A stretch of 64,000 bases of DNA from assembly GCF_001624705.1 (NCBI RefSeq), contig NZ_JSEO01000008.1:62001-126000 (forward strand). The letters run 5' to 3'. How positions within the stretch are numbered: position 1 is the stretch's first letter; every line of letters begins with the position of its first letter. This DNA comes from Marinomonas sp. SBI8L (GTDB lineage: Bacteria; Pseudomonadota; Gammaproteobacteria; Pseudomonadales; Marinomonadaceae). The position numbers were made by a program, and so were the translations under genes. The notes below the pieces were generated by a model. The model did no database searches and was not told the origin of the DNA. It worked only from the letters and a program-made list of their open reading frames with translations. Of the stretch, positions 1-64,000 are shown piece by piece.

Positions 1-349
1 CGCCAGCACGAGTAAGTAGCTCTACGGTACCCATTTCACGCATATACATGCGGACAGGATCAGTAGTACGAGCAACATCGCCTTCAACGGCAGCTAGGGC
101 TGCGGCAGCTTCTTCAGCAGCAGCTTCATCAGTAGAGTCGCCTTCTTCCATGAGAAGGTTTTCTTTATCTGGAGCATACTCACCAACCACTATCCCCATG
201 TCGTTAATCATGGCGATGATTTGTTCGACCTGTTCTGGATCTGAAAGGTCATCAGGGAGGTGGTCGTTAACTTCGGCAAAGGTCAAATAACCTTGCTCTT
301 TACCTTTTGCGATCAGCTCTTTGAGGCGTGATTGTTGATTGTCTGACAT
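1..349 (-). CDS. rpoD: RNA polymerase sigma-70 factor RpoD, N-terminal part (cut by window edge)
   Basis: Primary housekeeping sigma factor; only the first 116 codons are inside the window. The ATG is at 349-347 and the reading frame stays open to base 2. The start MSDNQQSRLKELIAKGKEQG and the following acidic, alanine-rich stretch match region 1.1. The last visible residues, DPVRMYMREMGTVELLTRAG, match the start of region 1.2. It is the third gene of the classical rpsU-dnaG-rpoD macromolecular synthesis operon, 111 bp downstream of dnaG on the same strand. One small difference from the E. coli form is Ala where Glu is usual in the TREG motif. Confidence 0.96.
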   Translation of the reverse strand, partial: MSDNQQSRLKELIAKGKEQGYLTFAEVNDHLPDDLSDPEQVEQIIAMINDMGIVVGEYAPDKENLLMEEGDSTDEAAAEEAAAALAAVEGDVARTTDPVRMYMREMGTVELLTRAG

Positions 350-460
350 TAGACGACCTATGTTAGAATGCGTTAGAGAGAATTAGCCGTAAAGTTTAGC
401 AAAATCAATGAGATTTATCTAGATTTATAGTGCTTTTGGCGAGGAAAAGTTAAGCTTAGC

Positions 461-2440
461 CTACTTCTTCTTGCGAATTTGCTCCATAAGTCTTCTTAAT
501 TCTTCACGGCTGTTATTATCCTTTATGGTTTCATTACCCTTACTTTTCAAGCGTGTAATTGCGTTATTTAATCCTAAGCTTTCTTCCTTGCTTGTGATCA
601 TGTCCTTAACCTCTTGTTTTGCATCGACTAATTTGGATTTGGTGTGGGCGTCTTGATGATTCAAAAGATGATAAATTTTTTCTGTTTGTTCTGTATTGTG
701 CCAAGAACCAAGTAAATGCCCCAAGTTTTTGTCTGGGTGTTTACAGAAATAGCGCCAGACCTTACTGAAAATCTGTGTGTCTAAATCTGGCTGTCTAAGC
801 AGAGGGTCACTCACTTCTATCTCGTTAGCGATATGTGGATGTAGTAACAGGCATAAAATGGCATGTTCTGTTTGATTAAGTGCTATTGCCATTGGAGGAG
901 GGAGTTCTTCCTCATCTTGCCATTTACCTTTACCAAACTGTTTTTTGTTGAATGGTTTTTTGCTTTTCTTTTTTGGGCCAGGGTAGCCTTGCTCAACTGG
1001 TACGCTAGAATCTGAGTAAGCATAGTGTGAGTCGTCGTGATCATAGGCTAGGTGATCAGGTAGAGGGATGTCATCATACTCAGCGTATTGAGCGCTTTCA
1101 TAATCTTGAGTTTGAGTGTTGCTCTCTGGGCTTCTTTGATATTTAGGTTTTTGTGCAGATAGTTTGCTGGTATCAATGCCAGCTTGCTCTTCCAGTTGTT
1201 TGAGTAAAACAGATTTATAGGTGATGTCAGGCAATGCTTGAATCTGAGACATGACATTCTGGGCGAACTGAGCCTCACCTTCTTCATCGGCAAGGGTAAC
1301 TTGATTGCGTGCATGTTCAAAAAGGACATGAGACAGTGAGCTGGAGTCTTCTAATTGGTTTTCAAATCCTTCTTTGCCTATCTCTCTTACTAGTGAATCA
1401 GGGTCTTCGCCTTCTGGTAAAAATAAGAAGCGAACTTGCTTCCCGTCTTGCATCACCGGTAATGTTGCTTCTAGACCGCGAATGGCAGCGGCGCGGCCAG
1501 CTCTATCGCCATCAAAGCACAGGGTAACTTTGCTAACGAGTTTAAATAATTTACGAATATGATTGCTATTAACAGAGGTTCCGAGAGTAGCTACAGCATT
1601 TGTAATGCCGTATTGTGCGAGTACTATAACGTCCATGTAGCCTTCAACAATTAGGATGTGATCTAACTGTTGAGTGTTTTGTTTGGCTTCATATAAGCCG
1701 TATAATTCTTGGCTTTTCTGAAAGACAGGGGTTTCTGGTGAGTTTAGGTACTTAGGCTTTTCGTCGCCAAAAGCTCGACCCCCAAAGGCAATGACTCGTC
1801 CACGAGAGTCCCGAATGGGGAACATGATGCGGTCACGAAACCTGTCATAATAGTGACCTTCTTGATCTTTCTTTTCGATCAGCATGCCAGCTAATAAAAG
1901 CTGCTCTTTTTGCTCTATTTTTTTACCGAGTGACTGTAGTAGGTTATCCCAGCCTGGAGGAGCAAACCCTAGTCCGAATACCTTGGCAATTTGTCCTGAA
2001 AGTCCGCGTTCTTGTGCTAAATATTGGGTAGCTTTAGACTTTTGTTCATGCTCAATTAGCTGTCTTTGATAGAAGGTAGCGCTTTGAGTAAGTTGATTAA
2101 GGAGGTCTGCGTTTTGCTCGTATCTATCTGGTGCTCCCTGTTCTCTAGGGACTTCCATACCTGCATCTTTAGCCAGCAATTCAATTGCTTCAACAAAATC
2201 AAGATGATCATTCTCCATTACAAATGAAATGGCATTTCCACCTGCACCACAACCAAAGCAGTAATAAAATTGTTTAGCGGGATTGACGCTAAAAGAAGGG
2301 CTCTTTTCGTTGTGAAAAGGGCAAAGAGCAGTGTAGTTTTGACCTGTTTTTTTCAGAGTGAGGCGAGATGCGACAATATCTGTGATATCAACACGAGCGA
2401 GTAGCTCATCAATAAACTGATCTGGAATACGTCCTGCCAT
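461..2440 (-). CDS. dnaG: DNA primase DnaG
   Basis: Makes the RNA primers for chromosome replication and docks on the DnaB helicase. The 659-residue protein has the CHC2 zinc finger (C40, H43, C61, C64), then the catalytic core with a TOPRIM motif (ILIVEGYMDVI, near residue 265). After a low-complexity Tyr/Asp/Ser-rich linker at roughly 440-510 comes the C-terminal helicase-binding domain. The length is slightly above the E. coli protein because of that linker. It lies between yqeY and rpoD on the minus strand, as expected for the macromolecular synthesis operon. Confidence 0.98.
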   Translation of the reverse strand: MAGRIPDQFIDELLARVDITDIVASRLTLKKTGQNYTALCPFHNEKSPSFSVNPAKQFYYCFGCGAGGNAISFVMENDHLDFVEAIELLAKDAGMEVPREQGAPDRYEQNADLLNQLTQSATFYQRQLIEHEQKSKATQYLAQERGLSGQIAKVFGLGFAPPGWDNLLQSLGKKIEQKEQLLLAGMLIEKKDQEGHYYDRFRDRIMFPIRDSRGRVIAFGGRAFGDEKPKYLNSPETPVFQKSQELYGLYEAKQNTQQLDHILIVEGYMDVIVLAQYGITNAVATLGTSVNSNHIRKLFKLVSKVTLCFDGDRAGRAAAIRGLEATLPVMQDGKQVRFLFLPEGEDPDSLVREIGKEGFENQLEDSSSLSHVLFEHARNQVTLADEEGEAQFAQNVMSQIQALPDITYKSVLLKQLEEQAGIDTSKLSAQKPKYQRSPESNTQTQDYESAQYAEYDDIPLPDHLAYDHDDSHYAYSDSSVPVEQGYPGPKKKSKKPFNKKQFGKGKWQDEEELPPPMAIALNQTEHAILCLLLHPHIANEIEVSDPLLRQPDLDTQIFSKVWRYFCKHPDKNLGHLLGSWHNTEQTEKIYHLLNHQDAHTKSKLVDAKQEVKDMITSKEESLGLNNAITRLKSKGNETIKDNNSREELRRLMEQIRKKK

Positions 2441-2519
2441 AAAACGAAGCTCACTCTAAGTTGCTGACCCCAAAATAGTATAAATCAAACTAATTTGGGG
2501 TGAAGGCTTAAGGGGTGGA

Positions 2520-2966
2520 TTATCCTAAAATGGATTTAACTAGTTTGCTAGCTTGGCCCATGTCACCACGACCTTGAACCTGAGGTTTTACGATAGCCAT
2601 GACGCTACCCATTTCTTGCATTGAGCTTGCGCCTGTTTCGGCAACCGCTTTCTCAATAATGTCTTTGATTTCGTCTTCTGTAAGTGGTTGTGGCAGAAAC
2701 TCTTGAATGACACTGATTTCAGCCGTTTCAACATCGGCAAGGTCTTGACGACCACCGTCAGTGAACTGTTTAACTGAGTCTTTACGCTGCTTAACCATCT
2801 TATCAAGAATTGCCAGAACTCGTGCATCATCAAGCTCAATGCGCTCATCAACTTCAACTTTTTTACATTCAGCTAGCATGGTGCGAATTAAGGTGACGCG
2901 AGCTTTTTCTTTAGCGCGCATTGCAACTTTAAGTTGAGCTGAAATTTCTTGTTTAAGTGCTGACAT
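2520..2966 (-). CDS. yqeY: GatB/YqeY domain protein
   Basis: A 148-residue YqeY family protein, related to the tail domain of the GatB subunit of tRNA amidotransferase. Its exact role in bacteria is unsettled. The start MSALKQEISAQLKVAMRAKE, the VRTMLAE-like stretch and the C-terminal MGQASKLVKSILG are typical. It sits between rpsU and dnaG, a gene order common in Pseudomonas-type gammaproteobacteria but absent in E. coli. A strong hairpin separates it from rpsU, so its expression may depend on read-through from the rpsU promoter or on a promoter of its own. Confidence 0.93.
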   Translation of the reverse strand: MSALKQEISAQLKVAMRAKEKARVTLIRTMLAECKKVEVDERIELDDARVLAILDKMVKQRKDSVKQFTDGGRQDLADVETAEISVIQEFLPQPLTEDEIKDIIEKAVAETGASSMQEMGSVMAIVKPQVQGRGDMGQASKLVKSILG

Positions 2967-3006
2967 TGTTTGGCTCCATAAGGTGTCTATAAATAAAATG
3001 GAAAAA

Positions 3007-3034
3007 AAAACGGCTAGTATGAACTAGCCGTTTT
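3007..3034 (-). terminator. Hairpin between rpsU and yqeY (terminator/attenuator)
   Basis: A perfect 12-bp stem (3007-3018 with 3023-3034) encloses a 4-base loop. Read on the minus strand, the stem is followed by an uninterrupted run of T (complement of 3002-3010). This is a canonical intrinsic terminator for rpsU transcription. In the E. coli operon a partial terminator lies at the equivalent place after rpsU, limiting dnaG expression, so an attenuator role is plausible here. Confidence 0.85.
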
Positions 3035-3112
3035 CTTGCTATAAGTAGAAACAAGTTCCTCTTATAGATCAACATTTGTTTTGTAAGTAAGACTTACAAA
3101 TAAGGCAAAGGC

Positions 3113-3328
3113 CTAGTACAAACGTTGGAATTTTTTCTGCTCACGAGAAACTTTTTTCGCGTGACGCTTAACTGCAGCAGCAGCAGCACGTTTGCGAAGA
3201 GTTGTTGGTTTTTCGTAGCATTCACGACGACGAACTTCTGCAAGAACACCTGCTTTTTCACAAGAGCGTTTGAAGCGACGTAGAGCGATGTCAAATGGTT
3301 CGTTATCTTTTACTTTTACAGCTGGCAT
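3113..3328 (-). CDS. rpsU: 30S ribosomal protein bS21
   Basis: A small, very basic ribosomal protein of the 30S subunit, needed for efficient translation initiation. The 71-residue sequence starts [20 protein letters not shown] and ends in a Lys/Arg-rich tail, the full family length. It is the promoter-proximal gene of the rpsU-yqeY-dnaG-rpoD cluster. The divergent neighbour is tsaD, an arrangement also seen in enterobacteria. Confidence 0.97.
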
Positions 3329-3809
3329 GTATTTACCTATATTAAAAATGTTTTAAATTTGTTCACAAAAAACGCGCAGATAATACTCTCATTTTTGTAA
3401 GCTTTCAAAAAAAGAATGCTTAATCTTTAAAAGAGTATAAAACTCATTAAAAACGTTCTGTGAAGACATAATGATTGGTCTCTATCTTAATAGTTAGACC
3501 TAACTTCATCTCTTTTATCTACCTGTTAAGGTATAGCACTAATTCAAAGCGCTTATATAAAATATTTGACCTAATAAAGAGTGCTTGGCTTAGCCAAAGC
3601 GAAGAAAATCACCTGCCTTTTAATTTAATCTATTTAAAACGGAGCGCATTTTAGGCGCTTTGATGTTCAAAGTCCAGTTGTTATGGGGTTAACAAACTAA
3701 TTTGACTGGATAAAGTGAAATTTTGTCTTGCACTAACCTTTCTACCTGTATGAGATCAGGTACAATGCTTGGCAAATCTATATCGAATTTATAAAGAGAA
3801 TAAGCCGTA
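3329..3809. other. Divergent regulatory gap between rpsU and tsaD
   Basis: 481 bp without a convincing gene. It must carry the promoters for rpsU (minus) and tsaD (plus). A TACAAT hexamer near 3761 is a possible -10 for tsaD, but its -35 is weak. On the minus strand TATACT near 3436-3441 could be the -10 for rpsU. A small inverted repeat TTGGC-TTA-GCCAA lies near 3586-3598. No clear LexA box was seen, unlike the E. coli rpsU promoter. Confidence 0.4.
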
Positions 3810-4853
3810 ATGAAAGTGCTAGGTCTTGAAACCTCTTGTGATGAAACGGGTATTGCTATTTATGATACTCAAGCTGGCTTGCTAGCGCATAAAATTTATT
3901 CACAAATTGAACAGCATGCTGAGTATGGTGGTGTAGTGCCTGAATTGGCATCTAGAGACCATGTACGTAAAACTATTCCTCTGATTGAAGAGGTGTTAGC
4001 AGAAGCGGGTTTGAATAAAAAGCAGTTAGATGGCATTGCTTTTACTACAGGGCCGGGCCTTGCGGGCGCTTTAATGGCAGGAGCAACTATTGGCCGTGCA
4101 TTAGGGTTTGCGTTAGATATACCAGCCATAGGTGTACACCATATGGAAGGGCATTTACTGGCACCTATGCTTGAAGAAAAACAGCCTAAAATGCCATTTG
4201 TGGCGTTATTGGTTTCGGGTGGTCATACCCAATTGGTAAGAGTTGACGGTATTGGGGAATACAAGTTGCTAGGCCAGTCTCTTGATGATGCTGCTGGTGA
4301 GGCGTTCGATAAGGCTGCAAAAATGATTGCTCTACCTTATCCAGGCGGTCCACAGATAGCAGCGCTAGCGGCAAAAGGTAAGGCAAGAGAAGGTCTGAAA
4401 TTTCCTCGTCCTATGACTGATAGACCCGGATTAGATTTTAGCTTTAGTGGTTTAAAGACTGCCTTTTTAACGTCTGTTCATAAAGCCATGGATGAAGGTG
4501 AAATGAATGATGAGTTTAAAGCTGATGTTGCGTTAGCTTTTGAAGAGGCTGTGGTGGATACTCTCGTGATTAAGTGTAAGCGAGCACTAGAGCAAGAGGG
4601 TTTGAAACAGCTCGTTATTGCCGGTGGGGTAAGTGCTAATAAAAGGCTTCAAGCTAGTCTTCAGGCTAAGCTAGCTAAAATACGCGCTAGCGTATTCAAT
4701 GCCAGACCAGAATTTTGTACTGATAATGGTGCCATGATTGCCTATGCAGGTGCTCAACGATTATTGGATGGTCAGGAATCAGGTTTGCCTCTGGATATTA
4801 GGGCAAGGTGGCCTTTGGCTGATCTGCCGGCATTAACGACGAAAAGAAATTAA
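3810..4853 (+). CDS. tsaD: tRNA N6-adenosine threonylcarbamoyltransferase TsaD
   Basis: Catalytic subunit that transfers the threonylcarbamoyl group to A37 of ANN-decoding tRNAs, working with TsaB and TsaE in the cytoplasm. The 347-residue protein starts [14 protein letters not shown], carries the metal ligands H111 and H115 in HHMEGHL, and has the ASKH-fold nucleotide motifs VSGGHTQL and [11 protein letters not shown]. Length and motifs are those of an intact Gcp/YgjD family member. folB follows after 9 bp, so the two are probably co-transcribed. Confidence 0.98.
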
Positions 4854-4862
4854 AGGTTAAAT

Positions 4863-5219
4863 ATGACAGATACTGTTTTCATTGAAGGTCTTCAAACAGA
4901 GGCCGTCATAGGGGTTTATGATTGGGAAAAAAAGATCAAGCAAGAGCTGGTCTTTGATCTAGTGATGAGTCATGACAACCGTGTGCCAGCTGCCACTGAT
5001 GACCTATCTAAAACATTGGATTATGAAGCTATTTCAAACTACATAACGGCTTATTGCCAAGAGCATGTATTTGAATTAATTGAAACACTGGCTGAGCGTT
5101 TACTTGAATCCTTGATGGTGAAGTTTGCCCTAACTGAGGTTGAGTTAACACTGAGAAAGCCAGGAGCAGTGCCTACAGCAAGAGCGGTTGGTGTAAAAAT
5201 TAAACGTAGTCTTAATTAA
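4863..5219 (+). CDS. folB: Dihydroneopterin aldolase FolB
   Basis: Converts 7,8-dihydroneopterin to 6-hydroxymethyl-dihydropterin and glycolaldehyde in folate synthesis. The 118-residue protein has the family start MTDTVFIEGLQTEAVIGVYDWE and the conserved C-terminal part with a KPGAVP motif. In gammaproteobacteria folB is commonly next to tsaD or plsY, and here it follows tsaD directly. It is followed by a strong terminator shared with the convergent cca gene. Confidence 0.96.
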   Translation: MTDTVFIEGLQTEAVIGVYDWEKKIKQELVFDLVMSHDNRVPAATDDLSKTLDYEAISNYITAYCQEHVFELIETLAERLLESLMVKFALTEVELTLRKPGAVPTARAVGVKIKRSLN

Positions 5220-5241
5220 ATAGCTGCTTAGTTAAGATCAA

Positions 5242-5272
5242 AAAAATGCCCAAGTTTTACTTGGGCATTTTT
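5242..5272. terminator. Bidirectional terminator between folB and cca
   Basis: A 14-bp perfect stem (5242-5255 with 5259-5272) has a 3-base loop, an A run on the left arm and a T run on the right. It can act on both strands and lies exactly between the convergent folB and cca genes. Confidence 0.9.
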
Positions 5273-5279
5273 GTTTGTG

Positions 5280-6413
5280 TTAGTTTATTTCAACTGCTTT
5301 TACTAAAGGATTAAGGCTGTTTTCAAGTTTTGTTATTCGTGCCTGTTTGATGGCTTGCCCTAACTCTGCCCCTTTATGTCCCTGTTTCATCATATCTTTT
5401 GCGCTAATGCTGGCGATACGTGATCTAAGGTCATACCAGTCATTTTTGTCGGTATTTGTTAGTAGGCTTAAAAGTTTGGCAAACTCATTAAACACTTGAG
5501 GCTTTTTTATCGCCGTAAATGATGTTAACCATTGATCCCATTCTTCCGCTTTCATAGGTAGTGTTGCGTTATGCATAAACTCGCTAACAAGGTTGGCATA
5601 ATGCTTAAATTGATTGGGGCAGGTTAATTTATCAAGTGCGGGTGTCAAATTATTTGGTAGGGTTTTATGGCAAATATAGGCCCATACTAAATATTTGTTA
5701 TCAAGAGAAGATAACAAATTTTGATCTGCTTGCTTTAGCAGGGTAGCAATCGCAGGCCACTCAAAACCTGCTAAAACATGATCAAGCGCTTGGCAGCTTT
5801 TCAATACATTAAAGAAACTTTCAGGATTTGGGTAGCTAAGAGATTTCTCTAGTTCACGCCAAATTCGCTCCTGGTTTAGGCTTTCTAACTCGCCTGATAG
5901 GCTTATCTGAGTCATTAGTGCCAATGTTTCTGGTGCTATGCTAAACCCAAACTGTTCAAAGCGAGCACTAAAGCGAGCGACTCGTATGACTCTTAAGGGA
6001 TCCTCAATAAAGGCGTCGGAAACATGGCGAAAAATGCGTTTATCTAAATCTTTTTTACCTTGATAAGGGTCGATGAGCGTACCGTCTTTATCCTTAGCAA
6101 TCGCATTGATGGTAAGGTCTCGACGAGCTAAATCTTCTTCAAGACTTATAGTGGGTGAAAAATCACAAATAAACCCAGTATAGCCTTGTCCTTTTTTAAC
6201 TTCAGTTCGAGCTAAAGCATACTCTTCTTTTGTTTTTGGGTGCAAAAATACAGGGAATAATTTACCTACTTGTTGGAAGCTGTGGGAGAGTAGGTCATCA
6301 GGTGTTGCACCCGTAACGACCCAATCTCTATCCTTAATAGGCAAATTTAATAACTCATCTCTCACAGCGCCACCCACTAAATAGTGGGTAAAAGGAAGGT
6401 CTGTTTTAGTCAT
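5280..6413 (-). CDS. cca: CCA-adding tRNA nucleotidyltransferase
   Basis: Adds or repairs the 3' CCA of tRNA. The N-terminal half has the class II nucleotidyltransferase core: [11 protein letters not shown], the DRDW catalytic aspartates, and the RRDLTINA and [15 protein letters not shown] motifs. At 377 residues it is shorter than the E. coli enzyme, and I cannot find the HD phosphohydrolase motif that usually follows residue 220 in gammaproteobacterial Cca. The C-terminal third is poorly conserved. It is the last gene of the lptD-to-glpE operon and abuts glpE without a gap. Confidence 0.93.
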
Positions 6414-6734
6414 TTAGGATTCAGACTCACAGCGCTCTGGGTGTAGCGCTTGCCACTGGGTAAAGCCACCATTAAGTGAATATACGTCTTTAAAGCCTTG
6501 GGCAGCTAGGTATTCTGCCGCGCCTTTACTGCTATTGCCATGGTAGCAACAAACAATTAGAGGTGTTTCAAAGTCATTGTCGTTCACAAAAGCTTCAAGG
6601 TTATCATTGCTTAGATGAACTGCATTTTGCATGTGGCCGTTTTGAAAGCTTATTAGGTCGCGTATATCTGCAATGTTAGCTTTTATATCGATAATAGGTA
6701 GGGCGTCTTGTATGTCTATGCATTTAAATGTCAT
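6414..6734 (-). CDS. glpE: Thiosulfate sulfurtransferase (rhodanese) GlpE
   Basis: A single-domain rhodanese that moves sulfane sulfur from thiosulfate to a thiophilic acceptor. The 106-residue protein carries the active-site loop CYHGNSSKG with catalytic C63, the loop typical of GlpE. The C-terminal GGFTQWQ also matches. The start overlaps the apaH stop by 4 bases and the stop abuts cca, so translation is probably coupled. In E. coli glpE belongs to the glp regulon; here it is in an rRNA/tRNA maintenance operon. Confidence 0.93.
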   Translation of the reverse strand: MTFKCIDIQDALPIIDIKANIADIRDLISFQNGHMQNAVHLSNDNLEAFVNDNDFETPLIVCCYHGNSSKGAAEYLAAQGFKDVYSLNGGFTQWQALHPERCESES

Positions 6735-7561
6735 GTTATTGGCCTAATCATGGGGCATGGGGTGCTATGGGTCTGCCAATCATCTAGACATAAGGCAGTT
6801 AAGCTACCTCCCCAAACACATCCTGTATCGAGTGCATGCACTCGCTTCTTTTTAACTTTGCCTTCAAGTGATGCCCAATGTCCAAATATAATTTGGCAAT
6901 CCTTGGGAAGTTGAGAAGGAAATTTGAACCACTTTTTAAAGTCTTTATCGCCTGACTTGTTAGTGGCTTCTTTTGATTTAAGGTCTAGTTTGCCCTTTTT
7001 ATCGCAAAAGCGCATGCGGGTAAGATAATTGATAATGGCTCTAATTCGATCAAAGCCAATAAGTTCTGGGTCCCACTTGTTAGGCTTGTTGCCATACATG
7101 ACGTTAAAGAAGTCGTTAGCATACTCAGATTGCAATAAGTTGCTTGCCTCTTGAGCATAAGAAAGCGTTTCTTCTAGGTTCCAGCAAGGAGGAACTCCGG
7201 CATGGGACATAATCGCATTAAGTTCAGGATCGTAATGACACAATGGTTGAGCTTGGAGCCAATCAAGTAAAGTGTCTCTATCCGGAGCGTTTAGTATTTC
7301 TGTCAGGGTGTCGCTGCGTTTCAGGTTAGCTTGGCCTCTTGCTATAGCCAATAAGTGTAGATCATGGTTACCCAGTACAACTTTAATATTATCTTTAATA
7401 GAGTAAAGATATCTCAAGGTTTCTAGGCTCTCTGGACCGCGGTTAACTAAGTCTCCCGCTATCCATAGTGTGTCTTTTTTAGAATCAAATGATATCTGTT
7501 TTAACAGACTAAGTAGTGGCTGAAGGCAGCCTTGAATATCGCCTATTGCGTAGGTTGCCAT
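6731..7561 (-). CDS. apaH: Symmetrical bis(5'-nucleosyl)-tetraphosphatase ApaH
   Basis: Hydrolyses Ap4A to two ADP and also removes Np4 caps from RNA. The 276-residue protein has the calcineurin-type phosphoesterase motifs in order: GDIQGC near residue 7, GDLVNRGPES near 36, and GNHDLHL near 64, followed by metal-binding histidines further on. It follows apaG by 8 bp, in the widely conserved rsmA-apaG-apaH order. Confidence 0.97.
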   Translation of the reverse strand: MATYAIGDIQGCLQPLLSLLKQISFDSKKDTLWIAGDLVNRGPESLETLRYLYSIKDNIKVVLGNHDLHLLAIARGQANLKRSDTLTEILNAPDRDTLLDWLQAQPLCHYDPELNAIMSHAGVPPCWNLEETLSYAQEASNLLQSEYANDFFNVMYGNKPNKWDPELIGFDRIRAIINYLTRMRFCDKKGKLDLKSKEATNKSGDKDFKKWFKFPSQLPKDCQIIFGHWASLEGKVKKKRVHALDTGCVWGGSLTALCLDDWQTHSTPCPMIRPIT

Positions 7562-7569
7562 AGCTTTTC

Positions 7570-7944
7570 CTAGTGAACCATATTTGGCACAGCAAGTTTA
7601 AAAATGGGTATTTCTACATCAAAATGCTCGCCATTTTCACCTAGCATTTGATAGCTACCTTGCATCACACCTACTTGGGTATCTAATACGGCACCACTTG
7701 AATATTCAAAATGACTACCGCTTTCAATTTGTGGCTGTAAACCAATAACTCCCGCGCCTTTTACTTCCTGTACCTTGTCATTCCCATCAGTAATTATCCA
7801 ATGACGAGAGATAAGCTGAGCTTTACTTTTCCCCTCATTAATAATTTTAACATGATAAGCAAAAACAAATCGTGAAGCTTCTGGAGTTGACTGGTCAGCA
7901 AGGTAGTCAGTACTTACTTCTATTCTAATGTCTTGGTTAGGCAC
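7570..7944 (-). CDS. apaG: ApaG (Co2+/Mg2+ efflux-associated protein)
   Basis: A fibronectin-III-like beta-sandwich protein of 124 residues. It is linked genetically to apaH and to cobalt/magnesium sensitivity, with no firmly known biochemical activity. I place the start at the GTG at 7944, giving MPNQDIRIEVSTDY, because this matches the family length of about 125 residues. An AAGGAAG ribosome-binding site lies just upstream. A longer frame from a TTG at 7965 would add seven unconserved residues and put the start deeper inside rsmA. The start overlaps the rsmA stop by 8 bases. Confidence 0.95.
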   Translation of the reverse strand: MPNQDIRIEVSTDYLADQSTPEASRFVFAYHVKIINEGKSKAQLISRHWIITDGNDKVQEVKGAGVIGLQPQIESGSHFEYSSGAVLDTQVGVMQGSYQMLGENGEHFDVEIPIFKLAVPNMVH

Positions 7945-8743
7945 TAGTGGCTTCCTTGTTATCAAGGTAATTTGCTATCTTGACGTAATCTGGCACATCA
8001 AGTCTTTCTGGTCTTAAACCAGGGTCTATTTCGAGCGCTTCAAAATCTTCATTGTTTAGGATGCCCTTATAGTTGTTTCGCAACGTCTTGCGTCTTTGCT
8101 GAAAACCTAGTCGTACAGTGCGCTCTAGGGTTTCCAAGCTATTTGCAAAATATGGCTTCTCTCTATAAGGCGTCATACGAACTATTGCTGAATCTACCTT
8201 TGGTGCTGGGTCAAAAGATTCTGGACCAACAACAAATAAAGATTCTACCTGACAGTAGTATTGAGTCATGACGCTTAGGCGACCATAAAGATTGTCTCCA
8301 GGTCTTGCTGCTAAGCGATCAACAACTTCTTTTTGTAACATGAAATGCATGTTATCTATGATGTCAGCTTGGCTTAGTAGGTGAAAAATAAGTGGTGTCG
8401 AAATGTTATAAGGTAAGTTACCAACAACACGAATGTTTCCTTCTGTTGCAAGTTGCGAAAAATCAAATTTCATCGCATCAGCTTCATGGATTCTAAGATC
8501 TGGGTAGCGGAAAAGATTCACTTTTAGGATAGGGATTAAGTCTCTATCTAGCTCTACAACATCCATGGACTCCGTTGCAGCAATAATGCCTTGAGTTAAA
8601 GCGCCTTTACCCGGGCCAATCTCAACAATACGTTGACCTTTTTTCGGGGCAATACAGGCAACGATATTTCGGATTACGCCATGATCATGAAGGAAGTTTT
8701 GTCCAAAGCGTTTTCTCGCCTTGTGGGGTTGTGTTTTGCTCAT
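7937..8743 (-). CDS. rsmA: 16S rRNA dimethyladenosine transferase RsmA (KsgA)
   Basis: Dimethylates A1518 and A1519 of 16S rRNA late in 30S assembly. The 268-residue protein has the RFGQNFLHD start, the SAM-binding EIGPGKGALTQ motif and the catalytic NLPYNIS motif. It also has the C-terminal QQRRKTLRNN stretch typical of KsgA. Its start directly abuts the pdxA stop and its end overlaps apaG, indicating tight coupling in the operon. Confidence 0.98.
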   Translation of the reverse strand: MSKTQPHKARKRFGQNFLHDHGVIRNIVACIAPKKGQRIVEIGPGKGALTQGIIAATESMDVVELDRDLIPILKVNLFRYPDLRIHEADAMKFDFSQLATEGNIRVVGNLPYNISTPLIFHLLSQADIIDNMHFMLQKEVVDRLAARPGDNLYGRLSVMTQYYCQVESLFVVGPESFDPAPKVDSAIVRMTPYREKPYFANSLETLERTVRLGFQQRRKTLRNNYKGILNNEDFEALEIDPGLRPERLDVPDYVKIANYLDNKEATSA

Positions 8744-9748
8744 TTAGGAAACTTTTTTCGCATTATTAGCCATTTCAATGGCGTGGTTGATCGCAATTAT
8801 TAAACTGCCCTCGTTGGCTTCGCCTGTACCTGCAAGTTCAAGTGCTGTGCCGTGATCAACTGAGGTTCTTATAATAGGTAAACCAAGAGTGATGTTGACG
8901 GCATTGCCAAAGCCTTTGTATTTTAACACAGGTAAACCTTGATCGTGATACATAGCAAGAACACAGTCGCAGTTTTCTAAATTTTTCGGAGAAAAAAGTG
9001 TATCAGCAGGTAGTGGGCCAATTAGTGACATGCCTTTTGCGTTTAACGTCTTTAAAACAGGAATGATGGTATCTATTTCTTCCATACCAAGGTGGCCATC
9101 TTCTCCGGCATGGGGGTTTAAACCACAAACGAGAATTCTTGGTCGCTCAAGGCCAAAACGAGTAATTAAGTCTTGATTTAAGGCTTCAATTACTTGGGTC
9201 AGAGACTCTTTAGTAATAGCGTCACTGATATCTTTCAAGGGGAGGTGGGTTGTTGCCAGAGCGACTTTTAAGCCTTCTGTTGCCAACATCATAACAACTT
9301 GATCAGAATGGCATCTTTGTTGGAAGTATTCTGTATGGCCGCTAAAGTGATTGCCTGTATCGCATAATATGCCTTTATGCACAGGTGGCGTAACTATGGC
9401 GTCAAATTCATTGTTAAGGCAGCCATCAGCAGCAAGTTCTAAAGACTTAATAACAAATTCAGCGTTACTAACATCTAGTTTACCTGGCGTGACCTCGCAT
9501 GTCTGTGGGATGTTGATTACATCAAGTTGACCTGCTGAGTGAATCGGTACACTTTCACTGGATTGATGATTTTTTATCTTAACATCAATGCCTAACTGCT
9601 TTGCTCTTTGCTCCAGAATAGTTGAAGAGCTTAATACAAGAATTCTTGCGTTAAACGGCTGCTGTAGTGCTTTTAAAATGATATCTGGTGCAATACCTGC
9701 TGGCTCGCCACTGGTAATACAAATAGTTGGTACGGATGATGTATTCAC
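8744..9748 (-). CDS. pdxA: 4-hydroxythreonine-4-phosphate dehydrogenase PdxA
   Basis: NAD-dependent oxidation step of pyridoxal phosphate synthesis. The 334-residue protein has the ITSGEPAGIAPD start, GHTEYF, the metal-binding GLNPHAGEDGH motif and the AMYHDQGLPVLKYKGFG motif. The usual GIGP at the N terminus reads GIAP, a mild change. It lies between surA and rsmA, and a hairpin in the surA-pdxA gap may reduce its transcription relative to lptD-surA. Confidence 0.97.
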   Translation of the reverse strand: MNTSSVPTICITSGEPAGIAPDIILKALQQPFNARILVLSSSTILEQRAKQLGIDVKIKNHQSSESVPIHSAGQLDVINIPQTCEVTPGKLDVSNAEFVIKSLELAADGCLNNEFDAIVTPPVHKGILCDTGNHFSGHTEYFQQRCHSDQVVMMLATEGLKVALATTHLPLKDISDAITKESLTQVIEALNQDLITRFGLERPRILVCGLNPHAGEDGHLGMEEIDTIIPVLKTLNAKGMSLIGPLPADTLFSPKNLENCDCVLAMYHDQGLPVLKYKGFGNAVNITLGLPIIRTSVDHGTALELAGTGEANEGSLIIAINHAIEMANNAKKVS

Positions 9749-9803
9749 TGATCTACTACCTAAATTTATGTGCTGTCTAAATTAAAGAGCTAGCTAAATA
9801 AAG

Positions 9804-9826
9804 AGTGCCTACGAAGAGTAGGCACT
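9804..9826 (-). terminator. Hairpin in the surA-pdxA gap
   Basis: A 9-bp perfect stem (9804-9812 with 9818-9826) with a 5-base loop. Read on the minus strand it is followed by a T-rich stretch (CTTTATTT). It probably works as a partial terminator inside the lptD-surA-pdxA operon, since the downstream genes are otherwise tightly joined. Confidence 0.65.
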
Positions 9827-9859
9827 TGATTCGGGTATAACTAAATTGATCAGACCGAA

Positions 9860-11110
9860 TTAAGAGTCTGTCTTAATATCAATAAATGCTTTGCTCTTAA
9901 GTTCGTCAAGCCATTGGCTTAAAACTAAATCTTGTTTTTGAGCGATAAGAGCTTGTTTGGCATTCGCTTCTTTTATCTTATCACTAATATCTTGGCTACG
10001 ACGTCCCTCTACTTTAAGTACATGCCAGCCATATTGAGACTTAAATGGCTTACTGACACCGCCGACACTTGTTTCGTTCATGACGGCTTCAAATTCAGGT
10101 ACCATAGTGCCCTGTACTGTCCAGTCTAAATCTCCGCCTTTAAGAGCAGAACCCTTGTCTTCACTAAACTCTTTCGCAAGGCTTGCAAAGTCTTCACCTT
10201 TTAGAATACGCTGGTAAATAGCTTCCAGGGCTTCTTGTGTTTGCTTTTGGTTTCTAATGGCATTGGCTGAAAGCAAAATATGGCGAGCTTTAGTCTGCTG
10301 TTGAAGAGCTGTTTGTGATGACTTCTTATCAATTAACCATAATAAATGTTGCCCTGCGCTACTTTCAATTGGTCCGTAAAGTGGCCCTTTGCCGGAATTC
10401 AAAGATTTAATGAAAAGTAGTGGGAGTTGGTTCATTGGGCGCCAACCCAGATTACCACCCTCTAATGCAGCTTGGCCGCTTGAATGTGAAATAGCTTGAT
10501 CGGCGAAGTCTTGCTCTGTTTGTATTTTATTTTTGATCAGCATGACTTGTTCTAAACTTGTGCTTTCAGCTTTATCTCGAACCAGAATATGTCTTAAGTG
10601 AACTTGATCTTTGTTGTTAGATAGAGCTTCGTCAGAGTTTAAAAAATCATTGATTTCTTGTTCACTGATAATGATGCGTTGGCGAATAACTTGGCTTTTC
10701 ACCTTGCCTAATAAAATCTCATTTTTAATCTGGTTTCTATAAATTGTATAGTCAATATCTTGCTGTGCTAAAGATCGCTTTAAACCATTGAGGTCTAGCT
10801 TCATTTTTGCTGCCACATTTAAGATGGCTTGGTTGACTTCTTGATCACTAATACGAATGCCAAGTCGATTAGCATAGTTGGCTTGCAATGTTTCATTGAT
10901 CATCTGAGAGAGTATTTGGCGACGGATATTATCTGTCATTTGCCCATTTGGTACTCTGTCTTTAATGATGTTGAAGCGAGTTGAAATATCGCTTTCTAAA
11001 ATGGCTTTAGAATCCACAATGGCTGAAATACCATCAATTTTTGTTGCTGCAAAACTGAAACTGCTTGCCATGACTAGGCTAGTGCAAATTAAAGTAACTA
11101 GTTTGTTCAT
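9860..11110 (-). CDS. surA: Periplasmic chaperone/peptidyl-prolyl isomerase SurA
   Basis: Escorts outer-membrane beta-barrel proteins, including LptD, through the periplasm to the BAM complex. The 416-residue protein starts with a signal peptide (about residues 1-21, ending in SFA-A). The N-terminal chaperone domain and two parvulin-type rotamase domains follow (near 165-270 and 275-375, the second with ARHILLS and GWHVLKV). Its start codon overlaps the lptD stop by one base, so the client LptD and its chaperone are co-expressed. Confidence 0.97.
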   Translation of the reverse strand: MNKLVTLICTSLVMASSFSFAATKIDGISAIVDSKAILESDISTRFNIIKDRVPNGQMTDNIRRQILSQMINETLQANYANRLGIRISDQEVNQAILNVAAKMKLDLNGLKRSLAQQDIDYTIYRNQIKNEILLGKVKSQVIRQRIIISEQEINDFLNSDEALSNNKDQVHLRHILVRDKAESTSLEQVMLIKNKIQTEQDFADQAISHSSGQAALEGGNLGWRPMNQLPLLFIKSLNSGKGPLYGPIESSAGQHLLWLIDKKSSQTALQQQTKARHILLSANAIRNQKQTQEALEAIYQRILKGEDFASLAKEFSEDKGSALKGGDLDWTVQGTMVPEFEAVMNETSVGGVSKPFKSQYGWHVLKVEGRRSQDISDKIKEANAKQALIAQKQDLVLSQWLDELKSKAFIDIKTDS

Positions 11111-13386
11111 TATTCGTATCCAACTTTTCCTGAGTTCCAGTATGTATCGCCTATGCTGCTAACACCATTGTCTTGGCCAATGGTGCTTAAGCTGCGTAAA
11201 ATAAATTTAAGGTAGATTCCTTTTTGAAATACCTCATCATCATCGCGCCAATGTTGATAACTTAATTGCGCTTTTACACAGCAATTTTCATATCCAACAG
11301 CCGCTGTTCTTTTGCTTCTAATGCGATCAATGTAGTCATAGTCTTCCTGGTACATGAAGGTCCAGTTTTGATTAAGAGGTACTATGGTACCAAAGGTGCT
11401 TTGCTTGGTATCTGTCACTCTTGTATCTTCATCTATGCTATATAGATAACTTGCATTTAGCCTGATGCCGTTATTTGGAGCAAAGCTGGTAGATATTTTA
11501 CCAAGTTCTAAATCGTCATCTGAGGTGTCATAATTAAGAGCTAAGGAAGCATGAAAAAGTTCACTATGCTTATAGCTAATTTCACTCAAAAGCGGACTCT
11601 CTTTAGATCTATCTGTGCTAATTTCATAGCTATCGTCAGAGTCGTTACTTGGAACACCAGGGTTGATGTCGATTTTTCTATCAGACAGATAAAAAATTTG
11701 ACCTAATTTGAAGGCCCAACGCTCATTGTTATTTGGGTCATATAAACGACTTTCAACACCTAAAGTGACTTGTTCTGTATCACCAATCCAATCATTGCCA
11801 CTAAATCGAGTGTGACTAAAAGCTTGTGAATAGGTCAGAGACTTCTCGCTCGTATCAAAATAAGGGATATCACTTTGATCTTTAAACGGCGAGTTCAGGT
11901 AGCTGACTTTAGGTTCGAGTGTTTGTCGCCAAGCTTGTGAGTTTATGTTTAAAGTTCTTTCAAACTCGATACTTGAATCCAGGTAGTAGCTAACGTGATT
12001 TATGCTTGCGTTATAGTTTGAGTTATTTGTATAACTATGAAGATCGTACTCTCTGTACTGATGCAATATGCCTGGCGTGATAGAACCCCAACTATTTGCT
12101 ATATCAAAGTTGATGTCTTGGTTTACCACTGTACGGCTACCGTCTGTTACTTCTTCGTCAGGGTCTTCAAAGTTTGTTAATTGAAGCTCTGGACGATAAT
12201 TTAGCCAATTATTGTAATAAAAGTAAGATGCATCGAACCTAGGGTTCCATTCAAACGGGCTATCGTTTGTGCTAAGTGGTGTTTGGTAGCGTTTTATTGC
12301 TGCTGAAGAGGATAGATTGCCTTCTTGATAGTTAAAGGTGAGACTTCGCTCGTAACTATCTTCTTCTTTTAAGCTAATTGAATTAACTTCAGGGACTTTA
12401 TTGGCCGTTGGATTATCTTCAAACAATGCATGAGCACTAATGTTTTCTGTAATTGTTTGCTTAGATTCTAACTTTCTGAGTGTTTGTTGCTTCTCTGTAT
12501 CATGGTAAAAGCTCGATTCTTCAAAAGTAGTTAGCCCTCTTTCATTTAAGTATCTCATTTCAAAATCATAGCCAATACCTTGATGCTCAACGAAGTTTGG
12601 TGTGATCGTCGCATCAAGTTGTGGTGCAAGGTTGAGATAAAAGGGGGTTGATAGGCTGACACCGTCATCGCTTGAGTAACCAAATGAAGGAAATAGAAAG
12701 CCTGTTTTGCGGCGTTGATCTAATGGAAAAGAAATCCAAGGGAAGTAAAAAACAGGGAAGCCTGCCACTCTAATTTGAATGTGTTTTGCGGTGCCAAAGC
12801 CTATGTTTGGGTCTAAGACAATTGAGCTGCCGTACATCTGCCAGCCGCCAGAGCCGGGTTCACAAGTTGTATAGAAGCCTTCTTCAATGAAAACAACCCC
12901 GTTTTTTGCTTTGCCAATGGACCCTGCTTCGCCTCTTATACCTGTATCATGGAAGACAAATTGAGCGTCTTCAAAGAGAACTTCACTGCCTTCTTCAGAA
13001 TTACTTACTTCAGCGTTAGAGGCTTTAATTAGTTGTCCTTGTCTACGACTGACGACATTGCCTGAAAGTTGAAGATGTTTATCTAATTCACCATTAATTT
13101 CATCTGCAGCGAAAGACTGAGTTGGTTGGAGAATTTCAGCGCCACCTTGAAGTCGCATCTTGCCTTCATTGGTGCGAACAATGACATCAGCTAAAACTCG
13201 GGTATTTGGATCTGTGCTGGTTTGCCATTGGTCTAGATAAGCGCCTTGGCAGAACTGCCTAACCGAAGACAGCTGCTCTTGGGTCAAAGCTTCTTTCGGA
13301 TACCAGTCTAATTCTGCAGCAGAAACAGTGGAAATAAAGAAAATACTGTGTAAAAAAATGAACTTGATACGAATCTTGTTGGTCAT
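11110..13386 (-). CDS. lptD: LPS-assembly outer membrane protein LptD
   Basis: The beta-barrel of the LptDE translocon that inserts lipopolysaccharide into the outer leaflet. I place the start at the ATG at 13386, because MTNKIRIKFIFLHSIFFIS begins a clear signal peptide ending near AAE. This gives 758 residues, close to the E. coli length. An upstream in-frame extension of 43 codons to 13515 has no signal character. The periplasmic OstA-type jellyroll and the large C-terminal barrel are both present. The divergent neighbour is djlA, as in many gammaproteobacteria. Confidence 0.96.
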   Translation of the reverse strand: MTNKIRIKFIFLHSIFFISTVSAAELDWYPKEALTQEQLSSVRQFCQGAYLDQWQTSTDPNTRVLADVIVRTNEGKMRLQGGAEILQPTQSFAADEINGELDKHLQLSGNVVSRRQGQLIKASNAEVSNSEEGSEVLFEDAQFVFHDTGIRGEAGSIGKAKNGVVFIEEGFYTTCEPGSGGWQMYGSSIVLDPNIGFGTAKHIQIRVAGFPVFYFPWISFPLDQRRKTGFLFPSFGYSSDDGVSLSTPFYLNLAPQLDATITPNFVEHQGIGYDFEMRYLNERGLTTFEESSFYHDTEKQQTLRKLESKQTITENISAHALFEDNPTANKVPEVNSISLKEEDSYERSLTFNYQEGNLSSSAAIKRYQTPLSTNDSPFEWNPRFDASYFYYNNWLNYRPELQLTNFEDPDEEVTDGSRTVVNQDINFDIANSWGSITPGILHQYREYDLHSYTNNSNYNASINHVSYYLDSSIEFERTLNINSQAWRQTLEPKVSYLNSPFKDQSDIPYFDTSEKSLTYSQAFSHTRFSGNDWIGDTEQVTLGVESRLYDPNNNERWAFKLGQIFYLSDRKIDINPGVPSNDSDDSYEISTDRSKESPLLSEISYKHSELFHASLALNYDTSDDDLELGKISTSFAPNNGIRLNASYLYSIDEDTRVTDTKQSTFGTIVPLNQNWTFMYQEDYDYIDRIRSKRTAAVGYENCCVKAQLSYQHWRDDDEVFQKGIYLKFILRSLSTIGQDNGVSSIGDTYWNSGKVGYE

Positions 13387-13515
13387 GCGATGTATACTGG
13401 TTGCTTTAAACAAATTGTGCATAGCAAGGTAGAAATCCCTGTTAGGGTAATAAGTTGGGCTAGATGATAATCTAACCTGTGCTATTTGGGCTACTGATTC
13501 TGGAGAAAAGTTCAC

Positions 13516-14313
13516 ATGTGGAAGCTGGTTGCGGCTGTTTTGGGTTATTTGCTAATGGGCCCATTGGGTATTTTGCTCGGTTTGGTTGTTGGTCACATTA
13601 TTGATGCTGGGAAGGCGAACTTAGCCGGCCTCAATATTAAGCGTGGATCAGTACGTCAACAACAAGCTGCTTTCTTTCAAACCTTGTTCCTTTTGATGGG
13701 GCGTTTGGCAAAAGCGGATGGTGTTGTATCAACCGAAGAAATTAAACTTGCCTCAGATGTTATGGATCGAATGGGGCTTAAAGGTGATGCAAAAAAACAA
13801 GCAATAGAGCTTTTTAACCAAGGTAAAGCGGCTTCTTTTGATTTGGTTGAAGTCTTGGCTAATTTTCAAAGTGTGGTTGGTGAAAGAAGTATTCTTACTC
13901 GTACTTTAATTGAAATTTTATTGGTATCAGCCTACGCCGATGGTGATTTCAGTCTGCAAGAAAAGTCTTTAGTTTCACAAGTGTGTGCTCATTTGGGAAT
14001 CAGTGTTGCGGAATTTGAACAGCTGCATTTACAAATTAAGCAACAGGCTCAATTTAGGCAAAATGGTGGCGCGGCTAATCACTTAAATGATAAAGAAATG
14101 TTGCAAGCTGCCTATGATGCAATCGGTGTTAATGCGACTATGACAGATGCAGAGATCAAAAAAGCTTACCGTAAGCTGATGAGTCAAAACCACCCTGATA
14201 AGATGATGGCGAAAGGGTTACCAGAAGAAATGGTATTAATCGCCAAAGAGCGGACGCAAGAAATTCAATCCGCTTATGACCTGATTAAGAAAACGCGTAA
14301 AGCCTCTGCTTAA
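13516..14313 (+). CDS. djlA: Membrane-anchored DnaJ-like co-chaperone DjlA
   Basis: A type III J-protein that stimulates DnaK at the inner membrane. The 265-residue protein has one N-terminal glycine-patterned membrane helix (about residues 5-27), a TerB-like acidic helical domain (about 55-175), and a C-terminal J domain. That domain has the intact NHPDKMM motif needed to activate DnaK. Divergence from lptD is the conserved neighbourhood. The end overlaps the convergent DUF3530 gene by 4 bases. Confidence 0.96.
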   Translation: MWKLVAAVLGYLLMGPLGILLGLVVGHIIDAGKANLAGLNIKRGSVRQQQAAFFQTLFLLMGRLAKADGVVSTEEIKLASDVMDRMGLKGDAKKQAIELFNQGKAASFDLVEVLANFQSVVGERSILTRTLIEILLVSAYADGDFSLQEKSLVSQVCAHLGISVAEFEQLHLQIKQQAQFRQNGGAANHLNDKEMLQAAYDAIGVNATMTDAEIKKAYRKLMSQNHPDKMMAKGLPEEMVLIAKERTQEIQSAYDLIKKTRKASA

Positions 14314-15290
14314 GGTGATTGATAAAACAGTGATTTACTGAACTCAGGGAGCGTTTTTAATTGTTCCCTTTGCTGAGTGTTCTGTTTTAAAAAGCCTCTA
14401 ATACGTTGTACTAGCTGTTTTTGGTCGATCGAAAACTGACTGTTACTGGTTACTTTGATTTGCGTATAGTTAGGTGTTTGACTTTCTCTTTGTAGCATAG
14501 CGATACGGCGAGCTTGAGCATAGTGTTTATCAAATTGGTTTGGGCGGATGTAATAGTCAAGGACAGGTTGTGCGCTTCCCTTTAGTAGCTCGGCAAAAGG
14601 GAAGTAAGCTAGCTGATTTGGCACGCTCGCGGAAATTAAAATAAGAGCGCCTGTATTTAGTTGCTTGCTAGCACTGTATTTAAGTGCGTAGGTCGCACTT
14701 GTACCGTAGCCTAATAAACTAATATTAGAAATTCCTTTCTCATTCGCAAAATCAATGCTGGCATCTATTCGGCCAAAAACCACTTCTTCGTGTGTTAAGA
14801 GGGTCTTGTCCTCTGTTTGTTCACTTTCTTCTTTGGGAGTAAAACTAAGAGCTTCTTTTTTTAGGCTATCCGGCACCTCAATAGATATTGTGCACCAGCT
14901 GCTTTTAGTAAGTTCTGATCTAACTGGACTGATGACATTCGGCCAATCAGGGTGTTCATTGTTACCATGAAGCAAAATGATGCATCCCTGAGGATCGTTG
15001 GTTTGTGCAGCCTTATGCAAGGCTAAAAATGGGTCACCTTGAAAGCTTAAATTTTCTATCTCATTAGCGGCATTCATTTCGAGTTGGCGGGTTAATGCTT
15101 CTATACGTTTTACTTGCGATGGTGTGAAGCTTCTTTCCTGAAGTGGTTTGCTGGCAGTTTTATTATCTGTCTCGATTGCGTCTTCATTAGTCTGTGTTTC
15201 ATCACCTGTCGCCTCATCCGCTGCGAATGCAGAAAAAGAGAAGAGAAATAGAAGAAGGATGAATCCCTTTATCTTATTTTTATGTCTCAT
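14310..15290 (-). CDS. DUF3530 family alpha/beta-hydrolase-like protein, exported
   Basis: A 326-residue protein with a signal peptide (MRHKNKIKGFILLLFLFSFS, cut near AFA-A), an acidic linker, and an alpha/beta-hydrolase-type fold with an ILLHGNNEHPDWP oxyanion-region motif. The expected nucleophile elbow reads LLGYGTSA, so the usual GxSxG serine is not obvious and catalysis is uncertain. Family function is unknown. It is convergent with djlA (4-bp overlap, no terminator seen) and divergent from rpe. Confidence 0.8.
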   Translation of the reverse strand: MRHKNKIKGFILLLFLFSFSAFAADEATGDETQTNEDAIETDNKTASKPLQERSFTPSQVKRIEALTRQLEMNAANEIENLSFQGDPFLALHKAAQTNDPQGCIILLHGNNEHPDWPNVISPVRSELTKSSWCTISIEVPDSLKKEALSFTPKEESEQTEDKTLLTHEEVVFGRIDASIDFANEKGISNISLLGYGTSATYALKYSASKQLNTGALILISASVPNQLAYFPFAELLKGSAQPVLDYYIRPNQFDKHYAQARRIAMLQRESQTPNYTQIKVTSNSQFSIDQKQLVQRIRGFLKQNTQQREQLKTLPEFSKSLFYQSP

Positions 15291-15349
15291 AAATACTTAT
15301 CTTTCAAGCCTTGTTAGAATAAGCCAAATTTTACTCTGGAATTAGCGAT

Positions 15350-16024
15350 ATGAATGATTTTGTAATAGCTCCATCAATTCTTGCTGCCGACTTTGCGCGT
15401 TTAGGTGAAGAGGTCGACTCTGTTCTTAATGCTGGTGCAGATATTATTCACTTTGATGTAATGGATAATCATTATGTGCCTAATCTAACGATAGGGCCAA
15501 TGGTATGTAAAGCTTTGCGTGATTATGGCGTTACGGCTGAAATTGATGTGCACCTTATGGTTAAACCTGTTGATAGTATGATAGAGGACTTCCTAAAAGC
15601 GGGAGCTAGTTATATTACTTTTCACCCAGAGGCAACTGAGCATATTGATCGTTCATTGCAAATGATTAAAGAGGCTGGCTGTAAAGCTGGCTTAGTATTT
15701 AATCCTGCTACGCCTTTACATCATATGAAACATGTTATGGATAAATTGGATATGGTTATGTTGATGTCTGTTAACCCAGGATTTGGTGGCCAAAAGTTTA
15801 TTCCTGCAACTTTAGACAAACTGAGAGAGGCGAGAGCCTTGATTGATGCTAGTGGCTACAATATTCGTCTTGAAGTTGACGGTGGTGTTAGTGAAAAAAA
15901 TATCGCTGAAATAGCTGCTGCAGGGGCTGATACCTTTGTTGCAGGCTCGGCAATTTTTGGTAAGCAAGACTATAAAGCTGCGATTGATGCAATGCGATCA
16001 GAGTTGGCGAAAGTGGAGCGCTAA
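15350..16024 (+). CDS. rpe: Ribulose-phosphate 3-epimerase
   Basis: Interconverts ribulose 5-phosphate and xylulose 5-phosphate in the pentose phosphate pathway. The 224-residue TIM barrel has [15 protein letters not shown], the metal-binding [12 protein letters not shown] and HLMV, the [12 protein letters not shown] loop and EVDGGV near the end. Full length. It overlaps gph by one base, the classical rpe-gph pair. Confidence 0.97.
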
Positions 16025-16704
16025 TGAGAACTCCTAAGCATTTTAAAAAATGGTTCGAAGCTTGGCCTCAGTTAGTGTGCTTTGATTTAGATGGTACCTT
16101 GGTTGATAGTGTGCCTGATATTGCTTTAGCGGTGGACAGCTTTCTTGTTGAGCAAGGTCAGGCGCCGGTAGGTGAAGATCAGGTGCGTCAATGGGTAGGG
16201 CAAGGTGCTGCGAGTCTTGTAAAAAAAGCAATGTCAGATGCGGGTCTTGATGACGCACTTTATGAAGATTGCTACCGTAGTTTTTTACTTGCTTATAAAA
16301 GTAACTTGACGCAAAAAACACGTTTGTATGCAAATGTTCTGGACTTACTGAAAGCATTAAAAGCGAATCATGTGCCTATGGCTTTGATTACTAATAAGCC
16401 AAGTGCGTTTGTTAAGCCAATACTTGATCACTTTGAGATCAGTGACTATTTTTCTTGGATCTTAGGCGCGGACACTTTGGAAGAGAAGAAGCCTTCTCCT
16501 TTACCTTTGTTGTTCTGTGCTGAAGCTATTGAAGCACAGAAGGATCAATGTGTCATGATAGGAGATTCTCAGACAGACAGTCGAGCGGCTATTTCGGCAG
16601 GTTTTAAAAATGTTTTGGTGACTTATGGTTATCATCAGAATGTTGATTTGAAATCTTTAGAAGCGGATTTACTCATAGATGATCTAGTTGAGTTGCTTCT
16701 TTAA
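16024..16704 (+). CDS. gph: Phosphoglycolate phosphatase (HAD family)
   Basis: Dephosphorylates 2-phosphoglycolate, a product of DNA repair and oxygenase side reactions. The 226-residue HAD hydrolase has motif I FDLDGTLVDSV near residue 20, motif II ITNKP, and motif III/IV KPSPLPL with MIGDSQTDSRAA. It follows rpe with a one-base overlap. The gene that often comes next in gammaproteobacteria (trpE or trpS) is not there; a terminator and a convergent MscS gene follow instead. Confidence 0.95.
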   Translation: MRTPKHFKKWFEAWPQLVCFDLDGTLVDSVPDIALAVDSFLVEQGQAPVGEDQVRQWVGQGAASLVKKAMSDAGLDDALYEDCYRSFLLAYKSNLTQKTRLYANVLDLLKALKANHVPMALITNKPSAFVKPILDHFEISDYFSWILGADTLEEKKPSPLPLLFCAEAIEAQKDQCVMIGDSQTDSRAAISAGFKNVLVTYGYHQNVDLKSLEADLLIDDLVELLL

Positions 16705-16726
16705 AGTAAGTGTTTTGTCATTATAA

Positions 16727-16757
16727 GGCCGCCAAATTTTGTTTGGCGGCTTTTTTT
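16727..16757 (+). terminator. Terminator of rpe-gph
   Basis: A 9-bp GC-rich stem (16728-16736 with 16742-16750) with a 5-base loop, followed by seven T residues at 16751-16757. It is a canonical intrinsic terminator on the plus strand and overlaps the stop of the convergent MscS-family gene. Confidence 0.92.
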
Positions 16758-17853
16758 ATGGCTCTGGTTGAATGTTTTGCTCTGTTTGGATTTTTAACGT
16801 TTGAGTAGGGAAAGCCAGCTCTGCGTTATGGTGAGCAATGATGTCGATAATTTTGAGTAAAATGTCTTGTTTTACTTCATGAAAACGAATCCAGTTTGTC
16901 GTTTTAGTAAATGTGTAGACGAAAAAGTCTAAGGATGAAGGGCCAAATTCATTGAAATTAACTATCATTGTTTGGCTGCTATCTATGTCTTGGTGCGTTT
17001 TAAGCATGGCTTTAATATCATCCATTATGCTTGCTAAAGCATCAACATCATCGTATCGAATACCTATTTTTTCATAGATTCTACGGTGTGACATACGAGA
17101 AGGGTTTTCCACAGAAATAAGTGAAAAAGTTGCATTTGGTACATATAAAGGGCGTTTGTCAAACGTTCTTATGCGAGTTTGACGCCAGCCTATGTGTTCT
17201 ACAGTTCCTTCGATTTCTTTGTCAGGAGATCTAACCCAATCACCTACTGAAAAAGGGCGATCGAGGTAAATCATCAAACCACCAAAAAAGTTTGCAAGTA
17301 AATCTTTTGCGGCAAAACCTACCGCAATACCACCGATACCACCAAAGGCCAATATCCCTGAAATACTAACCCCTATGGTTTGTAAGACTACGAGTGCTGA
17401 GATAATAAGTAGGCTTGCTTTAATGAGCTTACCAACGGCAGATACCGTCGTTAAATCCATCGGGTGTTTCATTTTTACTGGGGAAATGAGTATTTGTTCA
17501 CAGCGTTTTACTAAACGTGAAATAAACCATGTAATGAGAGCGATAAGGCCTATTTTACGAAGTGCATCTATGCTGGTTTGAGAGAATGCGCCTGTTTCAT
17601 TGTTTGAGGTTTGAGAAATGATTAATAACCCTAGGCCCCAAATAAAGTACTTAATAGGTTGTCTTGCGGCTATTAGAAGTGCTTTGTCCCAAGGGTTTTT
17701 GGTAACTTTTAGTTGTAACAGTATGCGAGAAATGAGCTTGGAAATAATGAGATGAATAAAAAGGGTTATGAATAATATAAACGCAATTTTAACTAGCCAA
17801 TGCATTTGAGACTGTCCAAGCCCCACATAGTTAATAAAGGTATCCCAATTCAT
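16756..17853 (-). CDS. MscS-family mechanosensitive ion channel
   Basis: A 365-residue small-conductance mechanosensitive channel homologue, expected to gate under membrane tension during osmotic downshock. Four or five membrane helices occupy roughly residues 15-190. The pore helix carries the Gly/Ala pattern GIGGIAVGFAAKDLLANFF, and the MscS beta domain follows with DWVRSPDKEIEGTVEHIGWRQT. The N-terminal membrane part is longer than in the E. coli MscS core, closer to the YnaI/YbdG type. It is not clearly linked to its neighbours. Confidence 0.9.
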   Translation of the reverse strand: MNWDTFINYVGLGQSQMHWLVKIAFILFITLFIHLIISKLISRILLQLKVTKNPWDKALLIAARQPIKYFIWGLGLLIISQTSNNETGAFSQTSIDALRKIGLIALITWFISRLVKRCEQILISPVKMKHPMDLTTVSAVGKLIKASLLIISALVVLQTIGVSISGILAFGGIGGIAVGFAAKDLLANFFGGLMIYLDRPFSVGDWVRSPDKEIEGTVEHIGWRQTRIRTFDKRPLYVPNATFSLISVENPSRMSHRRIYEKIGIRYDDVDALASIMDDIKAMLKTHQDIDSSQTMIVNFNEFGPSSLDFFVYTFTKTTNWIRFHEVKQDILLKIIDIIAHHNAELAFPTQTLKIQTEQNIQPEP

Positions 17854-18272
17854 TGTGTCTTTCTCGTCTTATGCTTAGGTAAAGTGTGCGCGAATATTTC
17901 TTAATAGTGTGAATGTTGAGTAAGTGACATGTCATTTTAATTGGTTTTAAGGAATAAATATCTAAATTCTCATTTTCTGCAAATAAATGTCTTCTAATTA
18001 GTATTATGTGAAATATACCTGCTTAATGTCACGTTTTTTTAAGAAACTATGATTAAATAGCTCTTTTACGAATTTTTTTTTGAATTACACGCTTTCTACA
18101 CAATGATTCAATAAGATAAAAAGTATCTAATTAATCCAATTTTAATATAAGTAATTGGTTTGAATATCGGTATTTTTTGTTTTATGTGTGCTCGATAGAT
18201 TGATCTATCCTTGATAAGAGACGAAATTGCTAGTGGGTTTGTTTATCGATTATGCATGGAAATAATTGAATA
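17854..18272. other. AT-rich intergenic region upstream of the sensor/T6SS operon
   Basis: 419 bp with no convincing gene, very AT-rich, between the divergent MscS gene and the first sensor gene. It presumably contains promoters in both directions. It holds two perfect palindromes: TGACATGTCA at 17925-17934 and a 6-4-6 inverted repeat at 18194-18209. No convincing sigma-54 (-24/-12) element was found by eye. Confidence 0.4.
18194..18209. promoter_or_regulatory. Inverted repeat GATAGA-N4-TCTATC, possible operator
   Basis: A perfect 6-bp inverted repeat with a 4-base spacer, about 64 bases upstream of the first gene of the sensor/T6SS operon. Size and place fit a dimeric regulator site. No sequence match to a named regulator is claimed. 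Confidence 0.3.
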
Positions 18273-19070
18273 ATGAAAATTTTTATTGAGATTCACCTCA
18301 GGTTTGTAGCAACTGTTTGGCTGATTCTTATGGCTGTTTTGAGCCTACTTTACCTCATTAACTACATGAAATTTGATAGCTTGATGTCCAGTGTTGTTTC
18401 ATCAAAGTTAGAGGTGATTTCTTCGTCATTAGAGTCTTCCATCCTAAAGGCAGAGCGCTTAGGCATACATCTTAAATCAGCAAATAACCTACCAGACTTA
18501 ATGGAGAGGGCGAAATCTAGAGACGTTAATGTGAAGTTAATACACATTATTGGCGATGATGGGGTCATCATTTTCTCGACTGACTCTCAGCTTGTAGGGC
18601 AGACCGTTGAAGAAAGCTTAAGTAAAAGAGCGCTTCGCTCTACCGAGGCTAATTGGATGTTGGCAACAGATAAGGATCTTTATAGCGGTTTGCAATTAAA
18701 AGACAGCTTCGATGAGCTAATAGGCAGTGTCGTAATCCAGTACGACAAGTCCTCTTTTTCAGGAACTTATGCTCAAGTTAGGTTGCATTTACTCGAAATG
18801 ACAGTGGGTATCTTCTTAATATTTTCATTGATTGTCTTCTTGGTTATTAGGTTGTGCTTTGGTGATATTAGTGGGGTTATTCACCTGATTGAGCAATATA
18901 CGGGCGGAGAGAAAGTGACTAAAACATTTGACGCACCAGAAGGCTCGCTAGCGTTTAAATTAGCAGAGCAAATGAAACAGGGTGAGCAAATGAAAGCTCA
19001 AGTAACGAGTGAGTTGGATGCCATTCAAACTCTTAAGGAACAACAAAAGACTGAGGGTTTGTCTAAATGA
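18273..19070 (+). CDS. Membrane sensor-like protein with single-Cache-type periplasmic domain
   Basis: A 265-residue protein with one membrane helix at about 13-32, a periplasmic domain of about 140 residues, a second helix at about 175-197, and a short cytoplasmic tail. The periplasmic part has a Cache/PAS-like strand pattern (LIHIIGDDGVIIFSTD, then LIGSVVIQYD). The tail has a helical, HAMP-like character. No kinase, cyclase, GGDEF or chemotaxis domain is attached, so it would have to signal through a partner. It overlaps the next gene by 4 bases (ATGA), which strongly suggests a shared complex. Function not known. Confidence 0.75.
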   Translation: MKIFIEIHLRFVATVWLILMAVLSLLYLINYMKFDSLMSSVVSSKLEVISSSLESSILKAERLGIHLKSANNLPDLMERAKSRDVNVKLIHIIGDDGVIIFSTDSQLVGQTVEESLSKRALRSTEANWMLATDKDLYSGLQLKDSFDELIGSVVIQYDKSSFSGTYAQVRLHLLEMTVGIFLIFSLIVFLVIRLCFGDISGVIHLIEQYTGGEKVTKTFDAPEGSLAFKLAEQMKQGEQMKAQVTSELDAIQTLKEQQKTEGLSK

Positions 19071-21196
19071 ATGAAGTGAAGAGCATGTCCGGCTTTATTA
19101 ATAGCCGCTTAATCTTAGTAACGGTATTAAGTGCATTATTTGCCTCAGTTTTGAGTACTTTATATACCTTGATTGAATTTGATTTTGCGCTTGAGCCCGA
19201 GCTTCTTAAGAAGGCTAACGCTGTTGCAGAAGTTATTCATGATGATGTGCAATTAGCAACAAGTGTTGGGATTCCTTTTGATCAAATTGAAGGCATGGAT
19301 TCATATCTCTCAGACACACTTTATAAGTACCCTGAGCTAACGTTTGTTGCCATAGTATCTGAGAAAAACAGCCTTCTTTACAGTGCTGGTACAACACCTA
19401 ATCTGAGCCGAATTAAGCCTGAATCATTTAATATTGAGCACCCGAACTTTTTACAAGAAAACATTGTTGAGCGTTTAATTCAGGGGTCGAAAGAGTTATA
19501 TGGGATCTTCTTTAGTGATGCCTCTGCTAATCATGATAGAGATCTTTTTAAACTGGAAATGACACTTGAAGATAAAACGCTTGGATATGTACTTGTTGGA
19601 TTGGATTCTGGTTTTATTCAATCTCAGCTTACCGACGTGTTTTTTGATGTTGTGATCGTTTTGGTTGCTGTATTACTTGTTTGTTTTGAAGTTGTCATGG
19701 TTGTGGTGATGTTTTATGTATCAGAACCACTTAAAGAGTCCGAAAGTTTATTGCAACGACAAGCAGAAGGTGACTTTTCGGTTAATGAAAAGGTAATTAC
19801 AAAAGGGGTTTTTGGAAACTTTATCGGAAAACTCAATCAAGATTCCAAGGATTTACAGGCACAATTTCAATCAGCAGTACAAATTGTTGAGCAAGAAAAT
19901 GTGCAAAAAACCGAAGTGTCGGCTAAATCTCATTTGCAAAAAATTGCTGAGAAGTTTCGTCTACAAAATGTACTCAATGTAAAAAGTGGCGATATTGTAG
20001 ACGCGCGTATTCCTTTATTTGTTTTCTCTTTAGCAGAAGAATTACAGAAATCCTTTATGCCCTTATTTGTGGCCGAGCTCTATGAAGCTGATTCTTGGAT
20101 CTCGAAAGATGTGATGCTGGGCTTGCCGATTTCTATTTTCATGCTTGTCATTGCATTAGCTACGCCATTTGCTGCTGGTTGGGTGGATAGATGGGGGCAG
20201 AAACCATTGTTTTTAATTGGTTTAATACCTGCCATTCTAGGATATTTAGGCTGCTATTTTGCACAAGATGCCATGGATATCGTGATTGCTCGTGGGGTGA
20301 CTGCGTTAGGATATGCTGTTATCACGATCAGCTGTCAGAGCTATATTGCAGCGGTTGTTTCGTCAGAAAACAGAGCTAAAGGTATGGCGATATTTGTTGG
20401 TGTTCTAATGACTGCGACCATGTGTGGTACAGCTTTAGGAGCGATTATCGCCGATAGAATTGGTTATCAACCAGTGTTCTTGCTTTCAGCAATTTTATCG
20501 AGTTTCGCTGGCGTGTTAGCTTGGAGAATGTTCTCAGGTAAGGTGAGCACAGCATCATCTGCGGCAAGTCAAAAAGCTAAGGGCGGCCTTCTGTTATTAG
20601 CTCGTAATGTTAAATTTGTCTGCATTATTATCTTTTGTGCGATTCCGACTAAGATTATTTTGACTGGCTTCTTGTACTTTATGGTACCTCTATATTTGGT
20701 ATCACTCGATGCAAGTCAATCTGAAATTGGCCGTGTCATGATGGTTTACTCTTTAATCATTATTCCTTTGAGTCCATTAGCGTCTGGCATTGCAGATAAA
20801 TCAGGCAAGATGAAAGAGCTAGTATTACTGGGTACAGTCCTATCTGGCGGTATTTTGGTTTCTCTTTATGGTGAAGCTTCCTTCTATAAACTTTTGCTGG
20901 CAGTTGCTTTGATGGGTGTTGCTCACTCTATTTTAAAGGCGCCACTTATTGCTTCTGCACTTGAAGCTGCTGAGGCTACGCCTGAAGTTGGGCGAACTAA
21001 GGTGTTAGGTATTTTAAGAACAGCAGAGCGTATTGGTAGTGTATTAGGTCCTGTATTGGTAGCGACTCTTCTCACTCTATATGATTTTGGTGAAGCTATG
21101 GCCATTGTAGGTACAGGTGTTTTGGTATCGGCCCTATGTATGTTTATTTTCCTTCGTGTGCCAGATGCAAAGCAGGATGCAGGAGCTGAATCATGA
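19067..21196 (+). CDS. Fusion of a membrane sensor module with an MFS transporter
   Basis: A 709-residue two-part protein. Residues 1-300 resemble the preceding gene: helix near 12-35, periplasmic domain, helix near 195-222, HAMP-like and coiled region. From about 325 to 700 it is a major facilitator superfamily transporter with some 12 helices, including the inter-helix signature AAGWVDRWGQKP. The substrate cannot be read from the sequence. A sensor domain fused to an MFS permease is unusual, and a transporter used as a signalling receptor (transceptor) is one possibility. It overlaps both neighbours by 4 bases. Confidence 0.8.
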   Translation: MNEVKSMSGFINSRLILVTVLSALFASVLSTLYTLIEFDFALEPELLKKANAVAEVIHDDVQLATSVGIPFDQIEGMDSYLSDTLYKYPELTFVAIVSEKNSLLYSAGTTPNLSRIKPESFNIEHPNFLQENIVERLIQGSKELYGIFFSDASANHDRDLFKLEMTLEDKTLGYVLVGLDSGFIQSQLTDVFFDVVIVLVAVLLVCFEVVMVVVMFYVSEPLKESESLLQRQAEGDFSVNEKVITKGVFGNFIGKLNQDSKDLQAQFQSAVQIVEQENVQKTEVSAKSHLQKIAEKFRLQNVLNVKSGDIVDARIPLFVFSLAEELQKSFMPLFVAELYEADSWISKDVMLGLPISIFMLVIALATPFAAGWVDRWGQKPLFLIGLIPAILGYLGCYFAQDAMDIVIARGVTALGYAVITISCQSYIAAVVSSENRAKGMAIFVGVLMTATMCGTALGAIIADRIGYQPVFLLSAILSSFAGVLAWRMFSGKVSTASSAASQKAKGGLLLLARNVKFVCIIIFCAIPTKIILTGFLYFMVPLYLVSLDASQSEIGRVMMVYSLIIIPLSPLASGIADKSGKMKELVLLGTVLSGGILVSLYGEASFYKLLLAVALMGVAHSILKAPLIASALEAAEATPEVGRTKVLGILRTAERIGSVLGPVLVATLLTLYDFGEAMAIVGTGVLVSALCMFIFLRVPDAKQDAGAES

Positions 21197-22215
21197 AACT
21201 CTTTATCACACTAATACTCCTATTTACTCCATTTGTAGTGTCCGCGGCTAAAGTTTTTGATGCCGCTAATCCTGCCACAATTTATATGGTGGTTTGGCGT
21301 GGCTGTGAGGATGCTTGTCTAGGGTTTAAGAGCTATCTCAAAAATAATGATTTACCTGTTAATTTAATTGTGCGAGATGTGGCAAGGGATAAAACACGTA
21401 TTGCTGAGTATCTTGCTGAGGCTAAAGAATTAAAGCCTGACCTTGTGGTGACTTGGGGAACGAGTGTATCAAAGGGCATGATAGGTACTATGGGTGAGTA
21501 TGGATCTCAGACCAAGCTTGGAGATATTCCCGTCATGTTTATGATAGTTGCTGATCCTTTAGGCGCAGGAATTATCTCGTCTTATAAAGAAAGTGGTCGT
21601 ACTAATGTTACTGGTATTCGTAATCGTATTTCGGAAGATGTGCAAATTAGAGCAATGAGAGAATACTTCCCCTTAACTCGTATGGGGGTTATTTACTCTG
21701 AAGGTGAGCTTAACTCGGTATTAAATACCAAGAAATTGCATGCTTTATCTATCGATATGGGGTTTGATTTAATCGAAAAAACTTATCAATTAGATGATAA
21801 CAACACGCCTTTGCCAGGCCAGTTCGATCAAGTTATGGCTGACATGGCAAAGGAGAATGTCGATGTTGTTTATGTTGGTTCAAGTTCATATAACTTAGAG
21901 AATAAAGATGAGTTTACGCGAGCTGCAGTAAAGTATTCTTTGCCTGTTGCCAGTGCTTACGATGTGATGGTTACGGAATCTAATGGTTTAATTGCTGTGG
22001 CTAACAAATATTATAATGTTGGGCGTTTGGCTGGAAATCAGGCAAATAAAGTCTTGTTTGAACAGTCGACTCCGGGCGCTTTGCCTATTGCCGAACTGAG
22101 TCGCTTCTCTATGTTTATCAACATGGATGTGGCGCGAAACTTATCCTTGTATCCCCCTATTCAGTTATTACGATTTGCTGAATTGATTAATCCTGACTCA
22201 CATATTGAAGATTAG
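21193..22215 (+). CDS. Periplasmic binding protein of the ABC_sub_bind (PF04392, TrpX-like) type
   Basis: A 340-residue exported protein with a signal peptide ending near VVSA-A and a two-lobed periplasmic-binding fold. The motifs KPDLVVTWGTSVSKG, the RTNVTGIRNR stretch and a C-terminal GRLAGNQANK fit the ABC_sub_bind family, which includes tryptophan/tyrosine binders. No ABC permease or ATPase gene is nearby, so it may feed ligand information to the two upstream membrane proteins rather than to a transporter. It overlaps the MFS fusion by 4 bases and is followed by vgrG after only 3 bases. Confidence 0.82.
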   Translation: MKLFITLILLFTPFVVSAAKVFDAANPATIYMVVWRGCEDACLGFKSYLKNNDLPVNLIVRDVARDKTRIAEYLAEAKELKPDLVVTWGTSVSKGMIGTMGEYGSQTKLGDIPVMFMIVADPLGAGIISSYKESGRTNVTGIRNRISEDVQIRAMREYFPLTRMGVIYSEGELNSVLNTKKLHALSIDMGFDLIEKTYQLDDNNTPLPGQFDQVMADMAKENVDVVYVGSSSYNLENKDEFTRAAVKYSLPVASAYDVMVTESNGLIAVANKYYNVGRLAGNQANKVLFEQSTPGALPIAELSRFSMFINMDVARNLSLYPPIQLLRFAELINPDSHIED

Positions 22216-22218
22216 ACT

Positions 22219-24258
22219 ATGGATGAATTATTAGAACCGCAAAGTAGTAATTTGGTAATTGCCAATAGCAGTGGTGATGAATTTGTTGTGACTAGTATGT
22301 CAGTAACAGAAGGGCTATCAGAGCTTTCTGTGATAGAAGTTGACGTGCTTTGTCAGGATGTTTCTCCTGAAGATTGGGTAGGTGATCAAGTTACCTGCTC
22401 ACTTTATTCTGCTCCTGGTGATAGCCGTAGTTCAGTACGAGAGTACTCTGGTTATGTTGTTGCCGTAAATGGCCTGACACAGAGTGTGCAATCTCGTAGT
22501 CGTGGTATGCGACTGATAATCAAGCCTTGGTTGGCATTGCTAGCCTATAGCGGTAGCTGTCGTGTGTTCCAAGAGGTCTCAACACAAGATATTGTGACCT
22601 CTATCTTTGATGAGCTTGGTTTTAGCGGCTGTTATACAGTAAATAGTATGCCGTCGACAACGAGGGCTTATTGTTTGCAATATAACGAATCTGATTTAGA
22701 TTTTGTAACTCGCTTGCTGGCAGAAGAAGGTGTTCATTTTTACTTTGATGCTGATGCTAATTCGGCCAAGATGATACTTCAAGATGCTTCAAAGCCCTTC
22801 TCTAAAGACGGTAAGGCTACCCTAGATCATGTTGCAAAGCCGAGTGGCGAGAATGATCTAGCGACACTTTGGGAACCACAAAACCAAATGCATAGCGCTA
22901 GTATTGAATTAGCTTCTTATGACTATAACCAGTCCAAATTGATTACTAGTAAAGCGCAATCGTCTAAATACAGCTTGTCTGGGAATACAAAGTTAACTCA
23001 ATATCGTTATCCTGCTTCTAGTATAACGGGGTTAATGGATGACTATTCTAGCCCTTTAGCTGTGACAGAAAGAGCCCAGCTTGATTCGCATTACACCAGC
23101 ATTAAAGCCAGAACAGACACTATTTCTATTTCAGCTGGACGTTATCTTGACATGAACTCGCACCCAAGTAGTGATCAAGAAGGTAGTTATTTGGTCACGC
23201 GTGCTGCTTATCAATTTGATGCAAATGGAAGCTCGGCATTTGATAAAGAAGCAGAACTTATTTGTGTACCTGAAGATCATTTATATTATCCGGATATCGT
23301 TGAAAAGCCTGTTATTCATGGTTTACAGACGGCTGTAGTCGCTGGAACTACAGATGATGAACCTGCAGCAGATGAGCTGGGTCGAGTACGCATTAAATTT
23401 CACTGGGATTCAGAGACGGGTGATAAGACAAGTTGTTGGGTGCGTGTTGCTCAACCTATGGCTGGGAATGGTTATGGTTTTCAGTTTTTACCAAGGGCAG
23501 GTCATGAGGTCTTGGTAAGCTTTATTAATGGCGATCCAGATCAGCCTGTGGTGGTTTCTAGTGTTTATAACAGTACTCATAAGCCACCTTATCCAACGCT
23601 AAACACCACTGAATCAGGGATTAAAACCCAGCAGAAAGGTGAGTCCAACGAAATTCGCTTTGATGATAAGGCTGATGAAGAGGCTTTTTATACCCACGCA
23701 GCGAAAGATTATACCAATGAAGTTGTGAATGATTCATTTGAGATTGTGGGTAATGAAAAGTCCGTGGCTGTAACACAAAGTATTACCCAAACGGCAGATG
23801 TGAACTTTTCTGTAACAGCGAAAGAAAATATCGCTCTAGCTGCTGAAAAAGCTTATACCTTGAGTGCAACAGATTCTATTTCAGAAGACAGTAAAGAGAT
23901 TACTTTGACTGCATCTGACACCCTTAAGCTAGTTGTTGGGGACAGTGAAATTGTTATGTCTAGCTCATCAATTGATATCAGTAGTGGTAGCGTAACGATA
24001 TCAGGCAGTTCAAGTATTTCAATAGAAGGAGGAAGTCTGTCCCAATCTGGCACCTCTGTCTCCATTGACTCGGATGCTTCTATGGATTTAAGTGCGGGAG
24101 CTAGTCTAACAGCTAAAGCTACGGCAACTCTAACTGCTCAAGGGTTGAATGCTACTTTGCAAGGTGATGTTGGTGCGACTGTAACAGGTAGTGCGACAGC
24201 CGAAATTTCGGCAGATGGTATGACAACCGTTAAAGGCGGTATAGTGATGGTGAATTAG
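22219..24258 (+). CDS. tssI: Type VI secretion spike protein VgrG (TssI)
   Basis: Trimeric spike at the tip of the T6SS tube that pierces target cells and carries effectors. The 679-residue protein has the gp27-like N-terminal part, the gp5-like OB-fold near residue 385 (DELGRVRIKFHWD, then PRAGHEVLVSFINGDPDQP), and a repetitive Ser/Thr/Ala-rich beta-helix needle to the end. No extra enzymatic domain is visible, so effectors are probably loaded through the downstream PAAR or adaptor genes. Its start lies 3 bases after the binding-protein gene, implying translational coupling. Confidence 0.97.
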   Translation: MDELLEPQSSNLVIANSSGDEFVVTSMSVTEGLSELSVIEVDVLCQDVSPEDWVGDQVTCSLYSAPGDSRSSVREYSGYVVAVNGLTQSVQSRSRGMRLIIKPWLALLAYSGSCRVFQEVSTQDIVTSIFDELGFSGCYTVNSMPSTTRAYCLQYNESDLDFVTRLLAEEGVHFYFDADANSAKMILQDASKPFSKDGKATLDHVAKPSGENDLATLWEPQNQMHSASIELASYDYNQSKLITSKAQSSKYSLSGNTKLTQYRYPASSITGLMDDYSSPLAVTERAQLDSHYTSIKARTDTISISAGRYLDMNSHPSSDQEGSYLVTRAAYQFDANGSSAFDKEAELICVPEDHLYYPDIVEKPVIHGLQTAVVAGTTDDEPAADELGRVRIKFHWDSETGDKTSCWVRVAQPMAGNGYGFQFLPRAGHEVLVSFINGDPDQPVVVSSVYNSTHKPPYPTLNTTESGIKTQQKGESNEIRFDDKADEEAFYTHAAKDYTNEVVNDSFEIVGNEKSVAVTQSITQTADVNFSVTAKENIALAAEKAYTLSATDSISEDSKEITLTASDTLKLVVGDSEIVMSSSSIDISSGSVTISGSSSISIEGGSLSQSGTSVSIDSDASMDLSAGASLTAKATATLTAQGLNATLQGDVGATVTGSATAEISADGMTTVKGGIVMVN

Positions 24259-24828
24259 ATGCTAAAGAAAATACCCTTAACATCATGTGAAAAAGTGTGG
24301 GAAAGGTTTAAATCTTCCGATGAAGCAAATGAGATAGTCGATCTAAGTTCTGAGCCGAGAGTTATTATTGATAGTTTACTTGAGGCTGGCTTATATCAAG
24401 ATTTGGTGCATTTCTATTGTCATGCTTTGCCAATGCGAGAAACCATTTGGTGGAGCATCTGTGTACTTGAGTTAAGGCAGGATGTGTTAACAAAAGCTGA
24501 GCAATCTTTATTTAATGCTTGTAAGGATTGGGTGAGAGAGCCGCAAGAGCCTAAACGGCGTTATATTGAGAAACAAATGCAGCAACTTAAGAATGAGAGT
24601 TTTATTCGATGGTTGGCCCAAGGTGTTTTTTGGAATGGTAGTGGTAGTGTTGCAGAAATTAGTTTGCCAGTTGTTATGCCAGCCGAGTTTTTATATTCCA
24701 AAGCCATTGCGGGGGCGATTAATACCGCAGCTGTTTTGCCTGAGTGGAAGGGACGAGATAAATTTTATAAACAAGCTTTCGCCAGTGCGTTTGATATAGC
24801 ACAAGGTGGTAAAGGGTTGATTGATTAG
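24259..24828 (+). CDS. DUF6931-like protein between vgrG and PAAR
   Basis: A 189-residue alpha-helical protein that starts directly after the vgrG stop. The LPMRETIWWSICVLE stretch resembles the tryptophan pair of DUF6931 proteins, which occur beside VgrG and PAAR genes. No signal peptide or catalytic motif is seen. Its position between spike and tip suggests a chaperone or adaptor for loading the spike, but this is inference; an effector is less likely because no immunity-like gene follows. Confidence 0.65.
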   Translation: MLKKIPLTSCEKVWERFKSSDEANEIVDLSSEPRVIIDSLLEAGLYQDLVHFYCHALPMRETIWWSICVLELRQDVLTKAEQSLFNACKDWVREPQEPKRRYIEKQMQQLKNESFIRWLAQGVFWNGSGSVAEISLPVVMPAEFLYSKAIAGAINTAAVLPEWKGRDKFYKQAFASAFDIAQGGKGLID

Positions 24829-24837
24829 GAGGACGCT

Positions 24838-25128
24838 ATGAGCTTAGCTGCAAGATTAGGAGACACTTGTGTATGTCCAATGGTTACTGGAACAGTACCT
24901 CATGTTGGAGGTGCAATCTCTGGGCCTGGCTTGTCTACAGTTTTAATTGGCAGTCTACCTGCTGTGTGTGTTGGTGATATGTCTGTTTGTGTGGGTTCCG
25001 TTGACTCTATTGCAATGGGAAGCGCCACAGTGCTTATTGGAAGTAAAATGGCTGCACGTATGGGTGATCTGACATCCCATGGTGGCTCTATCGTTCTTGG
25101 TTGTGCCACCGTTATGATTGGTGGGTAA
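24838..25128 (+). CDS. PAAR-domain spike tip protein
   Basis: A 96-residue stand-alone PAAR protein forming the sharp conical tip on VgrG. It has the repeated turns typical of the family: GTVPHVGGAISGPG, SATVLIGSKMAARMGD, HGG and ATVMIGG. Zinc-ligand candidates are His and Cys residues in these turns. There is no C-terminal toxin extension. A good ribosome-binding site (AGGAGG) lies 6 bases before the ATG. Confidence 0.95.
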   Translation: MSLAARLGDTCVCPMVTGTVPHVGGAISGPGLSTVLIGSLPAVCVGDMSVCVGSVDSIAMGSATVLIGSKMAARMGDLTSHGGSIVLGCATVMIGG

Positions 25129-25187
25129 AGCGAGCCCGTGCGCACCTAGAAATGAATAATAATTAAATATAATTGAGATGATATTTT

Positions 25188-26564
25188 ATGGCGCAATTAT
25201 TGGAAGCAATTTCTGCGGATGCACCTTGTGGTGAATATTTAAAAGATAATCGTACCTTGTTTCGAGGTTTGCGAAACTACTTTAACCAAGCTCAATCCTC
25301 TTATCGTCAGCTAATGGAATCTCCCGATGCCATGCATGATGAAGAGTTACTGACACAGAATGCAGCAAATTGGAATGAACTCTCTAATCAGTGTGAAAAA
25401 ACCATTGAGACAGTCTCTAAAGATGTTGAGGTTATGTGTTGGTTGAGTGCTGCTCAGCCTTTTTCGCATCAGCCCTTGGAAAATTTAGCCAGTGTATTGA
25501 CAAGTTTTACACAATTGATTGATACCTATTGGGATGATTTACATCCAAAGCCGCCAATCAAAAAACTGAAGTCAGAAGATGATGCTGGTAGAGCTCGTGA
25601 GTGGGCTGAATTTAGAGTTAAGCCATTTTTGCAGTTGGTAGGGGAAAGGGATGGCACTGGTCTTTTATCTATGCCATTACAAAGCATAGGCCTGATTGGT
25701 GCTATTGATTATAGTCGTTACTATTCGGCCGAAAGAGATGGGCAGTTAGATGCATTAAAAGCTGAAGCATCTCAGTATATTTCAAGTAATAAAGAGCAAG
25801 TAAAAGAAACTATTTTATCCCTTGGGGCGATTAAGCAACAGTTACTTGCACTTGAGGCTAGTGTCGTTGAGAAATGCCGTGGTGTTGGGGCTCAGCCAGT
25901 TAGCTTCCGGTTTATTAACCAAACCGTTGACCGACTAATTAATGCTAGCCATTATTTGGTGGGTAACCTCATTGTACCTTGGCCTTTGGATGCTCAAGAG
26001 CCTGAGCCAGCTGATGTATCTAATGCAGGTGAATCGGCCCCTGTAATAAACGAAACACCTACACAAGCCCCTATATCTGGAGAGATGACTATGTCTAATA
26101 AAGTGACTAATGAGGTTGTTTCCTTACAGGGTAAAGTTGGTGAGGAAATCTATACTCGCGACCAGGCTTTTCAGCAGCTTAGACATATTTCCGATTACTT
26201 TAGTCGCACTGAACCGCACAGCCCTGTTTACATGTTGTTAGAAAGGGCAATTAGATGGGGTTACATGTCTCTGCCAGATCTTTTAAATGAGATGGTAGGT
26301 GAAGACGACAAGATGATGGGGCGCATGTATCAATTAGCGGGCCTAGAAAGTGTTGATAAAACTGTGATTCCTGACCCAACAATATCTGCCGCAGAGTTGT
26401 CTCATAAGCAACAAGCTGCACCCGTTAAATATAACGCTCCACCTGTGTCTGTTCCAAAAAATGAAAAAATGGAGCCTGCAGCGGTAACAGAGCCAGTGAA
26501 AAAAGAAGAAACTGTGCAGGAAGACAATGCTAACTCAAATAACCTTTCTTCTTTTGAATGGTAG
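25188..26564 (+). CDS. tssA: T6SS cap/initiation protein TssA
   Basis: Binds the baseplate and the distal end of the growing sheath and primes tube and sheath assembly. The 458-residue protein has the ImpA_N domain (about residues 5-130, with ADAPCGEYL and YWDDLHPKPP), a variable middle, and a C-terminal region around residues 325-395 (RDQAFQQLRHISDYFSRTEPH). A Pro/Lys/Glu-rich tail follows. The ImpA_N signature makes the assignment firm; the C-terminal subtype is less clear. Confidence 0.92.
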   Translation: MAQLLEAISADAPCGEYLKDNRTLFRGLRNYFNQAQSSYRQLMESPDAMHDEELLTQNAANWNELSNQCEKTIETVSKDVEVMCWLSAAQPFSHQPLENLASVLTSFTQLIDTYWDDLHPKPPIKKLKSEDDAGRAREWAEFRVKPFLQLVGERDGTGLLSMPLQSIGLIGAIDYSRYYSAERDGQLDALKAEASQYISSNKEQVKETILSLGAIKQQLLALEASVVEKCRGVGAQPVSFRFINQTVDRLINASHYLVGNLIVPWPLDAQEPEPADVSNAGESAPVINETPTQAPISGEMTMSNKVTNEVVSLQGKVGEEIYTRDQAFQQLRHISDYFSRTEPHSPVYMLLERAIRWGYMSLPDLLNEMVGEDDKMMGRMYQLAGLESVDKTVIPDPTISAAELSHKQQAAPVKYNAPPVSVPKNEKMEPAAVTEPVKKEETVQEDNANSNNLSSFEW

Positions 26565-26967
26565 TGGTTCTGTTATAGTTTGTTGTTTTTTATGATAAAA
26601 AATATCTTTTAAGTTTTACTTAAGAAATAATTCATATACTTGGCTAGTAGCGTTTAGTATCAAGAATAAATGAAATATGAAGAAGTGGTGGATCTTTGGT
26701 GGGTTAAATTTACAGTTAATGGATATAACAGTAATCTATTTATCAACAGAGTAAATATTACGAAAGAAGAGCGAGAAACTATTTCAGTATCAATTAAATA
26801 CTTGTTAGTTGATCATCAGCTTTCATTGAATTGTCGCGAGACAGGTCTATTGTTAATTGCTTAGTAATTATTGGAATGAGTGATAGAGAATTGAACGACT
26901 CATTTACAGGCTAGGTTATTGTTTGAATAAAATTGAAAAAACAAAATTTAAATAGAGGAAATAAAAC
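26565..26967 (+). other. Intergenic region upstream of hcp
   Basis: 403 bp, AT-rich, separating tssA from hcp. It probably contains a separate hcp promoter. It holds a small perfect hairpin at 26609-26623 and an inverted repeat with 7-bp arms (26875-26881 and 26898-26904) about 65 bases before hcp. A 64-codon open frame at 26670-26864 has a weak ribosome-binding site and no recognisable features; I do not call it a gene. Confidence 0.35.
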
Positions 26968-27495
26968 ATGGCTACTATTTACATGCGTATTGACGGTGTT
27001 GACACAATCAATGGTGCTGCGACTATTGGTGAAGTTGGTGGTAAGAAAGGATTCTTCGCAATTGACTCTCTATCATGGGGTGCTGTGCGCGGTGTTACTG
27101 TTGATGTTGGTAATGCAAACAACGCTGACCAAGGTATGGTTGGTTTGGGTGAGTTGAGCATCTCTCGTCAATCTGATGGTGCAAGTCCATTACTAACCAC
27201 TTTCTTGTTCTCACCAGGTGCTGAAGGTAAAACATGTGAAATCATGATTACTAAACCATCTCGTGAAGGTAACGGTGCTGATCCATACCTAGTGATTACA
27301 GTTGAAAAATCTCGTATTGCTAGCTACAACGTAGGTTGTGGTGACGGCTCTTTGCCAAGCGAATCTTTCGCTCTAGCTTATGCAACTATGAGCTTAACTT
27401 ACTACTATGAAGATGAAGCTGGCAAAATCCAAAAAGGTGATGTTATTAAATATGACGTACCTACAGCGACATTAGCTTCTAAAGCAGCTTTATAA
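26968..27495 (+). CDS. tssD: T6SS tube protein Hcp (TssD)
   Basis: Forms the stacked hexameric rings of the inner tube. The 175-residue protein starts MATIYMRIDGVDTI and has the family features of an early LSWG motif and a late YATMSLTYYYED stretch. A good ribosome-binding site (GAGGAAA) precedes the ATG. Its own upstream gap and a strong inverted repeat just downstream suggest independent, high-level expression, as is usual for Hcp. Confidence 0.96.
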   Translation: MATIYMRIDGVDTINGAATIGEVGGKKGFFAIDSLSWGAVRGVTVDVGNANNADQGMVGLGELSISRQSDGASPLLTTFLFSPGAEGKTCEIMITKPSREGNGADPYLVITVEKSRIASYNVGCGDGSLPSESFALAYATMSLTYYYEDEAGKIQKGDVIKYDVPTATLASKAAL

Positions 27496-27510
27496 ACGGC
27501 TTATTAAATA

Positions 27511-27566
27511 GAGTTAATCATTAAGCTTGTTGACCCAGTGTTTACAAGCTTAATTGCTGTTAACTC
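27511..27566 (+). repeat. Nested inverted repeat after hcp
   Basis: An inner perfect 10-bp stem (27521-27530 with 27544-27553) is flanked by an outer 7-bp stem (27511-27517 with 27560-27566). No T run follows at once, so this is not a textbook terminator. It may protect the 3' end of hcp mRNA or lower transcription into tssB. Confidence 0.6.
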
Positions 27567-27715
27567 AATATCAGTTTTGTTTGTTGTTACTTGAAGGTTT
27601 GGCTATTAAAACAATTGGTTAGTAACATTAAGACAAGCGTTTTGATTGTATTCAAATTGTAATGACTAACTTAGTAATGCTTATTACTAGTGTGTACAAA
27701 TAACGGAGAAAGATT

Positions 27716-28222
27716 ATGGCGTTAAACTCGCAGCATAAACGGGTCAGTAAAAACCGTGTCAGCATTACTTATGATGTTGAGACGAATGGCGCGGTAGAAA
27801 ACAAAGAACTGCCATTTGTTATTGGCGTAATCGGTGATTTTTCAGCACATAATGATGACAGAGAAGATTTAGAAGATCGTACTTTCTATCAAATTGATAA
27901 AGACAATTTTGATACTGTAATGAAGCGTGTTGGCCCAGAATTAAAACTTAAAGTTGATAACACACTTTCTGATGATGATAGTCAGTTTGAAGCTGAGCTT
28001 AAGTTTAATTCAATGAAAGACTTCGAACCAGACTCTTTAATTGAACAAGTAGAGCCGCTTAGTAAATTAGCTGAAACAAGACAGCAGCTTAAAACCTTAT
28101 TATCTAAAGCCGATCGCTCTAGAGACTTAGAGAAGCTATTAAAAGAAGTGCTTCAAAGTGCAGATACAATTAACGCTCTATCAAGCGAATTAGGTATTGA
28201 ACCGAATGGGGGAGAAGAATGA
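27716..28222 (+). CDS. tssB: T6SS contractile sheath small subunit TssB
   Basis: Pairs with TssC to form the contractile sheath. The 168-residue protein has the conserved start with RVSITYDVETNGA and the LPFVIGVIGDFSAH motif, then a helical C terminus (residues 115-165). GGAGAAAG lies in front of the ATG. It overlaps tssC by 4 bases, the usual arrangement. Confidence 0.97.
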   Translation: MALNSQHKRVSKNRVSITYDVETNGAVENKELPFVIGVIGDFSAHNDDREDLEDRTFYQIDKDNFDTVMKRVGPELKLKVDNTLSDDDSQFEAELKFNSMKDFEPDSLIEQVEPLSKLAETRQQLKTLLSKADRSRDLEKLLKEVLQSADTINALSSELGIEPNGGEE

Positions 28223-29697
28223 GTACTGAATTAGAAAATCAAGCTGGTGCTGAAGGCGCTGAAGGCTCTTTAAGCTTTCTTGATCGTGCTATTGCTGCAA
28301 CCACTCAGACCCCAGAAGATACAACAAAAGAGCTTTTCTCTGTTTTAGCTGAACAAGCATTAGACGGTACTGTTGTTTGGGATAAAAACTTAACAAAGAC
28401 AATCGAGAATGCGATTGCTGAAATTGATAAGCAAATGTCTCGTCAGTTATCAGAAATCATGCAACAAGATGACTTTCAGCGTTTAGAAGGTTCTTGGCGT
28501 GGTCTAGGCAAACTGGTTCGTGAAAGTGAAACAGGTCAAAGCCTAAAAATTAAACTAGTTGATTTCCAAAAAGACGAATTGTTAGAGCAATTTGAAGATG
28601 CGCCAGCGGTAGATCGTAGCCCGTTATTTGATGCTCTATACCAAAAAGAATTTGGTACAGCTGGTGGTGAACCTTACGGTTTATTACTTGGTGATTTTAA
28701 CTTCTCTCATAAAGATGAAGATGTTTCTCTATTGCGTTATATGGGTGAAACGGCGGCGGCAAGTCATGCACCATTTATCGCTGCAGCTAACCCTGAAATG
28801 TTTGAAATTGATTCATTCACAACCTTCGATGAAGGTAAGCCGGTTGCCGCTGGATTCGATTCCCCAACCTATGCTGCGTGGAACGCCTTTAGAGAAAGTG
28901 ATGATGCACGTTATGTAAGCTTAACTCTGCCACAAACTTTGGCTCGTCTTCCATATGGTGAGAAAGGTTTGTCTACAGATTCATTTAATTATGAAGAGCT
29001 AGGAACAGATGCAGAAGGTAACCCTTTACCAAAAGATAACGATCAACTTGTTTGGTCTAATGCTGCTTTTGAACTAGGTCTGAAAATGAGTCAGTCTCAT
29101 ACGGCGTTTGGCTGGTGTACAGCGATTCGTGGATTAGAGAATGGCGGTAAAGTTGAAAACTTACCTAACCTAACTTATCTGTCTGATGCGGGTGATATCC
29201 AGCAGCAGTGTCCAATTGAAGTGAACTTAACAGATGAACGTGAGAAAGAGCTAAGTGATCTTGGTTTCTTGCCACTTGTTCATTATAAAAATACTAATTT
29301 TGGTGTTTTCATTGGTGGTCAAACAACACAAAAACCAAAAGTGTTTGTTGATCCTGATGCAACAAGTAATGCTGCAATCTCTGCGCGCCTTCCTTACATC
29401 ATGGCAAGTAGTCGTATTGCGCACTATCTGAAAGTGATGGGTCGTGACATGTTGGGTTCTAACTTAGAAGCTTCTGACATTCAGAAAGATCTACAAACTT
29501 GGATTGACCAGTATACAAACTCTGGTGCAGTGGGTAATGAAGAAAGATCTAAGACACCTTTGTGTGAGTCTCGTATCCAAGTGGTAGAGCAGCCTGGTCG
29601 TCCTGGTTCTTATTCTGCAGTCGCTCACTTACGACCTTGGTTACAACTAGAAGAGCTTACTACGTCTGTTCGAATGGTAACTAAAATACCTGGTTAA
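28219..29697 (+). CDS. tssC: T6SS contractile sheath large subunit TssC
   Basis: Large sheath subunit. The 492-residue protein has the N-terminal helical stretch, the LEGSWRGLGKLV motif near residue 95, YGLLLGDFNFSH near 155, and a C-terminal SAVAHLRPWLQLEELT typical of TssC/VipB. It is the primary partner of TssB, with which it overlaps by 4 bases. A second TssC-like gene follows 19 bp later. Confidence 0.97.
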   Translation: MSTELENQAGAEGAEGSLSFLDRAIAATTQTPEDTTKELFSVLAEQALDGTVVWDKNLTKTIENAIAEIDKQMSRQLSEIMQQDDFQRLEGSWRGLGKLVRESETGQSLKIKLVDFQKDELLEQFEDAPAVDRSPLFDALYQKEFGTAGGEPYGLLLGDFNFSHKDEDVSLLRYMGETAAASHAPFIAAANPEMFEIDSFTTFDEGKPVAAGFDSPTYAAWNAFRESDDARYVSLTLPQTLARLPYGEKGLSTDSFNYEELGTDAEGNPLPKDNDQLVWSNAAFELGLKMSQSHTAFGWCTAIRGLENGGKVENLPNLTYLSDAGDIQQQCPIEVNLTDEREKELSDLGFLPLVHYKNTNFGVFIGGQTTQKPKVFVDPDATSNAAISARLPYIMASSRIAHYLKVMGRDMLGSNLEASDIQKDLQTWIDQYTNSGAVGNEERSKTPLCESRIQVVEQPGRPGSYSAVAHLRPWLQLEELTTSVRMVTKIPG

Positions 29698-29716
29698 GCT
29701 TTTTAAGTGGTAGTCG

Positions 29717-31138
29717 ATGATGTTGCAGAATGATTTTCAGGATGATTTGAATCGACTTGATGCAAAGGGCGATGATTTTTTAAGGGAAGCGTTAGCTTTA
29801 CTTGTTCAACTAGATGAACAAATCTTATCGAATCCTAGTGTGTTAAGAGCGACAATTCAGCGCCTTATTACTGAAATTGACGTTAAGTTGTCCGAACAAC
29901 TTTCTGCCATTATGCACCATGAAGATTTTAAGCAATTAGAGTCTTCATGGCGCAGTATTGACTCCCTTGTTCAGTTGCCAATTAATAAGCAAAAAACTAA
30001 AGTCAGAATTATTGATATTTCATGGAATGAGCTATCTCATGATGTGAATTCATCTGTCTCATTAAAACGCAGTCACCTATATAACTTGTTAGGGAACAAA
30101 GAGCTTAATACATCAGGTGGTCAGCCGTTTGGCATGATAGTAGTTGATCATTTTGTGTCGATTGATTTTGACCAAGATTATGATGATGTATACACCTTAG
30201 AGTTACTGGCCAGTTTAGGTGAGTCATGTTTATGTCCTTTTGTTTTATCACCTTCAGATAATTTTTTTGGCGGTGGTGATGCTGATTGGCTATCAGACAC
30301 GGATCGAATTGAAAAAATTCTATATGGTCCTGAGTTTGATGCTTGGCAAAGGCTGAGGAAAATACCAGCCTCTCGCTTTTTAGGTTTGGCTATGCCTAAA
30401 GTTAAGCTAAGAAATAGCTATCAAAACTTTTGCTCTAACTTTGTTTTTAACGAAACCTACCAAAAAGAAAATGGCCTATGGGGCAGTGCCGCTTTTATGC
30501 TGGCGTCGGTAGCAATGCGTGAATTTAACCGCATTAGCTGGTTTGGTTTTATGAAGTCCCGTTGGCAAGATCAGTATTATGGTGCACTCGTTAATGTTCC
30601 TCCCACTGGTGCAGGTTCTTTTTGTACTAAAAAGCCAATTACTCAAGTGAATGTTATTACGGGTATGGGGGCTTTTTATGCAGATCAAGGTTTTGTCCCG
30701 ATTTGTCATAGTTTAATGACCGATAAGTATTATTTACGTGGTAATAATTCTATTTGGGACAGTGGTACCAATGAAACAGATAAGGTAATGGGGCAGTTAC
30801 AAACTACTTTGATGGTGTGCCGTATTTCCCATTATTTGAAAGTACAAATTCGTAGCATGATAGGTAACTTTCAAACAGCGCAAGAGTGTGAAGTTTATCT
30901 AAATAACTGGCTCGATAAATATTCAAGTAACCTTTTTAATGCAGATGAAAAAACCTTAGCCAAATTTCCATTAAGTAAAGGCAAGGTGACAGTCCGTGAA
31001 GTTGCTGGCCACCAAGGTCGATATGTTTGTGATGTTTTAGTTCAACCTCAATACCAATTCGATCATGTATGTGGGGAAGTTCTATTATCGACCGATATAG
31101 GGCCAGAAGATGTGTCTTCTAGAGGAGTTTTATCATGA
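29717..31138 (+). CDS. Second TssC-like sheath protein (ImpD/TssC40-type paralogue)
   Basis: A 473-residue paralogue of the preceding TssC. It shares the order of motifs (LESSWRSIDSLV, GGQPFGMIVVDHF, a C-terminal YVCDVLVQPQYQFDHV), but the sequence is clearly diverged. Pairs of TssC-type genes are known in Agrobacterium (TssC41 and TssC40) and in rhizobial imp clusters. Whether this copy is part of the sheath or has another role cannot be read here. It overlaps tssE by 4 bases. Confidence 0.88.
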   Translation: MMLQNDFQDDLNRLDAKGDDFLREALALLVQLDEQILSNPSVLRATIQRLITEIDVKLSEQLSAIMHHEDFKQLESSWRSIDSLVQLPINKQKTKVRIIDISWNELSHDVNSSVSLKRSHLYNLLGNKELNTSGGQPFGMIVVDHFVSIDFDQDYDDVYTLELLASLGESCLCPFVLSPSDNFFGGGDADWLSDTDRIEKILYGPEFDAWQRLRKIPASRFLGLAMPKVKLRNSYQNFCSNFVFNETYQKENGLWGSAAFMLASVAMREFNRISWFGFMKSRWQDQYYGALVNVPPTGAGSFCTKKPITQVNVITGMGAFYADQGFVPICHSLMTDKYYLRGNNSIWDSGTNETDKVMGQLQTTLMVCRISHYLKVQIRSMIGNFQTAQECEVYLNNWLDKYSSNLFNADEKTLAKFPLSKGKVTVREVAGHQGRYVCDVLVQPQYQFDHVCGEVLLSTDIGPEDVSSRGVLS

Positions 31139-31560
31139 TTTTTTGGAAAACCTTTTTGCAAGAAGATGGCATATCACATCACGATGAAACCCTAGAGGCA
31201 ATTCGTTATCAGCTGACAGTGTTATTAAACTCAGAAGCCCCTATGTTGAGCTTACCAAAAAACTTAAAGCAGGTAGAAAAGTCTACTGTTAGGTTTGGAT
31301 TAGACAGTATTTATAGTATCAGCAGCCAAATGGATAATGATCAGTTTTCTCGCTCAATGGAAGGTTGGATCAGAGATTTCGAGCCAAGACTAACCGATGT
31401 TCATGTTGAGATTGAAGAGGCGGAAACCCATAAGAATATTATTAGCTTTTCTTTAATGGCTCGAGTAACAACCGAAACTGGCAACCATGCCTTAATGTTT
31501 GATTCTAATATTTGCTTAGCCAATCAAACAGTTAGTTTAGAGGGGCAGGAAGTTGTCTGA
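31135..31560 (+). CDS. tssE: T6SS baseplate protein TssE (gp25-like)
   Basis: A 141-residue baseplate wedge protein with the gp25/lysozyme-like fold, where sheath polymerisation starts. Typical parts are the AIRYQLTVLLNSEAP stretch, the FGLDSIYSI motif and the IRDFEPRLTDVHVEIEE motif. It overlaps the second tssC by 4 bases and tssF by 8 bases. Confidence 0.93.
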   Translation: MIFWKTFLQEDGISHHDETLEAIRYQLTVLLNSEAPMLSLPKNLKQVEKSTVRFGLDSIYSISSQMDNDQFSRSMEGWIRDFEPRLTDVHVEIEEAETHKNIISFSLMARVTTETGNHALMFDSNICLANQTVSLEGQEVV

Positions 31561-33319
31561 TCAATTAATGCGTTATTACGAACGTGAGCTCGCTTATGTT
31601 CGAAAATCTTTAGATGAATTTGTTAATCAATTTCCAGAACAAGCAGGTACGCTAAGGCTTAATCAAAGTGCTAATGAAGACCCTAATATCAGTCGTTTGA
31701 TTGATGCAATGGCACTATTAACAGCAAAAACTGAAAAGCGTATAGATGAGCAATTTCCTGAGTTAGTACAAGGGTTATTCTCCTTGCTTTACCCAGGTTA
31801 TTTACAAGTTTCACCTAGTTATACTGTGCTGGAATTAGAAGCTGACCCAGACAAATTAAGTGATATTGTCTTTTTACCAAATGGCAGTCCTTTAACGTTA
31901 CCTGTTAAGTCGGGCCACGAGTGTGAATTCACCACGGTAAGTGATTTACAGATCCTGCCTTTAGAAATCACTCAAGTAAAAGCGCAAGCAGCACCTTTTA
32001 ACTTTATTACCCCAGCTCAACTCAAGCACTCTGATTCTGTCATACAAATCGAGCTTTCAGCGCTTGAAAATATGTTTAGTCAAATTGCTTTTAATGATTT
32101 TAATTTTTATATCCGAGGCTTTGAGAACAACTCTGCCAGCGTGATTGACCTTTTGTTACTACAAACAGAAGTGATTAGTGTATTTCATGGAGATCAACAA
32201 AAAGTCATTGAAGTTGATCGTTTAGTCTCTCGTATTGCTGATGAAGATTTTCAGTGGTTACCAAAATACGCAAGCCACTTTAAAGGTTATGACTTACTGA
32301 GAGATTATTTTACCTATCCTGATAAATCCGCCTTTTTTAGTATTAAGAGCCTAGGACGAGAGTTATCAGAGTTCTCTACTGATAAAGTCACCATCAACTT
32401 CTTTGTTAAACAGTTACCTGCTGAGTTTTTACGCCTTTTTGATAAGAGCGTATTTGCCTTAAATGCTGTACCTAGTATCAATTTGTTTGAAACCAGAGGC
32501 GAGCCTCTCAATTACGATTTTTCTAAGTTAGCTTTGCCTGTTGTTGCTGATGTGAATGCAGGAGAGCAACTGGAAATCGTTTCAGTTGAAAGTGTTAGTG
32601 AAGTTTTACCAACGGGTGAAATAGCCCTAAGTCCTGTATATGAATCTGGTTACTGGCATGATGATAAGTCTCCTCAGTGGCAGGCCAAGCAATATTGGAA
32701 TGAGCAGGGTAAACGACATATAGATTTATCCATCAGCTATCCATATAGCCAACCAAGTGATTCAATCGTCTTATCTATGATGTTGAAGGTTTGTAATGGC
32801 CGTACCCCATGTTTAGTGCCAGCGGGAACAGAATCAGACTCTCTAGCCGCAATTGACTTACCTGGTGTTTTAAAAACTTTATCAGCACCGACAGCACCTC
32901 ATTACCCTGATTTAGATAATCGTATGAATTGGCGTTTTATCGCCCTATTAAATTCAAACTTTTCATCTTTGCTGCAAGCTGATGACCCTGTGAAAGCCTT
33001 GCAACACGCATTACGCTTATGTTGTCCACAAACTTTATGTCCTCAGGCAGATGCGATTAAAAATGTTGAATATCAGCATCTAGTGTCACCTATGACTATT
33101 ATGCAGCAAACCATTTTTGCTTCAGGTACTGAGGTCACTATTACATTAGATGATGAACTAATTGCCAATCAGGTGGCAGTTTTTGCCCATGTGCTAAACC
33201 ATTTTTATCAACAGTTTTGTAGTTTTGATCGCTTCATACAATTAAAAATTAAACGCTTTGGTAACAGCCAATCGAGTATTGATTTCCCTAAAGTACATGG
33301 GAGTCAGGTGTGTCTTTAG
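31553..33319 (+). CDS. tssF: T6SS baseplate protein TssF
   Basis: Baseplate wedge component that works with TssG and TssK. The 588-residue protein starts MSDQLMRYYERELAYVRK, which matches the family start exactly when the TTG at 31553 is used. An AGGGGCAGGAAG ribosome-binding stretch precedes it. The next in-frame ATG (31568) would lose conserved residues. PELVQGLFSLLYPGYLQVSPS near residue 65 is diagnostic. It overlaps tssG by 10 bases. Confidence 0.95.
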   Translation: MSDQLMRYYERELAYVRKSLDEFVNQFPEQAGTLRLNQSANEDPNISRLIDAMALLTAKTEKRIDEQFPELVQGLFSLLYPGYLQVSPSYTVLELEADPDKLSDIVFLPNGSPLTLPVKSGHECEFTTVSDLQILPLEITQVKAQAAPFNFITPAQLKHSDSVIQIELSALENMFSQIAFNDFNFYIRGFENNSASVIDLLLLQTEVISVFHGDQQKVIEVDRLVSRIADEDFQWLPKYASHFKGYDLLRDYFTYPDKSAFFSIKSLGRELSEFSTDKVTINFFVKQLPAEFLRLFDKSVFALNAVPSINLFETRGEPLNYDFSKLALPVVADVNAGEQLEIVSVESVSEVLPTGEIALSPVYESGYWHDDKSPQWQAKQYWNEQGKRHIDLSISYPYSQPSDSIVLSMMLKVCNGRTPCLVPAGTESDSLAAIDLPGVLKTLSAPTAPHYPDLDNRMNWRFIALLNSNFSSLLQADDPVKALQHALRLCCPQTLCPQADAIKNVEYQHLVSPMTIMQQTIFASGTEVTITLDDELIANQVAVFAHVLNHFYQQFCSFDRFIQLKIKRFGNSQSSIDFPKVHGSQVCL

Positions 33320-34272
33320 TCACCTCGGTTCTAGCTAACCCTAGACGCTATGACTTTATTCAAGTCATCAGGTTGTTGCGAATGGCTGCTAAAGAGAAGC
33401 AGCTAAGGTTTATTCCTGAACCTATGCCAGAGGGTGATAGTGAAGAAGTCATCGCTATAGAGCTAGGGGTGACCAGGTGCAAAGTGACTTTAGGTATTAC
33501 TGCTTTGTCTGGTTGTAGAGGCGTTATTCCTGATTACCTTTATCAAGAGTTATTGAATGCGTTACATCAGGAAGAGTTTTCATTACAGACCTTTTTAGAT
33601 GTTTTTAACCATAGGTATTACCAGCTATTTGCCGACTCGGTTACCAGTAATTTGCTCTTAAAAGAAGAGCAAGAGGTGATGCAGTCATCAAACTCAAATA
33701 GTTTGAAACAAAAAGATGCGTTGGCTCAGTTATCTGCATTACCGCAAAGCCTGACAGAGGGCTCAACAACTAGCCTGTTAAGATTTAGCGTGTTGATTGG
33801 CTTAAAAACGAGAAATTTAAAGACACTAAAACAATTGCTCAGTGCTTACTTTGACTTAGATATTTCGGCCAAGGTGGCAGAAAAAACAATTTACAGAGTG
33901 CCATCGGATTGTCTGACCAAGCTTGGGCAGCAGCAAGGGCAAAACCAACAACTGGGCCGTGGCTTTTTATTAGGTAAGCAAGCGAGCCAGTATTTTCAAT
34001 CATTAGAGATTTTAGTAAAGCCAAGAAGTCATCGTGAATTTTTAGGCTTACATGCAAATTGGCATTTTGCTCGCAGTTTAAGAGCCTTGGTGTCTGTTTA
34101 TTTGAGAGAACTCACGGATGTGAAAGTTTATTTATACGTTAAACGCGCTTATATAAATGAGCCTAAATTATCCGCATTGAATGGTGGTGTTCGACTGGGC
34201 GAGGCAAATTGTTTATTGCCAAAACACGCACCGGATGAATATCGAAAAATCCTTCTACAACCAGAGAGATAA
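33310..34272 (+). CDS. tssG: T6SS baseplate protein TssG
   Basis: Baseplate component in a TssF2-TssG wedge. The 320-residue protein begins with a GTG at 33310; PRRYDFIQVIRLLR near residue 11 is the family hallmark. LFNHRYYQLF-like and GLHANWHF-like stretches are present in the middle and C-terminal parts. It overlaps tssF by 10 bases and tssH follows after 3 bases. Confidence 0.93.
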   Translation: MSLVTSVLANPRRYDFIQVIRLLRMAAKEKQLRFIPEPMPEGDSEEVIAIELGVTRCKVTLGITALSGCRGVIPDYLYQELLNALHQEEFSLQTFLDVFNHRYYQLFADSVTSNLLLKEEQEVMQSSNSNSLKQKDALAQLSALPQSLTEGSTTSLLRFSVLIGLKTRNLKTLKQLLSAYFDLDISAKVAEKTIYRVPSDCLTKLGQQQGQNQQLGRGFLLGKQASQYFQSLEILVKPRSHREFLGLHANWHFARSLRALVSVYLRELTDVKVYLYVKRAYINEPKLSALNGGVRLGEANCLLPKHAPDEYRKILLQPER

Positions 34273-34275
34273 ATT

Positions 34276-36891
34276 ATGTCCCACGTAAAACTAGGAAATT
34301 TAGTTAGTAAATTAGAGCCAGAATTACGAAGTGCTTTAGAACAAGCCGCTGGTGTAGCAATGAAACAAAAAGTTGCCGCGATTGAAGTAGAGCATTGGTT
34401 AGTGCAAGTACTTGCGGTAAGAGATCAGGCTTTTGAAACCTTTTTGAAAGTACAAAATGTTGACTCTACAGCCTTGATGAGCGAACTGACATCACGTCTA
34501 GATCGAATCCCTAAAGGTGCCGAAGGTCAGCCTACAGTTAGCGCAGGTTTAAGTGAATTGATAGAAGCAGCTTGGATGCAAGCATCTGTTAACTTCGGTC
34601 ATGGTCAAGTGAATGCTTTTCACCTATTACTTGTGATGGTTCAGGCTGACGCGTTTGGCATGAAGAAAGTTAACTTGCCTAGTTTATCAACTGTTTCAGT
34701 TGAAGCTTTGCAGTCTAAAATTAGTAAATTACAAACCGTTGCCAGTCTAAGTACTGCGACCGCGGGTGAAGTGGGTGCTCCTGCTCAAGGTGGCGAAGGT
34801 GGTGCACTTGATAAATACACTATTAACCTGACTCAACAAGCGCGTGATGGCAAGATTGATCCTATTTCAGGCCGTAATGCTGAAGTTCGTTTGGCAATAG
34901 ACATTCTTTGTCGTAAACGTCAAAACAACCCTATTTTAGTTGGTGAGCCAGGTGTGGGTAAAACTGCTGTTGTAGAAGGTTTAGCGCTGCGTATTGTGAG
35001 TGGTGAAGTACCTCCTGTGATTCAAGGGGTTGAACTACATACTTTGGATTTAGGTTTGCTTCAAGCGGGTGCGAGCATTAAGGGGGAATTTGAAAACCGC
35101 CTTAAAGATGTTATCAACGAAGTGAAGAACTCTGAAACCCCTATTATTGTTTTCATTGATGAAGCGCATACGCTTATTGGAGCAGGTGGCGCGGCAGGAC
35201 AAAACGATGCTGCAAACTTGCTAAAACCTGCTCTTGCTCGTGGTGAGTTTAGATCATTAGCTGCGACAACTTGGGCTGAGTATAAGAAGTACTTTGAAAA
35301 AGACCCTGCATTAACACGTCGTTTCCAAGTCGTAAAAGTAGAAGAGCCAAATGCGGTTGATGCTTTGCAAATGCTACGTGGTGTTGCTAAGTCTTTAAAA
35401 GCACACCATGGCGTCTTTATTAAAGAAGATGCATTAGATGCAGCAGTTAATCTCTCTATTCGTTACCTACCAGCGCGTCAATTACCAGATAAAGCTATTA
35501 GCTTGTTAGATACTGCCTGTGCACGTATTGCTTTAACTCAAGGTGCCAAGCCTGAGCGTATTGAAAGTTTAGAGCAAAAGATTCGCTACTTTAATAGTGA
35601 GCTTTCTGCATTAAACGTAGAAGATGCTGTTTTTACGGAAGCTGCGGAAGACAGACAAGCCCTAGCTGATCAAGTTGTTGAAATGGAAGCTGAGTTAGCT
35701 GGTTTAAATGATAAGTGGAACAAAGAGCTGGATCTTGTTCAGCAAATTATTAGTTTAAGTGACACCATTCAAACGCAATACAAAGATGATGCATTGGATG
35801 CAGAAGAGCAAGATGCTTTGCAAGACTTACTGAGCCAGTTAGAAGAGGCCCAAGGTGACGAGCCTTTGGTTTTCTCTATGGTTGATTCAGGTGTGATCGC
35901 AGAAGTAATCTCAAGCTGGACCGGTATTCCAGCTGGCAGCATGGTGAAAGATGAAGTTGCGAAACTTCTGAATCTCGAAAATGCTTTGCATGAGAGAGTA
36001 ATTGGCCAAGACGCTGCGATAGGTGAGCTGGCTAAGAGTATTCGTATTTCCCGTGCAGGATTAACCGATAATCGCAAGCCTGTTGGTGTTTTCCTCATGT
36101 GTGGACCAAGTGGTGTGGGTAAAACTGAAACTGCGATGGCACTGGCTGATCAAGTATTTGGTGGTGGGGATAACCTAACTGTTATTAACATGACTGAATT
36201 TAAAGAAGAGCATAAGATCTCCATGTTACTTGGCTCTCCTGCAGGTTACGTTGGTTTTGGTGAAGGTGGTGTTTTAACAGAAGCAATTCGTCGTAATCCA
36301 TATTCTGTTTTGTTATTGGACGAAATGGAAAAAGCACATCCAGGTGTACACGACCTTTTCTATCAAATTTTTGATAAAGGGCACATCAAGGATAGTGAAG
36401 GTCGTAATGTCGACTTTAAAAACACCATTATCATAATGACATCAAATGCCGCAGACCAAGCTATCTGTGATATTTGTGATGAACAAGAAGAGCGTCCATC
36501 GACAACAGATTTGGTTGAGCAAATCCGCCCGGATCTACAAACTTTCTTTAAACCTGCTTTCTTAGGTAGGGCGACTATCGTGCCTTATTATCCTCTGAAT
36601 ACAGAAGAGCTAACTAAGATTACCGAAATCAGCTTAAAACGTATTCAGAATAAATTGGATGAGCAATATAAAGCGACATTCGAATGGGATCAAAGTTTTA
36701 TTGATTTCGTGGTTTCGCGTAATATTGACCCGACAACTGGCGGTCGTGCTATTGAGCAAATTATTAATCGCTCTCTAATGCCTAGACTAGCCGAAGAATG
36801 CATTCAAAGGTTGAGTGAAGGTTTAGCAATCACAAGTGTTAAAGTGAGTGTCGAAGCTAGCTCGGGTGATTTAGCTCTAACCATAGATTAA
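34276..36891 (+). CDS. tssH: T6SS AAA+ ATPase TssH (ClpV)
   Basis: Recycles contracted sheath by extracting TssC. The 871-residue protein has the ClpN-type N domain, a first AAA+ domain with Walker A GEPGVGKT (223-230) and [14 protein letters not shown], a coiled middle domain, and a second AAA+ domain with Walker A GPSGVGKT (610-617) and [15 protein letters not shown]. Both ATP sites look intact. Length and order match ClpV rather than ClpB. Confidence 0.96.
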
Positions 36892-36907
36892 TAAAAAGAG
36901 GATAACC

Positions 36908-37621
36908 GTGCAGATTGCTAGAACAGGGTATCATCATACTAAGTGGGTTCTCAGTCTTGTATTGTTTTTACTAAGTGGTTCAGCCTTTGCGCTGGACCGC
37001 TTGTACTTAGCAACGCAGGAATGGCCACCATATCAAACGGTAGATCGTGGAGAAATTGGCGGTGTTGCTGTTGAGCGTGTGCAATGCACTTTGCGCCAGA
37101 TGGGGCAGCCTTACGAAATTACCATGATGCGTTGGGATAAAGCGCAGCTATTAGTTGAAGCAAATAAAATGCACGGTTACTTCTCAGGTTCACGTAGTGC
37201 GTCAAGAGAGCTGTATTCTGATGCCTCAGACCCTTTAATTTCAGAAGAATTGTCTTGGTTTATTTCACCTAATGTAAGTCTGGATTTAGATGATGAAAGT
37301 GCCAAATATAAAGCACGTTTCAGCGCTAAATTTAATACGAATAAATGGCTTAATTTAAAAGAAGAAGGTTATAACGTGGTGAAAAAGCCACGTGATTCTG
37401 ACTCTTTGTTACAAATGTTATGGCAAGGAGATATAGATGTTGCTTTAGAATACCGTTTGGTATTTGAGCATTCTATGGCTCAGGAGAATATCCCACTAGA
37501 TTACTTCCGTCGTGTTCCTTATGGCACACAGGATTTAATGGTGCATTTCTCAAAAGAATTTTTACGTAAAAACCCTGTTTTCTTAGGCAATTTTAATAAA
37601 GCCCTAAAGCAGTGTCTTTAA
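36908..37621 (+). CDS. Periplasmic solute-binding-like protein inside the T6SS operon
   Basis: A 237-residue exported protein of the family 3 solute-binding (amino-acid-binding-like) type, starting at a GTG. A signal peptide ends near SAFA-L. The N-terminal strand pattern LYLATQEWPPYQT and a later ALEYRLVFEHSMA fit this fold. It is short and has no transporter partner. It lies 16 bp after tssH and 26 bp before the FHA gene, so it is co-transcribed with the secretion genes. A ligand-sensing or envelope role for the T6SS is inference. Confidence 0.75.
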   Translation: MQIARTGYHHTKWVLSLVLFLLSGSAFALDRLYLATQEWPPYQTVDRGEIGGVAVERVQCTLRQMGQPYEITMMRWDKAQLLVEANKMHGYFSGSRSASRELYSDASDPLISEELSWFISPNVSLDLDDESAKYKARFSAKFNTNKWLNLKEEGYNVVKKPRDSDSLLQMLWQGDIDVALEYRLVFEHSMAQENIPLDYFRRVPYGTQDLMVHFSKEFLRKNPVFLGNFNKALKQCL

Positions 37622-37647
37622 TAGCGGACTTGTAAAAGAGCAAATTT

Positions 37648-38652
37648 ATGTCGATAAGTTTACAGCTCGTTGAGCTACCAGAAAATGAACAAGTCAATAG
37701 TAGGCAGCTTTCTTTACCTGATACAGGAGGAACAATCGGGCGCTCTTTCGATTGTACGATCCAATTACCTGATTTTAATCGTACTTTATCTCGTGTCCAT
37801 GCAGAGATAGTGAAACACCCTAAAGGCTCTTATCAAATTATAGATCGGAGTGTGAATGGTGTTTTTGTTAATGGCCAATTATTGGGAAAAGGGCTACGCC
37901 ACTTTTTAGCTGATGGCGATACGATTGTGATGGGGGCCTATACCTTACTTATTAGTGATATGGAGTCCTTGTTTGCCGCCGAAGAGGAGCCACCGGTTTT
38001 AGATGATGTTTATTCAGAAGAACTAGACTCTAAAAGCTTTTCAATTGATAGCTTAGACATAGGGGAAAAGAGCAAAGTACAGGAAAGTCCTCAGAACCTA
38101 GGGGATTACTTTGATAATAAAGATGATGACTTTTCAGAGGAAGCAAACTTGTTCTCCAAGAAAAATGTGTTAGCTGATGATGAGTTTGGGTTTGATCCAT
38201 TTGAAGAGTCTCCAGGGGATTCCGAGTTTGAGATTAATGAAGAAAAAATTGAAGAAGTAAGCTCGCATGATGAAGAGATCGTCATGTTAGAAGAACCAAA
38301 TGTGAGCCTGCAAACAACTCAATCATCAAACTTGTTAGACGAACATCAGATGTTGAGCGATAGCATCATGGCCTTAAGCCAGATGGTCGATCAGCAAAAG
38401 TTGGGACTTAATAGTGCGATTGCTCATGAAAGGTTAATGGAATGCATTGATAAAGCCGTTGATCGTTTTCTGGAAGATTTAGAACCTGATCATATGGAAG
38501 ATGTATTTAACGATTATTTAACAGGCTGGGGCAACAGAGATAAAAAGTATTGGAAGTTGTACCGTAAAAACTTTATTCGCAAACAGGAAAGAAGAGAGTT
38601 TCATCGTTCTTTCTCCGCGTTATTTTTAGAAGAATTAAGAGGCAATAAGTGA
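37648..38652 (+). CDS. tagH: FHA-domain T6SS regulator (TagH/Fha, ImpI/VasC-type)
   Basis: A phosphothreonine-reading scaffold that in other T6SS controls assembly after phosphorylation by a PpkA-type kinase. The 334-residue protein has an N-terminal FHA domain (about 25-110) with the binding residues in GGTIGRSFDC, TLSRVHAEI and NGVFVNG. A long acidic linker follows (110-230). The C-terminal helical region near 240-330 is typical of VasC. It overlaps tssJ by 4 bases. Confidence 0.92.
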   Translation: MSISLQLVELPENEQVNSRQLSLPDTGGTIGRSFDCTIQLPDFNRTLSRVHAEIVKHPKGSYQIIDRSVNGVFVNGQLLGKGLRHFLADGDTIVMGAYTLLISDMESLFAAEEEPPVLDDVYSEELDSKSFSIDSLDIGEKSKVQESPQNLGDYFDNKDDDFSEEANLFSKKNVLADDEFGFDPFEESPGDSEFEINEEKIEEVSSHDEEIVMLEEPNVSLQTTQSSNLLDEHQMLSDSIMALSQMVDQQKLGLNSAIAHERLMECIDKAVDRFLEDLEPDHMEDVFNDYLTGWGNRDKKYWKLYRKNFIRKQERREFHRSFSALFLEELRGNK

Positions 38653-39173
38653 GGCTTTTGAACCTACCCGCCATTTTGTGTGTGGCTTTATTAATGTTAG
38701 TGACTGGCTGTAGTAGCAATAGTGCTACAAGTGCCAATACAAAAGCATTCATTGCACCTTATCAAGTTGAGTTTAACGTTGAGACCCTAGACGATATTAA
38801 TGCTTATGGTGATCAACAGGCTCGACCTATTGTTATTCGTATTTATCAACTCAGTGAATTTGGTGTGTTTAATAACGCTGAATTTTTAGACTTATATTCA
38901 AAAGATAGAGAAACATTAGCTGATTCGTTAATTGATGTGACATCACTGGCGCCAATGCTGCCGGGTAAAAATCAAAAAATAACCTTAGATGTACAGCAAG
39001 AGTCTCGTTATATCGCTGTGCTAGGTGAGTTTGCAGATTATGCTAATGCCGAAGTTAAAGCTTATGTTGCTTTAGCGGAAACCCCTGAACAATACCCTGT
39101 TTATATTCGAGTTAGTGGTAAGAAAATAGCGATATCACAGCCCGTTGATGAATCTTGGTGGAAAGTATTTTAA
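38649..39173 (+). CDS. tssJ: T6SS outer-membrane lipoprotein TssJ
   Basis: Anchors the TssLM complex to the outer membrane. The 174-residue protein starts at a GTG and has a lipoprotein signal with lipobox LVTGC, so Cys21 is the acylated residue. The body is a small beta-sandwich with the family motif RPIVIRIYQLSEFGVFNNAEF. It overlaps the FHA gene by 4 bases. Confidence 0.93.
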   Translation: MRLLNLPAILCVALLMLVTGCSSNSATSANTKAFIAPYQVEFNVETLDDINAYGDQQARPIVIRIYQLSEFGVFNNAEFLDLYSKDRETLADSLIDVTSLAPMLPGKNQKITLDVQQESRYIAVLGEFADYANAEVKAYVALAETPEQYPVYIRVSGKKIAISQPVDESWWKVF

Positions 39174-39183
39174 GGAGTCTGAT

Positions 39184-40509
39184 TTGAGACGTCATCGCAA
39201 GGTAGTTTGGAGCGAGGGTATGTTTATTGCCCCTCAACATTTCCAACAACAAGAGCGTTATAACCACCACTATTTAGAGCAGTATATCGCTTTGACTCAG
39301 GGTGGTCAGCGTTATGGTTTATCGACGCTTGAGATTGATCAGCATAGATTACAAATTGGCAAAATTGCGGTTACTCAGTGTCGCGGTCTATTTCCTGATG
39401 GTACCTATTTTGAAAGTACCCGTGAGCTTCTGCTAGATGTTAAGCAAGGTGCATTAGAAAAGACTGTTTACCTCGCTTTACCAATGAAGATCGAAGGCGA
39501 AAATGAATACGGTCTAAGAGAAGAAAATAAACGATATTTAAAAGAAACTGTTAACTTATTTGATGCCAGTGATTCAGGCCAAAATTCAGTTGAAACGACG
39601 GTAGCAGAACCAAATGTTAGGCTGTTACTAGAAGGCGATGAGATGACAGGGATGACAATCATCCCGATCGCTAAAATTCTGGAAAGTCGTGAGAGTGGGC
39701 AGCTAGTTCTAGATCAAAGTTTTATTCCTGCTTGCTTACAATACGGTGCTTCTAGCTTATTAAGAGAAAGAGTAAAAGAGTTATTAGTACTGACTCAAAC
39801 CCGTGCTAATTCTGTTGTACAGCGTATTGGTGCTGGTCAAAACCGTAAAAGCGAGCAAAGTCTGATGCGAGAGTATCTATGGCTGCAAACTTTGAATCGC
39901 TGGTTGCCATGGTTGCATTTAACTGCAAATAATACAGAACTTAGTTTAGATGAGTTTTACGATGGTTTAGTGCGCTTCTCTTCAGAGCTAGCAAGCTTTA
40001 AACCGAGTGTTGCCGAAGCGCCAGACTTACTAGTAAGAGATGATTTACAGCATGTGTTAGGTAAACTATTTACCCGCCTACGTGACCAGCTGTCTATGGT
40101 ACAAAGTGATAATGTTGTTGAGTTTGCTTGGGATACCAAGTTATTTGAACGCCGTCGTTTATTAAGAACCTCGGTTAAAGATATTCACTTAATGGAAAAC
40201 CGTCGTTTTGTTTTGGCTGTAGAGTCAAGCATAGGAACATCGGCATTAGCACAGATCTTTCCAACAGCATGTACCTTGTGTGGTTTGGGGCAAGTCGCAG
40301 AACTTGTGCGTAATGGTCTTTCTGGCATTAGTTTAAATGTATTACCAGTTGCCCCAAATGAGCTAAAACCTAGGGCAGACATTTGTTATGTCGAAATCGA
40401 CACACGCCATATTTACTGGCAAGAGATAAAGGAAAAGCGTGAAGCCTTAGCTATTCACGTTGATAGCCGTATCCCTGATTTGCACCTGCAACTCTATGTC
40501 TTAGGTTGA
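39184..40509 (+). CDS. tssK: T6SS baseplate-membrane connector TssK
   Basis: Links baseplate and membrane complex; related to phage receptor-binding proteins. I place the start at the TTG at 39184. It gives MRRHRKVVWSEGMF, matching the family start, and has an AAGGAG ribosome-binding site six bases upstream. A longer frame from 39145 would run 29 bases into tssJ with unrelated residues. The resulting 441-residue protein has the diagnostic PQHFQQQERYNH near residue 20. Confidence 0.94.
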   Translation: MRRHRKVVWSEGMFIAPQHFQQQERYNHHYLEQYIALTQGGQRYGLSTLEIDQHRLQIGKIAVTQCRGLFPDGTYFESTRELLLDVKQGALEKTVYLALPMKIEGENEYGLREENKRYLKETVNLFDASDSGQNSVETTVAEPNVRLLLEGDEMTGMTIIPIAKILESRESGQLVLDQSFIPACLQYGASSLLRERVKELLVLTQTRANSVVQRIGAGQNRKSEQSLMREYLWLQTLNRWLPWLHLTANNTELSLDEFYDGLVRFSSELASFKPSVAEAPDLLVRDDLQHVLGKLFTRLRDQLSMVQSDNVVEFAWDTKLFERRRLLRTSVKDIHLMENRRFVLAVESSIGTSALAQIFPTACTLCGLGQVAELVRNGLSGISLNVLPVAPNELKPRADICYVEIDTRHIYWQEIKEKREALAIHVDSRIPDLHLQLYVLG

Positions 40510-40516
40510 GTTATTT

Positions 40517-41710
40517 ATGAATAATTATCTTGATGAAGCGACAATTGCTGTCGCTCCAGCATCCTCTGCTGCAACTGCATCTCATTTTAAAGACGCCGTT
40601 TTTTTAGAAAGTTCGAGCGCCTTAAAAAATCAGGCGAAAGATGCGGTTGATCTGCAAAATTATCTGCATTTTGATAATGCCATTATGAGTGCCAGTGCCG
40701 AGTTATTAGCCTTAACTGTTACTGTTGCACGTATGCAGAAACCGGATGATCTCTTTCTATTTAAGAAAGGCATCAAGCGAATTATTTCAGACTTAAAACA
40801 TAAAATCGCTGCTTTAGATTATCCGCCATCTGTGGCGGATAAAACCTGCTTCTTATTTTGTATTGTGATTGATGAGCAGATTCTCCATAGCGCTTGGGGC
40901 GAAGAGTCCAGTTGGGAAAACCAAACTCTGGTGAGTGAGCTGTTTGGCATGCGTAATGGAGGAGAGCAATTTTATACGGTAGCAGAGAGAGCATTATCTC
41001 AACCTGCTATGTTAATTGATCTACTAGAACTGATTTATGTTTTCTTAAAAATTGGCTTTCGTGGTCAATACCGAGTGCATGGTAGTGATAAATTAGAAGA
41101 ACTCCTTAAGCGTTTAGAAAAAAATATTTTTGAAAATAGAGATAAACCAGAGTTGAAGCTTTTTAATGGTGAGAGTGATGCTAATGTTTCATTTTTCCAT
41201 AAAGCTAAAAAGCCGCAAAGGCCCGCTAAATTCTGGCGTCAAGGGCTGCTATGTGCCGCTTCAATTGCCTTGGTTTTTACGGGTATTTCCTATTGGTATC
41301 AAACCACTTTGCCGCAAAAAGCGAGAAGTTTTATTCAATTAAGTGAGTTTACCCAAGCATACTTTAATGAAGTTGATGGAAAAGACATTGAGTACACTTA
41401 TGTCAGCACCGATGAAGAAATGCTTAATCCAGCCAATGCTAATAAGAGTGTTAACCCAGTAACACAGACAGTGGTGAAAACGAAAAGTCAGAATACTTGG
41501 CGATTACAGCTAGCTACTTTATCGAGCGAGAAGTCTGCTCAATCCTTTATTCAAGAGTTAGCCTTTTATAAAGGCACTGCTGAAATAGTTAAATGGCGTA
41601 GTAAGTTTCGTGTAGTTATTAATTTTAGCGATAAAAATACGGCGTATGGTGCGTTGGACAAAATACGTAAGAACGGCATTCCTGATGCCTTTATAGTCAC
41701 CCTAAAATAA
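40517..41710 (+). CDS. tssL: T6SS membrane protein TssL (DotU) with C-terminal SPOR domain
   Basis: Inner-membrane component of the TssJLM complex. The 397-residue protein has the DotU cytoplasmic hook (about 45-225, with CFLFCIVIDEQIL and FGMRNGGEQFY), one membrane helix near 235-258, and a periplasmic tail. The last 75 residues (WRLQLATLSSEKSAQSF to the end) form a SPOR-type peptidoglycan-binding domain. Such extended TssL proteins can anchor the complex to the cell wall without a separate partner. Confidence 0.93.
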   Translation: MNNYLDEATIAVAPASSAATASHFKDAVFLESSSALKNQAKDAVDLQNYLHFDNAIMSASAELLALTVTVARMQKPDDLFLFKKGIKRIISDLKHKIAALDYPPSVADKTCFLFCIVIDEQILHSAWGEESSWENQTLVSELFGMRNGGEQFYTVAERALSQPAMLIDLLELIYVFLKIGFRGQYRVHGSDKLEELLKRLEKNIFENRDKPELKLFNGESDANVSFFHKAKKPQRPAKFWRQGLLCAASIALVFTGISYWYQTTLPQKARSFIQLSEFTQAYFNEVDGKDIEYTYVSTDEEMLNPANANKSVNPVTQTVVKTKSQNTWRLQLATLSSEKSAQSFIQELAFYKGTAEIVKWRSKFRVVINFSDKNTAYGALDKIRKNGIPDAFIVTLK

Positions 41711-41742
41711 GTCGCTAAAACGCTATAAGGTAGGTTGTTTAA

Positions 41743-44700
41743 ATGATGAAGAATAAAAAAGCTATTTGGTCTTTTATCGGGCTATTATTTTTATTCGGTA
41801 CGTTACAGGCTTCATTTGCGTGGGGATTTGGCCTTTTGGCTATGACACCTTGGTGGCAGGGGGCTTTGGCTGTTGCCACGATTCTTTTCACTTCTATTGT
41901 GTCTAGCTTCTTAGTTGTTAAAAGTTTATTTAAAGTTAAAGATCCTAAAAAAGAAGAGTTGAAACTTCAAGCCAGTTTTTACCGGGCTTATTTTAAGAAA
42001 AGCTTTGATGCGCTGTGGCGTATACAGGCAAAAACATCGACAAACCCTTATCACACACCATGGTATTTATATTTTAATGAAAACTATGATGATGATAGGG
42101 AATTGATTCAACAAATGGGCTATGAGCCTATAGAGTTAGAAGAAAAATATAATAACGAAAACGCACCTATTAGTTTTTGGTTGAATGAAAATAGTGTGCT
42201 TTTATGTATCCATCAGAAAAGCCCTGCTGAGAAACTAAAACAAGCGACCGAGTTACTGACCAAACATTTGCTGAAAAAGCGCCCAAGACAAGCTGTAAAC
42301 GGCATTATTCTTGGGGTGAGTATCCGTGAGCTGCTAGCCAATGACAGCGGTGCAATTTCAAATAAAGGCAAACAAGATAGAAACTTAATTCGCCACTTCA
42401 ATCATGCATTTGGTTTGAATCTACCTATCTATTCAATTTTTACTCATATGTCTGAACTAAGAGATTTTTGTGAGATTTTCTCTACCCTAGATGAAAGACA
42501 AAGAGATCAGGCCTTTGGCGCCTTAGTTCCTGATATTGCTCAATTAGAGTTTAATAAAACTTGGTTCGATGAGTCATACGATAGCTTGCAAAAAAGTATT
42601 TCTGATAGTTTGAGTAATGCTCTAAGAAGCCAACTTAATACAGATTATCGTGATGCGATTGTCGCCGGTACTTTCCAGTTTTCTATGTTGAAATCGACCA
42701 TAGAAAACTACTTTAATAGTCTCTTTATCGATCATCAGTTTGAAGGTAAAGCACTTTATTTTCGCGGTTATTTCTTTGTTAATGCGGGTGGTGAAGCAAG
42801 GCCTATTGACCCTTTGACCATGATGCAAGCATCGGATTTGGGTTATGAGCAGCTTGCTAAACAAGAGCTAGTTAAGAAAAACCTTAGCTTGTTTGGTAAG
42901 CGCTTAATGCGCTCTATTCTTGTAAAAGAAGCGCCAATTGTTGGGGTTCAGACCCGTCGAGAGTTTACTTATCGTGTGACGAGAGTAGCGGTAACAGGCG
43001 GACTTCTACTCATCTTTGCTGGTTTCTTATGGATTTTAAAGTCGAGTTTTGATTACCAGCAAGCAATCGATCAACAAGCAATCGTGCAACTGGATCGCTA
43101 CGAAGAAAACCTAGAGTCTAATCAGTCAATTTCTGATGATTTATCATCACCTATTTTTAGCCTGTCTGAAATTCGTGATATCTATTTGTTGTATCGCGTT
43201 GAAAAGCCTTGGTTTATGTTCTCATGGTTGCCTGATTCGAGTATTCAGGTTGAAGTAGATAAAGCTTACTTTAGAGAGCTAGAGGAAGTTCTTCTTGTAC
43301 GAATGAGAGATTACCTTCTTAAGGATCTATTTGTTTATAACAAGCTAGGTGACAAGGTAAAAACCTTAGAACTCTTTAACTTACAGCAAATTTTGTATAA
43401 CCCAGTCAGAGAGAATAGCGAAGTTCTGGTTGAGTATTATGTCAGCGCGCTAAGAGAAGAGGGTGAAGGTGATAGTGTGATTCTTGAAAGGTTTAGGGAG
43501 TTATCTCACGACCTTTTGGCAACCACGGCTATTCCGCAACAGGATAATCAAGAGTTGGTTGATCTAGTTAAAACCTCACTCTCAACAGAAGATGTGAGTG
43601 AGCTTTTATATCAGCATATTTTACAAGAAGAGAGCTTAGCTCAGCGAATTGATCTAAGAGAAAAGCTGGGTCAGTCCTATAAGAAAATCTTTGATTTCAA
43701 ACCTGGCTTTAATCAATATGTTGTTCCTTTCATCTTTACCCGAGATGGCTTCCAAGAATTGATGGCAAGTACAGGCTTTGAATTAGCTGATGATGCGATT
43801 AAAGGTTACGAAGGTGTGATGGGGAGAGTGAGCGAAGCAGAGCTGAACCGAATCAACCGACAATTACGTCAACGTTATATCGATGACTACATCAATTTTT
43901 GGCAAAACTTTGTTTCTAATATTGAGTGGGTAGAAAGTACAGGTTGGGCGGCTACGAAGCAGCAACTGGCGATAGGTTCAGATCCTATTTTCTCACCGCT
44001 TGTCAGGCTTTATAACCTGATTGGTAGTCATACTAATATTAGTGCTTTGTTTAACCTTAAAGCGGCACCTAAGGAAGGAGAGGCAGAAGCTGATAACAAG
44101 CCAAGTGAAATGGTTACCAAGATAGCCAATGCCATCGAATTACCTTTTGTTAGTTACCATAAGTTAATTGAACTGGATGATGCTGGACAAAGCCGTTTGG
44201 ATATTGCTTTGGGACAAATGGCGAACACTCTAAGTTGGGTGCAGCAATCTGATGAAAGCCAATCACGCGAACGCTTCTTCTTAGATCAAGTCTTCAAGCT
44301 AGATACGATTAGTCCTATTGCACAAATGGATACCTTGAGTCACAGCTATACAGATCCAATTTTGCCTAATCTATTAAAAGGCGTGGCTACTACGTTTAAC
44401 CAGTTAGCTCTGGTTGATATAAGAGCGCTTATCAATAGTGATTGGTCTCAGGTGAGTGACTTTTATCAGGCAAGGTTAAGTAAAAAGTATCCTTATACAA
44501 AGACAGCATCAGATGATGTGAGCTTACAAGATTTCCAGACATTTTATGGTCCAGAAGGGAAAGTCGCCGCCTTTGTAAATGTGTACGGCAAATATTTCAC
44601 CAAAGGTAATGATGGCCGCATGATGATGCGAAGCTTCTTATCGAATCGACATTTGATTTTGAACTCTGCCTACGCGACCTCTGTTGATGATGTTTCAAAT

Positions 44701-45123
44701 ATAAGAGACGTATTCTTTAATGATAAGGCGATTCAAATTCCTTTCTTAGTGAAAGCTCAGTCTATGACACCAACCCTAACTGAGTTTACGATTCGTGATG
44801 ATGGTTTATTATTCTCTTATCGAAATGGACCTACCTTATGGCAGAACTTAACTTGGCCTATGTTGGATAACCAATCTTTTAATCTCGACCTACAAATTAA
44901 AAATGTTGATGGTGTTGTAAATCGCCAGCGTTTTGAAGGTTTTTGGAATTGGTTTAGGTTAGCTGACTCTCTTGATGGCTCTTTAATTACTGGCACGAAA
45001 GACGTTTCACTCTTATATGCAGATAAAGACAATCAAGTGAGATTTATTTTGCGAGTTGAAAATGGTGTGAACCCTTTCACTGCAAACTTCTTTGCAGGTA
45101 CTAGAGTGCCTGCGTCTTTATAA
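41743..45123 (+). CDS. tssM: T6SS membrane protein TssM (IcmF), no Walker A motif
   Basis: Spans the envelope and forms the channel with TssJ and TssL. The 1126-residue protein has two N-terminal membrane helices (about 10-58), a cytoplasmic NTPase-like domain, a third helix near 413-433, and a large periplasmic part ending in a beta-rich region. Where TssM normally has PWYLVIGPPGSGKT, this protein reads TPWYLYFNENYDDD, so the P-loop is lost. It overlaps the next gene by one base. Confidence 0.94.
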   Translation: MMKNKKAIWSFIGLLFLFGTLQASFAWGFGLLAMTPWWQGALAVATILFTSIVSSFLVVKSLFKVKDPKKEELKLQASFYRAYFKKSFDALWRIQAKTSTNPYHTPWYLYFNENYDDDRELIQQMGYEPIELEEKYNNENAPISFWLNENSVLLCIHQKSPAEKLKQATELLTKHLLKKRPRQAVNGIILGVSIRELLANDSGAISNKGKQDRNLIRHFNHAFGLNLPIYSIFTHMSELRDFCEIFSTLDERQRDQAFGALVPDIAQLEFNKTWFDESYDSLQKSISDSLSNALRSQLNTDYRDAIVAGTFQFSMLKSTIENYFNSLFIDHQFEGKALYFRGYFFVNAGGEARPIDPLTMMQASDLGYEQLAKQELVKKNLSLFGKRLMRSILVKEAPIVGVQTRREFTYRVTRVAVTGGLLLIFAGFLWILKSSFDYQQAIDQQAIVQLDRYEENLESNQSISDDLSSPIFSLSEIRDIYLLYRVEKPWFMFSWLPDSSIQVEVDKAYFRELEEVLLVRMRDYLLKDLFVYNKLGDKVKTLELFNLQQILYNPVRENSEVLVEYYVSALREEGEGDSVILERFRELSHDLLATTAIPQQDNQELVDLVKTSLSTEDVSELLYQHILQEESLAQRIDLREKLGQSYKKIFDFKPGFNQYVVPFIFTRDGFQELMASTGFELADDAIKGYEGVMGRVSEAELNRINRQLRQRYIDDYINFWQNFVSNIEWVESTGWAATKQQLAIGSDPIFSPLVRLYNLIGSHTNISALFNLKAAPKEGEAEADNKPSEMVTKIANAIELPFVSYHKLIELDDAGQSRLDIALGQMANTLSWVQQSDESQSRERFFLDQVFKLDTISPIAQMDTLSHSYTDPILPNLLKGVATTFNQLALVDIRALINSDWSQVSDFYQARLSKKYPYTKTASDDVSLQDFQTFYGPEGKVAAFVNVYGKYFTKGNDGRMMMRSFLSNRHLILNSAYATSVDDVSNIRDVFFNDKAIQIPFLVKAQSMTPTLTEFTIRDDGLLFSYRNGPTLWQNLTWPMLDNQSFNLDLQIKNVDGVVNRQRFEGFWNWFRLADSLDGSLITGTKDVSLLYADKDNQVRFILRVENGVNPFTANFFAGTRVPASL

Positions 45124-45842
45124 TGTTTGACCTTAATGACTGGCTTATTCGTCAGTCAGTTTATGATGAGCAAGTACAGAATTTAGATAAAAACCTTGTA
45201 CTTGTTCATCATAAAGAGCGAGATGTTTGGCATAAAATTAAGGTGGCTGTTGAAGCTTCTGAGCGTTATTTGATTTCACAAGAAACACTTTGGTTAAGGC
45301 GTAGTTCACAGTGTCAGCCAATAAGGTGTTATGCATCCGAAGCGAATGATGATTATCAAATTATCATTATGGATTACCTTGAGGGAAGGAGTTTATCTGA
45401 TCAAATCAGGGAGACTAAAAACAACAAGGTTTCAAACGCTACTCTGCTATCTTTATTTAATAATATTAATAAGTTGCATAAAGAAGGTATTATTCATAAT
45501 GATATCAAGCCTAATAATATTATTATTCAAAATGAGCAGGCTTATCTAATCGATTTTGCAAGTTGTGGCTGGTTAAATCAAAGTTATACCTCGAAAAAAT
45601 ATCAATCATATACGCCGGCCTACACACTTGCTGAGCCTTATGCCCTAACAGAATTTCGACCCCTTGCTGACTGGTATGCCTACCTTTTGTTGTTAGACCT
45701 TATTCTAAATGAGTCTGTTTTAATCCTGTCGAGTGATAATTTGGCGGCTTTTACTCAGCATCAATTTAATGTCATTCGTACTTATCAATTTCCAGAAAAA
45801 ATTGAGGCTTTTCTGATTTCTCAGTTAGATGCAATTATTTAA
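45123..45842 (+). CDS. Small Ser/Thr protein kinase-like protein (PpkA-related)
   Basis: A 239-residue kinase-fold protein at the end of the T6SS operon. The catalytic loop is HNDIKPNN (H125-N132, with D127), and the metal-binding DFG is DFA (D144-A146). The N-terminal lobe lacks a clear glycine-rich loop; K38 or K40 could be the ATP lysine. There is no membrane segment, unlike PpkA. The natural target would be the FHA protein upstream. No PppA-type phosphatase gene is present. Weak activity or a pseudokinase role is possible. Confidence 0.8.
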   Translation: MFDLNDWLIRQSVYDEQVQNLDKNLVLVHHKERDVWHKIKVAVEASERYLISQETLWLRRSSQCQPIRCYASEANDDYQIIIMDYLEGRSLSDQIRETKNNKVSNATLLSLFNNINKLHKEGIIHNDIKPNNIIIQNEQAYLIDFASCGWLNQSYTSKKYQSYTPAYTLAEPYALTEFRPLADWYAYLLLLDLILNESVLILSSDNLAAFTQHQFNVIRTYQFPEKIEAFLISQLDAII

Positions 45843-45949
45843 CTTTTTGTTTTACTAATAATAAAAAGCAGCTTCACACTTAGTTTTAATATTGTGGAGA
45901 TGTGGTGAATTTTAATTAATAAGTATCTGAATAGGTGGAGGCTAAATTT

Positions 45950-47536
45950 TTGAAAACATATAATGCATGGATGGCTTTAACAGTATTTCAAAAACTCATG
46001 CTTACCTTGTTAGGTCTCACAGCCGTTATTTTAATAGCGACTTTAGGTCTGGCAAGATGGAGCTTCGAGAGAGGTTTCTTAGACTATGCGAATGCATTGG
46101 AACAAACTCGTCTCGAAGTTGTATCAAACAATCTTACGGAGCTTTACTTTGAAGCAGGTGGAGATTGGAAAAAAATCCCTAAAGAAAGTTTAGAGAGCCA
46201 CCTTTATTTATTGCCTAAGCGTAACGGTAGCGGTTCAGAAAAACCTCTTCCTCCAGGTATTCATAAAAGACAGTTTGATAGTAAGCATCACAATACAGCG
46301 TCTCAGTCTGAGAAACTGATACCTCTAACCTCTTCTGATACGGAATATGGGGGCACTCGGGCTAATGGTAACTTAGATGTCAGACCCTTAAATGCCGACA
46401 TAGGTACTCCTCCTGCTGGTCGCATTGGCATTAATAGAGATAAAGCCGCACCCTTTACTGCGCTTTATGATGAAAATCATAGCTTTGTAGCGGGTGATTG
46501 GATGGATGATGCGGAGAACTTAAGTATTGCTATCCCTATCATCGCAATGGGTAAGCAAATAGGAGAGTTGCACAGTATACCGCCACGCTTTTTTCAAAGC
46601 CCCCTTGAGACAGAGTTCTCCAAGCAGCAGTTAATGCGAAGCATTGTGATTGGAACCGTGGCTTTGATATCTGCCGCTTTGTTATCTTGGATGCTTGCCA
46701 CCTTATTTTTAAATCGTCATCGCTATGTCTTAAAAGCAATTAAGTCTCTGACTCGTGGAGATTATTCACCGAAAAAACTGCTATCAGGGCGTGATGAAGT
46801 GGGCTTGTTAATGGAAGACATTAATTATCTGGCCAAGACTCTAGAAGAAAACCGAGATTCAAGAAGGCGCTGGCTGGCGGATATATCCCATGAATTACGA
46901 ACGCCGTTAACGATTTTAACCGGTGAAATTCAGTCACTCAAAGACGGTATTCGAGAATTTGATTATGCGCAGATTTGCTCCTTAGAGCAGGAGATTAACT
47001 TTATGCGCAAACTAACAGATGATTTATATGAGCTGTCTGTTTCTGATATTGGTGGTCTTAACTATGAATTTAAAAAGATCGATTTAGAAACAGTATTAAC
47101 CACAACATGTGCCAGTTATAAAAATAGAGCGCTAGCTAACGACATTAAATTTGATGTGTCTTCCATGCCTCAAGTCTTTAGTGGTGACTCAGCACGTTTG
47201 GCTCAATTATTTAAGAATATGCTGTCTAACTCACTGGCTTATACTGATAGTCCTGGTGTAATAGAAATTAGAATGATTTCAGAGGACAATCTGGTCACCA
47301 TCATTTTTGAAGACAGTGCTCCAGGTGTTAAGCCAGATGACTGTGAGCGTTTATTTAATCCACTGCACAGGCAGGATGAATCAAGGACTCGACGTCGTGA
47401 TGGTTCAGGTTTAGGATTAGCGATAAGCCGCAATATAGTTGAGGCGCATCGTGGAAAAATATTAGCATCCCCTTCTAAGCTAGGAGGATTAAAAATAACA
47501 ATTACTTTCCCTATTATAAATGGATATAGAAGATGA
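45950..47536 (+). CDS. baeS: BaeS-type sensor histidine kinase
   Basis: Inner-membrane sensor kinase of an envelope-stress type. I choose the TTG at 45950 (MKTYNAWMALTVFQK), 9 bases after GGTGGAG; a GTG at 45935 in the same frame would make the ribosome-binding site part of the coding region. It has a helix near 15-35, a periplasmic domain with a variable Gly/Pro-rich middle, a helix near 230-255, HAMP, the HisKA box with DISHELRTPLTIL, and an ATPase domain with GSGLGLAIS. It overlaps baeR by 4 bases. Confidence 0.88.
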   Translation: MKTYNAWMALTVFQKLMLTLLGLTAVILIATLGLARWSFERGFLDYANALEQTRLEVVSNNLTELYFEAGGDWKKIPKESLESHLYLLPKRNGSGSEKPLPPGIHKRQFDSKHHNTASQSEKLIPLTSSDTEYGGTRANGNLDVRPLNADIGTPPAGRIGINRDKAAPFTALYDENHSFVAGDWMDDAENLSIAIPIIAMGKQIGELHSIPPRFFQSPLETEFSKQQLMRSIVIGTVALISAALLSWMLATLFLNRHRYVLKAIKSLTRGDYSPKKLLSGRDEVGLLMEDINYLAKTLEENRDSRRRWLADISHELRTPLTILTGEIQSLKDGIREFDYAQICSLEQEINFMRKLTDDLYELSVSDIGGLNYEFKKIDLETVLTTTCASYKNRALANDIKFDVSSMPQVFSGDSARLAQLFKNMLSNSLAYTDSPGVIEIRMISEDNLVTIIFEDSAPGVKPDDCERLFNPLHRQDESRTRRRDGSGLGLAISRNIVEAHRGKILASPSKLGGLKITITFPIINGYRR

Positions 47537-48222
47537 GTGCCGGGCTAATTTATATAGTTGAAGATGAAGTTAAAATCGCACAGATCCTCGTTGATTATCT
47601 GGTTAAAGATAATTATGACGTGAAGGTTTTATATCGTGGAGATGAAGCGGTAGAGCGTATTATGGAAAGCAAGCCAGATCTTGTGATCCTAGATGTTATG
47701 TTACCAGGTAAAAGTGGTATCAATATTTGTAAGGAACTTAGAGAGCATTCTAACGTACCTATTATGATGTTGACGGCACGTATTGATGAAATGGACCGTC
47801 TAGTAGGTCTCAAAGTTGGGGCTGATGATTATGTCTGTAAGCCTTTCTTACCAAGAGAGGTGGTTGCTAGGGTTAATGCTATCTTACGTCGTGTGAACCG
47901 CATTGACGACGAAGAAGAGAAGTCAACCGAGTTGGTATATCGTTCAATCACATTGGACCTTGAGTGTTTTAAATGCCACGCCAATGGTCAATATGTGGAA
48001 CTCACACCTGTTGAGTATCGTTTGTTGCAAATTATGGTTTCCCGCCCTAAACGTGTTTTCTCTCGCGAAAGCCTGATGCAAAAGTGCTACAAGGATGACC
48101 GTATTGTCAGTGACAGAACCATTGATAGTCATGTGAAAAACTTACGTAAAAAACTTGCCGCCGCTGATCCTAGTGAAGAAATTATCCACTCTATCTACGG
48201 CGTTGGTTACAAGGTCGAGTAA
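47533..48222 (+). CDS. baeR: BaeR-type response regulator
   Basis: An OmpR/PhoB-type transcription regulator of 229 residues. The receiver domain has the phosphorylatable D54 in VILDVMLPG and the conserved CKPF lysine. The winged helix carries LTPVEYRLLQIM and DRTIDSHVKNLRKKL, close to E. coli BaeR. In E. coli this system controls drug efflux and envelope stress genes. It lies just downstream of the T6SS, so control of that cluster is possible but unproven. A strong terminator follows. Confidence 0.9.
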   Translation: MSAGLIYIVEDEVKIAQILVDYLVKDNYDVKVLYRGDEAVERIMESKPDLVILDVMLPGKSGINICKELREHSNVPIMMLTARIDEMDRLVGLKVGADDYVCKPFLPREVVARVNAILRRVNRIDDEEEKSTELVYRSITLDLECFKCHANGQYVELTPVEYRLLQIMVSRPKRVFSRESLMQKCYKDDRIVSDRTIDSHVKNLRKKLAAADPSEEIIHSIYGVGYKVE

Positions 48223-48251
48223 GCCTTCAGAGCAAAGTCACCTCTCTTCTT

Positions 48252-48288
48252 TTTTAGGGCCATAATTTAAGTATTATGGCCCTTTTTA
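48252..48288 (+). terminator. Terminator of baeSR
   Basis: An 11-bp stem (48256-48266 with 48273-48283) with a 6-base loop and a T run after it. The left arm is also preceded by T residues. It closes the core/T6SS side and marks the left edge of the phage-like region. Confidence 0.9.
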
Positions 48289-48316
48289 TCTTTTGTTAGC
48301 CTGTAATACTTATGCC

Positions 48317-48525
48317 ATGATGAAAGAGCTGGTTTAAAATTCGGCTCATGCGGTAAAAGCAGATGATGGACGAAAGGTTGGCTTAAAAGTATCAGGGTCA
48401 CTGTCTGTAGAGCATGGAATGTTACCCTTGGTTTAACCCTAGAAGAGGCCAAAAAGCTAATGTCAGATATGGAAAAGGCCATTGAGTTCAAAGAAAGCTT
48501 TGAAGGTGAGGATAAAAGCCTTTAG
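48317..48525 (+). pseudogene. Broken small gene at the left edge of the phage element
   Basis: A decayed coding sequence not visible as one frame. From an ATG pair at 48317 the frame meets TAA at 48335-48337. The same frame then reads HAVKADDGRKVGLKVSGSLS and VEHG up to 48417. A one-base loss at 48416-48418 shifts to the frame that continues NVTLGLTLEEAKKLMSDMEK and ends at TAG 48525. Joined, the two parts read smoothly across the break. Product unknown. Confidence 0.5.
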
Positions 48526-48652
48526 GCGATGATTAATTGCTTCAAACTGAAGCAGTATGAACTGATTGATGGTTTAACAAAGTACTGAAAGTATCTTTAG
48601 TAGAGAATTTGATAGCTGCGAGAAGCGGCTATCAAATACAGGGTTTTATAAA
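48526..48652. repeat. Two hairpins next to the repressor stop
   Basis: A perfect 6-3-6 hairpin lies at 48539-48553 and a perfect 10-bp stem with an 11-base loop at 48607-48637. The second lies just downstream of the repressor gene (minus strand) but has no T run. It could end repressor transcription or be part of an attachment-site region; no second copy can be sought within this window. Confidence 0.4.
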
Positions 48653-49378
48653 TTAGAGCAGTACTGAATACCAAAAAACGCGACCGATGACTCTGACGTC
48701 TAAGGCACTCTCTCCACTAAGCTCTTCATCATGATGGTCTGGGTTAGCTGAGCGAATTCTTAAACCATTAAAAGGTAGTCGATATAGGTATTTTACCCTT
48801 AGCATGCCGCCATGCTCGATAGCGTACATTTTTCCGTCTTGAATCTTGGTTTGGCTGGTATCTAGGCCAACCGTTGAACCGTTAGGTAGTATTGGCTCCA
48901 TGCTATCGCCATTCACTTTACAGCAAGCCACTGTCTCACTTGAAACACCTGCTTTATTAAGGGTTGAGACATTAAATCTAAGTTTTTGGGTGGCAATATC
49001 TAGCACGTTGTTAAATCCGTTTCCTGCTGACAACTCAATTTCACTGAAAAAAGGTATTTCTACCTCGTTTGGGTTTAAAGGGGTATCACTGTCCCAAGCA
49101 TCAATATGCCCTAAGTTAAGATGGCTATCTCGCTTGTTGTCCTCTTGAGTTTGAGTTGCCTGCATTTCTCCCTTGCCATATTCAAGCCATTCTGTTCTAA
49201 CGCCTGTGGCGACAGAAATGGTTTGTACTTTTTCGCGGCGTGGTTGAGATTCACCATTAAGCCATTTATTTGCTGCCTTAACGGTAGTACCGGTTTGTTT
49301 TGCTAGCCAAGCCCCAGCGCCATGACGCTGTATGCCTGCTTTTTGCAGTGCTATGAGAAGCCGATCTGAAAAAGACAA
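48653..49378 (-). CDS. LexA/CI-type phage repressor (HTH plus S24 peptidase)
   Basis: A 241-residue repressor. An N-terminal helix-turn-helix region (about 3-70, with VKAANKWLNGESQP) is followed by a linker and an S24 self-cleaving peptidase domain. The nucleophile Ser159 lies in NGDSMEP and the general-base Lys196 in LRVKYLY. Ala118-Gly119 in LSAGNG is the likely cleavage site. I prefer the TTG at 49378 with AAGGT upstream over a TTG at 49405, which falls inside an operator. RecA-dependent induction is expected. Confidence 0.88.
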   Translation of the reverse strand: MSFSDRLLIALQKAGIQRHGAGAWLAKQTGTTVKAANKWLNGESQPRREKVQTISVATGVRTEWLEYGKGEMQATQTQEDNKRDSHLNLGHIDAWDSDTPLNPNEVEIPFFSEIELSAGNGFNNVLDIATQKLRFNVSTLNKAGVSSETVACCKVNGDSMEPILPNGSTVGLDTSQTKIQDGKMYAIEHGGMLRVKYLYRLPFNGLRIRSANPDHHDEELSGESALDVRVIGRVFWYSVLL

Positions 49379-49397
49379 AGTGATTACCTTAAATTTA

Positions 49398-49469
49398 TGA
49401 ACCAAGAGTTCAATTATGATTCATTGTTGCGGAACTTTCAGTTCATATGTATTATGTACTAAAAGTTCA
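49398..49469. promoter_or_regulatory. Repressor operator array, consensus TGAAC-N5-GTTCA
   Basis: Three sites with the same 5-5-5 geometry: 49398-49412 is a perfect inverted repeat; 49431-49445 has one mismatch (GGAAC); 49455-49469 has one mismatch (TGTAC). Centres are 33 and 24 bases apart. A fourth, weaker half-conserved site lies at 49516-49530. They sit between the repressor and the first rightward gene, as in lambdoid and P2-like switches. Confidence 0.75.
49413..49455. promoter_or_regulatory. Divergent promoters of the phage switch
   Basis: Rightward: TTGCGG at 49427-49432, a 17-base spacer and TATTAT at 49450-49455. The second operator fills the spacer and the third overlaps the -10 end. 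Leftward (repressor): CTGAAA (complement of 49436-49441), a 17-base spacer and CATAAT (complement of 49413-49418). The first operator lies over its expected start, about 49405. The layout predicts repression of both directions. Confidence 0.6.
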
Positions 49470-49588
49470 TTTAATGATTTTAAAAATGTACTCAATCATT
49501 AATATGAATTGATAGGTGACCTTAAGTTCACATAGTTCGATCAAATGCAATAAAGGTATGGCAGAAGCCTGCTGCTGGAGGAAGGAAG

Positions 49589-50134
49589 ATGACAGCTCAC
49601 GCTCTTCACGTTAACTATCCAAAAACACTCTTATTTTCTTTTACGACAAGTGAAAGGAATCTTTTGAAGGAAATAGCAGGGCATTGGATGAAGATGTATG
49701 CCTGTCATGAGATTGATCGTGGCAATTTGGTTGGATTTCATTTTTTAACCGTATGGGACCCTTTAGTCACCTTAGAAAAAATTAGGCTTCAGCCTTGCTT
49801 TAAAACTGATGCAATCAGAAGAGATGGCTATGAATTTGATATTGGTCGTCAGCGAGATGTCCCTCTATGTGTCTACGAAGTGCAGATGCTGAGTGAAATG
49901 GTGAAAGCCGCTGTGGAATGTCGCTTAAATCGATTTTTGTTAATAGATAAAGGTTCTATGGCAGATGTTGTGGGAAGACGCTTAACCTGGTCTTGGATGA
50001 ATAGTCAGGTCACCATTGCCTTATCTCAAAAGCTGGATCTATTAGATCAGGTTGCAGGTCTTTTTTATGGACACAGCGCTTATCAATCTAGTTGTTTAGC
50101 AATTGAGACATTAGCAGGTGTTGAATATGCCTAA
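49589..50134 (+). CDS. Unknown phage protein, first gene of the rightward operon
   Basis: A 181-residue protein I do not recognise. A very strong ribosome-binding site (GGAGGAAGGAAG) precedes the ATG. It has no signal peptide or membrane segment and is rich in aromatic and basic residues; FHFLTVWDPLVTLEKIR and CVYEVQMLSEMVKAA are its most regular stretches. Its end overlaps the replication gene by 8 bases. By position it could be a replication or early control protein; this is inference only. Confidence 0.75.
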   Translation: MTAHALHVNYPKTLLFSFTTSERNLLKEIAGHWMKMYACHEIDRGNLVGFHFLTVWDPLVTLEKIRLQPCFKTDAIRRDGYEFDIGRQRDVPLCVYEVQMLSEMVKAAVECRLNRFLLIDKGSMADVVGRRLTWSWMNSQVTIALSQKLDLLDQVAGLFYGHSAYQSSCLAIETLAGVEYA

Positions 50135-51875
50135 GCAAATATCTTTAACTCCATCCAAATCAAACGCGACAAATGAATGTTTTAAGTGGCGTCACTCTTT
50201 GTTAAGTTCGCTGCATCCAGATGACGCAAGATTACTTGGCGCTAGGCTATCAGAGAAAGATCAGATTTTCGGCTATATTGCTGCTAATACTTGGCTAAGA
50301 AAGGTGATAGGTCGCTATCAGCTGTTAGCTAAGCTTTCTACGCTTAGGCCAGTGGTTGCTAAAGAAGCGAACCGTCTAGCGCACTACCTTGATGAAGAAA
50401 GTGCCTATGCTTGGTTGAAAAGTGTAGTTCAGCGTTTGCAATATTGTGACACCTTAATTACCGATTTAAGTGGCGAGACGTTAGCGGCTTGGGCTTGGCA
50501 AAAAAGTCATGGCTTTGAAGTCGAATTGGTAAAAATAGGTACTCAATCCAATGCTGAAGCGGTGAAAGCTTATATAGAGCTTCATTTGCGACAAGCTGAC
50601 GTTGATTTTCACAACTGGCAAGATAATGACAAGGTTGCAGGCCTTGCTGCTCGCATGATTACCGCTAAATGGTGGGTGAGACAAGCGAGAAGGCAATGGA
50701 TCAAGGTTGAGCAGGTATTAAGAGAGTGTGGTCAGGTTCACAAATATGCTTCACCTTATGTATCCCACTGGTCTCTTAAAAAAGAACAGCAAAAGCAAGC
50801 GAATCAAATGGCTTTTCTAGAAGGCTGGGAAGCCATAAATGATCAAGGTCAAGCTTATAGTTTGGCACAACTTGCTGAATTAGGTGTGGCTAGCCCTGAC
50901 AAGCGTTTTGCTGAGCTTATGGTCCGAAGCCGTGGCTTGGAAGAGGTCGCGAAAGAACAGGATCATGATGCTTGGTTTATTACCCTGACTTGTCCTTCAA
51001 AATATCATCCTATTTCGCAAGGTAGGCGTAACCATAAATATCGATTGGCAAAGAGTCCAACCGTGCAAGAGGCTCATGCTTATCTAAATCATGTGTGGCA
51101 ATGCTTTAGGGCCTGGTGTCATCGTCACGGTATTGCATTTTATGGTGTTAGAACGGTGGAGCCTCATCATGATGGTACACCTCACTGGCATCTAATTGTG
51201 TACCTAGATAAAGCGCAATCTGATCACTTTTTAGCGGCATTTAAACGTTACGCGCTAGCGGAAGATGGCCAAGAAGCGGGCGCTGAAAAATACCGATTTA
51301 AAGTGCTTAAAATAGTGCCTGAAAAGGGAACGGCGACCGCTTATATCACAAAACACATTTCAAAAAACCTCCATGGTAAACACCTTGATACAGACCATGA
51401 AACAGGTCGTTCTGGGGTGGATGCTGCTAAGCGTATTGTGGCTTGGGCAAGATTAAATCGAATCAAACAATTTCAATTTATCGGTGGTGCTTCTGTCACT
51501 GTATGGCGTGAATTAAGGCGACTACAGATTAAGGCTGCTCCTCGTGCATTTGCGGCCATTTATCATGCGGCAAATCGAGCGGATTATGCTGCTTTTATCA
51601 AACTTATGGGCGGAGCTTTTGCGGGGCGTAAACAAACGCTAGTTACCCACTATAGTGAACCAGAAGAAAATCAGTATGGGGAAATGGTGAAAAGCATTAA
51701 AGGGGTAGCAAATGGCATAGAGGTTGTTATTACGCGTCTTTATGAATGGCGAGTACAGCGTAAACATCTGGAGGCTATCGAAGAAACAGTCTCTGAACTT
51801 ACTTGGACTAGTGTCAATAACTGTACGCCAAGCCGATTACTCATGAATACTCACATCACTAATCAAGCATTTTAA
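50127..51875 (+). CDS. P2 gpA-like phage replication endonuclease (HUH)
   Basis: Rolling-circle replication initiator of the phage gene A family. I use the ATG at 50127 (582 residues, AGG eight bases upstream) rather than the GTG at 50118. The metal-binding HUH motif is H353-W354-H355 in DGTPHWHLIVY, preceded by WFITLTCPSKYHP. The catalytic helix reads YITKHISKN: Tyr406 is present, but the second tyrosine of the P2 YxxxY pair is His410. This may weaken or change the strand-transfer cycle. Confidence 0.9.
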   Translation: MPKQISLTPSKSNATNECFKWRHSLLSSLHPDDARLLGARLSEKDQIFGYIAANTWLRKVIGRYQLLAKLSTLRPVVAKEANRLAHYLDEESAYAWLKSVVQRLQYCDTLITDLSGETLAAWAWQKSHGFEVELVKIGTQSNAEAVKAYIELHLRQADVDFHNWQDNDKVAGLAARMITAKWWVRQARRQWIKVEQVLRECGQVHKYASPYVSHWSLKKEQQKQANQMAFLEGWEAINDQGQAYSLAQLAELGVASPDKRFAELMVRSRGLEEVAKEQDHDAWFITLTCPSKYHPISQGRRNHKYRLAKSPTVQEAHAYLNHVWQCFRAWCHRHGIAFYGVRTVEPHHDGTPHWHLIVYLDKAQSDHFLAAFKRYALAEDGQEAGAEKYRFKVLKIVPEKGTATAYITKHISKNLHGKHLDTDHETGRSGVDAAKRIVAWARLNRIKQFQFIGGASVTVWRELRRLQIKAAPRAFAAIYHAANRADYAAFIKLMGGAFAGRKQTLVTHYSEPEENQYGEMVKSIKGVANGIEVVITRLYEWRVQRKHLEAIEETVSELTWTSVNNCTPSRLLMNTHITNQAF

Positions 51876-51938
51876 TTTTGGCACAAATCTCATTTTTTAA
51901 TTTAAGCAAACTCATTTAAACAAAGTAAGGAGTCTTCC

Positions 51939-52199
51939 ATGGCATTTCGTATTGAGTGTCCTAACTGTCAGTCTAAGGCTGTCATTTCTAACAGTAATAA
52001 TATCGCAAAAGATATTGACCAGGTTTTTATGAAGGAGCTGTATTGCCGCTGTTTGAATATAGAAACCTGTGGTTGTACCTTTGTGGTCTCGGCCTCATTC
52101 TCCCATTACCTGAACCCACCGCAACAAGATATTGTGGCTATGGCCAAGGAGATACTAAAGAAAGAGCAACAGCTTAAGCTGGAAGAGGGGAGGTGTTAA
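51939..52199 (+). CDS. Ogr/Delta-type late-gene activator with zinc finger
   Basis: An 86-residue homologue of P2 Ogr and P4 Delta, which recruit RNA polymerase to late promoters. It has CPNC (C7, C10) and a second cluster LYCRCLNIETCGCTF (C36, C38, C44, C46). The second part has one residue more than the usual YCxCxNxxCxxxF spacing. AAGGAG precedes the ATG. In P2, Ogr is encoded at the far end of the tail operon; here it is right behind the replication gene and in front of cargo genes. Confidence 0.85.
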   Translation: MAFRIECPNCQSKAVISNSNNIAKDIDQVFMKELYCRCLNIETCGCTFVVSASFSHYLNPPQQDIVAMAKEILKKEQQLKLEEGRC

Positions 52200-52261
52200 A
52201 CTCTCATTTAATTTGATGTGAATCGGTTAAGTTTATTGAATAAGCATGAGAACTAGATTTA

Positions 52262-53089
52262 ATGGCAAACTTTGATAAAGCGTTTAATTTACGAAGGCGG
52301 CATCCAACTGGCATGTTGCATATGCTTGCTAACGAAGTGCAAAGTAGGCTTACTCGGTTAAGTTATCGTGCAAGCTTAGATGTGAGCTATGGACCAAGCC
52401 CTGGTGAAAAACTGGATATCTTTCCTGCGGCGAAGGAGAATGCTCCTGTGTTTATTTTTATTCACGGCGGTTACTTTAGGGCGTTAGACAAAGCTCAATA
52501 TAGTTATTTGGCACAAGCTTTTGTGAAAGCTGGTTGTACCTTGGTATTGGTTAATTATGACTTAGCGCCAAAAGTGACGGTTAAAGAAATAGTTGATCAA
52601 AACGTAAAAGCCTTTGCTTGGGTGCATAAGAATATACATAAGTGGCAAGGAAACCCTGAACACCTTGTTGTTGGTGGTCATTCTGTGGGTGGTTTTTTAA
52701 CCGCTAAAATCCTTGCTCATGATTGGCCTCAAGAAATAAAACAGAGTATCAAGGGGGCTGTTATGCTAAGTGGGCTTTATGACCTTAAACAGATGCAGCA
52801 GTCCTTTTTAAATAAAGTGTTAAACCTGAGTGATCAGGAGGTGGCTGAATTAAGCCCTATTTTGGAAACAGGTGTATTTAACTTTGTTCCTCACATCATT
52901 ATGGCAGTGGGAAATGATGAAACGAACGAGTTCATTCGACAAACCCAGGTTTATAGTGAGAAGCTAAAAAAAGAGAATTGTCGTTTGGACTGTTTATTTT
53001 TAGAGGGCAAAAATCACTACACAGTATCGCGCTTATTAAGTCATAAAGAGAATACCTTAATGGAGAAAATATTCACTTTGTTGGTTTGA
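52262..53089 (+). CDS. Alpha/beta hydrolase (esterase/kynurenine-formamidase-like), probable cargo
   Basis: A 275-residue cytoplasmic alpha/beta hydrolase. It has the oxyanion motif FIHGGYF (HGG at 68-70), the nucleophile elbow GGHSVGG with Ser141, an aspartate in the GNDE region and a late histidine in GKNHYT. The nearest family impression is esterase/lipase or kynurenine formamidase-like. It is not a phage structural or lysis protein, so it looks like a cargo (moron) gene placed where head genes would be expected. Confidence 0.82.
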   Translation: MANFDKAFNLRRRHPTGMLHMLANEVQSRLTRLSYRASLDVSYGPSPGEKLDIFPAAKENAPVFIFIHGGYFRALDKAQYSYLAQAFVKAGCTLVLVNYDLAPKVTVKEIVDQNVKAFAWVHKNIHKWQGNPEHLVVGGHSVGGFLTAKILAHDWPQEIKQSIKGAVMLSGLYDLKQMQQSFLNKVLNLSDQEVAELSPILETGVFNFVPHIIMAVGNDETNEFIRQTQVYSEKLKKENCRLDCLFLEGKNHYTVSRLLSHKENTLMEKIFTLLV

Positions 53090-53120
53090 TCCTAAGTTAT
53101 TCACTCAGTGTTTTTTGAAG

Positions 53121-53783
53121 ATGGATTGCAAAAAGGATGTTGATATTTTGAAGTGGGTTTTATTTATTTTACTGCTTTGTACTTCGCTACAAATACAAGG
53201 GAAAGAAGCTATGTCTCAGGAACATATATCTCAGGAAAAGGTGTCAAAGGAAAGTGACTTGAAAGCAGCCATATTCATGGAGAGCATGCCAACAGGTTTT
53301 GTTGTTCCACCTGCTGAAACACAGCAAGATAGTCTGATATTAGAGCAAATTAAAAAAGTGGGTTGGTACAACCTGCATATAGGGCAAGAGGATAATCAAG
53401 CTGCTTTCTCATTTAGCATTGGTCATTTTCAACAACATAATCACCCTGAGTTAATTCTAGTTGGCTTGCCTGCCGAAGTCGCAAATCAGTTATTAAATAT
53501 TGCGGTTGTTAAAATTGTCGGTGCAAAAGAAAGGCTTGAGCCTTATAAAAAATATGATGACTTTACTGAAGGTCTTGCTGTTGCTTTTATTCCTGTTGAA
53601 TTAGATTTCTATCGGAACTATCTAGGCTACGCAAACTGGTATTATGGTGACTTACCAAAACCTTACCCTGTCTTGCAAATGGTGTGGCCTGACCGAGAGG
53701 GCAACTTTCCATGGGATACAGAATTTGATACGAGTTTTAAACAAACTCAGCCTCTATTAAGTTTTGGGCCAAACAAACCCTAA
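53121..53783 (+). CDS. Exported DUF4262-type protein, probable cargo
   Basis: A 220-residue protein with an N-terminal hydrophobic export signal (WVLFILLLCTSLQIQG) and a DUF4262-like domain from about residue 70 (GWYNLHIGQEDNQAAFSFSI, then GHFQQHNHPELILVGL, and LQMVWPDREGNFPWD near the end). The start is uncertain: ATG 53121 is used, but TTG 53115 and TTG 53150 share the frame. Family function is unknown. It follows the hydrolase by 31 bp and ends before a hairpin shared with the opposite-strand gene. Confidence 0.75.
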   Translation: MDCKKDVDILKWVLFILLLCTSLQIQGKEAMSQEHISQEKVSKESDLKAAIFMESMPTGFVVPPAETQQDSLILEQIKKVGWYNLHIGQEDNQAAFSFSIGHFQQHNHPELILVGLPAEVANQLLNIAVVKIVGAKERLEPYKKYDDFTEGLAVAFIPVELDFYRNYLGYANWYYGDLPKPYPVLQMVWPDREGNFPWDTEFDTSFKQTQPLLSFGPNKP

Positions 53784-53789
53784 TTAAGT

Positions 53790-53819
53790 TAGGATTAGTC
53801 TGTATTAAGACTAATCCTA
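53790..53819. terminator. Hairpin between the convergent cargo and coiled-coil genes
   Basis: A perfect 12-bp stem (53790-53801 with 53808-53819) and a 6-base loop between two convergent genes. Neither strand has a strong T run afterwards, so terminator strength is uncertain, but the place is right for a two-way stop. Confidence 0.65.
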
Positions 53820-53841
53820 TGGCTTCTGATTATCTTTCTAC

Positions 53842-55629
53842 CTAATTATCTAGCGTATTAACCGCATCTTCTAAGTTAGTTTCTAATAGGCCAGTATTTG
53901 ACCCAATTTCTTGAGCTAACGCTTCTAAGGCCTGATTAAGCTCTGTTATGGCGGTATTAATATCTCTTTCAAATCCTGTCATAGCCGCTTTCGTTTCCTG
54001 CTCAAAACTAATCGCAGTGTTCTCAATACTTGTTATAAGTACAAGCTTGTTGCTTAAATCATTTGATAGGCTTTTTAATAAGCTATCAATTGTTGTTGAT
54101 AAACTATTTACTTGTCCCTCTAGCTGATTACTTAAGTCATGAATAGCATTTTCAGATTGATTTGAAAAATTTGTTGCTTGATATTTAACTTGGTCGATTA
54201 GCTCATCGTATTCAGAAATAAAGTCATCTATGTCTGATTCCACCTCTTCAAAGGCATGATTAATATCTTCCTGAATGGCGTCTTTTTCTGCTTCGTAGTC
54301 ATTGATGACATCTTCTGTATCTATGCCCTCTTCAAGAACTTGAACAAGATCATCTCCTAGTAAGTTTTCGACATTGCGCTCTATGGCAAACTTAAGTTTG
54401 TCATCGGCAAATTGACTGATAAGCGAACCCACACATTCGTCCTTAATTAAGCTTTGCAAACTAAAGGAGGTTGCCATTTGTTTGTGGGCTAAATACATTT
54501 GACTTAAATTGTTTACTTCAGTGCTGACTGTGTTTGTAAGATAAACCACTTGTTCATCTAATACGCTTTCTAAACTTTTTAATTGGCTACTAAAGGCAGT
54601 GGCAAACTGTGTGAGATCATCAGTAATAGGAAGCAAGATAAGGTTTTTAATTTCAGTAAGCTTAGTTTCATAGTCATTAAGCTTAGTTGTCAGGCTCGTT
54701 TGATAGGCTAGTAGCTGAGTTTCTGTACTGCTTATGTTTTCCATAAGGTTTTCTTGATACTCATCTAGACTCGCTTTATAGCTTGCTAGACTTAAATCGA
54801 GTTCTTCTTCATATTTGGCTGTGCTAACGGCAATGCTGGCTTCATATGCATTCACTTCATCTTGATATTTGTCTAAACGGCTATCTAGATTTTCTAAATA
54901 TTCATCCTTACTTTTTTCGACTTGCGTTTGGAAATCTTCTAAGCTTTTTACCTGGTTTTCCTGATAGCTAGTTAAACTTTCTTCTACCGTTTTCTCGAAC
55001 TGAATTAAATCATTCTTAACGGTATCGAGTGTCTTCTCAACATCTTCAATCTCTTTTTCAAGTCGGCTTAACTCGGTTTCCAGTGTTTTAAGGTCAGTTT
55101 TCAGTTCATTAACTTCGTTATTAAGGCCATCTTCTAGATGAGTTAGTTCGGCTTCAAGGCTATCTATATTTTGCTCTAAAAAATCTAAGCCTTGTTCGAA
55201 ATTAATCATAAGATCATAAGTAGCATTTAAGTTTGAATCTGCAACCCCTGCTAAGGTGCCTGCAAGGCTATTAATGTTAGTGCAGGATGTTGGCAGTTCA
55301 GTGAGATAAGAGTCGACTTCTTTAATCGCTGCTGCAACTTGCATATCCTCTAAAAAACCACTGATACGAGATTCAATATGCAGTTGTAAACTTAGTACGC
55401 CATCTTGATAGCCTAATAAACTTGCTTGGGCTATTAATAAATCGTCGGTATAACTGGCACTCAAATTTGGGGTAAGTTCGTCTGATATTTTCGCTAAAGT
55501 AGTTTGTATTTTTGTTTCTACTTGTGCTGCCTTTTCTTTTACTTTGGCACTAATCGCGGTGGTACTGCTTTTAAAATTAGCCCCTTGTTCAAAGGCGTTA
55601 AAAATATCCTTATTAAAATTAAGACCCAT
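53842..55629 (-). CDS. Large coiled-coil protein on the opposite strand, unknown function
   Basis: A 595-residue acidic protein with no cysteine-rich, membrane or signal segment. From about residue 150 to 340 it is almost continuous heptad-type coiled coil (for example DLKTLETELSRLEKEIEDVE and a series of SYKASLDEYQENL-like repeats). A second helical block covers about 440-590. I recognise no family. It lies alone on the minus strand between cargo genes and tail genes and would be made independently of the late operon. A lysogenic, immunity or exclusion role is possible; so is a structural one. Confidence 0.8.
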   Translation of the reverse strand: MGLNFNKDIFNAFEQGANFKSSTTAISAKVKEKAAQVETKIQTTLAKISDELTPNLSASYTDDLLIAQASLLGYQDGVLSLQLHIESRISGFLEDMQVAAAIKEVDSYLTELPTSCTNINSLAGTLAGVADSNLNATYDLMINFEQGLDFLEQNIDSLEAELTHLEDGLNNEVNELKTDLKTLETELSRLEKEIEDVEKTLDTVKNDLIQFEKTVEESLTSYQENQVKSLEDFQTQVEKSKDEYLENLDSRLDKYQDEVNAYEASIAVSTAKYEEELDLSLASYKASLDEYQENLMENISSTETQLLAYQTSLTTKLNDYETKLTEIKNLILLPITDDLTQFATAFSSQLKSLESVLDEQVVYLTNTVSTEVNNLSQMYLAHKQMATSFSLQSLIKDECVGSLISQFADDKLKFAIERNVENLLGDDLVQVLEEGIDTEDVINDYEAEKDAIQEDINHAFEEVESDIDDFISEYDELIDQVKYQATNFSNQSENAIHDLSNQLEGQVNSLSTTIDSLLKSLSNDLSNKLVLITSIENTAISFEQETKAAMTGFERDINTAITELNQALEALAQEIGSNTGLLETNLEDAVNTLDN

Positions 55630-55961
55630 GTCTTTTTCCTTTTTTATGAATGTGTTGCCAGCTGCAAGGTTACTTATTTAGCCATGCTTTATGCGCTGAC
55701 AAGGGCATATTACCTATCAAAAAACGTATAAATAACGCTTTTTAGGACAGTGTTTTGTGATACCTGAAAAATCGCAATTTAGTGGATTTTAGTCGCTGGA
55801 AGCCAGTCTCTGGCTGGCTTATTCTGCATCTATCGACAAGGCAAGGATGTCTTAAGGGGCCAATAGGATGGCCCAGGGAAGCAAGGATCTTCTCGTCGAT
55901 CACTCTTAGGAGTAAGAGGGCAAAAGCCCAATCTATAAAGCAGTAAAAGAGAAGCGAGTTT
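55630..55961 (+). other. Structured leader region before the tail operon
   Basis: 332 bp without a long gene. On the plus strand, hairpins can form at 55801-55815, 55857-55874, 55903-55918 and 55918-55929. A 13-codon frame at 55868-55909 (MAQGSKDLLVDHS) has AAGGGG eight bases upstream, and its stop lies in the 55903-55918 hairpin. The minus-strand promoter of the coiled-coil gene must also be here. No TGT-N12-ACA Ogr site was recognised. Confidence 0.5.
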
Positions 55962-56429
55962 ATGGAAAAGCTTGAAGCACTAAAAAGTTACTTGATTGCA
56001 AAATCAAACTTATCGGCAGGCGCTATCAGTGCACAAGTGCAAAGTATGGTGCTAAAGCCAAAAGGTGTGGATGAAGGGAATCAAGTCTTGCTGCATAACC
56101 TGAGCTACCGCGCAGTCATTAACCTAATTGGCTTCCCTTATCAGGTGCAAGAGATTGCTAGCTTTAATGCTCATCTGATGACCTGGCTGGCAGACAATGA
56201 TGACAGGGAAGAATTGGAAGACGCTTACCCAAGTATCTCAGTCGATCTGCAAGATGCTCAAACCGCTAATTTAGAAGTGAGTTTAGGGTTTGAAGAGCCA
56301 GTTTATATCTCTTCAAGTCTTGGTGGTGAGATTGAGTTTGCTGATCAAACTTGGGTCTTGGGTAGCGCAGAAATAGATTGGGCTTTGAGTGCTGAGGTAA
56401 CAGGGAATCTAGTGAACTTAGCAAATTAA
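55962..56429 (+). CDS. Phage tail completion protein (P2 gpR-like)
   Basis: A 155-residue tail-end protein. The order of a short helical start, the YRAVINLIGFPYQVQEIASF strand-helix, then LMTWLADNDDRE and a beta-rich acidic C terminus parallels P2 gpR. In P2, gpR helps finish the tail where it meets the head. Its retention is notable if no head is made. It is the first gene of the tail module, behind a structured leader. Confidence 0.75.
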   Translation: MEKLEALKSYLIAKSNLSAGAISAQVQSMVLKPKGVDEGNQVLLHNLSYRAVINLIGFPYQVQEIASFNAHLMTWLADNDDREELEDAYPSISVDLQDAQTANLEVSLGFEEPVYISSSLGGEIEFADQTWVLGSAEIDWALSAEVTGNLVNLAN

Positions 56430-56629
56430 AGGAATAAGAGGTTAGGTCAGGAAGACCAATATCCAGAATGTTATCTGCTTATTTAAGGATAAATAGACAA
56501 AGGCAATGTGGATAGAAGGAGAAATGAAAGGGCCCAAGGATGATGGCCTGACATTTCTAAAACGTCAGCGCTAGGGCTGGAGTAGCCCTAGCGTTATGAC
56601 TAAAAAGTTAAACAAAACAGGAAGTTAAA
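56430..56629 (+). other. Second structured leader, before the sheath gene
   Basis: 200 bp with a strong perfect 10-bp hairpin at 56569-56593 (5-base loop), not followed by a T run. A 16-codon frame at 56524-56574 (MKGPKDDGLTFLKRQR) follows an AAGGAG, though with a spacing of only two bases. Its stop codon lies in the left arm of the hairpin. A GGCC/GGAT/GGCC motif also resembles the first leader. Confidence 0.5.
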
Positions 56630-57739
56630 ATGGCTTTAGGACAAGTTAGCGTAAGTGACGTAGATTCAGGGCAGGGAGACTTTTCCTCTCCAGAGCGTCA
56701 GTTCTTATTTATTGGTAAGGCAAGCGCGAATCTAGATAGCATTCTGTATCTAGATCAAAGCTCAGATTTAGATGTGCTTTTGGGCGCATCGGCAAGTGGC
56801 TTAAAAACAAGCTTAGCGGCCGCTAAGGCAAATGCCTCAGCAAATTGGACCGCCGTTGTGATGCCAAGAACCAATGAAGGTGAATGGCAAACAGCATTTG
56901 ATATTGCCATGGGGCAAAACATTGTATGTGAAGCCGTTGTGGTGGCTGATGCGATTACGGCTCAAAGTGAGCTAGATCTTATTGCGACTGCGATTGCAGA
57001 AACTGAAAACAACTATGGTCGTTCTCTTTTCTTTGTGGCAGCGACAGCAGCACCAGCGGCTTCAGACAAATGGGATGCTTTCATTAGTGCTTTTGATACT
57101 TTGCAAGATGGTGTGGCGTCAACTGGCATTATGCTGATTCCAGAAGTGTTTGCGGGTTGGATGGGGACTGTCTGTGGCCGTCTATGTAATGAGGCTGTGA
57201 CTATTGCTGATACACCCATGCGTACTCAAACCGGTGCCATTGTTGGCTTATCAACACTTCCTTCTGATGTGGATGGTACGGTTTTTAATATGGCTCATGC
57301 CAAAGCGCTGAATGATGCCAGAGGGACAGTGCCGCAAGTTTATCCTGATTATGATGGTATCTATTGCAGTGACGGTATGACACTTGCGCCAGAGGCCAGT
57401 GATTATGCTGTGATTGAAAACCTGCGTGTCGTGAATAAGGCCAAGCGTCAGGTGCGTATTCTGGGCATTAAAAAAGTCGGTAACCGTGAGCTAAACAGCA
57501 CTCCTTTGTCGATTGCCGCCCATGAAACTTACTTCATGCGCCCGATCATAGATATGAGCAAAAGCTTAACCTCCAATGGCATTTATAAGCCAGGTGAAGT
57601 GAAACCACCTCTAGATGGGGATATCACAATTAGTTGGGCATCACGAACCAAGGTGCAAATCGCACTTTTAGTTCGCCCTTACAACTGCCCTAAAGCGATT
57701 CAAGCTTATATCGCCCTTAATCTAACTAGCGAGGTTTAG
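56630..57739 (+). CDS. Contractile tail sheath protein, DUF2586 type
   Basis: A 369-residue sheath protein of the DUF2586 group, found in VHML/Mannheimia-type myophages in place of classical FI. It starts MALGQVSVSDVDSGQGDFSS and has the ERQFLFIGKAS motif, a central strand-rich region (GIMLIPEVFAGW) and a C-terminal sheath-like end (IQIALLVRPYNCPKAIQAYI is nearly the family end). The tube gene follows after 1 base. Confidence 0.9.
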   Translation: MALGQVSVSDVDSGQGDFSSPERQFLFIGKASANLDSILYLDQSSDLDVLLGASASGLKTSLAAAKANASANWTAVVMPRTNEGEWQTAFDIAMGQNIVCEAVVVADAITAQSELDLIATAIAETENNYGRSLFFVAATAAPAASDKWDAFISAFDTLQDGVASTGIMLIPEVFAGWMGTVCGRLCNEAVTIADTPMRTQTGAIVGLSTLPSDVDGTVFNMAHAKALNDARGTVPQVYPDYDGIYCSDGMTLAPEASDYAVIENLRVVNKAKRQVRILGIKKVGNRELNSTPLSIAAHETYFMRPIIDMSKSLTSNGIYKPGEVKPPLDGDITISWASRTKVQIALLVRPYNCPKAIQAYIALNLTSEV

Positions 57740-57740
57740 C

Positions 57741-58190
57741 ATGCAACATATTTCGGGATCAGATATCAATATTTCCATTGGTACTCAGATTATTAACGTT
57801 AAGCAATACACCCTAAATGTGGAAGACGGCATTAAGCCAACTACGACTCGCGGTGTGCCTGATGGCTTTGTTCGTGGTGCTGTCTCTGCCAGTGGTGAAA
57901 TCACATTGGATACTCAAAGTTATAACAAGCTGGTGGAAGCGGCTAGAACGGCAGGCTCATGGCAGCAACTTGGCGTGTTCGACATTGTCGGTTTGGGTAA
58001 AACCCTAGATCAAGAATTTAAAACGGCGGCTTATGGTTGCAAGTTGCGCCTGAGCAAGGTGCTAGATGCCAGTGGTGAAGGTGGTGACAAGCTGGAGCAT
58101 ACCATTGCTTATGATGTGACTGATAGCCGTTTTATCGAAATCAATGGCGTGCCTTATTTGGATAAAAGTTTCATTGAGACCCTAGGCTAA
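57741..58190 (+). CDS. Tail tube protein, DUF2597 type
   Basis: A 149-residue inner-tube protein of the DUF2597 family. It starts MQHISGSDINISIGTQIINV and has the family motifs TTRGVPDGFVRGAVSASGE and, further on, KTAAYGCKLRLSKVLD. It forms the tube inside the DUF2586 sheath. Its stop overlaps the start of the amidase by one base (TAATG). Confidence 0.9.
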   Translation: MQHISGSDINISIGTQIINVKQYTLNVEDGIKPTTTRGVPDGFVRGAVSASGEITLDTQSYNKLVEAARTAGSWQQLGVFDIVGLGKTLDQEFKTAAYGCKLRLSKVLDASGEGGDKLEHTIAYDVTDSRFIEINGVPYLDKSFIETLG

Positions 58191-58594
58191 TGGAGCAAAT
58201 AGATTACCTAGTGGTGCACTGCTCAGATACACCTAACGGCCGAGAAACTCACGCTCAAGACATCCATAGATGGCATTTAGAACAGGGTTGGGACGGCATA
58301 GGTTATCACGCAGTAATCACCTTAAAAGGCGAGGTGCAATGGGGCCGACCAAGGTATTGGCAAGGTGCTCATGCTGACCCTTTTAATGCTAAGTCTTTAG
58401 GTGTCTGTCTTATTGGAAGGGATGAATTTACTAACGCACAGATGAGAGCGCTAGAGGGGCTTTTACTGTCGCTTAAGTTGGATTATCCCAAGGCAAATGT
58501 GGTGGGACATAGGGATCTGAACTCTCATAAAACCTGTCCAAATTTTGATGTCAAAACCTGGTGGTCAGGTGTTGAACAAAAAGGGATAGATTAA
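58190..58594 (+). CDS. Endolysin: N-acetylmuramoyl-L-alanine amidase
   Basis: A 134-residue amidase_2 (T7 lysozyme/PGRP type) that cuts the amide between muramic acid and the stem peptide. Zinc ligands are H10, H107 and C116, with K114 matching the catalytic lysine of T7 lysozyme. No signal peptide is present, so release depends on the following holin genes. It is inserted between the tube and chaperone genes as a lysis cassette. Confidence 0.93.
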   Translation: MEQIDYLVVHCSDTPNGRETHAQDIHRWHLEQGWDGIGYHAVITLKGEVQWGRPRYWQGAHADPFNAKSLGVCLIGRDEFTNAQMRALEGLLLSLKLDYPKANVVGHRDLNSHKTCPNFDVKTWWSGVEQKGID

Positions 58595-59020
58595 ATGCTG
58601 GGATTAATCAGTGGCCTACAAAGTCTTTTGGGTGCCTTAGCGGCACCCATTTCTAAGGCTTATCAGGCAAAGCAGACAAGGAAAGCAGCGGCAGAATCTG
58701 CACAAGCCAAACTTAAGCTGGTGGGCCAAGAAAAGCGTTTTGATTTGGACTTAAAGGAAGCCGAATGGGAAGCGTTGGCCAAGCAGCAAGAGTCTGCTTC
58801 TTGGAAAGATGAATACGTGACTTTGATTATTACTTCGCCTTTTGTGCTGCTTTTTCTTGCTGCTATGGCCAGTGGTTATAGCGGGGACATGCGCTATCTA
58901 GATGCAGTCAATCTGGGTTTAGAAAGCTTGAAGTCCTTAGGGGTTGAGCTAGGTGAGTTATTAAAAATAGTCGTACTGGCGGCTGTCAGTATTAAGGGCA
59001 TGGGATTGTTAAGGAAATAG
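58595..59020 (+). CDS. Holin-like membrane protein (GTA_holin_3TM/DUF3154 type)
   Basis: A 141-residue protein. A basic, Ala/Lys-rich helical N-terminal half is followed by WKDEYVTLIITSPFVLLFLA, a first clear membrane helix near 78-95, and a second hydrophobic helix near 118-136. This pattern fits the GTA_holin_3TM family, whose role in lysis is proposed rather than proven. It lies between the amidase and a second small holin. Confidence 0.75.
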   Translation: MLGLISGLQSLLGALAAPISKAYQAKQTRKAAAESAQAKLKLVGQEKRFDLDLKEAEWEALAKQQESASWKDEYVTLIITSPFVLLFLAAMASGYSGDMRYLDAVNLGLESLKSLGVELGELLKIVVLAAVSIKGMGLLRK

Positions 59021-59030
59021 GGAGGCACAC

Positions 59031-59213
59031 ATGGAGAAATCCACAGTAGCCACCGCATATGGGGCGTCGATAACTACGACGCTTGCAGGTTTTTCAATGA
59101 ATGAATGGGTTGCCATGGGTGGCTTGATCATTGGTATCGCAACATTTTTAACCAATTTTTGGTTTAAACGAGAGCACTTAAAACTGGCTCAGAAACAAGT
59201 ACAAGGAGAGTAA
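59031..59213 (+). CDS. Small HP1-type holin
   Basis: A 60-residue protein with two hydrophobic stretches (about 8-22 and 27-46) and a basic C-terminal tail (WFKREHLKLAQKQ). Size, MEKST start and the GIATFLTNFWFK motif resemble the HP1 family of phage holins. It would form lesions in the inner membrane and let the amidase reach the wall. A strong GGAGG precedes the ATG. Confidence 0.78.
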   Translation: MEKSTVATAYGASITTTLAGFSMNEWVAMGGLIIGIATFLTNFWFKREHLKLAQKQVQGE

Positions 59214-59215
59214 CA

Positions 59216-59542
59216 ATGGCACAACTCATTGAGATCACCATAGGTGATACAGATTTTGAATTTAAGGTAACAGACAAAGAGTACAACAAGTTTGTTGATG
59301 CCATGGCCAAAGGCCAAACAGTCTTACCTGCATACAACCTTTTGTCGTCAACGGTTAAAAGTGAGCAGCATGCAAGCTTGAAAGCCTTGATGGTGAATGA
59401 AGATTCACAGCCAAAAGCTAAATTGGTCATGGATGTGATGGGCATTCTAACCGACGAATTCTCCAGTGATCTGCCTACGGTGGTAAAGCTGCGCAGGCGT
59501 TCCGGGACAGCATCGACAAAAATGGCTTCGAGCAACTCGTAA
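59216..59542 (+). CDS. Tail assembly chaperone (E-type)
   Basis: A 108-residue tail assembly chaperone, the likely equivalent of P2 gpE. It starts MAQLIEITIGDTDFEFKVTD, with a helical middle and an end near LPTVVKLRRRSG. It sits just before the tape measure gene, the fixed place of such chaperones. A second frame (-1) opens at 59470 and runs past its stop, so an E+E' frameshift product is likely. The A-AAA-ATG stretch at 59518-59524 is one candidate slip site. Confidence 0.82.
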   Translation: MAQLIEITIGDTDFEFKVTDKEYNKFVDAMAKGQTVLPAYNLLSSTVKSEQHASLKALMVNEDSQPKAKLVMDVMGILTDEFSSDLPTVVKLRRRSGTASTKMASSNS

Positions 59543-59550
59543 CCTTGAGA

Positions 59551-59682
59551 ATGCGCTGGCTTCCTCATGAAGATGATGAACCGGAAAGCCTAGGACGGGC
59601 GCTTTGGTTAGAAGAAAGAGAAATAAACAGGGAAACGGCAGCCATTGCCAATGGTATTGCCAAGGCCTTTGCAGGGAAGTAG
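59551..59682 (+). CDS. Short E'-type frame (DUF6890-like)
   Basis: A 43-residue frame, MRWLPHEDDEPESLGRALWL and on to IANGIAKAFAGK, in the -1 frame relative to the chaperone. The ALWLEER and ANGIAKAF stretches resemble DUF6890 proteins. The frame is open upstream to 59470, so this is probably the C-terminal part of a frameshifted E+E' product rather than a separate gene; the ribosome-binding site at 59551 is weak. It ends 13 bases before the tape measure. Confidence 0.6.
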   Translation: MRWLPHEDDEPESLGRALWLEEREINRETAAIANGIAKAFAGK

Positions 59683-59695
59683 CTAGGGGCAAAAA

Positions 59696-61345
59696 ATGGA
59701 AACACTGGAAAAATTACAGCTGAGCCTTGGCAAGCTAAATCAGTTTACGAATGCTTTTGATGGGATGCAAAACAGTGTTCAAAAGCTGGCAAATGTTATG
59801 AAGAGTGCTTTTGAAGCGCCATTAAAGGCCGTTTCAAGTTTACAGGCAAGTTTGCCAAAGGTTACCCAAGCTGTCGCAGACATCAATATTGCTTCAGCAG
59901 GCAATATGCCTCTAAACCCAACCCAAGGGGTGGGAGCAAATGCGAATCTAGCTGCTGTGGCCAATAGCCCAGCAGAAGAGGTTGTTATGGATGTGGCGGA
60001 GCCGGTTTCTAGGTTGCAGCTTTTGCACGACTCATTAGGGAAAGTGAAGGGGCAAGTTGCCAGTTTAAAAACCTTAAGTGGCGACAACATCATGGGGCGT
60101 GTGTTTGGGGATGCCAATATCTCTGCCTACACGGATTCTTTTGCCACATTGAAACAAGGTTTGAATGAGCAACTAGCGCTTTGGCCTGAATTGAATACCA
60201 AGGTTCAGGCGCTTTCTGGCAACCTAATGTCGCAGCTCTCACCCATGTTAGGTCCTTATATTGATGAGGTAAAAGCCATGGGGAAAAGCCTAGATAACTG
60301 GACTGAGAAGTATCCAAATCTTGCAAATGCGGTTAATACGGCAGAACAAGCTTTAGGGTCCATGATGGAAGTGATCAATATGGTGGGTGTCGCTCAGGAA
60401 ATGCTGAACTTGGCCAAAAGCCATGCCATAACGCTGTCGCAAAATTGGTTAGTAAAGAATTTGGTTATTACGCCTCTGCTCAAATTACAGGCAGCGGCAG
60501 TTTGGATATTGAATGGCGCAATGAAAGCCATGGTAGCAACAGGGCCTTTATTGATGGGGATATTTACCTCTTTAAAAGCCGGTGTACTCACAAGCTTGCC
60601 GGCGATTTGGAGTTTTACTGCGGCTTTATTGGCAAATCCGATTACTTGGATTGTGGTGGGTATCACGGCCTTGATCGGTGCCCTTGTCGCCATGGTGGTT
60701 TACTGGGATGAGGTGAGTGCCGCTATAGGCCGCTTTACGGATTGGGTCTTCTCTTCGTTAAGCCAGGGCTTTAGCTTTATCAAGGGCTTGTTCGCTGACA
60801 ATGAGTGGCTCAAATTAGCCTTCTTTCCTCTCTATGCTGTGATTGAAACAGTCGATTTATTGATAGGAACATTTGAGCAAATTCCCCAGTGGTGGGGAGA
60901 GTTTCAAGTCTGGCTGGGTGAGCTATCCCTTATGCCTAACATGAGCTTTGATTTTGCCTTTATTGAAACCATCAAAGCTGCTTGGAGTGAACTAAAAAAC
61001 TGGCTTGCGAGTTTGAACCCTTTTGCTTTTGTCGGAGAGTCGGCTGACTGGATTAAAAGTAAATTGAGCTGGCTGCCGGGTATGGGTGCGAGCTCAGATA
61101 TCAAAGCAAATCAGGGCTTGTCACAAAAAGTTGCTGAGCAGGGTATGGCGCAAGGTGCAAACCTCACCTTACCAGGAGCAGAGGCATCTCAGAATGGTGA
61201 GCAGGGCGGCTTATTTCAGACCTTCAGTAATTTATTTGCCAGTACCAGTAAGCAAAGCCATGTGGAAAAAATTGAAGTGAATAATTATGGCCAAGGGGTG
61301 CGTGGTGATGAATTGGCCCATGAAATGGAAATGCAGGTGGGCTAA
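59696..61345 (+). CDS. Tail tape measure protein
   Basis: Sets tail length and is the largest tail gene here. The 549-residue protein has a long helical N-terminal half rich in Ala, Gln, Leu and Met, hydrophobic membrane-like segments near 275-345 (for example WIVVGITALIGALVAMVVYW), and a Gly/Gln-rich end. With the general ruler of roughly 1.5 angstroms per residue it predicts a tail of about 80 nm, shorter than P2. It overlaps the next gene by one base. Confidence 0.88.
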   Translation: METLEKLQLSLGKLNQFTNAFDGMQNSVQKLANVMKSAFEAPLKAVSSLQASLPKVTQAVADINIASAGNMPLNPTQGVGANANLAAVANSPAEEVVMDVAEPVSRLQLLHDSLGKVKGQVASLKTLSGDNIMGRVFGDANISAYTDSFATLKQGLNEQLALWPELNTKVQALSGNLMSQLSPMLGPYIDEVKAMGKSLDNWTEKYPNLANAVNTAEQALGSMMEVINMVGVAQEMLNLAKSHAITLSQNWLVKNLVITPLLKLQAAAVWILNGAMKAMVATGPLLMGIFTSLKAGVLTSLPAIWSFTAALLANPITWIVVGITALIGALVAMVVYWDEVSAAIGRFTDWVFSSLSQGFSFIKGLFADNEWLKLAFFPLYAVIETVDLLIGTFEQIPQWWGEFQVWLGELSLMPNMSFDFAFIETIKAAWSELKNWLASLNPFAFVGESADWIKSKLSWLPGMGASSDIKANQGLSQKVAEQGMAQGANLTLPGAEASQNGEQGGLFQTFSNLFASTSKQSHVEKIEVNNYGQGVRGDELAHEMEMQVG

Positions 61346-61656
61346 TGGACAGCATAGATTTAAGCATCATAGATGATGACTTGGTATTAAACCAATTGGG
61401 AGAACCTGAGCTTAGGGCAGAGGCAGATTGTATTGCACAAGACCTAAGACACATGCTTAGAGAAAAAGGTTATGCCTTTAGCATGATAGGTGAGAGGAGT
61501 CAGGTAAAACTGGCCACTCTCACCACTCAGGTAGAAATTGAAATGGAAAACGATACACGTATTTACCCAGGGACGGCCAAGGTGGCGCTAATAGGGGAAG
61601 CACTTAACTGTAGTGCACGTACGTTAAATAACGAAGCGATAGAGGTAACCCTATGA
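61345..61656 (+). CDS. Baseplate-associated protein, DUF2590 family
   Basis: A 103-residue protein of the DUF2590 family. It starts MDSIDLSIIDDDLVLNQLGE and has CIAQDLRHMLREKGYAF and a GERSQVKLATL stretch. By size and place (before J) it should be the functional equivalent of the gpW/gp25-type wedge protein. It overlaps the tape measure gene by one base and the J gene by 4 bases. Confidence 0.82.
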   Translation: MDSIDLSIIDDDLVLNQLGEPELRAEADCIAQDLRHMLREKGYAFSMIGERSQVKLATLTTQVEIEMENDTRIYPGTAKVALIGEALNCSARTLNNEAIEVTL

Positions 61657-62846
61657 AGGAATTTGAAAGCCTATTAAAGGATGAAGGTGTACCCATTACC
61701 GAAGCTGAGATTAAGGCGGCATTTAAGCAAACCGTGACAGATTCTGGCTCTAAAATCAGTAATGATTCTGCCTATAGCCCGTTTTGGCGCTTGATCTCAG
61801 CGATCGCGGTTCAACCTGTGATCTGGCTGGTGAATGCTCTGGTGCAAAGTGTTATGCCACAGTTTTTCTTAAAGACAGTTGGAGAGGGTTTTATTGACCT
61901 GTGGGGTAACAACTATGGGGTAGAGCGAAAAAAAGCTCAACGGCTAGAAGGCCGGCTGCAATTTACTCGAGCAGATCAAGAAGGGGATATTGAGATTCCG
62001 CTTGGTACACGGATTCGTACCGAGCCCTTGAATGACATTGTCTATGAACTGGAATCAACTTATCCAATCGTGCTGGGTAAAGAGGATAACTCAATTAGTG
62101 TGCCGGTTCGTGCTGTGGCAGAGGGCAAGGCCTATAACTTGGAAACGGGTCAATATGTGAACTGTGATATCCAAGGCGTCACTGTGACAAATCCTGATGG
62201 TTGGATTCAAGTAGTAGGGGACGATGATGAAGACATTGAAGCTTATCGCCTGCGTATTCGTAATGCTTTTAACTCCTTAAGTCATTATCACACGGATGGG
62301 GTATATCGACATTTGATTGCGAAGTTTGCCGGTGTCTCCACTGACATGATTTGGTTTGAACATGGTGTGAAAAGAGGTGGAACTAGCGTGGTGCCAGGCG
62401 CGGCTGATGCTTATGTTTTGTTCGAGCTTGATGCCCCAGCTGACAGTTATCTAGAGATTATTAATCGCATGATAAGGGATGAAGGCTACCACGGGCATGG
62501 TGATGATTTACTGGTTAAAAAAGTGCCCGATTTACTGGTAGACCTTGGTGTCACTGTTTATTTTCCTGTGGCATTAACAGCGGAAGAAAAGACAGCTAGT
62601 TTGACAGGTATTGAGCAGGCGATTGAAGCGGCTTTTAGGTCAAATTCGGCTTATGTGATGACACAAACTCAGCCCTATTCTCGCTTTTCATTTACTCGGT
62701 TAGCCAGTGAGGTTTATCAAAACTTTCCTGAGATAGAGAGTATTGATTTTAAGGCCATTACTGATGGGGAAGAGGTGATTGGAAGCCACATAAACGCTGA
62801 ACTTGAAATCCCACGTTTGGCATCACTCAGTATACAAGAGGGTTAG
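61653..62846 (+). CDS. Baseplate J-like protein
   Basis: A 397-residue baseplate wedge protein. It has an N-terminal helical part with FLKTVGEGFIDLWGNNYGV, a beta-rich central region (IPLGTRIRTEP, then VPVRAVAEGKAYNLETG) and the EDIEAYRLRIRNAFN motif of the J family. A C-terminal region close to other J proteins completes it. It overlaps DUF2590 by 4 bases and the gpI gene closely. Confidence 0.92.
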   Translation: MKEFESLLKDEGVPITEAEIKAAFKQTVTDSGSKISNDSAYSPFWRLISAIAVQPVIWLVNALVQSVMPQFFLKTVGEGFIDLWGNNYGVERKKAQRLEGRLQFTRADQEGDIEIPLGTRIRTEPLNDIVYELESTYPIVLGKEDNSISVPVRAVAEGKAYNLETGQYVNCDIQGVTVTNPDGWIQVVGDDDEDIEAYRLRIRNAFNSLSHYHTDGVYRHLIAKFAGVSTDMIWFEHGVKRGGTSVVPGAADAYVLFELDAPADSYLEIINRMIRDEGYHGHGDDLLVKKVPDLLVDLGVTVYFPVALTAEEKTASLTGIEQAIEAAFRSNSAYVMTQTQPYSRFSFTRLASEVYQNFPEIESIDFKAITDGEEVIGSHINAELEIPRLASLSIQEG

Positions 62847-62848
62847 TG

Positions 62849-63478
62849 ATGGTTGCTAAATTTGAGTTGCCTGTATGGATTCGAGAAGGCAAAGAAATTA
62901 ACAAGCTAGCGGATGCTTTTGCGACCTTTTGGGATAAAACGGAAGATTGGATAAAAACACCACTTAACCAGCTAGATGCCGAGACCTGCCATGTGTATGT
63001 GCTTAAGCTTTTGGCGTATCAAAATGATATTGACCGATTTGCTGATGAGCCAGATGAGCTCTTTCGAAAACGAGTAAAACACGGGGTAAAAAATGCCATA
63101 GATGCGGGCAGTAAAGGCGGCTTTAAAGAGGTTCTAGCACGCTTTGATGTGCCCTTGTATGGGCAGATAGAAAGAGACAGTGAAAGTGACTGGGATGTTA
63201 TTACCCTTTGGCTAGCTGACTCTAGTTTGACCCAAAATCCAGAGCTTGCTCACCATATTATTCGCCAATATGGCCGAACCTGTCGCCGTTATGAATTTTT
63301 GATGGTGGATGCTATTGAATCCATCGCCGTAGAGGGATTTAGCTTTGGTATTGATAGAGGGGTAGAGCAAATAAGTGGACGAACGGAATATGTATTTGCT
63401 GATACGACAGAGCCTGCTAAGGCAAGTATCGCTCAGCACTTTATTGAACGAAGTGAAGATAGGATAAAAGTAATTTAA
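62849..63478 (+). CDS. Tail protein I-like baseplate component
   Basis: A 209-residue P2 gpI-type protein. It starts at ATG 62849 (a GTG at 62846 overlaps the J stop), with LPVWIREGKEINKLADAFA at the N terminus. A GVKNAIDAGSKGGFKEVLAR stretch in the middle and a C-terminal YVFADTTEPAKASIAQHF follow. It links the baseplate to the fibre attachment. The fibre gene follows after 9 bases. Confidence 0.85.
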   Translation: MVAKFELPVWIREGKEINKLADAFATFWDKTEDWIKTPLNQLDAETCHVYVLKLLAYQNDIDRFADEPDELFRKRVKHGVKNAIDAGSKGGFKEVLARFDVPLYGQIERDSESDWDVITLWLADSSLTQNPELAHHIIRQYGRTCRRYEFLMVDAIESIAVEGFSFGIDRGVEQISGRTEYVFADTTEPAKASIAQHFIERSEDRIKVI

Positions 63479-63487
63479 GGACGAATT

Positions 63488-64000
63488 ATGACAGACATAA
63501 TAAGTGGAACAGTAACAGATGCAGGGGCGCGCTACATTGCCCAAAAAGCTGCGAGTTTAGAACCTGTGGTGGTCACCCACTTTATCTTGGCTAATGTACC
63601 TGGTGTGGATGAAACCACACCAGCAGACCCGAGCATGGGGATACCAACAGAATATTTGATAGATGATTTTGTTGCAGTTCAAGACCCCCATTATAACGAT
63701 GACAATGCGGTGACTTACTCACTGGTACTAGACAGTAGTGTGGGTGATTATGACTTCAATTATTACGGCATAGTCACTGACTCGGGCGAGTTATTAGCCT
63801 ATTCCTATATCCCACTGAATAAAAAGCGAAAAGATATAGGTCAGGTGATTAACCGTAATCTGGTTGTGCCCTTTAGTAATGCTAAACAGCTTACGGGTGC
63901 AGATCTGCCATTGGAATCTTGGCAGTTTGATTACGAAGCCGAAATGCTCGCCATGCAGACCTGCATAATGCAAAACAGTGCAGCGACCATATCTGCTTTA
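63488..64000 (+). CDS. Tail fibre/collar protein, N-terminal part (cut by window edge)
   Basis: Open to the last base (171 codons visible), starting MTDIISGTVTDAGARYIAQK. The first 150 residues resemble the phage tail-collar fibre N-terminal domain (PF12571 type), which attaches the fibre to the baseplate: a helical KAASLEPVVVTHFILAN start, then YSLVLDSSVGDYDFNYYGIV. The receptor-binding part is outside the window. Confidence 0.9.
   Translation, partial: MTDIISGTVTDAGARYIAQKAASLEPVVVTHFILANVPGVDETTPADPSMGIPTEYLIDDFVAVQDPHYNDDNAVTYSLVLDSSVGDYDFNYYGIVTDSGELLAYSYIPLNKKRKDIGQVINRNLVVPFSNAKQLTGADLPLESWQFDYEAEMLAMQTCIMQNSAATISAL

Follow-up and report, generated by a model that had tools for sequence, protein, structure and literature searches.

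A headless HP1-type phage tail locus beside trpG in Marinomonas sp. SBI8L, a probable R-type tailocin retaining a constrained replication initiator

A 21.4 kb phage-derived element lies at the right end of the window analysed here (64,000 nucleotides of Marinomonas sp. SBI8L), extending from a repressor gene at window position 48653 to a spike-type gene ending at L002:6012, L002 being the sequence to the right of the window, whose coordinates continue the element past 64000 (Table 1). Its genes follow the order S24 repressor, ORF181, GpA, Ogr, cargo, coiled-coil gene and gpR, then the tail and lysis genes. L002 contributes three further fibre-type genes, an HP1_ORF34 protein, and hub-type and spike-type baseplate genes, beyond which the element adjoins trpG-trpD-trpC. 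The initial annotation had advised searching this sequence for spike and head genes, the latter counting against a tailocin if directly downstream of the fibre; since the fibre is followed by more fibre genes, by baseplate genes of spike and hub type and then by trpG, with no head genes, that objection falls away.

Table 1. Features of the SBI8L element (window coordinates unless prefixed L002)
Feature	Position	Strand	Support
CI-type repressor, HTH + S24 peptidase domain	48653..49405	-	PF00717 5.8e-20; phrog_4
Repressor/early promoter region, operator-like repeats	49406..49588	.	inverted repeat 49432-49447/49453-49468, 88%
ORF181, conserved partner gene immediately preceding gpA	49589..50134	+	conserved in prophages
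GpA-type HUH replication initiator	50118..51875	+	PF05840 4e-70
Ogr/Delta zinc-finger late activator	51939..52199	+	PF04606 3.3e-11
Cargo: alpha/beta hydrolase (esterase)	52262..53089	+	PF07859 1e-19
Cargo: DUF4262 protein	53115..53783	+	PF14081 3.1e-38
DUF7217 protein enlarged by coiled coil, 595 aa	53842..55629	-	PF23854 9.9e-33
Palindrome TTGTGAT-N9-ATCGCAA, divergent late promoter gap, now beside gpR	55755..55777	.	matches in prophages
Tail terminator gpR	55962..56429	+	PF06891 1.3e-16
RNA hairpin, gpR-sheath gap, at lost neck gene's place	56564..56600	+	-25.3 kcal/mol, z -4.2
Tail sheath (DUF2586, HP1 type)	56630..57739	+	PF10758 1.5e-124, phrog_907
Tail tube (HP1 orf24 family)	57741..58190	+	PF10772 1.5e-39
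Endolysin, N-acetylmuramoyl-L-alanine amidase	58190..58594	+	PF01510 2.4e-16
Lysis-cassette protein, phrog_2524	58595..59020	+	phrog_2524 2.3e-14
Holin (HP1 family)	59031..59213	+	PF16080 3.1e-17
Tail assembly chaperone	59216..59542	+	PF10963 3.3e-09
Tape measure protein, 549 aa	59696..61345	+	phrog_28 3.3e-09; blastp to phiO18P TMP 1.7e-05
DUF2590 protein (HP1 orf28)	61345..61656	+	PF10761 1.9e-21
Baseplate protein J	61653..62846	+	PF04865 9.4e-20
Baseplate/tail protein I	62846..63478	+	PF09684 1.7e-06, phrog_1228 2.1e-58
Fibre base FibA	63488..64000, ends L002:54	+	PF12571 4.9e-20
FibB, FibC, FibD, ORF34, hub-type, spike-type genes	L002, after FibA, to L002:6012		then trpG

The contractile tail is complete and of HP1 type, with terminator and lysis genes as expected of an R-type tailocin, and retains the entire tail gene set of full Marinomonas prophages except the neck gene. 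Each family from gpR to the fibre was matched and its ORF is open, bearing out the initial description of dense and intact tail genes, and the lysis cassette, CI-type repressor and Ogr-type activator named there were all matched by Pfam or PHROG profiles. The label of a P2-related tail and lysis module holds for the module but not for P2 proper, the families being HP1-type (a DUF2586 sheath, HP1 orf24, HP1_ORF34 and an HP1 holin). The tail, lysis and GpA families and their order resemble those of HP1, phiO18P and phi3 (Peduoviridae); by blastp the sheath, J, I and GpA are at best 40%, 35%, 43% and 38% identical to proteins of HP1 or phiO18P. The tape measure is shorter than the 684-746 aa found in five full prophages. 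M. atlantica likewise has a phrog_2524-type protein between amidase and holin.

The repressor carries AG at residues 127-128, which we take to be the cleavage site, together with GDSM at 166 and VK at 204, presumably contributing the catalytic pair; its dN/dS is 0.026 against Marinomonas sp. MED121, in which sequence similar to the adjoining promoter region is also found. ORF181 (dN/dS 0.081 in the same comparison) has a relative in all five full Marinomonas prophages; a PDB sequence search gave no match, and its AlphaFold model, of intermediate confidence (pLDDT 73.5), gave no function. Between activator and gpR lie, as initially annotated, the esterase and DUF4262 cargo genes, with dS against MED121 of only 0.083 and 0.148 respectively, and the coiled-coil gene. 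Relatives of its DUF7217 product at six other loci are 241-252 aa long and are encoded close to the portal gene in four of five full prophages; the model of this short form was mostly helical, of low confidence (pLDDT 67.1), and gave no function. PADLOC matches of the coiled-coil gene were discounted as composition.

The palindrome of the late promoter gap recurs in the terminase-scaffold gap of five full prophages with 0, 0, 0, 1 and 2 mismatches. It is absent from the corresponding gap of HP1, phi3 and phiO18P and from a second headless lineage, and its occurrence elsewhere at two mismatches is about chance level (0.1-0.8 expected per element). The P2 Ogr box has the consensus TGT-N12-ACA in the available text of its description (PMC3931495). 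As this form occurs nowhere in the late promoter gap of the SBI8L element or its relatives, binding of Ogr to the palindrome is a guess; further matches to the consensus occur outside the gap, some of them close to the repressor genes of G030, G008 and G019, where they resemble operators for the repressor. The hairpin predicted between gpR and sheath has its core at 56569-56593, with one compensatory pair change in the MED121 sequence.

Portal, terminase, scaffold, capsid, head-tail adaptor, neck protein, integrase and the cos-like block were not found in the element, nor was any neck gene between gpR and sheath; profile and tblastn searches thus uphold the original claim that head, packaging and integration genes are missing. 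All of these parts are present in complete HP1-like prophages from other Marinomonas, and tblastn with 35 of their head and neck proteins and three of their integrases gave no match at E<=0.01 in 84 kb around the element. Portal (PF04860), Terminase_5 (PF06056) and P2 capsid (PF05125) domains number zero in the whole SBI8L genome, and no P2-type capsid gene occurs anywhere in SBI8L or MED121; in MED121 a weak tblastn match (E 0.003) with a terminase small subunit fell inside the coiled-coil gene and was discounted as composition. The cos-like 20-base block, exact in all five full prophages, is likewise not found in the element. The att core of the full prophages lies within trpG, and at least three of the five occupy this trpG site, as the element does; the sole same-strand copy in SBI8L is that in trpG, with no left copy, and an opposite-strand copy at 42735 inside tssM was put down to chance. 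In M. atlantica (G008) the att core occurs in an additional copy. HP1 and phiO18P carry integrase, cox, portal, terminase, scaffold, capsid, Ad1, a neck-position gene and cos, none of which was found in the SBI8L element; it thus shares the tail module of HP1-like phages but not their capsid, portal, terminase, cos or integrase.

The headless junction is common to three records in which it can be aligned (SBI8L, MED121 and IMGVR_UViG_2698536582_000005), and its presence in MED121 and the IMG/VR contig led us to discard a recent head deletion. All 27 element ORFs are open in both SBI8L and MED121, with dN/dS of 0-0.22; dS is 0.6-1.7 in 22 of the 27, around the trpG value of 0.996, the large values being near saturation. 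Open ORFs, low dN/dS and trpG-like dS together argue that the headless state is old and under selection, not decay. A decaying defective prophage, deprived of its head genes by chance and without present function, would account for the joint absence of head genes, integrase, left att copy, cos-like block and a CII-like gene, and for a changed tyrosine in GpA. However, this explanation is very unlikely, being strongly disfavoured by the 27 ORFs open in two species at such dN/dS, by one junction in three records and by the lack of remaining head fragments. Tail proteins are 97-100% identical between SBI8L and the IMG/VR element, whereas FibB and FibD are 30% and 41% identical and FibA-FibD have dS of 0.5-1.6; fibre tips that vary while the tail stays constant, observed here in one pair of close relatives, are as expected of an R-type tailocin.

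GpA keeps its PHWH motif, while the second tyrosine of YxxxY is His413; among 13 relatives from viral contigs, 12 have Tyr at this position. The histidine is shared with the close IMG/VR relative, and a sequencing error was discounted because this relative was recorded separately; MED121 keeps both tyrosines. This loss argues against full rolling-circle activity, yet the initiator stays constrained despite it (dN/dS 0.109 against MED121 and 0.133 between the two records with His). GpA may have been kept because an early replication step still helps to turn on or amplify the locus in place, to which we give not quite an even chance. Alternatively, and compatibly with a tailocin, GpA could be a bystander retained only through its place in the operon ending in ogr, or a regulator rather than an initiator, as the histidine in SBI8L and its close relative would allow; this is possible though somewhat doubtful, given the low dN/dS of gpA itself in both comparisons, the two tyrosines of MED121, and the retention of a different replication gene (Toprim primase-like, dN/dS 0.044) by the second headless lineage, G041/G005a. 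Late transcription in P2 depends on replication, although this carries no evidential weight here.

In the J tree, the second headless lineage is separated from SBI8L and joined, with 99/99 support, to the full prophages G005b and G046, under a program warning of long branches. Because of this warning, and because sheath, tube and spike trees leave its placement unsettled, the two Marinomonas head losses are only likely to be independent. In the G005 genome a full relative occurs alongside a headless element, which, with the kept replication gene and Ogr (some satellites keep both), would suit a helper-dependent element or satellite, either providing tails or being packaged in another phage's heads. 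Such a role is extremely unlikely for the SBI8L element, which has neither the integrase nor the packaging signal of a satellite (no integrase, same-strand left att copy or cos-like block) and has lost the neck gene, and for which neither SBI8L nor MED121 offers a P2-type capsid.

The element has complete tail and lysis genes, has lost those for head, neck, packaging and integration along with the cos-like block, has long been under purifying selection while headless, and has exchanged fibre tips. All this makes it highly probable that it is a domesticated HP1-like prophage working as an inducible R-type tailocin, and it probably makes headless killing particles. A tailocin with a kept phage switch and replication gene, as first proposed, is thus supported as the best reading. 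The sequence itself shows the gene content, junction, losses, constraint and fibre exchange; in the chain of events that we propose, DNA damage would cause self-cleavage of the S24 repressor (suggested by its domain and residues), releasing the early operon ORF181-gpA-ogr; Ogr would then activate the divergent late promoter around 55755, joined to gpR by the head deletion, which would drive the lysis genes together with those for tail and chaperone. The shortened tape measure would carry the assembling sheath, tube and baseplate, with gpR as a cap in place of a head, amidase and holin would lyse the producer, and the exchangeable fibre tips would choose related target cells. A broader reading, rather unlikely, is that Marinomonas HP1-type tail islands made phage replication part of weapon deployment. 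Two apparently independent head losses would have left unrelated replication genes (GpA and the Toprim primase-like gene) under purifying selection; the single-tyrosine SBI8L initiator would nick or fire in place, licensing or amplifying tail genes without a virion; and the second lineage, still carrying an integrase and located at a tRNA-Phe gene, would be a mobile tailocin.

Phage_sheath_1 (PF04984), which we take to be the pyocin-type sheath family, is absent from the SBI8L genome, whose sheath is PF10758 and hence not of the R2-pyocin/MEDPRO2 kind; R- and F-pyocins also differ from the element in tail families and regulators. Those of Pseudomonas aeruginosa occupy the trpE-trpGCD locus, in the available text, and like the SBI8L element are headless tails beside trpG (PMC10598620). 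However, full Marinomonas prophages have their att core in trpG, and the two trpE-type matches of SBI8L lie on other contigs. MEDPRO2, the R-type bacteriocin of Marinomonas mediterranea, is a mitomycin-induced contractile tail active on two other Marinomonas strains (PMC10870725). It shares genus and contractile tail with the SBI8L element, but its nearest relative is R2 pyocin, and it spans about 13 kb and, in the accessible part of the paper, has no replication genes (PMC10870725). The Burkholderia cenocepacia tailocin BceTMilo, as far as its description was available, resembles the element in having kept a CI-type (CI-like) repressor and Ogr and lost the head block and neck gene (S), but has kept an integrase and has a P2-type tail (PMC5411513); the word 'replication' is absent from that paper's main text. 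Xenorhabdicin also keeps CI and Ogr (PMC13280938). Rhizoviticin, an F-type tailocin of Allorhizobium vitis, is described in the available portions of its paper as having kept replication genes whose deletion lowers tail-gene transcription, and is termed early stage by its authors (PMC10811719). Like the SBI8L element it has lost head genes, kept replication genes and a LexA-type repressor and has known full prophage ancestors, but it is non-contractile, with a DnaA-like initiator and DnaB-like helicase instead of GpA/HUH (PMC10811719).

Tailocins have been stated, in the part of one source available, to have no replication genes (PMC12090994), which does not hold for the SBI8L element with its constrained GpA; rhizoviticin is an exception to this rule, and the SBI8L GpA therefore marks a variant tailocin. 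The combination, initially thought undescribed, is partly in print: kept CI and Ogr are known from BceTMilo and xenorhabdicin and kept replication genes from rhizoviticin, while literature searches found no HP1-type contractile tailocin whose GpA initiator is under constraint. In this element a constrained replication initiator has long outlasted head loss, although the usual account of tailocins is that they shed their replication genes, and the headless locus can be compared with full-length phages related to it at this chromosomal site. If the tailocin reading is true, HP1-type sheaths would be added to the tailocins known to us, and Marinomonas would possess a second tailocin type.

The sheath gene is present in 8 of the 49 genomes of the family, all of one genus, at nine loci. 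Five of these loci are full prophages (G008, G019, G030, G046 and G005b, one of two loci in genome G005), all with portal, terminase, scaffold, capsid, small terminase, head-tail adaptor and neck genes. The portal-to-adaptor block is absent from the other four, namely those of SBI8L, Marinomonas sp. MED121 (G036) and the pair G041/G005a. The SBI8L element additionally lacks the neck gene (gpR-sheath position), an integrase, a CII-like gene and several accessory genes. Searches of 84 kb around the SBI8L element with 35 head/neck, three integrase and three CII-like protein queries (tblastn, E<=0.01) gave no match; in the control, G005b, whose integrase is of another kind than that of G030, was matched by all seven head/neck proteins and by the CII-like protein from G030. 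Portal, Terminase_5 and P2 capsid (PF05125) families are absent from the whole SBI8L genome (5.19 Mb; the window is contig C67:62001-126000), as is PF05125 from MED121 and G041. In an order-wide survey of 390 genomes, 12 carried the sheath; since a capsid gene lies within about 5 kb of all ten sheath matches outside Marinomonas (one partial), headlessness is unusual for this sheath. A 20-base block just 3' of the spike gene, exact in all five full prophages, occupies the place of cos in HP1, and from this position we infer that it is cos. Its best matches in the four headless regions differ from it at 5 or 6 bases, which is no better than background; the contig of the IMG/VR element IMGVR_UViG_2698536582_000005 does not include the place compared.

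The gene families of the SBI8L element are of the phage HP1 type, not P2 proper, and matches to the region include MED121, of the same genus, M. transparens (G046) and M. atlantica (G008). From the left, the element comprises the S24 repressor, ORF181, GpA, Ogr, an esterase, DUF4262 and, on the opposite strand, a DUF7217 coiled-coil gene; then gpR, sheath, tube, amidase, an unknown lysis-cassette protein, holin and assembly chaperone; and finally tape measure, DUF2590, J, I, the fibre genes FibA and FibB/FibC/FibD, an HP1_ORF34 protein, and hub- and spike-type genes. Two small genes in fibre-assembly position accompany FibB, FibC and FibD. The tape measure has 549 aa, compared with 684-746 aa in the five full prophages. 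The DUF7217 gene lies near the portal in four of the five full prophages and is retained in all four headless loci; its product, 241-252 aa long, is enlarged by coiled coil to 595-599 aa in SBI8L and MED121. A strong hairpin between gpR and sheath shows a compensatory pair change in MED121 and may govern how much gpR message is made relative to sheath message. To the left of the element lies a region for which no relatives were seen at the corresponding place in G030, G008 or G019.

Positions of the SBI8L element and neighbouring features (window numbering, continued beyond 64000 where stated; L002 is the sequence to the right of the window)
Feature	Position	Strand	Remark
MFS transporter, type VI secretion cluster (Hcp, VipB, TssF, ClpV-like ATPase, IcmF), kinase, two-component system	18273-48222		between host gene end (17853) and tail element
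CI-type S24 repressor	48653-49405	-	left end of element
Ogr, esterase, DUF4262	51939-53783
DUF7217 gene	53842-55629
Hairpin	56564-56600		between gpR and sheath
FibA	63488-64000 into L002		188 aa; overlaps FibB by ATGA
FibB, FibC, FibD	within L002:1-4066
Spike-type gene	ends L002:6012 (70012, continued)		right end of element
trpG	starts 70371 (continued)		followed by trpD, trpC

In full prophages, the late promoter gap lies between terminase and scaffold and holds the palindrome TTGYGAT-N9-ATCGCAA. The palindrome is exact in SBI8L, MED121, G030, G019 and G005b, has one mismatch in G008 and two in G046 (there within an ORF as called), and is absent from the late promoter gap of G041 and G005a. 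Two-mismatch matches also occur inside genes of MED121, G030, G005b, G046 and G041, at about the shuffled-sequence rate (0.1-0.8 per element), and weight is therefore placed only on exact and one-mismatch sites. Two IMG/VR contigs (L089, L090) carry a symmetric change, TTGGGAT/ATCCCAA, at this place. These contigs are head-bearing phages with sheath 77-78% and tube 85-86% identical to those of SBI8L; in another contig (L094), without a head region, part of the sheath is 89% identical. The gap in SBI8L now leads directly into gpR, indicating that the deletion placed the tail operon next to the former head promoter. The junction is common to SBI8L and MED121 over 332-337 bases and also occurs in the IMG/VR element, a distribution that most simply reflects a single loss of the head predating their split.

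Like the SBI8L element, the full prophages G030, G008 and G019 (three of five) end in front of trpG. Their integrase adjoins a left copy of the core ATGATCGATAA or longer, and the right copy falls within the opening codons of trpG. A fourth case is perhaps G046, whose prophage stops at a contig end and whose trpG begins at base 4 of another contig. The SBI8L element retains the trpG side, and no left core copy was found on the same strand in 84 kb around it. The MED121 element lies 13 kb away from trpG.

Sequence comparison with MED121 indicates that the headless SBI8L element is old and selected. All 27 element ORFs are open in both strains, with dN/dS of 0 to 0.22 (Nei-Gojobori), including GpA 0.109, ORF181 0.081, repressor 0.026, sheath 0.045, tube 0.024 and spike 0.028. 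dS lies between 0.6 and 1.7 in 22 ORFs; the five with lower values are ogr, esterase, DUF4262, holin and DUF2590. For trpG, the single right-flank host gene measured, dS is 0.996, and for left-flank genes 1.5 or more. Most neighbours have dS near 1, but Ogr, esterase and DUF4262 have 0.34, 0.08 and 0.15, so that this tract has probably passed between lineages in recent times.

Between SBI8L and the IMG/VR element, protein identity is 97-100% for ORF34, hub, spike and the set from gpR to I, 96% for GpA and 94% for DUF7217, but it is 89%, 30%, 70% and 41% for FibA, FibB, FibC and FibD. The genes FibA-FibD have dS of 0.5-1.6 and the 11 genes from gpR to I have 0-0.17, and the fibre block has therefore been exchanged. 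Fibre exchange reportedly occurs in other tailocins, according to studies of Pseudomonas syringae and Pectobacterium fibres. FibB, FibC and FibD resemble one another over the N-terminal 45 aa or so, a stretch of AKESFE type as judged by eye, as if three fibre tips docked on one base, FibA. The same fibre split is seen in MED121 and the full prophage G030.

G041 (C1, about 2.923-2.954 Mb; L015/L016) and G005a (C1, about 184-209 kb; L017/L018) represent a second headless HP1-type lineage. They encode tail, lysis, six or three fibre genes, Ogr, integrase, a Toprim primase-like protein and a PemK-type toxin, and are flanked by 46- and 60-base direct repeats of a tRNA-Phe end. dN/dS is 0.036 for the integrase and 0.044 for the primase, but 0.36 for the tube and 0.44 for a neck-like gene. 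This lineage looks like a mobile tailocin.

Known tailocins differ in what they retain. According to the portions of the reports available, CI, Ogr and an integrase remain in BceTMilo, whose S (neck) gene and heads are lost (PMC5411513), xenorhabdicin retains CI and OgrK (PMC13280938), and the known Marinomonas tailocin MEDPRO2 is nearest R2 pyocin and lacks replication genes (PMC10870725). A review, in the part available, describes tailocins as without head, replication and packaging genes (PMC12090994). No contractile tailocin with a GpA-type initiator appeared among the matches listed from mostly open-access literature, by title and abstract start, or by term look-up in the accessible text of PMC10719855, PMC9205054 and PMC11524443.

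The PHWH motif is intact in SBI8L GpA, as is the first tyrosine of the YxxxY pair, and the second is replaced by His413. In P2 GpA, both tyrosines serve. At 78 columns invariant over the five full prophages, HP1 and phiO18P, SBI8L deviates at four and MED121 at three, the additional column being this tyrosine. YxxxY is retained in 12 of 13 viral-contig relatives, MED121 included; the remaining one, the IMG/VR element, also has His. GpA without the second tyrosine may be incapable of the full reaction. The two His-bearing genes differ by 24 non-synonymous and 50 synonymous changes (dN/dS 0.133), and GpA is thus still constrained. In rhizoviticin, singled out by its authors as an exception to the lack of replication genes in tailocins, deletion of replication genes lowered tail and lysis gene transcription, according to the part of the report available (PMC10811719). 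By this parallel, our best guess is that GpA would help to license or amplify the locus.
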